Source of the DNA: Echinarachnius parma
Lineage: Eukaryota > Echinodermata > Echinoidea > Clypeasteroida > Echinarachniidae
Assembly (NCBI GenBank): GCA_037951105.1
Contig: JBAMJV010002957.1
Location: forward strand, 62,001-126,000
Direction of reading: 5' to 3'
Length of the DNA stretch: 64,000 nt
The translations under genes were made by a program, and so were the position numbers. Below the pieces are notes generated by a model. It was not told where the DNA came from. It made no database searches and was given only the letters and a program-made list of their open reading frames with translations. Numbering within the stretch: position 1 is the first letter of the stretch; each line of letters opens with the position of its first letter. Positions 1 to 64,000 of this stretch are shown here, in pieces.

Positions 1-44
<44 letters not shown>
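1..44. repeat. (TCTA)n microsatellite
   Basis: Perfect tetranucleotide repeat at the window edge, probably continuing upstream. It lies in an intron of the GABA-B-like receptor gene. Confidence 0.95.
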
Positions 45-45
<1 letters not shown>

Positions 46-367
46 ATATTCATCTATCTTTCTATTTACCATAACACCAATAATATTCTATCATTTACCT
101 AATAGTCATCCAATACTTTTCTATTTCTATCTATATAGCTATCAAATCGTAAGCAATAGCTGTATGGGTAAACAGGCAATTACATTTAGATGCCTGTCAC
201 ATTTTGTTTATTATCTAAATGGTTTGCAACATTCCATTGCAATGCACGCCAAGAATATAGTACAGTGTTAAACACGTTTAACATGCGACCTTTATCTCGC
301 ATGCCTGTTCCAGGAATACACTTAACCAAAATGCATTAATACATATCCCTCTCTCATTAACGTTTAG

Positions 368-609
368 ATAATGGACTCCATCCGAAATGCCACCTTCATG
401 CCGTCAACACCCACGGAGTTAGACGCATCATCAACATCCGTTACCATGGCGACAGGGATGATGTCTTCAGCTCCACCGGATGAGGGGGAAATCATCCGCA
501 TGCACTCCATATCGCCCGCCCTCTTCGGCATAGTTTGTGCCTTGACGTTCCTCGGGATAACGATGGCTTTGTTTTTCCTCGTGTTCAACTTCAAGTACAG
601 ACATCACAG
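368..609 (+). CDS. GABBR: GABA-B-like receptor exon: stalk and TM1
   Basis: Acceptor tttag at 363-367, donor gtaaaa at 610, exit phase 2. It encodes a Thr/Ser/Met-rich extracellular stalk and TM1 (LFGIVCALTFLGITMALFFL), then the basic loop FKYRHHR. Confidence 0.85.
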
Positions 610-3600
610 GTAAAATATCAAATTTCAATCCTACCAGGGCTTTTTAAACAAAATGTTGCTCTTTATAATTACAGTCACTTCATGCTTATCCAACCTTTGT
701 TTTAATATTTTATTTTAGTTAACAGTACAAGGCTGTTATGCATAACGTGTTCACATGCTTTGTTTAATGTCAGCTATCTGGACGCAGGTTCAGAGGGCCA
801 AACATTTTAAAACTAAATCAAAATTGATAATTAACCTGTAATTGGTTCCCCTCTCTATTTCAAGTAACGTGTATTATTTCAATATCCGTTTCCGTTTACG
901 ACAGATTGATTAAGATGTCGAGCCCTAATCTGAACATGATCATTATTATTGGCGCCATGCTGTTGTACATCTCGTCAGTTCTGTTTGGCATAGACGGGAA
1001 TCTAGCATCGTCATCCGAAGCTTTGACCGTTTGCTGCAAGGTAAATTTATTAAGAGGTTGAGTCCTAATCGAGTATTAATCGAGTCCTAATCAGGTATTA
1101 ATCGCGTCCTACTCGAGTCCTAATAGAGTCCCAATCGAGTCCTAATCTGAACATGATCAATGTTATTGGCGCCGTGCTGTTGTACGTTTGTTCGGTTCTT
1201 CTTGGCATAGACGGGAGTTAGCATCGTCATCCGAAGCGTTGACCGTTTGTTGCAAGTAACAATTCTTGCCAAAATTCTTGCCAAATTTCCGAAGGCAGTC
1301 AGACTTGCTTTCTCCGTGTTGCAATTGGCGTCTGACAAACAGAAATACGAAACAAATAGGCAAAACATAGTTTTTGCAAACTGGCTGTAATGTGTCCTTT
1401 TTGTCTGACAAGCAAAGACATGAAATTAACCGTCACCTACATGCCCTTAATCCACATTTGGTGCATTTGCAAAGACATGAAATATGTACCTATGTGCTTT
1501 CTTTATGAAAGGAAACATTCAGCTAACACACTCGCCGTTTTTTATGTGCAAAGTTGCATGATTGTATTTCCTATTTAAAACAGTCCGTTATATTGTTATT
1601 GTATTTGTCCATTGGACTTTCCCTTTTCCTTAAACAATGTTAGTTGAATACATTGCAAACTGATATTGGTAAACGGTATCAAATCGTTTGTATGTTTCAT
1701 GTGTACATTTTCTGTTTAGAATGAACATTAAAATAAATTTGAGGCTTGTAACTTGACACTCCTAAAACATTTCCTGAAGAACATTTCACCTACCCAACCA
1801 ATATGGAAGTAGCATAATATATCGTGATTATTGATATAGTCGTTATTGATTGAATCTCAATTTCCTCATTCTTCCTTCAATATGTTCATTAGATCCGATT
1901 ATTTCTGCTCGTCTGCGGCTTCAGCATGGTGTATGGATCGCTCTTCAGTAAATCATGGCGGGTTTATAGAATATTCGCTCACACAGGCGCTAAAAGAATG
2001 GTAAGAAATTATTTTGAAATCTTCTATCACCCATTATATTATAATCATCCTCAGCAAGTGTTTGTAGTGTTTTTGTTTAAATAATCATTCTGCATAATAG
2101 GAAGCATACGGCATTATTTTCGACGTACGGGTCTTTACAAATAGATGATGACGATGTGTCTTTTTGGCTATCTACTCTTGTCAGATAGTGTTAAATTACA
2201 GTCCTCTTTTATTAAGGTCTGCATTCTGTATTGTCATTCTGTAATTTTTAGGACTGATTGTCTGTATATTCCTTGAGTGATTCTTCTATGCATGAATGTA
2301 AAGACGCATACATATAATATTCATTGAAAATATTTATTCATGTCTATATCAATTGGTTTTGGCTTGTTTTTCTTCTTCATTGTTCTGTATCACTTTGTTT
2401 TTGCTCATGTTGTGGTTGTTCGGTCATTTGAAGACGTGGTATTATTCAAATTTTGCTTTTATGTATTCCGTATTTAAATTTCTACGAAAAGTGTCTCGTT
2501 ATAATTTTTTCAAAATATTTTTCTTAATAAATTTAATTGATTCCTCTACAGGTAATCCGTGATAATCAGCTGGTAGGCATCACGGCGTGCCTTCTCCTCG
2601 TTGACGCGTTTATCATGGCAATATGGCTCATAATCGATCCCCCAGAATGCAAAGTGGTCCTTCTTCCGGTGACGCCACAGGTACGTTTTTTATGAGTATT
2701 GATCTAGGAGTCACTAGACATGATTTATTTAGCATTATGTTTTTTGTACAAAACTACAATTAAATACATGATCTTCATGCGTTTATCATGGTGGTATGGC
2801 TGATACTCGATCCCCCAGAATGCAAAGTGGTCCTTCTTCCGGTGACATCACAGGTATTATAAGATTAATTTTAAGATTCACCGTCATCCTATCGAAAAGG
2901 GGGAAATTTGTGTGCAGTAGTTATTCATGTATCGATCCATTGCTTACACATCTATTCATTGTGTTAAACATGCTTCAACAAAATATATCGTTAAACAGAG
3001 TCTTTATCTCACCAACAGTCGTTGGGTACTGTTCCCGAGACCCGGCGCCGTGCAGTTCCCATAATATATCCCGAAGATTCAAGTGGTGAATCGCCGTTAT
3101 CCAATCGAAAAATGGAAATGTATGTGAGACTAAAGAACTTTATGTTTTAACTGCGTGACTTACATTTCCCTCGATATTTTTGTATTCAACAGGCAGCATG
3201 AATCGCTGCAAAAACGGGGGGTTTATACTTTTTTCACAGGTTACCGTTCCCGAGGTCCGACGCCGTTGTAATTGACTAATCATTATTTGCCCCATATCAA
3301 TTATTTCCTCCATATCAACAGGCGTCGAAAAATGAATCGCTTCAAGCAGAGGGTGCATCGCACCCAAACTCCCAGGACAACGATTCCGTTGTCCACGATG
3401 CCGTTCACGCCTGCCATTCCCGGTACAACGAGATCTGGCTGCTGCTGGTGTTCCTATACAAGGCGATGGTGCTCCTCTACGGAACCCACCTCTCATGGGC
3501 GACGCGCAATGTCGCCCTCACCGCCATGAACGATGCCAGGTGCATCATTATCTCCGTCTACACCTGCACCATCTTGGTTTCCTTGGCAACGGCCCTGTCG

Positions 3601-5890
3601 ATGACGCTCTGGCGGTGGCCCAACGTGTGGTACGCGTGCTTGGCCTTCGTCATTCTGACCTGTACCACGGAGGTACTGCTCCTCCTGCATATACCAAAGG
3701 TAGTTATTGGAATCGAATGATTGAAAATTGGTAATTGAAAATTATAGTGCATTTTGCAAAAAAATAAAACAAATCGAGCGCTGAAATCAATCAAGATAGA
3801 AAACAATCCCCATAATAATCATACAAACATAGGAATGCATATTTGCTTAAATAAATACTGATGGGCTTAGAATATATATTAAAAAAACAAATATTTAACA
3901 TACATTTTGCTTATGTCAACTTGCAAACTTGCAAACTTGCGTATCGTAACCGTTCTACTAAAAATCTAAGATACTTCTTTATTATGTTTCATTTGTCTTG
4001 AAACAGATTCGTGCTTGGAAGGACAATAAACACATCAGTATGCCGTTTTCCCGAACGCTGACGTCATCATACATAGCGACCAATCACGGACAGTCTTTCA
4101 TGCAGGTTGAGGAAGAGCTGTTTCTTCTATCTGCAGAAAACGCGGCCCTGAAACGATCACTTCGTGAGGTGAGTGAACAATCTGAATTCTTAAAGGGATC
4201 TAGTAACTTTGTTGACAAGTGCAAACAGTGATGCATGGTTAATAAAATGTGTATTGGTGTGATATGATATGTCCAGAAAGTAATGTGTGAACATTTCAAG
4301 TTAATTTGTACACGGCTGAGAAAGTCCCGTAGATAATTATATCTGAACACTTCAATCGTTAATATCTTTTAAACGAAATTGAAATTTGAAAAACCGAAAC
4401 CTGCCCCATGCTTTTATTGTTAATACGAATAAAACAAGGTATGAGTGAACCGTTAGAATGAAATTTGAGAGTTTGGACAATGTTAATAAGTCCCTTCAAA
4501 GGTACTGAATTGTGAAGTATAGAGGGCGCGCTCGGAAAAAAGTCACATGGCAGCAATGTCTTATAGCAGCCAGGAGACAGAGTGTGTCATTTAGCGCGAC
4601 AGTCACGCGTACATGCAAACATCATAGCGAGCAGCGTGTGAATACAAATTACACATCCCTATGGGCACTTTGAAAATCTACCTTTGACACGACAACGCAT
4701 TCACTTGAATGTAATGTTAATAAAGAATATCATGTTAGTTGGGGATTGACCATCAACCCGTGATCAGTGTAGTTGTTTAAATTTAAAGAGACCATGTTGT
4801 TATGTTATTTGTAACCATGTTTTGTCCTCTTTTCATGTTGTTTCTTCGTTGTAAACAGAAAGATGAAACGATAAAGATGCTTCAGAGTCACGTGGGCTCA
4901 GCCAAGGAGAAGCTCTGCCAGCTGCTAGTTGAGGCGGACGGACGCCAGGACAGCGGATGTGATTTCGATGGTTCCTCTTCGGCGACGAGCCAAGACGCAG
5001 CTAGCCATGACGATCCCACATCCGTAGGGACGGAACAAAGCACCAGCGAAACTGTGGTGACCGGAAAGCCGCCATTCCCGGTTCAGGATCGACAGGTGGC
5101 GAGGCCAGGAATCCCGACGAAGAAAAAGAAGAAAGCTCCTTCGAAAAAGTCGAAAGGAACCACCGCAAGGACGTTACCAGATGAAGATACGCAGTTGACT
5201 GTTATTGATCTGAAGGATCGGAGAACTGTTGACAGGCCGACCCTTTCGTTGGCCCTGCCGCGCCCGGACGTCAGATGGAAAGACGGCGGAGACGTGGAAA
5301 AGGTACGGCGGCGGAGAACCAGGGAACGCGCGAGCAGCTTGCGCAGCATGGGCAGCACAGCCTCCCAGTTTGAGGACCTCCGGAAGTGCATTGCCGAGGA
5401 ACTGCACCACGCGGACCATCTATCGTCCAATTTGAGGGATTCTATAGCTCAAGATTTGGGCGCGTGTAGGCAAAACCCCATGTACTTCGACATGGCGCGC
5501 AAAGAAGAGGACATTCTGTCATCCCTGAGCAAGTCATACAATCTCAGGCCCGGTGAGGAAGATCAGAACTCGGTTGCGAGTAGCGCGTTTACTTACGATA
5601 ATCCCGTATTCTCTCGGGACCAAGCATCGCGACGTAGCAGCGGTAGTCGCCGTACAGGAAAAGCCAGTAGACAATCCAGTTTTAGGTCAGTCGCCAGTAT
5701 TGCCTTAGAAATCGCAGAGAGCTATACGAGAAGGGACAAAAATGGCGACGTTATAGAGAGAGAACTCAAATGGCCGAGCTACATCCCGCCAAAGGATGCG
5801 AAGGTGCGCAGTGGTGAGCCCCTGCGTATTGTGCGCAGCTCAGAGGCGCCTACTGTGTACACAAGAAGTGTATATAACACATATGTGTGA
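368..5890 (+). CDS. GABBR: GABA-B-type metabotropic receptor (class C GPCR), C-terminal half, 7 exons
   Basis: Exons: 368-609, 905-1040, 1893-2000, 2552-2680, 3322-3699, 4007-4168, 4859-5890. All have AG/GT borders and agreeing phases, and give one frame ending in TGA. The product has seven membrane segments. Family hallmarks are IKMSSPNLN after TM1, LFSKSWRVYRIF at the end of TM3, WLIIDPP after TM4, and TRNVALTAMND in the third extracellular loop before TM6. After TM7 comes a short leucine-rich segment that fits the start of the GABA-B coiled coil (ELFLLSAENAALKRSLRE), then a basic, Ser-rich cytoplasmic tail of about 300 residues. GABA-B receptors are obligate heterodimers that couple GABA to Gi/o at the plasma membrane. 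The intracellular side (RDNQLV before TM4) looks more like subunit 2 than subunit 1, but I would not fix the subtype. The Venus-flytrap domain lies outside the window. Repeat family B sits 22 bp past the exon-6 donor. Confidence 0.88.
905..1040 (+). CDS. GABBR: GABA-B-like receptor exon: TM2
   Basis: Acceptor acag at 901-904, donor gtaaat at 1041. It encodes IKMSSPNLNMIIIIGAMLLY and the following loop GIDGNLASSSEALTVCCK. IKMSSP-N is a signature of GABA-B receptors. Confidence 0.88.
1057..1141. repeat. Short minisatellite, unit about 11 bp (taatcgagtcc)
   Basis: Tandem variants of a taatcgagtcc-like unit directly between exon 2 and its decayed copy. They may mark the duplication junction. Confidence 0.7.
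1139..1256 (+). pseudogene. Decayed duplicate of the TM2 exon
   Basis: Closely matches 919-1040 but has lost bases in the GIDGNL segment and at the donor (caagtaac in place of caaggtaa), so the frame is broken. It is a relic of a local tandem exon duplication and is unlikely to be spliced. Confidence 0.8.
1893..2000 (+). CDS. GABBR: GABA-B-like receptor exon: TM3
   Basis: Acceptor attag, donor gtaaga, 36 codons, phase 0-0. IRLFLLVCGFSMVYGSLFSK is TM3, followed by SWRVYRIF of intracellular loop 2. Confidence 0.88.
2552..2680 (+). CDS. GABBR: GABA-B-like receptor exon: TM4
   Basis: Acceptor ctacag, donor gtacgt, 43 codons, phase 0-0. VIRDNQLVGITACLLLVDAF leads into TM4 and the conserved IIDPP turn. 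Confidence 0.88.
2779..2853 (+). pseudogene. Partial duplicate of the TM4 exon (3' part) with donor
   Basis: Near copy of 2606-2680, still open in the same frame and followed by gtatta, but no AG acceptor precedes the copied segment. Changes in the copy are conservative (AIWLII to VVWLIL, TPQ to TSQ). Confidence 0.75.
2878..3290. repeat. Diverged tandem duplication in intron
   Basis: Two copies of about 210 bp share the segments ccgtcatcctatcgaaaa / ccgttatccaatcgaaaa and gttcccgagacccggcgccg / gttcccgaggtccgacgccg. This is intronic, immediately upstream of exon 5. Confidence 0.55.
3322..3699 (+). CDS. GABBR: GABA-B-like receptor exon: loop 2 and TM5-TM7
   Basis: 126 codons, phase 0-0. Order: an acidic/Asn-rich extracellular loop, CHSRYNEIWLLLVFLYKAMV (TM5), SWATRNVALTAMNDARCI (loop into TM6), WPNVWYACLAFVI and TM7 ending HIPK. 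The same order and spacing as vertebrate GABA-B subunits make this the most diagnostic exon. Confidence 0.92.
4007..4168 (+). CDS. GABBR: GABA-B-like receptor exon: start of coiled coil
   Basis: 54 codons, phase 0-0, donor gtgagt. It encodes the proximal tail and the first heptads, VEEELFLLSAENAALKRSLR, matching the position of the GABA-B heterodimerisation coiled coil. Confidence 0.85.
4190..4499 (+). mobile_element. TTAA-type MITE, family B, copy 1
   Basis: Starts TTAAAGGGATCTAGTAAC only 22 bp after the exon-6 donor and ends with a worn version of the inverted end (gttaataagtccctt). Family B consensus is about 380-410 bp; this copy is shortened. Confidence 0.75.
4859..5890 (+). CDS. GABBR: GABA-B-like receptor last exon: coiled coil and tail
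   Basis: 343 codons plus TGA. The rest of the coiled coil (DETIKMLQSHVGSAKEKL) is followed by a long disordered tail with a Lys stretch (KKKKKAPSKKSK) and Arg/Ser clusters. The extreme C-terminus is SVYNTYV, hydrophobic at the end and therefore a possible PDZ ligand (inference). Confidence 0.85.
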   Translation, partial: KDETIKMLQSHVGSAKEKLCQLLVEADGRQDSGCDFDGSSSATSQDAASHDDPTSVGTEQSTSETVVTGKPPFPVQDRQVARPGIPTKKKKKAPSKKSKGTTARTLPDEDTQLTVIDLKDRRTVDRPTLSLALPRPDVRWKDGGDVEKVRRRRTRERASSLRSMGSTASQFEDLRKCIAEELHHADHLSSNLRDSIAQDLGACRQNPMYFDMARKEEDILSSLSKSYNLRPGEEDQNSVASSAFTYDNPVFSRDQASRRSSGSRRTGKASRQSSFRSVASIALEIAESYTRRDKNGDVIERELKWPSYIPPKDAKVRSGEPLRIVRSSEAPTVYTRSVYNTYV

Positions 5891-5984
5891 CGAATATAAT
5901 TACTTTATCTGCACAAAAGACAGTCATATTGCAATCCAGTTTATATATATTTATTTTTACAAAGGTATGTTTGTCCATTTTATA

Positions 5985-6396
5985 TTAAAGGGATCTAGTA
6001 ACTTTATTGACATACATGCGCAACAACTGACGAAGGGTTGATACAAATTGTATTTGTGTGATCTAAGTGATCTAATTGACATGTCAACTAAGTCAGTGAT
6101 GTGTGGACATTTTAAGGCAAATGAATGTCATATGAGCGAGTAATGAGCGAAAATGCTAAGTGATATTCACTAAGTAATTGTATTAAATTGTACACAGTTT
6201 ATATTCCCCCGTAGATAATTATAAATCCAAACATTTCAATCATGCATATCTTCATAACCAAGAGACATTTGGAAAACCAAAACCTGTTCCATGCTTCTAT
6301 TGGTATTTTGTAATACAAATACATTGGGGTTTGTGAGAACCACTAGAGTTCTAAGGACATTTTATGGATTTTGACAAAGCTACTAGATCCCTTTAA
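5985..6396 (+). mobile_element. TTAA-type MITE, family B, copy 2 (full length)
   Basis: Both ends are TTAA (TTAAAGGGATCTAGTAAC ... ctagatccctttaa), inverted at the termini. No coding capacity. It lies 95 bp after the receptor stop codon, probably within or near its 3' UTR. Confidence 0.85.
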
Positions 6397-6647
6397 CGGT
6401 TTTGATGGCTAAAAGCTAAGGAATTATATCAATGTGCTATTGTTACGTTCAATTACACTTTTAAGCACCAAATTGGTTATTATTTAGTTGTTTAATTATA
6501 CTGAAGAAAAACTAGCATATAGATATATTTAGGAAAATGAACCAACAGTTTCGGTTAATCATTTGCACAATTGATTGCTGGTGATAATTTAGACTATATT
6601 AGTCTGCATCATCATTATTGAATTCACATACAAATGAAGATCTTCAT

Positions 6648-6885
6648 TAAAAAGCACTGTATCCACTTTTTAAACTTAGAACAGGTTATTTTGTCCAACT
6701 TTGTGCACATGGGTATACGAATATGAAAATCGAACGATTTTATTATAATTTGATTATGATGATGTTATTTGTCCTAAAATGTTAATTTTGTATAGTTAGC
6801 TACATAGCTTATTGATATACTGATATCGTTAAATCAATGTTTATGTGTAAAGTGGATTAGCGCATTTTGAAAATAAGCTAGTAGG
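6648..6885 (+). mobile_element. MITE family C, copy 1
   Basis: Ends carry an inverted GCGCTAAATCCAC-type motif (here diverged: gcactgtatccac ... gtggattagcgc). Internal match to 38852-39043 and 61668-61890, including a shared gatatcgtta segment. Confidence 0.65.
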
Positions 6886-6889
6886 TTGT

Positions 6890-8590
6890 GAGCTATAAAC
6901 ACGCATGGTGCGTTTCATACATAATATGACCGATTTAACGTATCAATGTTCTGCTGCGGAAATGATATAAGGGGAGTCCAATACAAATACAGTTACTAAA
7001 TTCTATGTATACATGTGTATACAAATGTTCTTGGTTAAGCAACCTTCATCGTGCTGTACTCATAATCCATGAACATATAAAGCTCTTGTTTATTACTCCT
7101 TTTGAAAGGCGTTTTAAACCATTCATGGCGATCTTTAGTCATAAAGACAATCTCCCCGTATGTATATGAGACAGGGAAACAAACGGTTTTACAACCCTCT
7201 CACAATATTTGAAAACAATTGTAATATCATTCGGACGTTTTCACTACATTATTTGGGCAATTACAACATATACTTGTCACATGATAATAATGTTGATGAT
7301 AATAATAATAGTATTACTACACATAATAATCATAAAACAACAACAGGAATTATTTTACTACTGTTATTACTTCCGCTACTTCATCATCACTCCGAAAGTG
7401 ACATGCATTAATGATAATTATATTAACGCCTAAAAGTGCCAAATTCGCAAAAATGTCACGCATTTAATCCTAAATACAAAACTTATGATATAATTTTTAA
7501 AACGTGCTGGGAGATACAAATGTCTTCAAGCATGTCAAGTTTACATATCAGTTAATTTTATTTCAATCTATCTTATTATTACATTTTGTCGACCCGCTTT
7601 ATTCATTATGGTATTTATTTTCCTCGTGAGATTATATATTCCTGACTGTATAATTGATAGTTTATATAATTTATAATAATAAACTCAATATTATGTAAAC
7701 CAATTCACAATACTTAAAATCATGTGTTGAATAAAACAATGTGTTTTGATAATGGAAATTATTCATCGTGCAATGTGTGTTTTCTTCCAAAAGAGCAGCA
7801 TAATTCTTATGCAAATAACGATGTTTCTGATTTTTAGGTCTACACGACTTGTATTCATCAATTTTGGTCCTTCTCTCCGGCTGCATGTGCATGAATATAA
7901 ATTATGCCAAATATATGTATGGATGATGTTACTTAGTCCAATTACAGCACAGACAAGACTCTCTTAAAGGTCACGTTTCGAATATGTTAAACTGGATGTA
8001 CGTAGTATCCTTGTTGATTATGTAATATTTTTTACTGACCTGTATGCCTGCAAATGACTGGTATACACCACCTTTAAAGTGTGTCATTGTGTTGCATGTT
8101 ACGTTATAATTATTGGTGGGCAATATCTTGTTTTGTTTTGTTTTTACAAAATAGAGTCACACTGGATTTGAATCGGGAGTTTAGCAACATATCGTTATAC
8201 AAACAAATGTTATTTTGTATGGTTCTTTGAGTGTGCTGGATATGTGTTTGCATGCTTTCTGGTTTGTTTTTGTCACAGGTCTTACTTGGACCTGGCCCCA
8301 GTTCGGGTTTTCAATATTTATACAGGAGATTCGATTAATTAGCTTAGCCTTAAAGGTAGACTAAAACGTTTTAATCATAGAAATAAAAGGTCATCAAGCA
8401 TGAATCAAACAATCATATATAAACAACTGTTATAAGTAGTGAATTAACTCTAATTCAACCTAACTTAAAAAATCAACTTATATGACTCATATCAAAACTA
8501 TTCAACTTAACTTATAAAACCAACTATATAACTTTAAATCTAAAGTTATTTGACTAATATCACCAAGGGTTTCCTAACTTATACAAGTAA
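6890..8590. other. AT-rich stretch without recognised gene
   Basis: Very AT-rich, with ATA/ATT runs around 7270-7420. Only short chance frames on either strand; no splice-bounded exon or RNA gene recognised. Confidence 0.6.
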
Positions 8591-8667
8591 ATGGGCTTCT
8601 ATAAATGATCTTGGTTGTCTTGAATTCCACTCGGGGAGAGCGAAGATATACCGAGGGAGCAGGGAAT

Positions 8668-8766
8668 CTGAAACAAGAACAAGACAAGGAGAACGTCTTA
8701 GGCGCTGTGGTGATTTCTGGAAGAATTCACAAACACGTCTGTTCTCCTCACTAGCAATATGCATCT
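8668..8766 (-). repeat. Duplicated exon-like block, copy 1
   Basis: About 100 bp, roughly 93% like 9827-9925. On the minus strand it is open (ENRRVCEFFQKSPQRLRRSP) and runs straight on into LPRYIFALPEWNSRQ without a donor. Confidence 0.6.
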
Positions 8767-9826
8767 CTCCTATATTAAACTAATATTATATAGGACTTAC
8801 TAAAAGTAACATTTCAAACAATCTTTATAAATCATTATATTACAAGTAGAGAAAGGGAGAAAGATAATTCCCAACCATGAGTTCGGAAAGAGAGAGACAT
8901 GAAGAGAGAGAAAGAGAGATAGAGACATAGTGTAAAGAGTAGCCAAAGTCTTCAAACAAACTCCTACTTAAAGGTTCTTCTAACGTTAAAGGGCAACAAC
9001 TTCCTAAACACAAAGAAATAGTTTGTATGTACATGTTTACACGTAGGCTACTAGTTTACTCATTCAATCCCAGCCTACTGTCTTAATCTCTAAATCAATG
9101 AGGCTATAATAATCTGGCACAACTAAAGTGCTGGTATGTACATCGCACTCTTATCAAGTTGCATATCAATTCAATGACTGTGAATATCCGAATTATAACT
9201 TTAAGTATATTATATTTCACATAGGACATTTAGAAATGCCCAATAATAGTTGTAATTATCAATTTAAACTAGTTTCTCTATGAACGTCATATTAAATGGC
9301 ATCATGTAAGTGTTATGCCATATCAATCTTTGTTATCATAATTATTCTCATCAAAACAATAATATGTTAGTGATACATGCAAGTTATGGTTTTGCGAGTA
9401 TTGTTCAGCGTCGGTTTATTATTAACCATTGGAGCTCATGAACTATCACTGCCGCAGGTTTAGAGCTCTTTAAACCTGTTTGACCTGGGTGATATTTCCG
9501 CAATTTGGGTAAATCATATAACATAATCACAATATAACTTCAATTATTCTTCTAATAATTTCCATTAAAAGTTAGCACCAGGCGCAGCGTAACCATACTG
9601 AACAAAGAGCGCATAACCATGTGTACAATACAATGGGTTAGATACAATTTAGTTTACAAGGAGATGGAAAAGGTATTCCTCCTACTAAATCAACTCATTT
9701 AATACTTGTGTATGAATCAACTAAATTGTAAGCTTAATTGATCATATAAATATTCTAAAAGAAAGCAATGTGCAAGAAAACTATGACACAGATAGACTAC
9801 TAAATATAAAGATGGATGTTGCTTAC

Positions 9827-9925
9827 CTGAAACAAGAACAAGACAAGGAGAACGTCTTAGCCGCTGTGGTGATTTCTGGAGGAATTCACAAACACGTCTG
9901 TTCTCCTTGCAAGAAATATGCACTC
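9827..9925 (-). repeat. Duplicated exon-like block, copy 2, with splice donor
   Basis: Second copy of the 8668-8766 block. On the minus strand the match stops exactly at CAG followed by GTAAGC, a strong donor, which suggests a real exon of an unrecognised minus-strand transcript. I cannot name the peptide. Confidence 0.5.
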
Positions 9926-10302
9926 TCAGCTCCTACTTGTTAGAACCACGCTAACATGAGGTGAGATGCCTTGTTATCTTATTTCAAGTCAACATCAGTG
10001 AATTACCATTTAGCACACACAAAGGCTTTGTTTTCAAGTAATCTTAAAGCACAGTGCACATTAAATAAATCCCTCTGTGGCTACCAGCAACTGTTATAAA
10101 TGTCAATATATAAGTACCATGTATGGTCTACATGCAAAATGACATTATTTTGTACCAAGGAACTGCATACTCTATAAAACTTAAATAGAGACATAAAATG
10201 TGTACTTAATCTTACATCACCAAAAAACTACAGGGTCTGACATTTTGTTTTACGGTCGAATGGAAAAAAGGCACTGCAAAAAGCAGCAAATGTCCAATAG
10301 AG

Positions 10303-10350
10303 ACTTTCAAATCAGAACACTTCAATCATGCATAACTTATGTCGAAAAGG

Positions 10351-10382
<32 letters not shown>

Positions 10383-10530
10383 GCATTTGTATAGCGCAGC
10401 TACTATAAATATAATACTCTACTCCCTTATACAATTTAGAAAACTGAAACGTGTTCCATGCTTCTATTGGAAATACGCATACAAAGAAATAGGTGAAAAC
10501 CGCTAGAGTTTTAGATAACTGTTGTGGATA
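10303..10530 (+). mobile_element. Worn family B MITE copy interrupted by (AAT)n
   Basis: Internal family B landmarks remain (acacttcaatcatgcataac, gaaacgtgttccatgcttct), with an AAT microsatellite at 10352-10381. Ends are not recognisable. Confidence 0.55.
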
Positions 10531-10717
10531 TTCAAGAACCCCAATGCGAATAATTATTTGAAACTTTACACAATATTTCACATTAATAACTTGGCGTCTC
10601 TTTCTCTTTGATAAAAGACAATTTGTATGACTTTTATAAAAATTGTAGGCATGTGTAAAGAACTCGTTGAACAATTTACAAAGAAACTAATGGCTTTCCA
10701 TAATGTCTAAGTCCAAC

Positions 10718-11246
10718 TTAGGGGTAGTTCAGCTTTGGTATAGATGGTGCTGCACAACATATTTTTTTGAGAGAGAATGAACAATTGAGTGACAAATCTC
10801 TAAGAGCGTACAATTGTAATGGCACAATAAACTTAATTTGACCAAAATTGGTTCAGAAACGGCTGAAATATTAATAAATATATTCGATTGGAATAAATCT
10901 GTGGCCCAGATTTATTCGATGATTATTGAAAATATTTTTAAAATGCTTACATTTTTTCAAACATTTTGAAAGAGGTTTTTAAATAGTTGTTGATGATCTC
11001 TCTATTTAATCATTATTTCAACAAACATCACATGCATAATTTTGCGTGAAAAATGGTTGAAACCAATGATTTTTTAGAGAGCGCCGTCTTGTGTTTTAAT
11101 GGCTCTTTTTTTTAATGATTTTATTATCGCTTGAAATTGTCTATACCTTTCGAGCATGGTGGAGTTGTAACTATTAGTTTGTAATGTTATTAGGCAGGTT
11201 TTGGTTCATAAAGCTCAGCCTTACCACAACTGTACTACCCCTTTAA
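10718..11246 (+). mobile_element. TTAA-type MITE, family A, copy 1
   Basis: Diverged full-length copy: left end ttaggggtagttcagctttg, right end ctaccccTTTAA. Family A is about 545 bp with a 25-bp terminal inverted repeat starting TTAAAGGGGTAGTTTAGTTT. Confidence 0.8.
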
Positions 11247-11274
11247 GTTCGACTTGAGATCTTTGTGAAACACT

Positions 11275-11446
11275 CCTGGGCCCCGTTGCAGAAAGAGATA
11301 CAATCGATTGTAAGTTACGATTGATCGTAAGTCAGAAAATTTACGCGTTTGAACCAATCAGATTTGCGCATCTAGAACACGTGATCTGACTTACGTTTAA
11401 TTGCAACTTACAATCGATTGTATCTCTTTCTGCAACGGGGCCCAGG
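11275..11446. mobile_element. Short palindromic MITE
   Basis: 172 bp with long inverted ends starting cctgggccccgttgcagaaa and ending in the complement. The arms include tacaatcgattgtaagtt. Near-palindromic, non-coding, superfamily unknown. Confidence 0.85.
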
Positions 11447-11580
11447 ATCTATTTGAAGGATGAATCTGTGTTGATGCACGAAACAAAGGCTATTTTTATG
11501 ATTGTATGTTTGTGTGCTTTTGGTTTTTACCGCCTATTCAAATTTGTGTTTGTGTGTGTGCCTGAATGTATGAGTATATA

Positions 11581-12448
11581 CAGCCTTGGAAACAATTATT
11601 AGACCAAGCACTTTTTGATAATTTTTTTGGAAGTTTCACGCTATTTTGTTCATTTTATAATATTTCAAAGACAAATTTGTTAATGACATACCAAAAGGGG
11701 TATGGTCAATTGTGTAAGTGATACCTGCCACATATTTTCTGCCTTCAATTTGATTAAAAACATGAATTTTTAACTAATTGTATGGATTTTGTCCATTCCT
11801 TACATTAAAGGCGTAGGTTTTATATACATTTTGTAATACAATGTGCACAATTTGATGATCTTTTGCTGTAAATTGTGATCATACCATAGAAAAGCCTCTC
11901 TAGTTCCTAGTGTGACTTGTATTAGCACTTTGATTCTTGGTGAGAGTTGCAAAGTGGCATAAAACGCTGTTGGAGAAGCAAATAATATTTGGATGCTGAC
12001 TGCCTGTGCTTTATCAATGTACCAGGATAGAGGCCATCTTCACCTGGTCTTACATCTTTGATAAGAGCAAGTGACTTTCACTTGGCAACTCAAATCAAGA
12101 ATTAATTTACTCATAAACAAGCTCCACAAATAATGAAAGATATTTCCCTGATATAAGCACTACTTACAGAAAAAAAATCATAAAATGTTCCACTATGCAT
12201 TGAAAACGTGTGTATAAAACCCATACCTTTTTATGGTAAAAATCCACACAATTATTCATGAAATTCATGTTTTCATCAAAATCAAGACATAACTTCTGCT
12301 GTAGGAACTTATAATCCCATTGACTATACCCCCTTTGATATCTTATGAACTTTTGTTTCTTTAAAATGTCACAAAAGTGACAAAATAGTTTAAACAATCT
12401 AAAAAATTGAGCAAAAAGTGCTTGGTCTAATAATTATTTCCAAGGCTG
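11581..12448. mobile_element. Non-autonomous Tc1/mariner-like element
   Basis: 868 bp flanked by TA on both sides. The inverted ends begin CAGCCTTGGAAACAATTATT, with gaccaagcactttt further in. No transposase frame inside. The TA target and CAG start fit Tc1/mariner. Confidence 0.85.
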
Positions 12449-12500
12449 TATTTGTAGGTTGGCGTGTGACATAATGTGGGCATGTGTGTGCCTGTATGTG

Positions 12501-12501
12501 C

Positions 12502-12553
<52 letters not shown>

Positions 12554-12560
12554 GTATTCA
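12501..12560. repeat. (TG)n microsatellite within a TG-rich tract
   Basis: Pure TG core with degenerate TG/TA-rich sequence to about 12710. The open frames over it are compositional artefacts. Confidence 0.9.
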
Positions 12561-12719
12561 TTTGTGTTTGTACGTGCGGATGCGTGAATTTGTTTGTGCT
12601 TGTGTACGTGTTCTGTTTGTGTCCGTGCACTTGTGTGTACGTGTATGTATTAAAGACAGAGCTTGTGAGTTTGTGCGTGTCTGTGTGTGCGTGCATATGT
12701 GTGTGTGAAGGAGAAGCAC

Positions 12720-13845
12720 ATTTCGCCACCAGCAGAATAACTAGCATTACATTCTTTTCAGTCGCAGAACAGTGGCAAGCGTCCGATTATCAGGGTCAGT
12801 CACACTCGGTGGATGCATATAAAAGAAACCTTTATCTGTATCGATTACGCAGTGAATAGATAAATCGATTGTTCTTGACAACACAATTGTATGAGTCTTT
12901 TGAGGCATTTTGCCATTATGTCTTGACCAAAGCAAATCAATCTCTTCGATACGATTGACTTGTTCACCAGACCTCGTAGCCTAAAAGATTGTCCGAGTCT
13001 CATGCATGGGAGAGATCGATTTTGGACGAGACCATGACAGGTCAGTGGCGAAGTGCCGTCTCACAAAATAACAAAACATAAGGGTCACATCTGTTGAAAA
13101 CAACAACGTAATAATATGCCCCTTCCCCAATAATTTGTTTGCCCCCCCCCCAAACAACAAAAACAAAATAGTCACACGACGCTATACGCCACTTTGACGG
13201 GGAATATATGCGCAACTCACAGTTTTGAAGACGGGTAATTTTAAAAATATTACCATTTATTTATTTACCAAAATACAAAAAAGTTACTATAATCCTGACA
13301 ATATATAAAGAGACACTTCATCAAATGTATTCATGTAAAAGTACGATTATGTACACATAGCCCATATGACTAGTATTTCTATGATATACATGTGAACATT
13401 TTATAGACATAATAATAATAATGCATACATTAATGTACAAGCAAAACCGAACTGCACATGCTACATTCATTTCGTGTCTGTGTCCTTTGTGGTGGAGCAG
13501 CAGCTTTAACAATGGGATAATACACAGGGCCCAATCCTTTCAACATTCGTATTGCTTCTTTGTTATAAATCATTGATCGATTGATGTCTACGTCAAAAAC
13601 ACGACAACACAACAGCTTGACGTACATAGGTAAATTCATAAGATAAAATGTTCTACGTACAGTTATTATTACATTACTGCCATACTTGAAGGAAATGTTT
13701 TCGAGTAGCTAAAGTCATGCCCACAAGGATAGCGAGGAGAATGTGACACTACTTTATACACAGACCAGCTTTTTGGCCGTATGCGGGATGACATTAAACA
13801 CCTTTTACTTCATTATGTGACAAAGCGAATAAACACTGAATATTT
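12720..13845. other. Intergenic, no gene recognised
   Basis: Mixed sequence with a short poly-C run at 13142-13151. No exon, RNA gene or clear mobile element seen. Confidence 0.5.
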
Positions 13846-15285
13846 GTGAAAGCTATGTGCTTCGATCCTTCTACAGTGGATGGCCGTAACATTAACTCAA
13901 CCCGTCCCGAGATCAGTTCGAGGATGCAAGTTAGTCTATCGAACTACTACCACGTGTATTTTTCAATTGCAGCCAGGAAACAAATACATCCTGCAATAAG
14001 GACGTTGAATACAGATGGGAGACTTCCTTCGATCCACCCACCTTCATCAAAAGGTGCTCAGTCCTTCCCCGTGAGGAGCGGAATTGTGACAAGGCTTTCG
14101 CTGCGCCATAGAGAGGGACTTACGTCAGCAGCAGAAAAAGAACAGCAAATGCAGCTTTGGCCATCACACCCAGTGGGTTACCATGGTAAAGGGACAGCGA
14201 AGAATAAATTGCCACATGATAAAACGAGCACGCTGACTCGGAGGGCGTTCCGTCTGCCAGTATTAGATGGAACGCAGGTTACACTCTCTCAGCGTGGAGA
14301 CGATCAAGTCGGGAATTCAGGGAAGAATTCGCACCAGTTCTGGAATTCTGGACGGAACTCTCATCGATCCTCGTATTCCGGGAATAGTTCGTACCGATTC
14401 GGAAACTCGGGGACGAGCTCGCGCACTAGTTTCCATGGTTACCCAGATAATGACAACGACCGAGCACCGCAAGAACGTTACTCGCGCAGCTCAGATAATG
14501 ATGGCGTCAGTTCGACCTTATCAATCGAACCCTACCCTTTCAAAACAAACACTGAATTCAATTATATGCAGAAGGAAACGAAGGCGTCACCATTCAATAA
14601 AGAACATACATCAGAGAAGAAAAATGCACTAAAGAAGAAGAAGCGGACTTCAACAAAGTCTCAAGCACCACCAGAGAAGCCAAAGCAACGGAAGAGGGTC
14701 TACCGGAAGCAATTCAAGGATATCGCGCATCTGAGATCGAAAGCTCCGACATCGTACGAGAAACAACTGGAAAAGCTGTTGCCAGTGAAGAAGCTGTTCA
14801 ATTACTCGAAGGCTCTGGACATTGAGCTTCGGAAGCACATTCCTTCACGCATCCCCGGTGGGAAGCTGAAGCCTGGTTACAAGAGATCAGATGAAGGAGA
14901 GATTCTGCTGCCAACGCATCCTCTTAAGGTCAAAGCTGACCACCTTCTCGACGTGTCCGTCATAGGCCCGTCTACTGAAGGTACGGATCCGGGTTTGCAA
15001 CTCATGAGGAGGCACGGAGAGGACCTCGCGACGTTCCTGGAGCGAAGGAGAAAAACAGAGCAGCGACTCGCAGACCAGTTGAAGAAGAATGCCATGACGG
15101 TTTCCTTTGAAGGATACTCCAAGCACGCTAGGCAGACAAGAACGTCACATCCAGTTGAGGACGGTGAGATTGCTGCTAATAGAGATAGTGAATGTAAAGA
15201 TGTTTTTAGTAATGAAACATCGAATCATTCCTGTAGTGGCGCCGACGAAACTAGAAGCGACGATGGTGGTCAAGAGGAAAATTAA
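13846..15285 (+). CDS. Unrecognised basic protein, 479-codon open frame
   Basis: Long open frame with balanced codon use in AT-rich surroundings, so probably real. No family recognised. Residues about 155-200 form a degenerate 12-13-residue repeat rich in Asn, Ser and Gly (NSGKNSH, NSGRNSH, YSGNSS, NSGTSS). A lysine patch follows (KKNALKKKKR, about residue 260), then a well-ordered, charged C-terminal half (YEKQLEKLLPVKKLFNYSKA; FLERRRKTEQRLADQLKKNA) predicted helical, and an acidic, Ser-rich end. There is no signal peptide or TM segment. A polypyrimidine-AG at 13960-13972 could be a real acceptor, making this the last exon from 13973 with the upstream ATG unused. AATAAA at 15578-15583 fits a polyadenylation signal. 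The lysine patch suggests nuclear or cytoskeletal location (inference). Confidence 0.6.
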   Translation: MKAMCFDPSTVDGRNINSTRPEISSRMQVSLSNYYHVYFSIAARKQIHPAIRTLNTDGRLPSIHPPSSKGAQSFPVRSGIVTRLSLRHREGLTSAAEKEQQMQLWPSHPVGYHGKGTAKNKLPHDKTSTLTRRAFRLPVLDGTQVTLSQRGDDQVGNSGKNSHQFWNSGRNSHRSSYSGNSSYRFGNSGTSSRTSFHGYPDNDNDRAPQERYSRSSDNDGVSSTLSIEPYPFKTNTEFNYMQKETKASPFNKEHTSEKKNALKKKKRTSTKSQAPPEKPKQRKRVYRKQFKDIAHLRSKAPTSYEKQLEKLLPVKKLFNYSKALDIELRKHIPSRIPGGKLKPGYKRSDEGEILLPTHPLKVKADHLLDVSVIGPSTEGTDPGLQLMRRHGEDLATFLERRRKTEQRLADQLKKNAMTVSFEGYSKHARQTRTSHPVEDGEIAANRDSECKDVFSNETSNHSCSGADETRSDDGGQEEN

Positions 15286-15577
15286 ACGTGTGTAACAGAA
15301 CACAACTTATATTTGATAAATCTGCGATAGCTTTGACCAGTTGAAAAGGAATGCCATGTGCAGATGAGAACAAAGAAAAGTTTAATGATAGATAATTTCT
15401 CTAACACTTATGACACTTGTGTTTCAATGTTCTATTAAATATAACTTTTGTCCTTTCATTAACATGCCAGAAATAAGGTCGTGCAGATTCAACAAAATAT
15501 ACACGCACTATTGAAGTACGGGTATTTTATGACGAGTAAAGGCCAGCATGGACATAAGGAGTAGGGATAAATAGTAA

Positions 15578-15583
15578 AATAAA
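15578..15583 (+). terminator. Candidate polyadenylation signal AATAAA
   Basis: Canonical hexamer about 290 bp after the stop of the 479-codon frame. Position is plausible for its 3' end, though chance is possible in AT-rich DNA. Confidence 0.4.
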
Positions 15584-16507
15584 TGCATTTCTGTTAATCG
15601 AGTTTTCCCAATATACTGCATTTAGAAGTCTAATAATCAAATTATTGTCATCGGGCATTAATTGAAATGAGAGCCAAACGCTGACATTTTAGTCTACGGC
15701 TAGTGCTTAGTGACTAAGTATTAAAGAGATCCTTTGAAGCAATAGTTGAGTTTTCAAGGATGTTATTACACCAACATAATATTAGAAAATGTTATCATAA
15801 TTTATATACCGATGTCATCAGAAGATTTTCTGTGTAAAAGTTTCATTGAAAAAGAACACTGCTTATCTAGTAAAGAGTGTGAACTTTATGTTATATTGTC
15901 ACCTACTGTTCATTGATTTGGACTACAATCTAAAAGCGTTCTAGAACGATTTTTATTCAATCATAAATATCTTGATAATTGAGGGGATATTTGTAAACAA
16001 AACCAATGCCATTCTTATGCTAACATAAGCCAAACCACGAGGTAAACTGAAAGTGTCAAAACCGAAGTGAGTTCGGTTGAATTTGACCAAATTAATGGAT
16101 CACTTTGATTGCAAACTTTCAGTAAAGGTGCATGTAACGATTACCAAAGCCATAGTAATATGGAATGTTGCTAATTAGACGGATAGATATATTAAAGACA
16201 TTTGCAAGTTTGGTAATATTATGTTGCATGTGCATTCAAGCTTTGTATGTAGTTTTTTTTTCTACTAACAATAATTCTTCCTGTAATCAGGATAACTATT
16301 TTGTATACTATTTTCTTCATTTATGAATATTTACATTAAGATCAACTCTCGCGTTTAATACAGTGGCGGGTCATTGATATAAAAGAGAAATACATTCAAA
16401 TAAATGCTAATTGCATCATTAATTGCATCATTAACATTAAGCACACAGTTATACAAAAACAAAACAGTATTGACTATGTAATGTATAATTTCAGAGCTTT
16501 ATGCATC

Positions 16508-16904
16508 TTAAAGGGATCTAGTAACTTTGCTGCCACGTGCAAAACGTGATGAGTGATTAATAAAATGTGTATTGTAGTGATCTGATATATCCACAAAGTA
16601 ATGTGTGAACATTTCACGTTAATTGGATGTTTTTTTAGCTGAGATATGAACAAAAATGCAAAGTGATATTCACTAACGCATTGTATTTACTTTGTACACG
16701 GCATGAAATTATCCCGTAGACAATTTCATATCTAAACACTTCAAACGTAAATATCTTTTGAACGAAATACAAATTTGAAAAACCGAAACCTGTCCCGTGC
16801 TTTTATTGTTAATATGAATATGATAAGGTATGTGAGAACCATGCACTATCTAGAGTTCCTAGTACGATTTTGAGGATTTTGACAATGTTACGACGTCCCT
16901 TTAA
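16508..16904 (+). mobile_element. TTAA-type MITE, family B, copy (full length)
   Basis: TTAAAGGGATCTAGTAAC at the left, acgacgtccctttaa at the right, 397 bp. Both ends keep TTAA. Confidence 0.85.
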
Positions 16905-17719
16905 TACAATAGTGTGTATGTTACCGTGTAATCAAAATACAATGTGTGAGAATGTTTCTTTGAAGGTAGAATGTCAAAGATATTTATGGAGATAATCAGA
17001 GTAATAATTATCATAAAATAAACCACATGTTTTAGTATACATATGGAAGTACGTATTTTATTAACAAAACTATTACAGGGTAAGTAATGTTTATCATTAA
17101 ATAAAACAATAATATACAACAAGCCATGTTACATTTTCAATCCTTACTGTATGTACATTGGATATATCAATATTTGTTTTATCTTGATACAATAGCAATC
17201 GACATGGTTCATTAAAATCTTTATTAAATCCGGCAATATGATTGTAACAAAATCTCAAAAATTCTTTGTTTAGTTTCATTTGTTATCATACCGTGCGCCA
17301 AAACTCCATACGTACTTGTCACCCTTTTTATCATACGTTAGATGCATCAGTAGAGTAGTTAAATGACACACAAAAACAATCAGTGGACATATGAGTGAAC
17401 AGCTAAATGATCACTTTACTATATACGTCAATTACAGTAGCAATGAAAGAACAACGTTAATACTGTGAGTGTATTTCAAAATTACCAAGCTGATAAACCA
17501 CTCAGACATAGCTAGGGCTAGAAATGGTTGCTGTAAGCCCTAAGAAATGTATTTAGTAGTAAAATATATTGCAATTATTACAGAAAAAAATTATGCAGAC
17601 GTGTAATAGCATACTTTAAGTTTTGTATATGGCGTGAAATTAATATGACACACACAATAAAAAACACATATTTATAAAAACGATATTCATGCAAAACAAT
17701 ATGTCAGAAACAATAGATT

Positions 17720-18221
17720 AAAAAACCTGCACCAATACATTACAAACTAATAGTAATAACTACACCATGCTCGAAAGGAATATAAAATTACAAATGACTA
17801 AGTAAAAAGCATGTTATCATTACAAAAGAGCCGTTAAAACTCAAGAGGGCCCTCTCTAAACAGTCATCGGTTTCAACCATTTAAAATCAAATATTGTGCA
17901 TGTGATGTTTTGTTGAAATAGTGATTAGATATTCAGCAACTATTTAAAACCTCTTTTGTACATTTTTGAAACGAGGAAGCATTACAAAAAAAAATTAACT
18001 TCTGGTTGAAAATTATCGAATAATTGTGGGGCCCCACATGCGTTACAAATGGTTATGTTTATGGATATTTCAGCCATTTCTGAACCGATTTTGATCAAAT
18101 AAAGTTTATTCTGTCATTAAAATTGTATGCTCTTTTGAATTTGACACTCAGTTTTACATTATCCCACAAACAAATTATTTTGTGTAGCGCCCTCTATACT
18201 AAAACTCAACTATCCCTTTAA
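17720..18221 (-). mobile_element. TTAA-type MITE, family A, 5'-clipped copy
   Basis: Internal landmarks caccatgctcgaaagg and agcgccctctat, right end actatcccTTTAA. The first 60 bp or so are missing. Confidence 0.8.
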
Positions 18222-19640
18222 TAAACTACTTTATAATTACATATTTCAGTTAGTAACGTCATATCACAAGACGTGCTTATAAGCCTTATCATATCAGTAT
18301 ACATGATAAAATGACGAGTCTTCAACACTAACAATAACCAAATAGGAAATCTATTTAAAACTTTTGATCACAATACAAATATTTACCTCCGAAAGTTTCG
18401 GCTGTCATACAGCCTTCGTCAGCGATGTGACCCAACCAAATAGCATCATTATTCCACTCAAACGACATTGAGGTTAGAAGAACAGCAATAACATTAAATA
18501 CTTTGAAAATGTTTTTTTTTTTTACCACGCGACCAATATTTACTATGATGTTACACAATTTACAATATTCATTTAATACACACATCCCATATAGTTTGAA
18601 TAGCGATCATGGCTATATCTGTATGTTCCATTTCCGTAGAATGCAAGTATTTTAGGATGTTAGGAATGTTACTGCTTATAATGGTAATTTCTGCTTATTT
18701 AGTCCTGCTTAAATTGATCAATTTAGTAGAATACCGGTCATTACGGTCAAACAAACGATATACATTTTTTTTGATATGTACACTGAACAAAAAGAACACA
18801 TAAGTCAGTATGCATTTGCATGTCATGGAGCCTTTACTAATTCGGGTTATGAAATGATGAGGAGTTGTTTTGGGGGATTTATATTGACACAGCGGAACCG
18901 CTGACAAGTGAACATTTAGTATGGAGCGTTAGTTTCGCTAATCCGCTCTAAATGTAATTTAATAGTTTTATTGCTGATTAGAGAAATTGTGCACACATCG
19001 CACCTCTGTATATATACATTTGGCAGTTGCATACGGGTCAATAAATGTGTTTGCATAATATGAATAAATCAGCTGGCCTAGCAGCTGGCCTCATTACACC
19101 TGCTTTATTTAGTCAAGCACCTCACAGAGTAACTTTTCATACGGCTTTGGCAGTTGTATTAAATCATAGATAATAATACTATTATGCACTTTCATATATC
19201 GCAGCTTCTATATTAGAGGTGGCGCGGGTTAGCATAATGTTAGCATTGTTAACATAATAAGAGGTGTGGTTTCTGACCGAAATATGAAAAAAGGGCACAA
19301 TTAGAGTAGAGAGAAAACCAATTATCATAAAGATCATACACACGCAAAATGCATAACTTATTACATATCTATACTTCGTCGCTAAGAACACTGTATCCAC
19401 GCATGACTAGTTAAAGTAATCATTTCCAATCAAACGTGATATCAGTTTGATATACGTTACCGGTATCTATCTATGCCTTTCCATACACACGGCTCTACTG
19501 TTAAAATTGACACCTTTTTAAACGTCCGTGTTCAATACCCAGAACCCCACAATTCTATACCGTGAGCAAACCTCCCTCCCTCACAGATCAATCGCCGCAT
19601 TCCTCCGAAGTTCCCATGGGCCAACGGGTTTACTCTTTAC
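18222..19640. other. Downstream flank of gene B, no firm feature
   Basis: Contains one minus-strand frame (18355-18585) ending in an exon-like HIADEGCMTAETFGG before GTAAAT. Similar wording occurs in retroelement-derived repeats, so I do not call a gene. Confidence 0.4.
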
Positions 19641-19649
19641 GCCACTGCT

Positions 19650-19933
19650 TCAGACTGCTGCTGACATTACACCCCCAGCATTACCTTCAAGGTCTGGACT
19701 TACCATATCGAGGCATGCTTGCACAAAGTCCAACAGATTAACAGTTACTGCAATGGCGACGTCAGCTTTCGATTTATTGGATCCGGTATATTGGAGCATG
19801 CGTATACTTTCATCCGGAATGGAATGTCTTGATATATCACCACACGTCGGTGACAGAGTGAGACTAAGTTGCTGTTTACAGCCTTCTGCATCTCTTAAAG
19901 GTCCAGTGTAGATGATCGCAACCAAGTGTTTAC
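19650..19933 (-). CDS. Gene B exon 12: end of cytoplasmic domain
   Basis: Acceptor ttactag, entry phase 1, stop TGA. KHLVAIIYTGPLRD corresponds to the strand and loop at the G4 position of GIMAPs, followed by a helix LLDFVQACLDMV. Matches gene A exon 12. Confidence 0.75.
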
Positions 19934-22900
19934 CTAGTAAACATGGTAAAAGGTAGTATGGAAATCATAATACAGTAGTTAAATAAAACAATGAACGATC
20001 TAGGGTACGTTGTGTAAAGGAATGAACTTTATTAGTACTATAGTAATAAAATACACATTCAAATGGATGCCTTAATAATCATTTGTCAACAAATGAAATA
20101 AGTCGAATAGTGTCGTTGAATTCCACCTCATGTTATATTTCGTATCTTGTATTTTATAATTGTATATGTATATTTCTCTTATTTTCACACCTTGTAATTT
20201 GTTGCTTAAAAACAACAAGTTACCTAGGTCCATGTGTTTGTCATGTTTTTTTTTTTTTTGATTTGATGTCAATAAAGCAATGATAGAAAACAAAATGAAT
20301 GGATTTGACTAATCACGTTGCTGAAATTCAAAATGTTTATCATATTGAATTCTGTCTTGAATCTTTAATGTTCAATCACGATCAAGTAACTATGTGAACT
20401 TGACTTGTCTTTTGCAATTAGACAAACACACATATAATAGTGTTTAACTTACCATGAAGTCTATCAATTTCTGCTGACTTGGTTCGAAGAGCATCGCGAT
20501 CGTTTTCACTAAGTTCGACTTTTCTGGATTGACACAAACAAGAAGAAGTATCTAAGACACATATATGACTACACAATCGGATCATTTTGTGTACACTACT
20601 TGTTACCTCGGTTACAATGAATTGAATGCATGATAGTATAACTAACTTCAGCCATCATAATTAATATTACAATCTAAACATATGTTGGTTTCCTGTACAT
20701 GTTAGCATGCTTTACGAATACGATATTTTTAGTAAATATTATTAAGTTCACGTCAACAAGAATGTAACCGGACTTCGTCTGCTAATAGTAATACGGAAAT
20801 AGGGTATTTTAGAGGATCACATTGATACTCATAATTGGTATCATAAAACCTATACCCCATGTAAAAAAAAGCCCTTTTACAAAGAGTTCAAGTTCAATAG
20901 TTACAAAGAGTTTTCAGAAAAGAGAATATATCTAAATTTACATAAGGTTTAGCTCGTTTTATAGTCGGTTACTGTTGTATTTTACCACATCCAGTGACTC
21001 TAAATCTCGTTTTAATTAGAAATTTTAATTATGAGTTTCTGAAAATGTTTCCCTATCAACAAAAACCAAAACGATTTAGGTTGCTGTCCTCCCCATAAGG
21101 TGCATGGTTAGAATAACAATAGAAAACTCCTTCTGCGTTTTGCCTCTTTTCGTTATTAGGAATACATGTACTCTGATTTCTGAATTTTGACCTAGAACGT
21201 TTATACACGACTAACACAAGCAGTTACGTCATATAAACCGATTCTTTTACATATATTGGGTTAAATGCTACATAATTTCAAAAGCTTAATATTTTATATG
21301 ATACCAATATGTGAATATAAAATTGACTTGATATATTACTAGCCGAATATAACGCACATTTATCTGACTAAAATTGCAAATGTGAAAGTGGTCCTGACTA
21401 CAAAAGTGCGCAACATTTGGCTTTCAAATTGACTTGTATTTTTTTCACGGAGATTCCAAATATGCTAAAAGTTTTTTTCTCGCCCCCCCCCCCAAAAAAA
21501 AAAATTAACAAGCAATCTAAGTAAAAAATCACCATCGATAACGCCCCTTAAACAAACAAAGTTGGGATTTGTCTGCACAGATGCAAATTATATTATAATG
21601 TGATAATGCAATCATTATTTTGTTTTGCTGGGCCATGTAAAAAACATTATATTTAAATTGACGAACCTATATTCACAAACGACGAAATGGCAATTTACGT
21701 CCACCTGAACATCATTCTCATTTAAATTGGCATCTGTATCTGTATGTAAATAACAATTGAAATACATGTCAAATTTGTATCTCGTTCAAATAATACTGAA
21801 GTATTTGTTGTTGGTTTACATAGAATGGAGCATATTCATCAATTCGTCCATTCAAATTTGTTATTTGTGATGCATTAAACATTATTCAATATGTTATAGC
21901 AGTTTGATTTGTCATTTTTAATCCTCATTTCCACCGGGAATTACATAGTCCTGCCTTAGACATGTTAGATATGAGGGTTTTGCATGTCAGCTAATTCATG
22001 AAAAGTGACTATGGACTTGATATCAATAGATCAAGTGCAACCAGCTGGCCGAGCCGACAATAACCAGAGTGTGACACACACTCGTGTACACACCCACTGA
22101 CTTGTAAACAGCTTCTCAATTTTGTATAATGTTTTTTTCTTGGACCAAATGTTGAACTCTACTTTTGAAAATACTGATTAATTGTGTGAAATTGAGTGAA
22201 TTACGCATCTCAAACACATGAGACAAGAGTGTACACTTTTGAGCTATCATATGCGCCAATGTGGATAATATCCATGCCATAGCTTTAGTTGTATTTGACA
22301 CCTCGTATAAAAAGAGATTTAGTGACAATGGCCGGTATTCTACTAAATGTATCATCTTAGGCTAGACTAAAACAGTCAGAAATTCCCAGTAACCAGTTAA
22401 ACCAGTTCAGAAAATGGAATTCAACAATCACATTGATGGTTGTCATGCACCACTTCTGATTGTTTCTTGTCATTATACATCCAGACAATATGATGCTTGA
22501 CATTCCAATGACGTGGTTTAACATGTCTCCAGTATTATACTGCCCTTTTAGTTGGAGGACATAATATTGCTGGTGACTTGTTAAACAATCTCTTCGGAAT
22601 GTTAGTCTGAGGAGAAACAATAGGGTTTATCTCGGGTGGTGCATGAAAATAATCAATGTGCTAGTCAAATTCCACTGGGATGGAATGGTTTGTATTGGGT
22701 AGTGGTGCTGTTATGTCCATTTAGTCTGGCCTAAGTTGATAAATATTTAGTAAAATACCACCCATATAGTTTAAAGATATATTCTCAATTTAATTTGGTC
22801 AATATAAAACAAATATAGACAATACAACGAACACTGGCGTTTGACAAACGTTACATGTAAGCTGATTTTGTACACAATCTGAGCTATTTTTCAATCTAAC

Positions 22901-25900
22901 CCCTACATTAATTTTTTCCACCTCTATAATTATTAAGAAGTTTTTTTGTGACACTGTAGCCAAATGCCTAAATTGCATAATTAGCACAAACAAAGGCTAC
23001 ACAGGGACTTATCTGTAAAGGGGCATTTCCTTGAAAATTAAGTGTCCTTTGTTAATCCATTTATTTCATTTTTGCGACAAACAAAATGAACATGCAACCA
23101 TTCAATATTACCTTTGACCACCCATAGTCGAATGGAATCCGTGAGATTCTCTGAAACTGGTTTATTAGCTCCTCGAAGATTTTTGAGAATAGACTGATAT
23201 TTATCTTCACCTAGAAAATATAAACACAGGGATTAAATGGTGGAATACGGTTGAAGTTATATTACAAGACTAGTGTTTAACTCATACAACCTGTATATAA
23301 AACAGAAGAACCAAGATAACTATGTAAAGAGAGATAAAAACATACATGCAATACTGTTCAGACGGGAGGTAGAAAAGTAAGTCCAAAATATACTTTCATA
23401 AGAAGTAAACATTTGTGTACAGCTTTATTTAGATTGAGAACTTCAATATTTGTTCAATTCCCATGCCCTTCCTATGCATTATGATGTTCAGACTTGTAGC
23501 GTTTCATTTTATAGCTCGACTGAAAGCATCTAGGTCTAAAATGTACATCGTTTCTATATATATGTATTCTTAACATATGTAATGGAAAATTACCAGAGTT
23601 TGCACGTTGCAGAGCGTTAATAAAGGCCGCAATTGCTTTGTTATCCATATCAACATGGTGCATACACAAGTTCGTGAAGCGAGATGTGCCTTCTTCTCTG
23701 CCCTCTGCAAAATTATTTATCTCTTTCCTTTTCTCTCTAATAGAACGATCTGTAAACAATAAGAGCAGTGATATCGTTATAATTAACCTTTCATTTCAAT
23801 CATTTTATTTTCAGACTTTAAATCATAAAATACAAAATACAAGTTCATATACATAATATGATCATACAATTAAAATATCATAAACATAGAAAGTTAGATT
23901 CAAGTCACGTAATATGAAATTGAAGTAAATGTATTATTATAAGGAAATACGGAATGCCCGCAAAGCTCGGAGAGCTTGACAAAATTATCACCCCAGGTGA
24001 AAATGGTAAGATAGTATAGTATACATCAATCCTGGTTGAACAAAGGGAACAGGTTTGGGTTTGTCAATTATGACGTTTCCCCCGAACATGAAATGACATC
24101 ACTGAGCAAGGAATACAATTAGGTGTGTGCAGTCGGTGTGTGCCCATTGTTGGAATATTTTGCCTCAATAAAGTCGCAATTTTGGCAAATTTACATTCTT
24201 CAAATATGTTTCTACAAGGGAAGGTTGAACAGTTTTATAGTTCATAATTTCATTCATGCTATCGTGAACTTCACTATGATCTTATTCCAGAGAAATCAAT
24301 CTTATTTTACTGTTCTATCATGTCCACTGACGACAAAGGTCTACCCACTTTGCCGGTAAAAATACTATATAGATAGTTGACACAAAATATATGCTACTAA
24401 AACAAATGACTTACCCATAAGAGGATGAGAACTGTCATTATGATCTGAAAGAAAGCAACATAAGAATGTTAAAGGATATCATGCAAAACACATTACATTC
24501 AAGTGTTTGGTTCTTATCGAATACATCAATGACATTATTTCGAAGACTATGAAGTAAAATGTAATATAATTAGTTGTTTAAATAGTAGTAGTTTTATCAG
24601 TGGAGGTGTTGTTGAACGATTCTATGGGTGTCTGACTCGAAATTTGGGGGTCCCAGGTTCGAAGCCAATCGATGATGTCCTGCCATGTATATCCAGCAAA
24701 TATTTCCATTCAAATGGCTGCTCTTTATCCAAGAGTATAAAGGGGTGTACATAAGCCTGATGCGCCAATACGAAGGGCACAAGGAAACTGTGCGGGTTTG
24801 CAACCTGCCCAGATTATCAGGGGAACTGTATGATGACAGATGTGTGCGCGTTATGAATGTAAACATAATACTATTAACAACAGATTAATTCAAAATGGAC
24901 CACTGCTCGTCCATATTTGTTCATAGTGTTACCTAGGTTAAGTATGATCTGCATCCATATAATTTAATGAAGACATTCTGCATTATTTCTGTTTTTTATC
25001 ACATAATTCATAAAATGCTTACGAAATAGAAAGAACAATAGACAGAAAGTGTAATAATTGTTTGCAGTTGTGCATTAGGAATGTGTCTTGTTAGACCACC
25101 TTATTAACCACCCAAGGGAAACAAGAAAATTGTTAATAATAATAATTATTGTATTTATTATTAATTTGTGTTGTTATGTAAGCATGGGGGTATACATATC
25201 TGCGTTGGTATTACATGTACTAGTATATGAGAAATATAATGTTAAACTCTTGATAACTGTACAGATGTGTAAACTCCCAATAATAAATGGTTACGTCAAA
25301 AAGATCAAGTCATAGCGCAGACATAGCGCGGCTGACGAACGTTGTAGATGACAGACGAAATTTGGAGGGAAAATAATATTTGTATTGTTATCAGAACTGT
25401 AAAATTATCTTAGTTATAGTTGTTGCTATAATAATATTAGAAGATTTGGTTTGCTGGATTGAGAGTAGTTTATAACTGGTTTGGGTCATATAATGATTAT
25501 ATTACCCTCACTGAAGTACTGCTCTAAGGTACCACAAATCACTTATCAGAAGTGATGTTGTTACCCTAGAGCAGTACTTCAGTAAATAAAGTGAACCTGA
25601 TAACTCTCAATCTAATCGAAAGCTTACCTGTTCCTGGTGTGCTGGATCTCCCACGTCGTCTCCTATTCTTGTACTTGTAGAACGCTGCAGCTGCGATGAT
25701 AGCCAATACAATAATGACACTCACGGAAATAGAAATGGCGATCGCGGTGACATCAGTGCCTGACCAATAAATGATATACAAGAAGAAATGTTTGTAAAAT
25801 CGTGACATGCAATATAAACAATTCACATTAATTATAAACCTACTGTAAGTAGCTACCGCGACTAAAACGTAGTTATCATGACTAAAACGTCATTCACTCG

Positions 25901-28900
25901 ACTTACATTATGTAAATTGTGGGAACGGTTTAAAAAAAACATACATGCCCTGAATACCACTTTGGCGGCATCGTTCACATGGGCATAGACAATGTAATTT
26001 AAAAACTAAGACAGTTGCATGTTACAAGTGGTATCGTTACAGTTTCAGATTAAGAAGGCACATGCCCTTACACAATATTTACCAGTACATATGACGTTCA
26101 TAGTCAATGATGGGGTAAATCCTGTTTTTAGTGACCACAGGTATGTTTATATATCAGCCAACCTGCCTCAAGTTTTTCGTGCAATACGTGTGAATACTCA
26201 TTGCTATCCCAATAAGAATAAGACGCTTTACGTTCTATATCGACCGTGACCGAAACAACCTCTTAACACGTTCACATATGTTTAATCGACGTTCAATGCT
26301 GTACGTTTATACTAAATTGCATTTCTTGATTCTGCTCTACTATTATTCATCAATGATTATAGTGTTCATGCAATAAGTAAACAAATCATTTGTATATGGT
26401 TCGATTTGGCTAAATTCAACGCACCTCGCTGTACCGCGATCACTGTAAACTCCGCGAATCCCATAACTCCCCGTCCTTCGGCTCTGCATGTCAAATTGTG
26501 GACATTTACCAAGTCGGCAATGCCATCTAATGTCGCAATGAGGTCATACGTTCCGTCAGGCCTTCGTGTATGAGTGGAAGCATTGCTCAACATTGCATTC
26601 CCATTCTTCAGCCACGTTATTCGGACCGGTGGCCAGACACCGCGGACTGAACAGTCGAGTCGATCGTGGTCGGCTAGCGTCATTTCACACGTGGTCGTTT
26701 CCGCGACATTGTTCTCGCCTTGCTGGGTGTTGCACTGGTGAATGCGAATGAATGGCTTTTCAGCAAGAGCTTCATAAGAAAATTGGTAGAAAAATAATTC
26801 AAATTGTTTTGAACCGTGGCAACTATGGCATTGTAGATACTACAATAAAAACATCGAAAGCAATGTGTCTTTCCTGTTTCAGAGGAACACACATATCCAG
26901 ACTTTTTGTATTGTTACAGTACCAACGGCCATTCTGTAGTTTGTAGCTTATTTTATTATTTTCCTTTTACTAACTCACCAAGTTTCTAATACAGTGTAAT
27001 TGTATGCATGAAACTTATAAACATGCAAAAGAAATCAACATATTATCATTATTTTGGTCAAAATGTCACACCTCTCGTCAGCTAAAGGGTATTATTAGAA
27101 CAAATTATTCCACTTGTGCCTCAGACAGATTAAAATAATTATAATAATTTCATCCATGAAAATCAATATCATTCACCTTTTCAGATGCTAATTGTGTATT
27201 TCCTCATCAACTACTTGATATGTTATGTGTACAAGAAAACGCACAATATGACAAATGAAATGTTACTTCTAAACTTAATTTTTTTTTAAATCATCTGAAA
27301 ATATTGTTTCCTTAAATATACCTGTAATGAAAATGTCGGTATAGTTGTGGAATTCTTGTTGTAAGACAGCGTCGGTGACTTGGCATCTATACCGCCCTTC
27401 ATCGCGAACTCCGACATCGTAAATCACGAGAGTGAAATCATCAGTCACGTGATGCCGGTCATCCACTACGCCATACAGACTCGTTTTACTACTCTCATTT
27501 CGGCTGTTATCAAAGGTCTATATTATGAACATTGTTAAAATAACGGAAACCACATGAAGTATGAATATATTATCCACGATATAAGAAAAATATTTAGCAG
27601 AATTTGAAACATAATTGTACATTCAAAATATAATTTTTTAAAAGCATCATATTTCGTTTTTGGAATGTATCAGTTATTTTTACGGGGTACGCTATTTTAG
27701 TGTTAAACTAAAACGTGTACGTTATCATAATACACTGTGTATTATTATCATAATTATCATATACTAACAACGCAGTTATAATTCAATGAATCTTAATTGG
27801 TAGAAAGTCATATAAACGGCTTAGTAATAACAGGGGTGATTTTATTCAAAAGGCAGTTGTTCACACAAGAAGGCGCCCTTCAGACGTTTCAAGTTTCAAA
27901 CCTGTTTTTAAAATCAAAATGAGTGACTGTCGTAAACGCTAAAAAAATAATCAATATAGAGAGATCATGAAAAACAATTTTATAAAACATGTTTGCTATG
28001 CTTTTATTTAGGATTTATAAATATTGCCTTAAATTATTGAATAAAAGTTGGTCCTCAATATGTATTCCAGTAATATATTTATGGATATTTTAACTGTTTG
28101 TGAACCGATTTCAGTCAAACAACATTGACTCTGTCTTAAAAATTGTGTGCTTTTACAAATGTTACTTTTATATTTTCATTTCCTCATATTTTAATTTCTT
28201 TAAAGCGCCTTTTAAACCAAAACTAACTACCCCTTTAAAATACTTGTAGGGCTTTCAGACTTACAGTGTCCATGACGTTAGAGGGCGCTAACTCTTTATT
28301 CCAGCGGATGTCTGATGCGTTCCTCTCGTAAGAACAAGGAAGACTAACGTTTAAACCGATGTCAAAGGTCGCCGTTTGAATAGTGGTTACAACTGTCGCT
28401 GATCTCTCTGTTGACAAATGATTAATGGTTATTACTGCATTTAATGCACATTACAGCAACCTTTATTTTAAACTCGAAAATAAACTCACACTTATATGCA
28501 CAGACAAACGCGCTACCGAAATGAATATATATTACGTACTTAACGAATTTATTTATTAAAGTGGACTTCCACTCGAGTTCAAGCTTCTAATGATTGAAAG
28601 ACAGATATTCTAGGTCAATAAACACAATTTTGTATGAAAAAAGTATGATTGTGGGTTCTTATAATTGGCTTTGAAATTCTAATGACACAAATTCGCGAGC
28701 GAGCTTGTTCTATCCCACAATGCACCAATTTGTGACCTGCGACACTCACTATGCGCCTATCTATGTTTTTACACTGCAGCGAATGTGTTCTTTTGATCGG
28801 ACCAATACAATGCTCGATCATGAATAGTTTAGTCCACGATGCGCCATTCAACCGTGCCTTTGAGCATTACTACATTGTTGAACCGTTTGAAAATACTTGC

Positions 28901-31900
28901 CTGTCCGAAATTGTAAAACGTTTGGCTTTTATTGAAATTTGAATAGACACAAAGTCCTGTAAACGTGGTTATTGAATTTGCTGGCTCTGCATGACCGGCT
29001 ATTATGAATGACACATGCAGTGATCACAATGCAGTGGCGCCGGATTCAAGCCTACTCAAGAAATTGAGCAAAGTGAGGTGCTACGTGATTGTGTGCAATA
29101 AATTTAATTATTTCCTCAGAGTTAATGACATTAGAAAAATCTCTTAGAAATCAACCAAAGAGAGTCAAATCCTGAAAATATTCAAGCACATCCCTAGATT
29201 TATTTCCAATATACTGTATTTTGTTTAAACTCGTCCGGAATTCTCCTTTAAGATCGGCAAACACAGATTTATCAATGTAAGATATCTAAAAAGAAACACA
29301 TATTGTCTTGGACTTGCTGGTGTATATTCATTAAAGTTATAATGTGCGACTGTAATAACAGGGGCCCGAAGACTAGGTTAGAAGGTATGTGGGGGTGTTC
29401 GAGCATTAACGACTAGGACAAGGGCCTGTTTTCCTTGCAAACGTTTGTGATCATTTAGTATCATTGACCGACATGTTTTAACAGAGCATACTGAAGACAT
29501 CAAATTGAATCGAACTTTACAGATCATACATGCGATATCGTCATGAAAGATGAGTATAAAAACTTACCCACTACCACAACTTCTGTGGAATTCTCGAGCG
29601 CCCATCCTCTTTCCTTGTCTGATACTGTGCAGATGTACAATCCAGCGTCTTCAGGCTCGATTCCGTTGATGATGAGAGAAAAGTCGTCTGTAATGTTAAA
29701 TCGTCCGCCATCGATGTAACCATCGCCGCCTCTCGATACACCTTGTTCGAGATGTAGGTATACAACGGATGTTCTTTCCTTGTCCCATTTTGCTATACGA
29801 ACTGATCTGTCGTAGACACATGGCAAAATCACATTCGTACCCTCTAGGACCACGGCTTGGGGCAGTGTTTTAGGAGCCTCTGATCAAATTTGACAAGAGA
29901 TAAAGGAAATTATCAATGTGTACGGAGGAAATGTGATAAAAACTCATTTTTGACATAGTGTGTCTGCTCAACCGTACGATAACCGTTTTTTCGTCATCCT
30001 TTCCAGATAATTTCCTCACTGGTGCTGCAAAAACTACGGGGACCTAAAATCCAAGATTCCCGCGAGTCCAGTCGGGACCTGTTTTTCCGGGGGAAAGACT
30101 ATTTTACTTGCCTGATATTGTTGCACTTAGTTGCATATAAATTACTTATTTTTAAAGAATGATGTATAATGTACCTCCGTCTTTGCTTTTCCACTAGCCT
30201 TTAATCAAGGCATCGCGTCCGAATAGCTTGCAGGAACGACAGTGCGAGGGGAGACTATCAGGCGAGCGGAAGTCTCAGCTGAACCGTTCGTTGTGATAGT
30301 CGCGCTATCCAGTCGTTTCTGCATAAAAATGCATACCTCACCATGCATTCAGCTCAGCTCAGAAGAGAGGCCTTGTCAAAATGCTACTTTCCCCCTACAA
30401 TTGCCTATTTAGTATTGTATCACAATCGTTATGCAATAATGTTAGCATGGTTAGTGGAGTTTAGCCGGTAATACACATAATCATGATACGGATATTACTA
30501 GAGGCGATTTAAACTGATAATGTTGTTAGAATTATGGCGAATTGGAAACCCAATAATCACTTCAATCCGCTCTAGAACAGCAACTAACTTACTAAATTGC
30601 TGGTTGTGATAGTCGCGCTATCCAGTCGTTTCTGCATAAAAATGCATACCTCACCATGCATTCAGCTCAGCTCAGAAGAGAGGCCTTGTCAAAATGCTAC
30701 TTTCCCCCTACAATTGCCTATTTAGTATTGTATCACAATCGTTATGCAGTAATGTTAGCATGGTTAGTGGAGTTTAGCCGGTAATACACATAATCATGAT
30801 ACGGATATTACTAGAGGCGATTTAAACTGATAATGTTGTTAGAATTATGGCGAATTGGAAACCCAATAATCACTTCAATCCGCTCTAGAACAGCAACTAA
30901 CTTACTAAATTGCTGTTATCTTTTGTATAATTTTCTCTATTAAAAAACCCTGTACATAACATCAGTCGATTGAAGATTGCTATATATATTAAATTCAATT
31001 CAAAACTTTATTTCAGACTCAACTGCACACGGCAGAGGTCCATACATTCCATGTTACATAGATACATCAGAAAGATATAAACATGATGAGTAAAAAACAA
31101 TCAAATATTATTATAACAAGCTAAATTTTACTACGTATACTAACTACAATCTAAGCTATAACAAACACTATAATCTAAATCATAACTGTACGATTAACAT
31201 AATTATACTAATCTAATGTTTAACTTTAACTATAAGTATGCGGTTAAAATACATATAAGTGCTTTACACTCTGTATATGACGTGACAATCTCAGATTAAA
31301 GGGATAGTTGAGTTTTGGTAGAGAGGGCGCGACACAAAATATTTTTTTTGTGAGATAATGAAAAACTGAGTGTCAAATTTGAAAGAGAATACAGTTTTAA
31401 TGGCAGAATAAACTTTATTTGATCAAAATCGGTTCAGAAACAGCTGAAATATCCATAAACATAACCATTTGTAATAAATGTGGGGTCCCACAAGTATTCA
31501 ATAATTTTGAACCAGCCGTTAAAATTTGTTTTAAAAATAATGCTTCCTCTTTTCAAATTTTTTGAAAAGAGGTTTTTAGATAGTTGTTGGTTATCTCTCT
31601 ATCTAATGGCTTGGTACGAACAGTCACGTCACGTTCACGTCACGTCACGTGAAGGTTCTGTACCTTTTGTGAAACAGGTCACCCAAATCTACGAAGTGTT
31701 GGGTTACGTGACCCAACAGTTTGTAGATATACTTTATGCAATTCATGAAAGCTCACGTAAATTGGCGCTTGCGTAAAACAAATTAATGTAAATTGTCGTT
31801 GAGAAGAGACTAATTCTCGGTAAATTTAATCGTGAACGAACCCGTCCTACCTATACTGTAAATACCAATTATAGGCGTACACAGGCCTGGGGGCAGGGGG

Positions 31901-34900
31901 ATGGACACCCCCTACCCCCATCCCCACCCCCTTACATAATTCAAGAAATGTCTTGGTCTCGGCCTCGAAATTTGTGACCGGTCCTGGTCTCGTCCTCGGC
32001 TGCGGTCATTTTCTACGGACACCCCCTACCCACACTCCCCCCGCTTACTTCAATTTGTCTGACGAAATATCCCCCCCCCCTACACCCACCCCTTGAAAAA
32101 ATCCTGGGTACGCCACTGCCTACAAGTAGCTAGTTCGAATGTCAAATACATTAATTGATTTATTTAATATTGATTGGTTGGTGTGATTGTTTCATTATAA
32201 TGATTGACTGATTAATTGATTGTTTATAGGGATCTAGTAACTTTGTTGACATGTGCAAAAAGTGATGAATGGTTGATGCAATGTATATTGTTGTTATCTC
32301 ATATGTCCACAGGGTATTGTGTGAAAATTTCAAGTCAAATGGACATTGTATGGCCAAGTAATGAGCGAAAAATGCAAAGTGATATTCAGTAACTCACTGC
32401 ACTCCACTTTGTACACAGAAGAAAAACTCGCCCGGAGTTTTTATTATCTGAATACTTCAATCATACATATCTTTGTAACAAAAGGGAAATTTGAAAAACC
32501 GAAACCTGTCCCGTGATTTTAATAAGGGAACCGCTAAAATTATAATTTTATTTTGAGGATTTGGGACAATGTTACTAAGTCCGACTGATTTATAGATTGA
32601 CTCGATTCAATAACCATAAATAAACACTATTAATCAAATCATTGTTTTATTACTTTTAAACTCATTGATCACTGCAACTCACTCACTCACTCACTCACTC
32701 ACTCACTTTCACAGGCAATGCACATACAACGCCGTTAAGGGCCAGTACGCTCAGACCGTCGAGCACGCGGGAACTTCAGGCGTATGCGAACTGAATTGTC
32801 CCGCTGCGTGTAGCAATTCAGCTGGAAATCAACATTTGCCAAAATCCACGCACGACACGTCTTTAGAAATACTCCAATAACAAGACAAATAATGCAAGTG
32901 GTATGGTTTGTACATTACCTAAATGACAGAACTGCATATTATCGTCTCAGATTACTCTGAATTAATGCACGTAATTCATATATAAACATAATGATTGAAA
33001 AGATTTGATAAGGGGGTATCGGCATTTTCGTCGACATTTTTAAATCTCTTTGTGCGTGTATGTCTAGTCTTAGTAACAAGCGTTTGCAATTTAAAAAAAT
33101 CTTGATTAAACGCTCACGTCACGATTTGGTTAACGCGACACTGTCGAGTTTTACCGGCATGGAAAACGACAAATTGTTGGGTCACTTTACCCTACACTTC
33201 GTAGATTTGGGTGACCTGTTTCACAAAAGTTACAGAACCGTTCACGTGACCGTTAACGTGAACGTGAACGTGACTGTTCGTACCAAGCCCTATCTAATCA
33301 CTATTCCAACAATACATCACATGCACAATATTTTATTTAAAATGGTTTTAAACAAATTCGTTTTTTGAAAGCGCCCTCTTTCGTTTAAAAACAGCTCTTT
33401 TTGGCTTTTTACTTAGTCGTTTGTAATGTTTTAATTATTTTTGAGCATGGTGGAGTTATCGTGTCCGGACTACTACCCCTGGACAACCACCCCCCGGACG
33501 ATTACCCCCCGGAACAACTACCCCCCTAGGACAATTACCCCCGGACAACTACCACCCGGACAATTACCCCCCTAGACAATTAACCCCCAAGACAATTACC
33601 CTCCAAGACAATTACCCCCCAAGACAATTACCCCCAAGACAACTACCCCCCAAGACAATTACCCCCCAAGACAATTACCCCCCCAAGACAACTACCCCCC
33701 CAAGACAACTACCACCCCGGAACAACTACCCCCCGACAAACTACCCCCCCGGACAATTACCCCCCCGGACAACTACCCCCCGGACAACTACCCCCCCGGA
33801 CAATTACCCCCCCGGACAACTACACCCCGGACAACTACCCCCCGGATTATTACCCCCCAAGACAACTACCCCCCAGACAACTACCACCCGGACAACTACC
33901 CCCCCGGACAACTACCCCCGGACAATTACCCCCCGGACAATTACCCCCCCGGACAACTACCCCCCAAGACAACTACCCCCCGGATGATTACCCCCCGGAC
34001 GATTACCCCCCAGACAACTACCCCTGGACAACTACCCCCCCGGACAACTACCCCCCGGATTATAACCCCCCCGTACAACTACCCCCCGAATATTAACCCC
34101 AAGACAACTACCCCCGGATAAATTACCCCCGGACGACTGGACAACTGGTAGTGGAGCGATTTGGTCCATATCCTAGACAGTAAAATTATATGATACGTAG
34201 TTCAAGCTATGGAATCAAACATACATAAAGTATGCATATTAAAAGAGGTGGGAGTGACAATAACCTCCACTTTCAAATGTATTGGGGAGGCATGTCCCCC
34301 ACCCCCCCTCCCCCTCCCCGTCCCGCCCGGGTGCATTGTGTGCATTCAATTTTGCCAATTTTGTTACCGCAGTTGTATTGAGTATGTTCAAAAATCGTTT
34401 TCAGCATTAGAATTCATATATTGATTATTCGGAAACATTTTGTTTGCATTCGATTAAAACGTATTTCGATTCGAGTAAATTCGTGATTACGTAAAACCAC
34501 CCTCCGAGAAAATCCGTTGGCGCAATTTAAATGCTTTTAATGTTGATCAGGAGAGAAATAAAAACGATACTACATTATGCCCCATGGCGGATACATACAG
34601 GGTGGCCCAGAAAGGATGCAACACCTACGATCATTAATTTCATCAACACACCATCGACCAAATGTCATTGTTTTTTGTTTGATTTAGGTAGAACATTCCT
34701 TTTCCAACAAAATGATACCATGAGCATTGATTTTGGGTAAGGCGTTTGGATCCTAGGGCCATTTTTCTGAGGCAATGTCGTTTCCTAAATTTGCTTCTTT
34801 TTGTCTCTAGCGATCCTCTGAACACCGAGACTTCTCTCGCCCCACGGCTTGCCGTAGAATTAGCTGTACACAAGAATGGATCACATTGTCTTCCTTACAA

Positions 34901-37900
34901 AGGAGAGCAGTCATGTGGTTCTTCTGTACAGCTAATTCTATGGCAAGCCGTGGGGCGAGAATGTTCTCGGTGTTCAGAGGATCGCTAGAGACAAAAAGAA
35001 GCAAATTTAGGAAACGACATTGCCTCAGAAATATGGCCCTAGGATCCAAACGCCTTACCCAAAATCAATTGCTCATGGTATCATTTTGTTGGAAGAAGAG
35101 AATGTTCTACCCAATCAAACAAAAAACAATGACATTTGGTCGATGATGTTGATGAAATTAACGATCGTAGGTGTTGCATCCTTTCTGGGCCACCCGGTAT
35201 AACTCATTCCTGGTGTGGTATGCGGTTGCGGTTACCGTTAACTAGGTCGTGGAAACTGAGGATCTAACATGATAATATCAATTTGATTTGCAAACAAATG
35301 CAAATATCGTGTTTTTTTAATTGAATGATAAAAGTGGTAAATCACTTGATCGAAGAGCTAAATCGTATGAACACAATGCAATTTTGAACCAAAATTACAA
35401 ACCTTCAGGCTCAATTTCGTGAAATTGAATGACACGCTATTGAAACGAATGAAAAGCTTACGAAATTGACCGAAAAACATATCAAACATGTGATACGCCT
35501 AGGTCACAAAATGCACCGGATGCCGCACAATGGTTTTACCTACATTTTCGGATTGCGATACATCGTACGATGTCTGGAGTATAATCGTGTATTGGCAGTC
35601 CCGTAGCATGGGGGGTACTTTGGGTGCGTACACCCACCCTCCCCCCCCCCCCCCTCCCCCCCCCTCCCCCCCCTCCCCCCCCCCCCTCCCCCCCCCCCCC
35701 CCCCCTATTCAGAAAGGTCCACTTTTTATCGTTCTCGGTCTCGGCAGCAATCGCCCATTTGACATTTGACGACCCCAACTCCCTGCTTACAAAACTAAAA
35801 CAGTGGTCTAAATCAGCGACAGACCCCCACCACCCACCCCACTCCCCCCACCACCCCCCCCTCACACACACACTTACACGACATCAACCAGTTGTCTTGG
35901 TCATGTTGGTCCTGTTTTTTGAATATAGCCCAAAGCCCAAACCTACCGCCTTGACCGGCCTGAGCGATCACATAATTTTGTCTTGGGGTGGTTGTCTTGG
36001 GGAGTAATTGTCTTTGGGGGGAGGGGGGAGGTGGGGGGGGGTAATTGTCTTGGGGGGAATATTCCAGGGGGGTAGTTGTCCGGAGGGTTATCGACCGGGG
36101 GAGATTTTCTGGGAGGTAATCGTCCGGGGGGTAATTATCCGGGGGGTAGTTGTCTTGGGGGGTAATATTCCGGGGGGTAGTTGTCCGGGGGGTAGTTGTC
36201 CGCGGGGGTAGTTGTCCGGGTGGTAGTTGTCTTGGGGGTAGTTGTCTTGGGGGGTAATTGTCTTGGAGGGTAATTGTCTGGGGGGTAATTGTCTTGGGGG
36301 GTAATTGTCTTGGAGGGTAATTGTCTTGGAGGGTAATTGTCTTGGGGGGTAATTGTCCTAGGGGGGTAATTGTCCGGGGTGGTAGTTGTTCGGGGGGGTA
36401 ATTGTCCTAGGGGGGTAGTTGTCCGGGGGGTAATTGTCCGGGGGGTGGTTGTCCAGGGGGTAGTAGTCCTAGAACCGGAGTTATAACTATAGTTTGTAAT
36501 GTAATGGTGCAAGTTTTGGTTACTAAAATTAAGTTTGTAAAACTGTACTCTCTCTACCAGAACTCAACTATCCCTTTAAGTAATCAAAGCAATAATTTTA
36601 TACTAATATCAACTATGATAACAAACAACGAGAACAGGATACTGCGCACAATTTTATGGTACAAATTATACAAGTATTATACAAGTGGACCTTAAACACA
36701 TTCACGTCAGTTGTTTATATTGCACAATCTCCCTTTCTGAACACATAGTATTGTTGTTGCCTACATGAAAAAGCATCCGGAATAAATCTGTACAATTTGT
36801 GGTATGGAAAAAAGGTACAATTATCACTATCAAATATATATTTACAGTACGTGCGCACCCGTTCAATATCTTATTCACCTCGCCATTTATGTGCATTTCA
36901 CCGAACATAATCCGCATACATACAAATCCCTATATTTGCCTTTTCGAAGTGATTCATGAACTTGATTTACTTCATGACTTCAGTAACTCTTTCGTTTTCT
37001 CTATAGTATAGAGGTCGGACCTGAAACCAACATTGTGGATACAGGCACGTTTTTTAACGTGTCTTTTCTGCGGTCGGTAGCTGTGTCGTTATTGTAATAG
37101 AAACACAATGAAAATCATAGAACCGTTGATAATTAGCAAACACTGCTGCTCCCAGTCATAAGCTACTTTAAAATGAACATGGATGCTACGTCAAAACCCT
37201 GCAGTTAGGTTGTATCCCAAGCCTTACTATCCCGAGCTTAACAATATACTACATGAAATGTGATATGATGTAAATTTACAGAGTACGAACAAGCGAATCT
37301 TTTTCAAGGGCAATAGGCTAACATATTATATTCTCCTTTTGTAAACTAAAATTTAGTAAAGACATGTTATATTACATGCAGCAGTTACTTCATCACAGTG
37401 ATGAAAGATTCAAGTGATGCAATAGCAACATATGTCTTTGTTATGTTTGTATTGTAGCTCTGAGGCCCATCACGTTCTATGTATACTTAAAGGGCAATGA
37501 AACCCAAGCAAAATGTTGCTTTCATAGTCTTGAAGAGATTAAGAAGAATAATCTCTAAAAGTTAGAGCATAATCGGGTAAGAAACAAGAAAACTACAGCT
37601 CTTTGAAGATGTCCATTTATTCCTATGGGGAACTCAAGTTGGCAACGCACTCTGATAAGTGTGTGGACAACTCCCCATATGTTTTGTACACAAATGTTCC
37701 CATTTTTACAGTTTTCTTCATAGTCACATTTTTTCATTCCCCCAACTCATGATATGTTATGTATAAAAGCATTCTACAAAACATATGTTGAACTCGAACG
37801 ATGGGTAAACATAAATTTTGAGAAAATTGAACAAAACTGAAATTTTGTGTACAAAAAAAAACTTTGCCAGAGTGCGTTGCCAATTTGAGTCACTCGAAGA

Positions 37901-39115
37901 AATACATGGCTCTTTTCAAAGAGCCATAGTTTTCTTATTTCGTGACCGATTGTGCTCAAATTTTCTGAGACTATTCATTATATTTAGTGTCTTAGTGCAT
38001 ACAACAATTTGTCTGGATTTCATTGTCCTTTAAAATATATTCTCATTATATTTTACAACGATCAGACAGAAACACAACGTTTCATAATTATGATTTAATC
38101 AATTTAACTGTGCTAGTACTCCATACATGTAACATCATGTACAATCACGAAGTACAATGAAGGGTCTGCAGTTGGTAGACTAAGTTATTGGTCACAACCA
38201 CCTGTACATACTCAAAGATGCAATGACATCACAAGGAAAAGTATTTTCTGTCCTAATACAAATCCATTTGTTGATGCTGCTAATTGTAAGCATCGGCTTC
38301 CATGGCGTAGATGTGGTATCCCTTTGTGAGAAGGGATGATTGGAGATTCTTGAGAATATTGGGTAGTCATGTACCAAAGTCTTTTTTAGGACTACCCGAG
38401 AAAGAATAACAATATTCCTTCTCAGGACTCTTCAATTCTCCCTGCTCACATGGTTCAATCGCAAGCCGACTGTAACATTTCTTTGATATCATATTTTACA
38501 ACGTTAGAAGTTTGGATTTCAATAGAAGGGGCAATCATCCTCAATAACCATGATAACAGGCAATGCGTTATTCAACGCGATAATGAGCATACTATTGCAT
38601 GCTTCACATTCAGTTTCAAATGATTTTAAGTTTTATTATCCGTTCATTGTTATCAGACATGTAAGTTGAGATGATTACATACACCTTTAGTATAAACTCC
38701 ACCTCGTATAACCTCGTATATGATTAACACGTTCACAAACATGTAACACTGTCATGCAGTATACTAGTGTCACATTCCAATTTCTAAACAATGTGATGGA
38801 ATGTGATAGCTTTACACATGAGGTATGAACGAAACATGATTTGAAGAATTGTTCCAAATGCCGCTTAATACTTTTTTGTTCAACTTTGGAGAAAAGCAGG
38901 TGTCTTTGTTCTACTTCGTACACATGCCTATGGGCATATGAAAATGGAACGTTCCATATTTTGATTTTGATTGCGTTATCATGTACTGATATCGTTAACT
39001 CAATTGCTATGGATAGTGGATTTAGCGCCTTTTGGAATTAAGGTCTTTATTATATAAGTATGGTTACATACATACCTGACACGTGCAATAGTCCCAGAAA
39101 ATGATAAGACCGCAT
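19650..39115 (-). CDS. Gene B: three-Ig transmembrane receptor with GIMAP/AIG1-like cytoplasmic domain (12 exons)
   Basis: Exons in transcript order: 39115-39076, 29879-29568, 28407-28265, 27517-27322, 26769-26425, 25759-25628, 24444-24415, 23749-23594, 23210-23112, 21733-21667 (or from 21739), 20523-20453, 19933-19650. They total 1875 nt, one frame, 624 residues. V-set Ig 1 (14-117; LPC, W, YIC), split V-like Ig 2 (118-230; LPCSY, DEGRYRC), C2-like Ig 3 (231-345; RLDC, WLKNG, NLTCRAEG), TM 351-373, basic stop-transfer KNRRRRGR, cytoplasmic 374-624. The cytoplasmic part follows GIMAP order: strand plus P-loop position (HVDMDNKA, 431-438), strand RLWVVKDANL (G3 position), strand CHFVVCEY, helix, strand HLVAIIYTG, C-terminal helix LLDFVQACLDM. 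Glycines of the P-loop are absent, so GTP binding is doubtful. The first exon gives only a 13-residue leader, so the true start may lie upstream. The Ig-TM part is direct reading; the GIMAP fold is inference. Confidence 0.78.
20453..20523 (-). CDS. Gene B exon 11
   Basis: 71 bp, phase 2-1, donor gtaagt. KVELSENDRDALRTKSAEID is the helix between two core strands, like the ED-helix of GIMAPs. Confidence 0.72.
21667..21733 (-). CDS. Gene B exon 10 (tandem acceptor 6 nt upstream)
   Basis: 67 bp, the same length as gene A exon 10, phase 1-2. It encodes NLNENDVQVDVNCHFVVCEY. Two AG acceptors six bases apart (exon start 21739 or 21733) both keep frame. Confidence 0.7.
22330..22763. mobile_element. 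MITE with 50-bp inverted ends (family E relative)
   Basis: Left ggccggtattctactaaatg ... cttaggctagactaaa; the right end is the complement (ttagtctggcctaag ... agtaaaataccaccca). In an intron of gene B. Shares internal motifs with 54539-54956. Confidence 0.75.
23112..23210 (-). CDS. Gene B exon 9
   Basis: 99 bp, phase 1-1. EDKYQSILKNLRGANKPVSE, then DSIRLWVVK, the strand that precedes the G3 position. Confidence 0.72.
23594..23749 (-). CDS. Gene B exon 8: degenerate P-loop region
   Basis: 156 bp, phase 1-1. SRFTNLCMHHVDMDNKAIAA, where GIMAPs have a hydrophobic strand then GxxGxGKS-A-x-x-x. The Lys is kept but the glycines are not. Confidence 0.75.
24415..24444 (-). CDS. Gene B exon 7: 30-bp linker exon
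   Basis: Microexon with good borders (tttcag / gtaagt), phase 1-1, encoding DHNDSSHPLM. Gene A has a 33-bp counterpart. Confidence 0.65.
24596..24700 (+). mobile_element. tRNA-derived SINE fragment
   Basis: Contains gtgtctgactcgaaat and an exact Pol III B box GGTTCGAAGCC at 24656-24666, in tRNA-like order. The A box is weak and the 3' limit unclear. Confidence 0.6.
25510..25584. repeat. 75-bp inverted repeat (hairpin)
   Basis: Arms actgaagtactgctctaagg and its near complement, with an inner cactt/aagtg pair. It sits 44 bp past the donor side of the gene B TM exon. Confidence 0.75.
25628..25759 (-). CDS. Gene B exon 6: transmembrane helix
   Basis: 132 bp, phase 1-1, donor gtaagc. TM AIAISISVSVIIVLAIIAAA, then KYKNRRRRGR as cytoplasmic stop-transfer. 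Confidence 0.85.
26425..26769 (-). CDS. Gene B exon 5: third Ig domain
   Basis: 345 bp, phase 1-1. RLDCSVRGVWPPVRITWLKN and HNLTCRAEGRGVMGF form a CD80-like C2-set pattern. The acceptor used here is tatgaag at 26770-26771. The AG at gene A's equivalent position has been lost, so the exon starts a few codons earlier. Confidence 0.82.
27322..27517 (-). CDS. Gene B exon 4: second half of Ig 2
   Basis: 196 bp, identical in length to gene A exon 4, phase 0-1. DDFTLVIYDVGVRDEGRYRC is the F-strand Cys motif. Confidence 0.85.
27950..28238 (-). mobile_element. Diverged family A MITE, partial
   Basis: Ends ctacccctTTAA at 28238, 26 bp from the exon-3 boundary at 28265. It keeps internal landmarks such as gaaccgattt. 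Confidence 0.7.
28265..28407 (-). CDS. Gene B exon 3: first half of Ig 2
   Basis: 143 bp, identical in length to gene A exon 3, phase 1-0. SATVVTTIQTATFDIGLNVS then LPCSYERNASDIRW. Confidence 0.85.
29568..29879 (-). CDS. Gene B exon 2: V-set Ig domain 1
   Basis: 312 bp, phase 1-1. LPCVYDRSVRIAKWDKE, GRFNITDDFSLIINGIEPED, AGLYICTVSD: complete B, C, D, E and F strand signatures. Confidence 0.88.
30291..30916. repeat. Tandem duplication, 2 x 313 bp
   Basis: 30291-30603 and 30604-30916 differ at only one base that I could find, so the duplication is very recent (or an assembly artefact). No gene inside. In intron 1 of gene B. Confidence 0.95.
30981..31250 (-). mobile_element. LINE 3'-end fragment with (AATTGAATT)-type tail
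   Basis: Begins ttaaattcaattcaaaactt, the complement of a LINE tail, followed by 3' UTR-like AT-rich sequence. Similar tail at 39864. Confidence 0.55.
31870..32122. mobile_element. G/C-tract MITE (GGCGTA ends)
   Basis: Left taggcgtacacaggcctggg, right cctgggtacgccactgccta. Poly-G and poly-C tracts lie just inside the ends. Nested in the 1.7-kb element. Confidence 0.65.
32223..32584 (+). mobile_element. Family B MITE nested in the 1.7-kb element
   Basis: gggatctagtaactttgttg ... acaatgttactaagtcc, about 360 bp, with slightly worn ends. Confidence 0.8.
34598..35197. mobile_element. Foldback mariner-like MITE
   Basis: 600 bp, TA on both sides, ends CAGGGTGGCCCAGAAAGGAT / complement. Arms of about 280 bp flank a loop of about 35 bp. 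Both strands therefore show almost the same frame (MDPRAIFLRQCRFLNLLLFV), which is not a gene. Confidence 0.9.
35641..35705. repeat. Poly-C tract
   Basis: About 65 bases of nearly pure C broken by single T. Part of a G/C-tract repeat (about 35600-35880). Accuracy of its length is doubtful. Confidence 0.9.
37487..38033. mobile_element. TTAA-type MITE, family D
   Basis: TTAAAGGGCAATGAAACCCA at the left; the right end is the complement with few changes (ggatttcattgtccttTAA). 547 bp, non-coding. Start resembles families A and B (TTAAAGGG). Confidence 0.85.
38852..39043 (+). mobile_element. MITE family C, copy 2
   Basis: ttccaaatgccgcttaatac ... gtggatttagcgccttttgg. It ends 33 bp inside the intron after gene B exon 1. 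Confidence 0.65.
39076..39115 (-). CDS. Gene B exon 1: short leader
   Basis: ATG to donor gtatgt, phase 1, giving MRSYHFLGLLHVS. It ends like gene A's signal peptide (GLLHVS vs GLVNVS) but lacks the full hydrophobic core. The upstream frame is open (VYISFFI) without ATG. Confidence 0.55.
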
Positions 39116-39267
39116 GATGAAAAATGAGATATATACTCCTTCCAAAAGCCACACATTACGTGAAATATCATAACTGTATGCTTGAACTCTACTGATGTGC
39201 GCGCATTCATAGTTCGTTCGTGTACAGGTATTTTACATCATTATGATAACTACTGGGAGGCGTATTC

Positions 39268-39430
39268 CCCATGGGCATGATGGGCGTAGGAGCATATCTT
39301 TCACAGGGGGGGGGGGGGGGGAGGGGGGGGGGGCTGAGGTCTTTTCCCCTAATAATATTTATTATCCTTCCCATTTTCACCCGACAAGTAAAACAAAAAT
39401 ATGTCTTCGCCTCTTTGATGCTGTAACATG
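39268..39430. repeat. G-tract repeat (family H), copy 1
   Basis: gggcgtaggagcatatcttt, a poly-G run, then ttattatccttcccatttt and gtcttcgcctctttgatgc. Matches 58040-58190. Confidence 0.7.
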
Positions 39431-39435
39431 TCATG

Positions 39436-39560
39436 TGTTTGCCCGAATGTAACATGACTTTGCCCGAATATGACACGAGTTTGCCCGAATATGACTTTAT
39501 TTTGCCCGACGATGACACCAATTTGCCCACGTATGACAGGTTTTGCCTGAAATTAAGGTG
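39436..39560. repeat. Minisatellite, unit about 18 bp
   Basis: About six units of tttgcccgaatatgacac directly next to the family H repeat. Confidence 0.85.
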
Positions 39561-39863
39561 CTTTTTGTCAGAATATAGCCGGGGCTGCAGCAGCCAGCCC
39601 CCAAGGCCCCCCCCCCCCCCCCACCCCCCCCACCGCCTCATACGGCTATGGTATTCCCCATTGATTTTTTTTATGTTACCTATAACAATGACTTTCGGTA
39701 ACTTATTCCAAGCGGAAGGTGCATTGTTTCGGTAAGCGATTGATCACGTTCGGGTATTTGAATTTTTACAAAGGACGATTTTTTGAAGTAATCCGTTGCC
39801 CAAATTGCTTGTCATGGTCATGGAGACCATTACAAAGAATGTAGAATACGTTCATTGAAATAC

Positions 39864-40010
39864 GCAAATTCAATTAAATTCAATTCAATGTATTTATTTC
39901 CACATTTGATAAGATCACATGTACAATAATACTCAACAAATATATACAAAAGGTATAACAGAGACATAAAAAAAAAAAAATAAAAAAAAAGACAAGCAAT
40001 GACAAACTGC
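39864..40010 (-). mobile_element. LINE 3'-end fragment
   Basis: ttcaattaaattcaattcaa tail complement, then short 3' UTR-like sequence ending in an A-rich run. Same family style as 30981. Confidence 0.5.
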
Positions 40011-40460
40011 TTATTTAATTTGAAAACGAGATTTCTTCATCAGATCTATACAATGTACAGTTGTTTATTTTTTTGGGTTTAAAACATTGCACAACGTTCA
40101 TATAAATAAGAAGACAGCTTTCCACAGCTGCAGCTTCACACATCTAGTTCGCTGTGTATATTAATTTGTTCTGCACTTCGCAAATTGTTCGCATTAAGAT
40201 TAACCATCTCCCTGTTTCTGCATCATTTCCTTGTGTTCTTAATTTACAATCACAATCCTCTTTGCTTTCTTATCATTATTTGCCACTCATTTTTCCTTTT
40301 GTATTATTACATCTGAACGGCACTTGAAGCACGAATCAAATTTCAAAGTCAAGATCCCCCCAATTTATCGTACCATAAATGTGATGTTACAGCCTGTTAT
40401 GTGAAGATTAGTTCATTCCAAGAGCTATACCCTTTAGACTTACAATTATAATTATCCCCC

Positions 40461-40765
40461 CATTGGCGTAGCCAGTAATACTCCAGAGGGGGGGGGGGGG
40501 GGGGGGGGGAGTGCGGGCTCCAACCTGCGAGCGAGTACGCACGAGCCAATTCAGATGGGGTACAGGAGCTGAGACACCGAACTATAATTAGATTTCTGTT
40601 AACAAAGCAAGCAAGCAACAATCAACAACAAATAAGGTCCAAACGTGGGGAGGGGGGGGGGGGGGGGCACACCTTATGTACTTTTCCCCAAAAATTGTCC
40701 CCTTATGTTGTCTATTGTTTTTTCTTCAAATAACTGCCCCCCCCCCCCCTTAGCTACGCCACTGA
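40461..40765. mobile_element. G-tract MITE with GGCGTAGC ends
   Basis: cattggcgtagccagtaata then poly-G on the left; poly-C then ttagctacgccactgatc on the right. Confidence 0.7.
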
Positions 40766-41276
40766 TCTCACTATCCAAGGTTCAACATGACTATCCAACA
40801 CATTGCTTCTCTTTCTTTCTCCACATTTCTGTCCCTCTCTCTTCATTTCCTTCTTTTTTAGCTTCCTTCCGAACGGTGGGTATTTTCATGAACAGAAAGG
40901 AAAACATTGTTTCTGATCATTTCACAACCTTACCTTGATCTAATCTATTAGTTGAATTAAACGATTGTTGAAATTGCATACAATAATAATAATATACCAA
41001 GTCAGTATTGCTAACATACGTTATTGATCATGGAACAGAACACTCATAGCTCATAGACACATTCAAATCATAATATAATTTGTATTGAGCTCCTGCTATC
41101 AACCTATTTACATGGGCACAACATAACTTGTTTTTCTGTTAACTTTTGGTTTACATAAAATGTGTTTAACTTTATCCCGAGAAGGGATCAACCAGTTAAA
41201 TAGGATTTTACTTCGTATAACAAGATATGTACTGGATAGCGAGCATTTTCAGGACCAGTCATAAAAGGGTTAATGC

Positions 41277-41575
41277 TTAAAGGGACTTAGTAACATTGTC
41301 CAAATCCTTCGGTTTTTCAATTTCCCTTTCGTTACAAAGATATGTATGATTGAAGTATTCAGATAAGAAAAACTCTGGGCGAGTTTTTCTTCCGTGTACA
41401 AAGTGAGTGCAGTGAGTACTGAATATCACTTTGCATTTTCGCTCATTACTTGGCCATACAATGTCCATTTGACTCGAAATTTCCACACAATACCCTGTGG
41501 ACATATGAGATAACAACAATATACATTGCATCAACCATTCATCACTTTTTGCACATTTCAACAAAGTTACTAGAG
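41277..41575 (-). mobile_element. Family B MITE, reverse copy
   Basis: TTAAAGGGACTTAGTAACAT at 41277; family landmarks run in reverse to aaagttactag near 41575. Confidence 0.8.
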
Positions 41576-41944
41576 TAAGTATAAGTATAACTTTGTTCAG
41601 GGGTTACCTATGGCACCTCCTTTATGCATGAGTATGTAACATTTTTTAAATTTCTTATTTTGGAATACGACAAACACTTCATTAGCAAACATATAGGACT
41701 GCGTACACTTTTCGCCTAAAATAAAAGAAACAATTTTAACACACATTCGCTATCAGTGAAATCCGCTTTTACTTTAATACTTCTTAGAAGATGTAATGAA
41801 TCCATATTAATTATGTATCATTGTTATATACTATTAGCGTTCTCTCTATACGTCCAATCTGCATTAGGTTGCAATAGATTATTATTGTTTTAAAATATTT
41901 TAATGAGATACACAGAGGAAAAATAAAGATTACATCTAACATTA

Positions 41945-42034
41945 ACCCGTTCAGGACTTTTCCCGAAAATACTCGGACTTTTGTCTATGGAGAATACATG
42001 TTATAGCAAAATCAATCAGTCCTGAACGGGTGAT
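41945..42034. repeat. 90-bp inverted repeat
   Basis: acccgttcaggact ... agtcctgaacgggt; a small hairpin or MITE. Confidence 0.7.
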
Positions 42035-42139
42035 ATAAAAACATGTAACATAGAGACAATAATGGTTCACACAGTTATTAACTTGAACACAGTTACTTCT
42101 AAGAAAATACAATGCATACCAAGAAAGTTTGTGTTTAAT

Positions 42140-42399
42140 GCTTCATTTTAAATAAAATATTGTGAATGTGATGTTATGTTGAAGTAGTGATAGAGATTAT
42201 CAACAACTATTTAAAAAACACTTTTGTAAATTTTTGAAAAGAAGAAGCATTTTTAACGAATTTATTACGAATGGTTATGTTTATGGATATTAAAATATTA
42301 TTGTATGTTCTTTCGAATTTGACACTCAGTTTTTCATTATCTCACGAACAAATTATTTTGAGTAGCGCCCTCTATACCAAAACTCAACTATCCCTTTAA
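42140..42399 (-). mobile_element. Family A MITE, clipped copy
   Basis: Only the right half is present, ending agcgccctctataccaaaac and tatcccTTTAA. Confidence 0.75.
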
Positions 42400-42780
42400 C
42401 TGGCTGGTTTTGGGTTAATCAAGCCTGCAGAGACACAGACGAGACGGGAAGTCATCATGGTGGTCAAGATGATGGTTAACCGCTTGTATCTGATGCGACC
42501 AACACTTATCATAATTATTTATACAAATGACATCCTTGACCAAAGACATTATTAACCAAACATGTTATCTACAGCAATGTGAATTTCCTTTCAAGTTCAA
42601 TGTGTATATTTTGTAAAGTTAGCAAATATGCATTGAGGTAATTCATTTAAAACGTACTTGAATATAATCCTAGGCAATAAGTTGAAATGAATATTTCATG
42701 TAAATTTGGATCCAGGCTGAAAGTGTATTAGTTCAAATAAACTTCGATAGGTTTGGTTCTCTATACAAAAAAAAATCCGA

Positions 42781-43166
42781 TTAAAGGGATCTAGAAACTT
42801 TGTTTTCATGTGCAAAAAGTGATGAATGGTTGATACAATGTATAGTGTTGTTATCCGATATGTCCACTTGGTGTTGTGTGAAAATTTCAAGTTAAATGGA
42901 CGTTATATGGCCGAGTAATGAGCAAGAATGCAAAGTGATGTTCACTGACCCATTGCACTGACTTTGTACATGGTTTCGACGATCCAAGGGATAATCTAAC
43001 ATCTGAAAACTTCAATCGTACATATCTTTTTAACGAAAGGGAAATTTGTAAAACCGAACCCTGTCCCATGCTTTTTTTGTTAATACGAACACAACAAGGT
43101 ATGGTAGAACCGCTAGAATTCCAATTGGATTTTGAGGATTAGGACAATGCTACTAAGTCCCTTTAA
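42781..43166 (+). mobile_element. Family B MITE, full length
   Basis: TTAAAGGGATCTAGAAACTT ... tactaagtccctTTAA, 386 bp. Confidence 0.88.
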
Positions 43167-43602
43167 TATGATTGGTGTTATATATTGATATATAAGTATG
43201 ATAAACATATACAAACAAATACAAAGATATACGTGAATATGTTGATAAGCAAATATGAATATTTCCGCTACTTGATAAAAAAAAATGTATCCCTATGCTT
43301 GTTGATATATGTACAAACAGTCCTCAAATTTTACCGATTTCAATTTGATATGATTTAATAACACAAACTTTAAAGGGAGGCTTGCGTATTGGTATTTTCC
43401 GAAGTGCACCCCCCCAAAACAAAAACAAAAATAAAAATTGTAACTGATTTGGTTGATTTCAATTCCATGGGAAAGATCATACAAAAAAACATGGGAAATA
43501 ATAATAATTCCCATTCAAATGCTCTCATTGTTGTGAAATTTGCTTTCAAAATATTATATAAAAGTGATCGTCACCGGCAATCAGCTTTGACACTACCTCA
43601 AG

Positions 43603-43631
43603 AGAACGCTAGCGCGAAGCGCTAGCGTTCT
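43603..43631. repeat. Perfect short hairpin
   Basis: agaacgctagcgc, 3-nt loop gaa, gcgctagcgttct. Isolated, just upstream of a foldback element. Confidence 0.85.
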
Positions 43632-43709
43632 AGGTCCTCCTAATACGGGACTGAAAATTAATATTGTTTGTGCACGCTAATTGTGCTTAAAACTATACAT
43701 ATGACACGG

Positions 43710-44043
43710 TACTTACCACCGATTCACTCTCCAATATGTGATCCAACTATCGGGTGGATTAAAATTATGATTTTCCCCTCCATTCCGCTAAAAATCAGTG
43801 ATTTATGCGCCTCCTCGACTTCTCTCCGTGTGTTAGCATAGCGCGACTGATATGCACAGTAACTATTACCGGGCATACGGCCATCGCGATCATCAAAATC
43901 TGTTCGGAGTCGCGCTAACACACGGAGAGAAGTCGAGGACTGGCGCATAAATCACTGATTTTTAGCGGAATGGGGGACAAAATTATAATTTTAATCCACC
44001 CGATGGTTGGATCACATATTGGAGAATGAATCGGTGGTAAGTA
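43710..44043. mobile_element. Foldback element, arms about 135 bp
   Basis: tacttaccaccgattcactc at the left, complement at 44043, unique centre of about 60 bp (43847-43906). Non-coding. Confidence 0.88.
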
Positions 44044-44060
44044 GCGTATCCGCGGAGCTA

Positions 44061-44602
44061 TTAAAGGGGTAGTACAGTTTTGGCAATGCTGAACTTTAGT
44101 AACCAAACCTGGACAATAACATTATAAACTAATAGTTATAACTTCACCATGCTCGAAAGGTATACAAAATTACAAACGACTAAGTAAAAAGCCCGTTATC
44201 ATTCAAAAAGAGCCATTAAAACACAAGAGGGCGCTCTCTAAAAAGGCATTGCTTTCAACCGTTTTTCATACGAAATTATGCATGTGATGTATTATTGAAA
44301 TAATGATTAAATAGAGAGATCTTCAACAACTATTTAAAAAACGCTTTAGACAATTTTTGAAAAAGTGTATGCATTTTTAAATTTTTTTGAAAAAATCATC
44401 TAATTATTTGGGCCCCAAATAATTATAAGATCAGATATATTTATTGATATTCAGCCGTTTCTGGACCGATATTGACCAAATAAAGTTAATTCTGCCATTA
44501 AAATTGCATGTTCTCTCAAATTCGACACTCAGTTTGTCATTACCTCACAAAAAAATTGTGATGTGCAGCGCCCTCTCTACCAAAACTAAACTACCCCTTT
44601 AA
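44061..44602 (-). mobile_element. Family A MITE, full length
   Basis: 542 bp, TTAAAGGGGTAGTACAGTTT ... aaactaccccTTTAA. Well preserved and close to the copies at 46432 and 60489. Confidence 0.92.
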
Positions 44603-44759
44603 ATGACTGGAACGATTCGAAATAACATGATAACGCTATAACGTTTTATATTTGAAACATGTATCAAAACGTTGGAGGACATTTTAAAGTAAAACTGCGC
44701 CGTATCAAACTAACTTCCAAGAACTGCTGCTAGTGTATCTAGTTGTTTATATAAATATT

Positions 44760-45485
44760 TAGATTGCTTAGTAAGTGTTAAACATGAATTATAATGATTT
44801 AAAAATTAACCATAACATATTAAATTTGCATTAGAAATCAAATTATGTATTGATACATAACACAACAATATTACTTACCGTCGTTGGTTAGTATTAATAG
44901 GCTAATTCGTAATGCTATTCATTTGTGATTAATATATTCAGATCTCCTTATACCTCGTGAGTCGTTCAAGTCCTTTTGACGTTTGTAAATATCGCTGCAC
45001 ATGACACTGTAATGATTCATATTTTATGTAGTATACAACCTTGACAAATTAATTCTTACTTACTTTCATGCATTGCAGCTAGTTTATTTAATTTTCGTAA
45101 ATCTTTAACTAGCCCAGTAATGGTTATATCAATCATAATGATTTTAATGTTATCTTAAAATATAAAATTTGCATTAGGATATATAAATTTAAACATGATG
45201 CCTATTGACTTTTGTAATCACTAAATCTATTAATTGATATATAAAACAACAATTTATTTGTTTACTGTCTTTCGTTAGTATTCATGCCTAATTCGTGATA
45301 CTATTCAGGTATTGTATGATTTATTTCATTAAGTATTGTATATTTCAACGTTTCTTTATATCGTGAGGCCTGACTGTTTACTGTCTTTCGTTAGTATTCA
45401 TGCCTAATTCGTGATACTATTCAGGTATTTTATGATTTATTTCATTAGTTATTGTATATTTCAACGTTTCTTTATATCGTGAGTT
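44760..45485. repeat. Nested tandem duplications
   Basis: 45261-45376 and 45377-45485 are near-identical 116-bp repeats; 44760-44975 is an older, diverged copy of the same region. Confidence 0.75.
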
Positions 45486-45809
45486 CATTAATGTTATTTC
45501 CATGATTGTAAATAGCAAATGACGCTACAATTCAGCTTTTAGCTGTGAATGTGACATTTTGTGTTGAATAAATACCATTATTATAATAATAACATCCATT
45601 AAGAACATTAAATTCAGTAATTTACAGTACATTGCTGATAACAAGTCAGTTAGACTTCATTACTTCTCTTTTGGAGTTAAAAGTTCAATAGTTCCTTTGT
45701 TATACATGTATAATATACTATAATAAGACAAATAATATTCATTACTCAATTACATTGCACTAAATATGCTTTCAATAACCTGCATGTAAATTACCTTTGG
45801 CATGTTTGG

Positions 45810-46090
45810 TTATTGCACCAATGGGTTATTATGACGGAATTTCAAGCTACCTACATGTACGACTTTATTGCCACTGCGGATATTACCTTCCGCGATCTTG
45901 GTAAATTCGTCGAAAATGTCTAACAATGGAAACATTTCTGCTGGATTCTTGTCATCCATGTCATCAGTTTCTTCAGTGATGAATTTACACGTGTCGATAG
46001 CAGCAGCATTCGTGTGTAACTGCTTTATCTCATGCGCTCTGGACTCACCATCGGGTTCACCATGGTACGTAACTATTACGTAATGATCTC
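45810..46090 (-). CDS. Gene A exon 12: end of cytoplasmic domain
   Basis: Entry phase 1, stop TAA. DHYVIVTYHGEPDGESRAHE, then an acidic stretch TEETDDMDDKNPAEM and helix LLDIFDEFTKIAEG. Confidence 0.78.
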
Positions 46091-48811
46091 CTGGAAGAAT
46101 GAACGACACGAGTCATGTGAAAACAAAAATGAAGTACACATGAATAAATGCGAGCGGATCGATTGATAAAACTGCAATAATCGCTATTATGTGTATGTTT
46201 GTGTGTTGCGGTGTCAACACAATGTGTGTTCGAGTCAAACAATTAAGATAAATGTCAATGATTTTCCCGATCTGTCATCTACCAAACAATAATCAGCTTT
46301 TGAATAATGATGTCTTTTCCTGAATACACTATTTGCTCGTGTCTACCACAGGTCATACCTTAAATGCGTGTTCATCATGTGGTACTCATATCGATGCAAT
46401 CGCATAGATGCGTGTTTAAAAAGTACATGTATTAAAGGGGTAGTTTAGTTTTGGTAAGGCTGAACTTAAGTAGCCAAAACCTGCACAGTAACATTATAAA
46501 CTAATAGTTATAACTCCACCATGCTCGAAAGGTATACAAAATTACAAACGACTAAGTAAAAAGCCTGTTATCATTCAAAAAGAGCCATTGAAACACAAGA
46601 GGGCGCTTTTTAAAAAGGCATTGGTTTCAACCATTTTTCATACAAAATTATGCATGTGATGTTTTATTGATATAATGATTAAATAGCGAAATCATCAACA
46701 ACTATTTAAAAAACGCTTTTGAAAATTTTTGAAAAAGTGCAAGCATTTTTAAATTTTTTTTTCTAAAAATCATCTAATTATTTGGGCCCCAAATAATTAT
46801 AAGATCAGATATATTTATTGATATTTCAGCCGTTTCTGGGTCGATTTTGACCAAATAAAGTTTATTCTGCCATTAAAATTGCATGTTCTCTCAAATTCGA
46901 CACTCAGTTTTTCATTACCTCACAAAAAAACTGTGATCTGCAGCGCCCTCTCTACCAAAACTAAACTACCCCTTTAACATGATTCAAGTCAGGATTGGGC
47001 TTTAACTTACCCGGCAAGTTTTGAACAGCGTTCCTAATCCAGGCCTCAGAATTCTGAACACTGCAATTTTGTAGGAAATCAAAATTATGTTAGTCTTAAG
47101 GGAAATAAAAAAAACTATTCTATTCACATTTATCAGATATATCATTCCAGGTAACTTTGTATCTGCTGTAGGAAAGAAGTGAAAGTTGAGAGATAAACAG
47201 TAGCAACTAACATATGATCCTAATCGTCATCGTTAAGAATGATATAATTGATTAATTTATATGTTATTCAATTTGAACACAATGTCTAGATTAGCAATGG
47301 TATAAAATCTTGCTTCATATATATTCGTACAACTGGTTATGAAATATAATTTGAATTTGAATGGATAAGGAAGTTGTGGTTCATCACAATCTTTTCTTTT
47401 AACTTAATTCATAATTCAAATATGCACATTTTGTGTTGAAATCTTACAGCTTGAATTATATTACCATTATCAATCAATACTATGTATGTTTATTCATCGA
47501 ATTCAAAGGAAATTATATAAAGACTATACAACCTAGTTAGGAAGGTGGTGAACTTTCCAATATCATATGGAAAGGGCAACAATTATAATTGTTTTCCATG
47601 ATAGTATAATGCTATATCAGAATAAAATGAATGAGGTGAACAAATATTCACCTGCAAAGTAGAATAGCACAGTGAATATCGTTCTGTTCCACGTGTTCAG
47701 CGATGCTGTGATTCTCGTCTGGAATTTCTTTTTTGATGACAAAGGTTAGAAATACATTATTTGGATTGAAGGGTCGACATTATCGGATTTTTACCTTCAA
47801 ATTAGAGAAAACTAGGGATACTGGAATTAAATTAATATCTCGAGGAAATTTATAATCAATTTCAATACATTTTGCACTGAATCAGTACAATTTAATTTGT
47901 TATTGTTTTTACTTCGTGTCATGGATTTGCAGATAAATGCTGTAAATAAGTTAAATAAATAAGTAAATATTCTACAGTAACTTATTTAGAAACGTATTTA
48001 TTATAGTTACTTTTATTTAGTAGAAAATTTGTGATGTAAATGTGATATAAAATTTATATCACATTTACATCACAAATTTTCTACTTCTGTCATGTTTACT
48101 TCTGTCATAATTGTATACAAACAAACTGATAATTTACATTTTGAAGGACTGACTGCTAGTTTAACCTTTTCAACTTAATAACTGTAGGAATCAAACAAGC
48201 TTTATCTACTTTGAAGACATACGATTTCCAATAAGAAACTCTGCTGAGTTACCCCGTATTAACAAGTTATACTGAACATGATACAGGATCGGACAAATCC
48301 ATTGCCCTAAATAATGCGAACTTTTTTTTCGGGAAATAATTCTTAACCCGTTCCCTTCGAGATTCTGAAATTTCCATGGACATTGTAGATAACCCATTTC
48401 TCGTAAGCAATGGATTTGTCATATAACACCAGTCCAATAGTTCTGGCGAGCTTAGAACATATACCAAAACAATATGATTTCTCAAACTTGAAGGCATCGT
48501 AATACTATTATCAAGTACAACCCCTTTCATTTATAGCATAGGAAAAAAATAACTACGAATTGAGTATCATAGTCAATGATTATGATAGACTCCGTTGTTG
48601 TAATGTTGTCAACGAATTCAGTGCTTGATTTAAAAAAACAAAAGTGGTTTACCGTATAGTGTCATCCGGCAATGTCCCGTAACATCTTTAGTCGTTTCGT
48701 GTGGAAAATCATCTACAAGATATGAATTACAATAAAAATGATAATAATACAAATAATATTGATAAGAATATTAACTATTATAATAACGGTATTAATGTTG
48801 ATAATAATAAT

Positions 48812-48871
<60 letters not shown>

Positions 48872-51800
48872 TACTTCTACTACTACTACTTCTCAGGCCC
48901 GTAGCTAGGACTTTTCAAGGGGGGGGGGGGGGGGGGTGGAGTGCGTAATTTACAAAAACGGGACCACTGGTTTAGATGTTCGAGACCGATGAAAAGTGGA
49001 CCCGACACCGACAAAATTTATTATAGAATGGATTGATAAATCCCTGCAATCTGATTGGTTGAGAGCAAAATTTGTGCAGACAATTAATTGTACTGGATGC
49101 ATGAAAAGTCATGCGTCCGGTACAAAAATCATGCGTCCGGTAAAAATTTCATGCGTCCGGTAAAAATGTCATGCGTCCCGTAACAAATTTCATGCGTCCG
49201 GTAAAAAAATCATGCGTCCGGTAAAAAATTTCATGCGTCCGGTAAAATGATTTCATGCATCCGGTAATTTTTCTAATTTTTAAATTTTTGACTTTTTGGG
49301 GGGCGTAACAATGCCCATTCTATAAAACAGATGATGCGCAAGTTTATTTCGTGGGTCGGTGGAATTGTTTGCACGCGGTAACTATGGAAACTAGTCTAAA
49401 CCCACTCGGCTTCGCCTCGTGGGTTTAACAGTTCCATAGTTACCTTGTGCAAACAATTCCTACCGACCCACTCATACCTGCGCATCATTTGTATATTGAA
49501 CATTAACAAGATGGAAAAGAAATACGAACGATAGCGGTTTTTCTAAAAGGAACATTCAATATAGCATTGAGAGAAATCTTTATAATTTATTTTATTCTAA
49601 TTTATTGGTACATTTTTACCAATGATTCATTAAATTATTGTCATTTGTTATTTTCAAATTAAATTTCGTCCTGTTCCCGCGGGATTTTCTTCAGTGAAAA
49701 CTGTTCCCTTTTTTGCATCGAAGAACAATAACGAACTACAACGATTCACAAGAACCTGAGCGATTTTCTACACAAATACTAACTCGTTGTGACTCGCGAC
49801 TATGGGACCGCAGCTTTTTTCTGCGACGATTTTTCTACCGTGATGGAAACACCGAGGAAGAACGACTATTCGTTCTGCGTCGCCGTATTATTCCTTCAAA
49901 TCCGTTGTTAAACCATGACTAAAATTTTACGATCGATTGCGACTCGCAATCGATTATATAAGAAAGCATTACGAAGTAAAGATAATAATGATTTAGATAA
50001 ATATAAAAAATATAGAAATAAGTTAACATCAATTATTCGGCTATCCCGCAAATTATATTATTCAAATAAAATTTTGAGTACTCAAAATAATAATTCACTT
50101 TGGAATATTATAAAAGATCTTACTGGTAAGAAAAAACATATAAATACAAACATTAATGTCAATGGACAAGATATTAATAATTTGAATGAATGTGCAAATT
50201 TGTTTAATGATTATTTTGTTAATATAGGTCCCACATTAGCCTCTAAGATTGATGCTGGTAATAATAATTTTTCTCAATACCTTTTTGAACCCTCTGAAAA
50301 TTCATTATTCTTCACTCCCACAACAATTTATGAAGTAGTTTGTATAGTTCAATCATTGAAATCAAGTAAGTCATCAGGACAGGATGGGTTAAGTATGAAT
50401 CTCATTAAGCAAATAATACACTTTATTGTTTCTCCATTGGTTTATATATTTAATATTTCTCTCTCTACTGGTTCCTGTCCTAACTTATTAAAAGTTGCTA
50501 AAGTTATACCGATTTATAAAAAAGATGACCCATCTAAACTTCAAAATTATCGCCCAATATCACTATTATCAAGTATTTCAAAGGTTTTAGAGAAATTGGT
50601 ATATAATAGATTGATTTCTTTTTTGAATGAGCACGATATTTTGATTCCTAATCAGTTTGGTTTTAGGAAAAATCATTCAACTGATTTTGCTTTAATTCAA
50701 CTTTGTGATAAGATAATTGAATCTCTCGCTAAAAAGGAATATGTTATAGGTATTTTTATGGATCTGAGTAAGGCCTTTGATACCATCGATCATACAATTT
50801 TACTTCATAAACTAGAACACTATGGTATCAGAGGCCTTGCTCTATCCTGGTTTGAGGACTATCTTAAAAATAGAACACAGTACGTTTATTATTATTCCAA
50901 TAGTTCCTCAAAATTGAACCTCACATGTGGAGTTCCTCAAGGTTCCATCTTAGGCCCACTATTATTTTTGATTTATGTTAATGATATAATAAGATCATCA
51001 AATATTCTAACTTACATTCTTTTTGCCGACGACACAAATATAATTTACTCACACAAAAATATTGATACACTTGTTGATACTGTAAATCATGATTTGTGTA
51101 ATATCTCATTATGGTTTAAATGTAATAAATTATCCTTAAATATAAGTAAAACTAATTTCATTCGTTTTAGAACTATTAACTCCCAAGACCAACCTCAATG
51201 TAATTTGTTTATAGATGGTTTATCCCTGGTAGAAAAACAGTCAACTAAATTTTTAGGAGTTACTATTGACTCAAATTTGTCTTGGAATGAACATATTCAT
51301 AATATAACTATTTTGATATCCCGGAATATTGGTATTTTGTATAAAATGAAATATTTGATAAATGATAAATCTTTATTTACTCTTTATAATACTTTAATTT
51401 TACCGTATATAACATATTGTAATATTATATGGGCAAATTGTAGTAAAATGAAAATAAACTCAATATTTCTTCTGCAGAAGAGAGCAATTCGTATTTGTAC
51501 ACACTCTAATTATCTTGCAAATTCTAACCCGTTATTTAGTCAATTAAAAACGTTAAAGGTTTATGACATACATACGCTCCAAACTGCCATTTTTATGTAT
51601 AAGTATACTTCCAAAACACTTCCAGCATCTTTCCTAAACTTTTATTTATTAAATGTAAACGTACACTCATATTTAACTCGACATGCTCATGATTACCATC
51701 TTAATAATCCCAAACTTAGTTTAGCCCTACGATCAATTAGACACCATGGACCAGATATTTGGAATAACTTACCTAACCATATTAAAATTAGGACCTCCCT

Positions 51801-54800
51801 TTATTCATTTAAAGCTAATATGAAAACATATTTGTTAACTCAGTATAGTTTGCTAGATCTTACATAGAAATGTTAAATAATTTGATTTGTTATATCTTGG
51901 AATTGTTCTATTTTGTTTGTCAATAGGAAAGGGCCCTGCATACATTTTAATACATTTTAATATTATTACACGTAATTGAAACCACCACACACTTAATTTC
52001 ACGATATTAGTCTCTTATTGTTTTATGCACCAAGCTAAAGTTTTGCACTATGCACAAATGCACTTCTCAATACGAAACATGTCACTAAATATATTTTGTT
52101 ATTTTCACTCGAAATTAATTCAGCCATGCTCACTTTGAATTATTTTACCTATATTTTATTTTATTTTGAATATAACACACAAATTTATAATACAATTGAT
52201 AAATGGATTTTTAATCGCGTCCCTTGCATAGGTTGTTCTTTATTTGCTAACTCGGCAGAGGCCACAGTCATCATCAAGCTTTTACGCTTACGACACGTGG
52301 TCTCCTGCTTTTTCCTTTATAAGAAACTTACCAAGCATTACATAAGATATCCATTCTCCCCCTTATTTCTTATTTTATATTATGCAGATTATTTTCACGA
52401 TGGATTGGCACCAATTCATATATTTGTTTTTGCTTGTATTTTAATTAGAAACATATTTTGTTAAACTTACATGTTACTCATTTTATATATTTGTATGATG
52501 TTTCTTTGTATTGATGTGAAAAAGTGGAAATAAAATAAACAAACAAACAAACAAACAAATCAAGTCGAGTCGTTCTGCTTAAATGTTGCGATTCGTTGCA
52601 GTTTAGAATTGCTGCAAAAACCGTGAGTATGGGACTGGGGCTTACACTAGTGTTTATTTTTGTTTTGCACACAAGAACACAATATTTTTAAAAGGTATAA
52701 TGTGTGCCCTTTGACAGCCTTTCCACCTTGTACTGTGATTTTCAAACAGAAAACGTTAATAAGAAAAATGTAACAGTATTATTTAATAAGTTAATAATTT
52801 ACCGTGAATTGCGTAATACATTGACTGACGGAAAAGTGTAGCAGTGTTGCTGTCCGAAGTCAAATGATATATTCCCAAGTGAATCTTTCCTATTCCCGGG
52901 ATACCAGAAGCATATCTTTGTATAGCATGTCTTTTCTCCTCTAATTTGACATCTGTCTTTTCTGCAAAGAAGTATACAAATACAAAATGTTTCATAACAT
53001 GATTTTTCATTATTCATCAAGTTGCCAATACGTACAAATTCACTAACTATTCTCACTCAAAAGTGTAACTAACGACTAGCTAGTAATCAATATTGACTGT
53101 TTAATTGAAAGATGGTTTAACTAATATTTCATAATCTCAAACATACAACTGGCATTGGTTAAATTATCATGACAAGTTGATATTATTATAACATAAATAA
53201 ATACAAAAAAAAAAAAAAAAATGTGTATTTATTATGGTTGTTTAAGACCGTAACATTTTTTTCACTTATGATTTCTCACATGTTGGTATTACAAATCTAA
53301 GATAGAATATGACAAGTATTTTTTTCAAAATTTGGCTTCGGCTTCAAGCACTTACCAATTAGTTGTTGTTGTCCACTATCACTAGCATCTGAGAGAGATA
53401 ATCATAGAATAAGTACGGATAAAATGTGCATTTTGGTCAATGCATGTCTTATAGATATAAACATACGTTTTAGTAAGCATGGTTAACACACGACACATGC
53501 TTTACTCCGTTTAATTTCAAAATTGACTGGTATAGTACAACAACCAACCGGTTCTAAGGAGATCTTTGAATGGAGAGTTACGCCAATATAAATAACAATA
53601 ATGTATTAAAGTCACACTGCACATTAGATGTGTAAAGTTGCGCAGTACTTTCAGTTGTGTGATTCATATATTATAGTTCACAGGCTTGCATTAAAGGCCA
53701 ATACGACTCTAGAATAGAGTTTATCTATGCTTATTTATTTCGCATAACATTACCCCGACTCAGATTTCCGCTTTGGAAGTAATATGTGCAAACACTATCG
53801 GGTAGACCACTATTCATGCGAACGCTGGAGGCCGCCATTGTTAGGTCTGTGCGGACTACTGAGAGCGATCTGTGAAGCATTCCTGCATTCACCGGACCAA
53901 ACCATTATTTGAATACTTGTAGACGCTTTGATGAGTCTGCAAATCAGTGAAACGATTTTTTTATCGTTGTGTTCGGCCATCCGCACAGTCGTCATAATTT
54001 GCGAAGCATGTCGGGTAGTTACACGTACATGGCCGCTCCCATCATCTTTTGCCGTCAAGTACAATTTGGATCACAAAATGTTCACAAAATAATTTCAAGA
54101 GATCCAAAGAGATATTAAACATATGACAAAAATGTACATCAAAAAGTCAAAAGATATGTGATGTATTCATTATTACAGATCAACAAAAGTCAACATGCAT
54201 TTGTAAATTAGTCACCCTTTAAGGAATCCTCTAAAATCATCCCCGACAACCAGCGTTACAGTTAACGTACCTACGCTAGTAGGAACATCGTGCCGCCTCC
54301 TTTTCACTAGGTAATATACCAACAATGCCACTGATGCTGCTAAGATAATCAGTATAATAGGAGTAACGATCTTCGCTGTGACATTCTCGCCTGAAGACAC
54401 GTTGACTGTTGAAAATATCAAAGATAAGAGTGATGAATACGATTGTTATACATGACACACCACCATACATGTGCCTAGACATTATTCATTGAAAGCAACA
54501 ATCAATAGGCTGCTAGGTATTATGTATTGCATTTGACAATGGCCCAAATTATCATCAGTGGCTCAACTTTAGTCCGGCCTAAAAAACAAATACTAGTAAC
54601 CAGTTTAACTGCTTTGCATTTGTGGACCCATTGATTGGTGCTATTCGCCATCTGAAATATTGTATTTTTTTCATTTCAATATCCAGTATATTCCTTGATT
54701 TTTCCATCATAACAATGGGCCGCTTGAAATTCATAGCCATAGTATTAAACTATTACTGAAATGGCAAGCAGCCCTTTGTCCTAATATCTAAGCAGAACTA

Positions 54801-57800
54801 GAGAGATTGACTGAAAGGAAACAATTATAATATCTCTGGTGGCGAATGGCAACAATCAATGGGTATGCAGGTGCAAAATGGTTTCACTGGTTACCGGTAG
54901 TCGTTGTCTTTTTAGGCTGGACTTAAGTTGAGCCCCTGATGAGAATTTGGACCATTAGGTTAATTTATCTCTTGTCAGTGTTCACTCATGCCTTTTACAT
55001 GTTTATGTGGCATTTAATAACAGTAATACATGTTGTTTATCTAAAGCTATTAGATTATCCACATTTAAATTATGTAACAACTGAACGATGGTTCCAATAT
55101 TATGAGAACAATATAATCAGTAATGTATAGGACAATTGTAATAATAACACTAACCATTGCACTTTTGAAAGTCGATTTTATTGAAATTCTACAAACCTGT
55201 TTCAACTTGCTGTACCACGATCACCGTTTTCTCGAAGATGCCCATGATACCCCGTCCCTCGGCTCTGCACGTCAAATTATGGGCATTGTCCGGGATACTT
55301 TGTAATTTCGCAATTATGTCGTAAGTTCCGTCAATCCTTCTCGTCTTTTCCAGTGTATGGTTCAACGTTTCGATCTCATTCTTCAGCCATGTAAATTGGA
55401 CCAGTGGCCAGACCGCAACGACTAGGCAATCGAGTTGAGAGTTGTCGGTTACCTCCACTGCACATGTCGCCATCATTGTGACATTTGTTTGCATTTTTCC
55501 TGGTTCCTGGTTGCCGCACTGAGGAATGCGAATGAACGGCCTTTCTGCAAAAGCTCCATTTTACAAAAAATATAAATATAAATAAATAAATGTATATATA
55601 AAAGCTAAGCAAGGACAAAGAAAACTTTGGGAAACTTCCCAAACACGAATGTACGCTGATATATCTCCGACAATGTAAATGGCTAAATCATAACTGCAAC
55701 AAATTGAAGAAATGCCTTTAGGTTAAGTAGTTTAGCAACTGAATGTCCTGTGATCTGATCTGTAGGATTTAAAGAGCAAGATAATGGTGTCAGGGCAAAG
55801 TTTAAAACGAGTGAGTGGTAGTTCAATTTGTCAAATTCTACCAAACTCACTTACAACTTAAACATTGTTTTTGCACCTTGATGTTTGACTCATGATGACA
55901 AAATAATAGATTTTTTTTAAAATACATAAGATGTTCCCCTAATTATGGACCAATTTATGATCGAATAAAGCGTGATCAAGGACTTTTCAATTATATTTAA
56001 AATGGAAGGGCGGTATTTACTGAATCAGTCATACATTTGTTATTCTCTTGTCACGTACCAGTTACAACAATGTCGGTGTGGTTGTAGAATTCTCGTTGCA
56101 AGTCGAGGTCTAGGACTTGACAGCTATACCGCCCTTCATCCCCAATGCTAACGCTGTTTATCGCGAGTGTGGAACCATTGGTCACGTGACGTACGTTATC
56201 TGCATTTCCATACATACTCGTCCTACTACTTTGATTGCCGTTGTCGTGAAGGCCCTGCCAGTTTTGGAATATCAAGTACAGAAGCCATGACGTCATAACA
56301 CTGTATTTTTAGAATGTTCAAATTTGAACTTCATTTTCAGAAAGAACATACAAAATAATGTCCAAATACCGGAAATAAATTGAATATGTTATGTATTGGC
56401 TGAGATAATTATGCCCATGCCAATGAATAACTTTATGAACCAGAGCACTATCACTGATTGCCTATTGAAGTAAAATTCATTCGGATGGGCATATCTCATC
56501 CAATACTTAACATATTTAATTGATTTTCGGAATTTGGGCATTATTTTGTATGCTCTTTCGAAAAATGAAGTTCAAATTAGAACATTCTAAAAAAAAAAAT
56601 GTTTATGACGTCATAGATGACATCACACTTCACCACTCTGTACAGGAAAACGGTATGTAATGATACATCAAAATTTCATAATATCACCACAGGAGATGGA
56701 ATGATGTAAATTTAAAGATCATGCCATGAACTATTCACACGTCCATCATTGTATCATTGTAGCATTTTTACTTGCGTAAATTAAAGAGCTATTTCGACGA
56801 CGGCACTCAATGGTACATGTTTGAAAGACATTAAGTCATATGGTATGATGTACGAAACAGTTTTTACTTATAGTATGTGCTTGTATAATTTCGATATAAG
56901 AAATATATTGGTCAAATCTCAAATATTGGTGGCTTGAAGAGTCTAACTAGCCTGACATGTTAGTGGTCTCCCAAACAACAACTAAGAGCAACTGGCACTT
57001 TAATACGTCTCCCCAGGGGAACGTAGGTACAGAGAAATGTAACGTATATGATTTTGGGTCTTACTATCTCATTGAAGCTAGTTGACATTATCTTTTTAAA
57101 CCAGTGGATAACCGATGCGTTCCTCCCGTACAAGCACGTAATATTTAGATTGGCTCCGAGTTCGTAGGTCGCCGTTTGAACAGTGGTGACGACTGTCGCT
57201 GATATTTCTGTAAATACAGCAAAACATACCCATTTAAATAATGCTAATTAAGAATGTGCAGTAAAATTACCAATTGAAATTAAAAAAAATAAGCAAACAC
57301 AGTTACACACACTAACACGTGCATATAATTTTTCTGATACTTTTCTCAAACTGACCAATGAGAAAACTAAACGATATTATAGCGCCCAACATCTGTTAAG
57401 ATTCTTTTCAAACTCGTAGGTTCAAAATGATAACTCCTTCTTCATTTTTCGACAGTTTAATCATCTTCTACAACCTATAATTTGTATATTCCGTCAACCT
57501 ATTACCCGGTTAAAGATGAATCATGTACACATATTGTATAGAGCTGCGGAGTTAATTCATGGCCAACTGACCTACAACTGTAACATCGGTGTAGTTCTCA
57601 GACGTCGTCCCCGTTGCCGCATCGGATATCAGACAAGTGTAATGGCCATCGTCGTCGGGCTTGATTCCGTAGATGATAAGCGAAAATTCGTCAGTGATGT
57701 TAAATCTCCCGGTATCGTAACCCTCGCCGCCCCTCTCGCCTCCTCCTACAGGATCAAGGTACAGCAGCAATTTCATTCCTTCACTTTGCTGCTTGTACCA

Positions 57801-59444
57801 ATGAACTACCAGAACAGATCTATTGTACCGACATGGCAGAGTTGCATCCGTCCCCTCTAGTTTCGTGATCTGGGGCAGGGTGTCAGGACTCGTTACTCCT
57901 ATACAGCAAGAAAAAAGAGGGTACAATATAAAATACACTGCTATCATACATGCTATTAGAAATGACGATAGAAAGGTAACTAAGTTTATAAAACATACAT
58001 GCCAAATATGCTTAATTGTAGCAACTATCCATGTTGTATCCATGGGCACAAGGGCATATTTTTTATCGGAGGGGGGGGGGGGGGGGGGGGGCGGATAAGG
58101 TATTTGGCCCGAATAATTATCCTTCCAGTTTTTTACCGAAGAAGTAAAACCCCAAAAATGGTCTTCGCTTCTTTGATGCCCAAAAATGATATGTTTTAAT
58201 TTGCATTACATATAAATTGTATATTGTATATAAATATATGATGTTGGTGTTTTCAAAATACTGTCAGGTGGCTTGAAGCTTGCGGTTCAATTGGGTTTAT
58301 TTTTCACACGTACGCCTGCTTCCATATAGAAACTAATACTTGTGCGTCACGACCACGAGATTAATGATTAACGAGATTCGGAGACAAAACACAAATCCGA
58401 ATATGACTGACTTGTACTAATAGCCTAGCAATTTCAATAGCGGTATAACACAAATAGTTTGATCGTATGAAACCGTTTGTCATCATTGTATTCTGTGCAT
58501 TTGCAAATAATGAACTAGATAATGTTATTCGCCGACCCTATAATGCCCTACGGCAATAATTTGGCACAGTCATTTAAGGGATCAATAGGAGCTTTGTTAA
58601 TATATTGTACACAAACTGTCGAAGGAGTGAACAAATTTGTATCTGTGAATTGATGTATGAAACGCAAATGCACGGTGAAATCCAATAACTCATTGCACTG
58701 ATTTTGTACTTTAAAATATAATCACTTCAATCATACATATCTTTATAACGAAAGAGAAATATGGAAAACCGAAACTTGTTCCTGATTCTACAAATGGTTA
58801 AACGAAGAGCGAATTGACGAAATGCATTACTTTGATGATTAAAATAATAGTTTTAGATAACCATCTCATACTAATAAAAGATTTCAAACCTTTAACTTGT
58901 CCCAAATTTGATTTTTTTTATAACTTAAATCATCGAAGAGTAATGGAACGATCCTCAAAATCCATTACGTCACTGATGCAATACTACACGTTTTTCGTGA
59001 AAACCACTGTAGGCCAATCTAATAAGTAAAACTACACATGAAAATGTAAACATATTAATTCATTTTTTTCTTCCCATTTTCTCGCTGCAACAACAAATTT
59101 GAGCGGTAGCATTATTGCTACCCGCGGTCATGTTGATCATCATGTACAGTTCGACCCCGCGAAATATTATCTTATGCACCACCTCAACTCCCTAGGGAGC
59201 ATACCAGCACAAGATGTTCAGGGCGCTACAGGCTAATTAACATGTTGCTAAAGCCCTGAGTTAAAGTGTGATATAATGCGAGATATATTACTGAATATAA
59301 TCAATGTATAAAACAATCATAATGTATCTCAACCATTTTAATTATTGATGAGGTTCCATACATACCCGATACGTTGACTAGTCCTAAGAGGACGTACAGA
59401 CCACTGCAGATTGCCACTTGATGTATCAACCCCTTCCAAGTCAT
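45810..59444 (-). CDS. Gene A: three-Ig transmembrane receptor with GIMAP/AIG1-like cytoplasmic domain (12 exons)
   Basis: Exons in transcript order: 59444-59366, 57898-57572, 57207-57065, 56254-56059, 55544-55197, 54405-54271, 53388-53356, 52961-52803, 48712-48653, 47718-47652, 47060-47011, 46090-45810. They total 1878 nt, one frame, 625 residues. Signal peptide 1-26 (ICSGLYVLLGLVNVS), V-set Ig 1 (27-135), split V-like Ig 2 (136-248), C2-like Ig 3 (249-364), TM 377-398, cytoplasmic 399-625. Over ten N-glycosylation sequons lie in the ectodomain. The cytoplasmic part has strand IHLGIY, then HLTSDSNTAT (453-462) where GIMAPs have GKTGSGKSAT; RMTLYDEN at the G3 position; HCAILLC and HYVIVTYHG as later strands; and a C-terminal helix. 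The catalytic Lys and glycines are replaced, so this is probably a pseudo-GTPase. Paralogue of gene B. No ITIM or ITAM found. Fold assignment is inference; gene structure is well supported. Exon 9 is the least certain. Confidence 0.8.
46432..46977 (-). mobile_element. Family A MITE, full length
   Basis: 546 bp with 25-bp inverted ends (TTAAAGGGGTAGTTTAGTTT...). Sits in the last intron of gene A, 34 bp past exon 11. Confidence 0.93.
47011..47060 (-). CDS. Gene A exon 11
   Basis: 50 bp, phase 2-1, ttgcag / gtaagt. VQNSEAWIRNAVQNLP, the helix between two core strands. Confidence 0.72.
47652..47718 (-). CDS. Gene A exon 10
   Basis: 67 bp, phase 1-2. ENHSIAEHVEQNDIHCAILL: the G3-position loop then the core strand. 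Same length and phases as gene B exon 10. Confidence 0.75.
48019..48085. repeat. Perfect 33-bp inverted repeat, 1-nt spacer
   Basis: agtagaaaatttgtgatgta... reads identically on both strands. It would form a cruciform. Intronic in gene A. Confidence 0.95.
48653..48712 (-). CDS. Gene A exon 9 (least certain exon)
   Basis: 60 bp, phase 1-1, borders ttgtag / gtaaac. DFPHETTKDVTGHCRMTLY. Chosen because a phase 1-1 exon is required here and RMTLY can align with gene B RLWVV. Confidence 0.55.
48811..48893. repeat. (ACT)n microsatellite
   Basis: About 28 triplets with a few TTC interruptions, immediately before a G-tract repeat end (cccgtagctagg). Confidence 0.95.
49103..49265. repeat. Minisatellite catgcgtccggtaaaaa, about 8 units
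   Basis: Units of 18-20 bp, with an A-tract length that varies between units, in an otherwise AT-rich intron of gene A. Confidence 0.9.
49325..49492. mobile_element. Foldback element with central GC hairpin
   Basis: acagatgatgcgcaag ... cgcatcatttgt outer ends; inner arms ttgtttgcacgcggtaac / complement; centre cccactcggcttcgcctcgt. Confidence 0.8.
49640..52563 (+). mobile_element. LINE, 5'-truncated, with (AAAC)n tail
   Basis: ORF2 part at 49915-51867 followed by about 690 bp of 3' UTR and aaataaacaaacaaacaaac at 52532-52560. The left limit is uncertain. Lies antisense in gene A intron 8; the tail is 240 bp from exon 8. Confidence 0.8.
49915..51867 (+). CDS. Non-LTR retrotransposon reverse transcriptase (ORF2, C-terminal part)
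   Basis: 650 codons, uninterrupted. Reverse-transcriptase blocks in order: LKSSKSSGQDGLSMNLIK, NYRPISLLSSISKVLEKL, QFGFRKNHST, FMDLSKAFDTIDH, GVPQGSILGPLLFLIYVND, and the catalytic FADD at residues 370-373, followed by the KFLGVTID block. The upstream apurinic-type endonuclease is absent. Layout and tail fit the CR1/L2/Jockey group. Codon use is much more AT-rich than in the host genes. The enzyme would copy its own RNA at a nicked target; without the endonuclease part this copy is probably not autonomous. The long open frame suggests youth. Confidence 0.93.
   Translation: MTKILRSIATRNRLYKKALRSKDNNDLDKYKKYRNKLTSIIRLSRKLYYSNKILSTQNNNSLWNIIKDLTGKKKHINTNINVNGQDINNLNECANLFNDYFVNIGPTLASKIDAGNNNFSQYLFEPSENSLFFTPTTIYEVVCIVQSLKSSKSSGQDGLSMNLIKQIIHFIVSPLVYIFNISLSTGSCPNLLKVAKVIPIYKKDDPSKLQNYRPISLLSSISKVLEKLVYNRLISFLNEHDILIPNQFGFRKNHSTDFALIQLCDKIIESLAKKEYVIGIFMDLSKAFDTIDHTILLHKLEHYGIRGLALSWFEDYLKNRTQYVYYYSNSSSKLNLTCGVPQGSILGPLLFLIYVNDIIRSSNILTYILFADDTNIIYSHKNIDTLVDTVNHDLCNISLWFKCNKLSLNISKTNFIRFRTINSQDQPQCNLFIDGLSLVEKQSTKFLGVTIDSNLSWNEHIHNITILISRNIGILYKMKYLINDKSLFTLYNTLILPYITYCNIIWANCSKMKINSIFLLQKRAIRICTHSNYLANSNPLFSQLKTLKVYDIHTLQTAIFMYKYTSKTLPASFLNFYLLNVNVHSYLTRHAHDYHLNNPKLSLALRSIRHHGPDIWNNLPNHIKIRTSLYSFKANMKTYLLTQYSLLDLT
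52803..52961 (-). CDS. Gene A exon 8: degenerate P-loop region
   Basis: 159 bp, phase 1-1. KIHLGIYHLTSDSNTATLFR aligns in position with the GIMAP G1 strand, loop and helix. Counterpart of gene B exon 8 (156 bp). Confidence 0.75.
53356..53388 (-). CDS. Gene A exon 7: 33-bp linker exon
   Basis: ctcag / gtaagt, phase 1-1, DASDSGQQQLI. Matches the 30-bp exon of gene B. Confidence 0.68.
53690..54065. other. GC-richer block of unknown nature in intron 6
   Basis: Noticeably less AT-rich than the intron around it, with an 84-codon minus-strand frame (53810-54064) lacking recognisable motifs. Possibly an old repeat. Confidence 0.4.
54271..54405 (-). CDS. Gene A exon 6: transmembrane helix
   Basis: 135 bp, phase 1-1. 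Stalk NVSSGENVT, TM IVTPIILIILAASVALLVYY, stop-transfer KRRRH. Confidence 0.88.
54539..54956. mobile_element. MITE family E
   Basis: aatggcccaaattatcatca at the left, complement at the right; the shared inner arm includes cagtggctcaacttta. 418 bp, in gene A intron 5. Confidence 0.8.
55197..55544 (-). CDS. Gene A exon 5: third Ig domain
   Basis: 348 bp, phase 1-1. RPFIRIPQCGNQE, LDCLVVAVWPLVQFTWLKNE, HNLTCRAEGRGIMGI; C2-set, clearly paralogous to gene B exon 5. Confidence 0.87.
56059..56254 (-). CDS. Gene A exon 4: second half of Ig 2
   Basis: 196 bp, phase 0-1, acceptor tggcag. LAINSVSIGDEGRYSCQVLD. The longer open frame upstream of the acceptor is intronic. Confidence 0.85.
56306..56593. 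mobile_element. Foldback MITE, about 290 bp
   Basis: tttagaatgttcaaatttga and complement; arms of over 100 bp with scattered changes. It starts 52 bp from gene A exon 4. Confidence 0.85.
57065..57207 (-). CDS. Gene A exon 3: first half of Ig 2
   Basis: 143 bp, phase 1-0, donor gtaaga. SATVVTTVQTATYELGANLN, NITCLYGRNASVIHWF. Confidence 0.85.
57572..57898 (-). CDS. Gene A exon 2: V-set Ig domain 1
   Basis: 327 bp, phase 1-1. ATLPCRYNRSVLVVHWYKQ, GRFNITDEFSLIIYGIKPDD, GHYTCLISD; all V-set landmarks. Confidence 0.9.
58040..58190. repeat. G-tract repeat (family H), copy 2
   Basis: gggcacaagggcatattttt, poly-G, then aattatccttccagtttt and gtcttcgcttctttgatgc; matches 39268-39430. Confidence 0.7.
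58574..58800 (+). mobile_element. Family B MITE, partial
   Basis: Left end ttaagggatcaataggagct and internal cttcaatcatacatatcttt; right end lost. Confidence 0.65.
59366..59444 (-). CDS. Gene A exon 1: signal peptide
   Basis: ATG at 59444, donor gtatgt, phase 1. MTWKGLIHQVAICSGLYVLL is followed by GLVNVS: a basic/polar start and hydrophobic core typical of a secretory leader. Confidence 0.82.
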
Positions 59445-59513
59445 GATGACAAAATTGATTTGTTCTCCTTCTCAAGTCCACACAATTTGTGAATGTTTGA
59501 ATAATATGCTTGC

Positions 59514-59521
59514 ATGCAAAT
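59514..59521 (-). promoter_or_regulatory. Octamer motif ATTTGCAT
   Basis: Exact POU-factor octamer about 22 bp downstream of the TATA box, near the expected start site. An 8-mer can occur by chance. Confidence 0.35.
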
Positions 59522-59542
59522 AGCCTATGTTGGCCTACTGGG

Positions 59543-59550
59543 CTTTTATA
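59543..59550 (-). promoter_or_regulatory. TATA box for gene A
   Basis: TATAAAAG on the minus strand, about 100 bp before the gene A ATG; a start site near 59515-59520 would give a 5' UTR of about 70 nt. Confidence 0.5.
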
Positions 59551-59637
59551 AAGGAATTATGAGAGGCGTTTGGCTTATTATCACGTATGATGGTATTCCC
59601 CAATCAGTGTTACGTGTTTACCCTAATGTCACGTATG

Positions 59638-59862
59638 ATCAATGGCGTAGCTATGGGGGCACACTGGGGCACGTGCTCCCCCCCCCCTCCCCCAATTAAT
59701 TCGACAACAGCAATACAAAACATAAGTGGAACATTTTTGGAAAAGAAGACATATATAATGTGTGCCCCCACCAAAAAAAACCCATCATCAACAACAACAA
59801 CAACAGCAACATACAAATCTCGTTTTCCTATGCAGTCCAATCTCGCTACGCCTGTGCTCATG
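59638..59862. mobile_element. G/C-tract MITE with GGCGTAGC ends
   Basis: caatggcgtagctatggggg ... ctcgctacgcctgtgctc. A second left end of this kind (agtggcgtagctacg) begins at 59925. Confidence 0.6.
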
Positions 59863-60369
59863 ACAATTACATTCGGTAGTCACTTGTAAGCGAATGGTCC
59901 ATTGTAAGACGACCGAATAATCATAGTGGCGTAGCTACGTGTGTGTGTGTGTGGAGGGGGGGGGGGGGGGTCACGGTGGCGAACCGCCCCCGGCACTCCC
60001 TCCATAATGCACAGTACATAGCATAAAAGGAAATCCCTTAACCAAAATAAAGAAATACTTAATTGTAGTGTACCCCACAATAATTCGATTGCCCTCAAAT
60101 TAGTCCGACCAACCTACTCCACTTTTCGGGGATTTTGATGTATAGATTGCAACATTGAATTTCGACATAGCGCCATTGTGTGAGTAATCCGCTGCGCAAA
60201 TTGATTGTCACGGCTGTGGAGGCAGATACATAGAAATGAACAATTGTAACAAAAATAATAAGTTTACACTGTTAGCCTGGCTAGGGATGATGCAGATGCG
60301 GGAATAAAAGATGGAAAATATTTTCTTTTTACTATTTTGAACTATACATTACAGTATGCAATCAACGTA

Positions 60370-61640
60370 AACATGGCTGTCATTATGGTATAACATCACA
60401 TACACTTTATATTTGGAATTCTCTATCAGTTAGGCATGTTGAAATTAGAAAAATATCCTGTATTTAAGAAAGCCCTGAAGATATTTATTTAAAGGGGTAG
60501 TTTAGTTTTGGTAAGGCTGAACTTTAGTAGCCAAAACCTGCACAGTAACATTATAAACTAATAGTTATAACTCCACCATGCTCGAAAGGTATACAAAATT
60601 ACAAACGACTAAGTAAAAAGCCTGTTATCATTCAAAAAGAGTCATTAAAACACAAGAGGGTGCTTTTTAAAAAGGCATTGGTTTCAACCATTTTCATACA
60701 AAATTATGCATGTGATGTTTTATTGATATAATGATTAAATAGCGAGATCATCAACAACTATTTAAAAAACGCTTTTGAAATTTTTTGGAAAAGTGCAAGC
60801 ATTTTTTTATTTTTTTCTAAAAATCATCTAATTATTTTGGCCCCAAATAATTATAAGATCAGATATATTTATTGATATTTCAGCCGTTTCTGGGTCGATT
60901 TTGACCAAATAAAGTTTATTCTGCCATTAAAATTGCATGTTCTCTCAAATTCGACACTCAGTTTTTCATTACCTCTCAAAAAAATTGTGATGTGCAGCGC
61001 CCTCTCTACCAAAACTAAACTACCCCTTTAAGTGTGGTTGTGTATGATTTTAATTGGTTTTATTTGATTGATAATGTTTATTTTGTTTAATGTTCATTAT
61101 AGATATGTATGGACAATTGAAATTATGATTTAAGGCGCATTAATAATTTGTATAAACATGCGCTATGGAAATCACATGATTGTATTATTGTTATAGATTA
61201 TGATAGAGGTTAAAAATGATTTAGAGAATCGAGATCCCGATTATTTCTCTTGTGTTGTTTGCATATTCAGTTCTAACCTTTGGACTTGTCATGTAGTTCA
61301 TTTCCTAACGTTATTTTTCTTTTTCTTCTTCTCACTAACGTTCTCTATATAAAGCTCGTGTTTCTCGTGTTTTTTTATTTTGTCTTGTGTCTGTCCTTCT
61401 TTCCTCCTGCTCCTTCTGGCTGCTTAGCCTTTGTTCTCTTGTTTATGCGTCTAGTCCTTTCGTGATGTTTTGTCTGTTACCCAGTTTTTACCCATAAGGT
61501 TTTTGATAATGTTTTTAAATTATGTTTCAAGCTGTGCTTCAGAGATGTTCACCTCCAATTATATTGTTGCAAATTTTGTTAATGTATGTTATTGAAAATA
61601 TTTGGAAATAAATGTTATATTGAACTTGAACTTGAACTTG
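60370..61640 (+). mobile_element. LINE 3' end, split by a MITE
   Basis: 60405-60487 resembles the last codons of ORF2 (WNSL, KKALKIYL in neighbouring frames). After the MITE at 60489-61031 it continues as 3' UTR to a ttgaac repeat tail at 61621-61640. Confidence 0.6.
60489..61031 (-). mobile_element. Family A MITE, full length, inside a LINE
   Basis: 543 bp with TTAA at both ends; close to the copies at 46432 and 44061. Confidence 0.93.
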
Positions 61641-61667
61641 AAGCTGTATAATATGAAGAGCATAGTT

Positions 61668-61890
61668 CCAAAGGGCGCTAAATCCACTTTCCATAACAAT
61701 TTGGTTAACGATATCAGTACATTAATAAGCTACGTAGCTATTAAGAAATCACCATTTTAGGAAAAAACACACAATACAAATATGAAACGACCAATTTTCA
61801 TATTCCCATAGGCATGTGTACAAAGTTTTAGAAAGAAACTGGCTTTTCTCCAAACTTGAAAACGTGGATTTAGTGCCTTATGGAATTAAG
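61668..61890 (-). mobile_element. MITE family C, copy 3
   Basis: ttccaaagggcgctaaatcc ... gtggatttagtgccttatgg; inverted ends clear, 223 bp. Confidence 0.7.
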
Positions 61891-61931
61891 CTCAGGCCAC
61901 TGTACTAAGATGCAATTTTGTAAACACAAAA

Positions 61932-62577
61932 CCCTCTCTCGCCCTCCCCTCTCCCCCTCTCTCGCCCTCCCCTCTCCCCCTCTCTCGCCCTCCCCTCTCC
62001 CTCTCTCTCGCCCTCCCCTCTCCCCCTCTCTCGCCCTCCCCTCTCCCCCTCTCTCTCTCTCCCCTCTCCCCCTCTCTCGCCCTCCCCTCTCCCCCTCTCT
62101 CGCCCTCCCCTCTCCCCCTCTCTCGCCGTCCCCTCTCCCCCTCTCTCGCCCTACCCCAGGCCTCACCCTCTCTCGCCCTCCCCTCTCCCCCTCTCTCGCC
62201 CTCCCCTCTCCCCCTCTCTCGCCCTCCCCTCTCCCCCTCTCTCGCCCTCCCCTCTCTCGCCCTACCCCAGGCCTCACCCTCTCTCGCCCTCCCCTCTCCC
62301 CCTCTCTCGCCCTCCCCTCTCCCCCTCTCTCGCCCTCCCCTCTCCCCCTCTCTCGCCCTCCCCTCTCCCCCTCTCTCTCCGTACCCCAGGCCTCACCCTC
62401 TCTCTTTTCCTCTCTCTTACCATACTCCTCTCGCTCTCCCCTCTCCCCCTCTCTCGCCCTCCCCTCTCCCCCTCTCTCGCCCTCCCCTCTCCCCCTCTCT
62501 CGCTCTCCCCTCTCCCCCTCTCTCGCCCTCCCCTCTCCCCCTCAAGCCCTCCCCTCTCCCTCTCTCTCTCAATTTAT
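61932..62577. repeat. CT-rich minisatellite, unit 21 bp
   Basis: ctctcgccctcccctctcccc repeated about 30 times, with taccccaggcctcac variants inserted at intervals. Open frames on both strands here (up to 246 codons) are artefacts of the 21-bp period. Confidence 0.95.
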
Positions 62578-62599
62578 CTCTCACTTTATTCCTATCCAG

Positions 62600-64000
62600 G
62601 CTTGTCAAGCTTCCTTATGAATTGGTGCACGTGTAAAACTAAGAATATATTTGTTTTTCGTGATTTTACCGCCATACGATGCTACTAAACTGATTCTTTA
62701 CATCGTATACAATATATTAGACAACGTCAGTATTTGCCACATTATGAACAAAGCAAACAACTATTTAATTGATCTTGGGACAACACAATTAGATTTCCTA
62801 ATTATTTACACATTCAAATTTATGTCAAATTAGACAGCTCCTGTTACCTTCATAATTAGTCATATGAACAAAACGAAACAAAATCGAATTGCGTTTTCCT
62901 CTTTTTGCAATACATTAACTTATTAACATTTTCTCTCGATAAAGAAAAAACTCCTTGAAGACGACCTTTGTATAGTGTCCATATACTGCAAACAGGGCAA
63001 AGTGAGCATTTTGAGGACCGGTCATGAATGCATGGGTTAATGTTATACTTATCATGGACCTCCATTTATGAAGAGATGATATTATTTATTTTAGGGGTGA
63101 CCAGTCTATTGTTAGCCCCTGCAAGCATGAGTATTCAAGTATGTTGTTCTTATTTTGAAATACGATAAACGTTATATTATCATGACAACGTATGATGTGC
63201 AAACTATACCTACTTTTATGTATCGAGAGAGAATAGAAACACAAGACTTGTTCTTTCGGAGTCTGAATCGGCAAGTGCCTTTATTCTTCATTTCTCACAC
63301 TAATATCTAAATAACATATCATACACTGTACAAGGGATTTCACAGAGAGGAATTGTTTACAAAACATTATCAGTCAATGTGGTTTACCGGAAAGGGTTGA
63401 GGAAAGGGTTAGGGTGAATGACTTCGGATGAAGGATACAATTGTTAACGGAAACATTAGGGAGCATTATATACATTGGTGTTTTAAGTAATAATCATATC
63501 TACAAACACAATATCCCTCCACTTCTTGATTAAAGAAAAAAAAGGGATAGCCAGAGAGATAGAAAGAGAAAGGTTGTGGAACGATTAGCATAAGCAATGG
63601 CTGCAGAAAACATAGAGATCAGAAGAATTGGGAGAGCAAACGAGACGATCATAATATATAACAATGCTAATACTTATACAGTTGATGTTGCACACGGAAA
63701 TGTTAACACATCTTTAAATTGGAGTTCAATATAAATAAAACGTAAACAAAATCAAACAAGAGTGTGACAGAAGGAGATCTGAAAACATGTGAGTATGCCG
63801 GGTAAAGAGAAAAAATTGAGAAACATAACTATGGAAACCTAGCTAATATTTATACATTCAAAACAACTCAATAATATCCCTGATCAACCCATACAACAAC
63901 ATCCTGAATCGGAATTTGGTATGGAGAGAGCATAACCAAGATAAAGAGAGAGAGAGAGAAAGAAAAAAAAGAGAATGCTAAAACACGCGTGTCTTGAAAC
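62600..64000. other. Upstream flank of gene A, no gene recognised
   Basis: AT-rich; the stretch 62990-63180 weakly resembles 41225-41700. Ends in an AG-rich tract near 63935-63975. Confidence 0.45.

Follow-up and report, generated by a model that had tools for sequence, protein, structure and literature searches.

Tandem immunoglobulin receptor genes of Echinarachnius parma with probable pseudo-GTPase tails, and same-genome relatives that keep P-loop GTPase motifs

Results

The locus raises the question of what kind of cytoplasmic domain is carried by two immunoglobulin (Ig) receptor-like genes of Echinarachnius parma, and whether this domain belongs to the same genes as the Ig domains. In the 64,000 nucleotides that we analyzed (the window), genes A and B are tandem neighbors on the minus strand, each with a V, a V-like and a C-like Ig domain, a transmembrane (TM) helix and a cytoplasmic domain. 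This layout was proposed by the first-pass annotation and is confirmed, in that exons, borders and Pfam Ig matches agree, and the cytoplasmic strings cited there (RLWVVKDANL, RMTLYDEN, LLDFVQACLDM and LLDIFDEF, among others) are present in the translations. The same annotation gave 12 spliced exons to each gene, which holds for B, where exon 1 is a candidate, but not for A, where 11 were found; overall, the earlier observation on gene structure is largely right and partly confirmed. The exons, all on the minus strand, are as follows.

Gene A
29568..29880, minus, V1, V-set Ig (Pfam V-set, 37.8 bits; donor present, acceptor within the first few bases given)
28265..28407, minus, V2a, first half of the second, V-like Ig (47% to B V2a)
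27322..27517, minus, V2b (57% to B V2b)
26425..26769, minus, C, C1/C2-set Ig (C2-set_2, 33.3 bits; C1-set, 28.1 bits)
25628..25759, minus, TM exon (hydrophobic stretch, then KYKNRRRRGR)
24415..24444, minus, small linker exon (phase 2-1; position matches the small exon of B)
23594..23749, minus, e3, degenerate P-loop position (26-31% to four intact P-loop exons)
23112..23210, minus, e4, degenerate G3 position (splice borders, alignment to relatives)
21667..21733, minus, e5 (splice borders, alignment to relatives)
20453..20523, minus, e6 (splice borders, alignment to relatives)
19650..19933, minus, e7, G4 position, C-terminal helix and stop (top window ORF against the family profile, weak alone, E 0.053)

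Gene B
59366..59444, minus, exon 1, candidate signal peptide (ATG, hydrophobic, donor, fitting phase; sequence evidence only)
57572..57898, minus, V1, V-set Ig (V-set, 45.6 bits)
57065..57207, minus, V2a (likeness to A V2a)
56059..56254, minus, V2b (likeness to A V2b)
55197..55553, minus, C, C1-set Ig (C1-set, 24.2 bits)
54271..54390, minus, TM exon (hydrophobic stretch, then basic residues)
53356..53388, minus, small linker exon (splice borders, phase)
52803..52961, minus, e3, degenerate P-loop position (ranks second among window ORFs on the family profile, E 0.13)
48653..48712, minus, e4, G3 region (contains a DVTG string, no strand preceding)
47652..47718, minus, e5, IHCAILLC (splice borders, alignment to relatives)
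47011..47060, minus, e6 (splice borders)
45810..46090, minus, e7, G4 position, C-terminal helix and stop (splice borders, alignment to relatives)

A candidate signal peptide exon is present in B only; scans of 29.9-45 kb for exon 1 of A gave only two weak, distant candidates, and this exon was not found. Intron phases are identical in A and B, with the phases from the TM exon to e7 being 2-1, 2-1, 2-1, 2-1, 2-2, 1-1 and 2-end, and in both genes the TM exon, the small linker and the five further cytoplasmic exons have AG-GT borders (acceptor only for the last exon) and contain no internal stop codons. A search of a flanking ORF against phages gave nothing.

Among the Ig exons of A and B, V-set, C1-set and C2-set_2 matches exceed the Pfam cut-offs, and the B ectodomain scores 62.8 bits for V-set and 66.3 bits for Ig_3. 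The two genes are 47-57% alike across the Ig exons, with dN/dS below 1 (for exon C, dN 0.31 and dS 0.70). The TM exon is followed by a basic stretch in A and B alike, and the features of a type I receptor of the Ig superfamily (Ig domains, a TM helix and basic residues inside) are present at the sequence level.

Comparison of the two tails over their whole length demonstrated homology (score 103 vs. a shuffled mean of 47.8, z 4.5, 0 of 500 shuffles as high; BLAST E 0.008, 23% identity). Tested exon by exon, two of the five pairs are clearly alike (e3, with 0 of 2000 shuffles as high, and e5, with 11 of 2000), and the likeness of e4, e6 and e7 taken singly is not significant (1310, 608 and 407 of 2000 shuffles as high). 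Synonymous sites are saturated between A and B in the three tail exons measured (e3, e5 and e7), yet these exons hold no stops. Searched alone against Pfam, neither tail gave a convincing family match; a Methyltransf_23 match of the B tail (E 0.012, 15.8 of 27 bits) lies below the cut-off, has no other support and was rejected. A genome search with B e7 matched only itself. Caspase-like strings, VQACLD and YHG, were noted by eye in the tails.

The nature of the tails was decided by relatives in the same genome that carry intact motifs. A search for the C-type Ig exon identified 17 places including A and B themselves, and in 11 of the other 15 loci a homologue of e3 lies downstream on the same strand; of the other four, two run off the contig, and C4930 and C8998 have no e3 within 10 kb. 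Motifs were counted in 10 of the 11 loci, the second haplotype of A being left out. The P-loop is intact in 9 of these 10 relatives, e4 was found in 8 and keeps DxxG in 7 of them, and a last exon with THKD is present in three of the four genes followed further. For the fourth, P2 (C9011), e5-e7 were not found in 4 kb more DNA, nor were they found in the 4.5 kb after e4 of C8636 or in short stretches of C6598 and C6597:78229. When the A and B phases are required, AG-GT borders fit e3-e6 of P3 and P4, e3, e4 and e6 of P1, and e3 and e4 of P2. Searching the genome with a paralog e3 gave 73 matches, 18 close and 55 distant, with 10 of the 18 being loci examined here; C565 and C2055 are distant matches, known here from an e3-like exon.

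Against a profile of this family, A scores 21.5 bits, with none of its 5000 shuffles above 7.1, and B alone scores a weak 8.1 bits, with 1 of its 5000 shuffles higher (11.1). When the 2068 window ORFs are ranked against this profile, A e7, B e3 and A e3 come first to third, none of them strong by itself (E 0.05-0.5).

That the Ig/TM genes merely adjoin separate intracellular GTPase genes, and were joined in error, is a reading we judge improbable. The gene models rest on DNA rather than transcripts, the e3-e4 intron of B is about 4 kb long and contains a reverse-transcriptase ORF, and the TM exon of C4930 and C exon of C8998, which have no e3 within 10 kb, would also fit with separate genes. 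However, order, strand and compatible phases are common to A, B, the second haplotype of A and the paralogs, and the end phase of the TM exon demands a further exon.

As to which family the domain belongs to, the P1 core scores 24.5 bits and the full P1 tail 22.1 bits against MMR_HSR1, both over the Pfam cut-off of 21.9 bits, with the full P4 tail (21.4 bits) and the P2 part (16.4 bits) below it; a Pfam model of the P-loop GTPase superfamily is therefore matched over cut-off among the paralogs, but not by A or B. For AIG1 (PF04548, cut-off 27 bits), two of six family members give a match with E no higher than 1, the P1 core reaches 19.0 bits, aligned over profile positions 3-131 of 212, and the more distant C565 exon, for which AIG1 is the best match, reaches 22.5 bits. 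PDB searches with the tails, the family and its members gave no significant match; the P4 core matched TrmE GTPases at E 0.15 and a two-row A/B profile matched MecR1 at E 1.2. The first-pass annotation had read the tails as a GIMAP/AIG1-like module on an Ig/TM receptor, expecting AIG1 as the top match across the whole domain; neither the A nor the B tail has any AIG1 match in Pfam, the intact relatives remain below the cut-off and P1 prefers MMR_HSR1. GIMAP membership is therefore not supported. What survives is a P-loop GTPase-type module, seen in intact paralogs with the same gene plan, and for the family the sequences support a receptor in which Ig domains are coupled to an immune-type GTPase, because relatives keep the P-loop, DxxG and THKD and the P1 core passes MMR_HSR1.

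For A and B themselves, the earlier account was silent on missing nucleotide-binding motifs. The G1 P-loop, GxxxxGK[ST], is absent from both tails, where HVDMDNKA and HLTSDSNT occupy its position, and neither [NT]KxD nor THxD (G4) was found in either tail. At the G3 position A has KDAN, with DxxG in its tail only in e7; B has an alignment gap there, but since a DVTG string occurs earlier in its e4, the loss is less certain than in A. A and B have thus lost G1 and G4, A has also lost G3 and B has probably done so, which makes both of them probable pseudo-GTPases.

The two haplotypes of A share 98.5% DNA identity in the block holding the tail, and the tail exons are 97-100% identical, vs. 60% protein identity in V1; dS is 0.007 in the tail block vs. 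0.53 in V1. Because V1 is far less alike than the tail block, this suggests highly divergent alleles of A.

We give a similarly low probability to A and B being decaying pseudogenes with an eroding, unused GTPase part. Such decay would account for the lost motifs, for tails only 21-22% like that of P1, and for a dN/dS of 1.14 between haplotypes in the A tail, which is based on five differences, too few to show constraint. Against decay, the tail exons are free of stops despite saturated synonymous divergence, splice sites are kept in both genes and A-B dN/dS is below 1 in the Ig exons.

We dropped the identification of the tails as TIR or SEFIR domains, and of the genes as IL-1R/IL-17R-like receptors, as very improbable: the order of strands and helices as judged by eye, and some strings resembling human IL-17RA SEFIR (in a sequence agreeing with PDB 4nux over the matched part), favor it, but it is mostly refuted by the P-loop, DxxG and THKD of the relatives and by the failure of PF01582 and PF08357 to match either tail, and the window's contig is free of both the 135 TIR matches listed (150 scored out of 426 candidates) and the genome's three SEFIR matches.

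Discussion

We consider it likely that A and B are diverged members of a group of echinoderm single-pass receptors, with V/V/C Ig domains outside, a TM helix and, in the cytoplasm, a domain of the P-loop GTPase type. If expressed and folded as such, the Ig domains would bind a ligand, perhaps an immune or self/non-self one, and the TM helix would link them to the GTPase-type tail. In the intact relatives, ligand binding may drive an assembly of the tails that depends on nucleotide, since most of the relatives examined retain intact GTPase motifs. The domain in A and B, still open, spliced and stop-free despite motif loss, could serve as a nucleotide-independent partner or brake pairing with active members, or as a decoy. 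It is possible, though somewhat doubtful, that these genes represent a previously undescribed receptor class, with Ig domains and their own GTPase-switch tail, both active and pseudo-GTPase members, and hyperdivergent alleles that differ mainly in the outer V domain, serving self/non-self or pathogen recognition in echinoderms.

The known signaling routes of animal receptors run by way of kinases, phosphatases, cyclases or adaptor domains. An immune-type GTPase built into the receptor would, if true, be a different signaling solution, and an inner part derived from a GTP switch would be an unusual receptor construction, should it be borne out in the protein. The genome supplies matched intact and degenerate members for testing the receptor-GTPase idea, and the contrast between V1 (60%) and the tail exons (97-100%) of the A haplotypes opens allele-specific recognition in echinoderms to direct testing.

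The overall layout resembles the IL-1 receptor family, with its three Ig domains, TM helix and signaling domain, but A and B have no TIR match and their first domain is V-set. No Pfam model fits the P1 core better than that of MMR_HSR1-type GTPases, although this general GTPase model indicates the superfamily only. With human IFI44, of the IFI44/IFI44L type, the P-loop and the stretch from IHC to G4 of the family profile align in order, with a weak score (19.2 bits, against at most 8.7 in 3000 shuffles); unlike the genes here, IFI44 contains a TLDc domain and lacks both Ig domains and a TM helix. The intact relatives resemble GIMAP/AIG1 (IAN) GTPases in that their P-loop, DxxG and THKD follow one another as in a GTPase, but fall below the AIG1 cut-off and are joined to Ig domains and a TM helix. 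In Biomphalaria, 91 complete AIG genes fall into 19 architectures, none encodes a signal peptide, and the main text of that study never uses the word "immunoglobulin" (PMC7053062). The sea cucumber Ig-NACHT NLRC4, described as an NLR, has a NACHT NTPase, other than the GTPase type here, but is likewise an echinoderm protein that joins Ig and an NTPase (PMC8699970).

Structure of the two tandem genes

The window contains two tandem genes, A and B, as the first-pass annotation had proposed, both on the minus strand, together with several other features:

19650..29880, minus strand, gene A: Ig domains, TM and cytoplasmic tail
45810..59444, minus strand, gene B: Ig domains, TM and cytoplasmic tail
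49912..51867, plus strand, 651-codon open frame inside the e3-e4 intron of B, on the strand opposite B: reverse transcriptase match (PF00078, 126.9 bits), by its look a non-LTR-type element
~44060-44605, 46421-46977 and 60488-61035: copies of an interspersed repeat of ~545 bases, each matching its three closest counterparts on contig C6441 at 91-96%
~33445-34121, 35813-36563 and 61870-62688: long simple protein-like repeats (DNYPPRQLPP type; LSRPPLSPS type), from the ORF list

The Ig domains proposed for both genes were borne out by Pfam V-set, C1-set and C2-set_2 matches over cut-off, with the B ectodomain matched too, and the Ig exons (V1, V2a, V2b and C) are 47-57% alike between A and B. 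The TM exon, a small linker exon and five further cytoplasmic exons (e3-e7) have identical phases in A and B, with AG-GT borders. Twelve exons had been described for each gene, a count that holds for B, where it includes a candidate signal-peptide exon, but not for A, which has 11 and for which our search found no convincing first exon. No stop codons interrupt A or B, which counts against simple decay.

The tails of A and B are homologous when each is taken as a unit (z 4.5, 0 of 500 shuffles; BLAST E 0.008), with clear likeness between single exon pairs in only two of five (e3 and e5). Between the genes, synonymous divergence is 0.58-1.01 across the four Ig exons but has reached saturation in each of the three measured tail exons, which suggests separate histories for the Ig part and the tail, perhaps through conversion between the Ig parts of A and B.

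Identity of the cytoplasmic tail

Searched alone, the tails gave nothing convincing in Pfam, NCBIfam or PDB (PDB with B singly and with A and B as a profile), and TIR or SEFIR, our first suspicion, failed. Using the C exon of B to search the 1.2-Gb assembly to which the window belongs, we identified 17 places, 15 excluding A and B, and 11 of these 15 have an e3 homologue downstream on the same strand. One homologue, on contig C6441, is almost identical to e3 of A, and motifs were counted on the other 10. The P-loop GxxxxGKS (G1) is intact in 9 of 10 and changed in C6597:44320 (SIMSAEKS); e4 was found at 8 of 10 loci, with DxxG (G3) in 7 of 8 and ETRG in C6597:44320. Two of these eight, both on C9011 (L037 and L038, ~42 kb apart), have identical exon hits, representing either a recent duplication or an assembly artefact.

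Among four paralogs traced further, THKD (G4) is present in the last exon of three: P1 (C662), P3 (C6597) and P4 (C2654). The stretches examined for P2 (C9011), C8636, C6598 and C6597:78229, all with e4, yielded no e5-e7. Imposing the phases of A gave fitting borders for e3-e6 (P3, P4), e3, e4 and e6 (P1), and e3 and e4 (P2). In P1, P3 and P4 the last exon also carries, after THKD and ahead of the C-terminal part, a charged insert with basic repeats (~207, 397 and 306 residues, respectively) that A and B lack.

The P1 core scored 24.5 bits against MMR_HSR1 (cut-off 21.9) and 19.0 bits against AIG1 (cut-off 27), and the full P4 tail reached 21.4 bits for MMR_HSR1, slightly under cut-off. Six members scanned at E up to 1 gave MMR_HSR1 in five and AIG1 in two (one row with a typing error), AIG1 was the top match (22.5 bits) of a more distant exon on C565, and human IFI44 scored 19.2 bits against the family profile. 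Together with the paralog motifs, these scores place the tail domain, as judged from sequence, among the P-loop GTPases, in the neighbourhood of AIG1 and IFI44 but in no particular family. C565 (L052) and C2055 (L053) belong to a wider GTPase exon set with IGLFGRTGCGKSS-type P-loops and DNRG, in which e3 and e4 share a single exon.

The tails of A and B themselves contain no P-loop, [NT]KxD or THxD. KDAN occupies the DxxG place in A; in B this place is an alignment gap, preceded in e4 by the string DVTG, so the G3 of B is probably, not surely, lost. Against the family profile, the A tail scored 21.5 bits (best of its 5000 shuffles, 7.1) and the B tail 8.1 bits, with 1 of 5000 shuffles above it. 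When 2068 window ORFs were compared with this profile, the highest-ranking three were A e7, B e3 and A e3, none of them strong by itself. We infer that, most likely, the outer V domain would bind a variable ligand and the tail would assemble with the GTPase tails of related receptors, with A and B acting as nucleotide-independent partners.

A probable second haplotype of gene A

Five blocks of contig C6441 run colinear with window positions 4447-23788, at 94.5, 79.3 (227 bases), 92.1, 94.5 and 98.5% identity and with gaps separating some of them, and a 79-residue piece of a flanking ORF has matches on C6441 and the window contig only. Our reading of these alignments is that C6441 would be the other haplotype. 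Between the two A copies, dS is 0.53 for V1, 0.10 for V2a, 0.14 for V2b, 0.15 for C, 0.06 for TM and 0.007 for e3-e7, and the V1 proteins are ~60% identical; alleles of great age or conversion into V1 would account for the contrast at V1. Since introns of the tail block are equally alike, the likeness of the tails reflects background similarity, not selection. The last exon of B gave a single hit in the genome, which leaves B with no known second copy.

Comparison with known systems

Full-text literature searches, with subscription papers mostly outside their coverage and absence therefore unproven, found no description of an Ig/TM receptor whose tail is a GTPase of this kind. Passages of PMC7053062 describe no Ig architecture for snail AIG/GIMAP, 'immunoglobulin' and 'transmembrane' are both absent from the main text of PMC12373286, and passages of PMC8195603 note that certain immune proteins of animals contain AIG-GTPases and, as a separate matter, that there are oyster proteins with HEPN and DED-TRADD-N domains and immunoglobulin repeats. 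An AIG1 search of the E. parma assembly gave 56 matches at E up to 1 among 80 candidates scored, many of them single open frames of 600-2600 residues, which stand against a passage in PMC7053062 stating that AIG/GIMAP genes were not known from Strongylocentrotus. On contig C14600 a COI frame of 521 residues is open under the echinoderm mitochondrial code; with the TIR matches described next, this indicated an echinoderm, probably a sea urchin. From 150 scored candidates (out of 426), a TIR search of the same assembly yielded at least 135 matches, many of them within open frames ~900 residues long. Sea urchins have large sets of Toll-like receptors, and it is these sets that the TIR matches in ~900-residue frames resemble.
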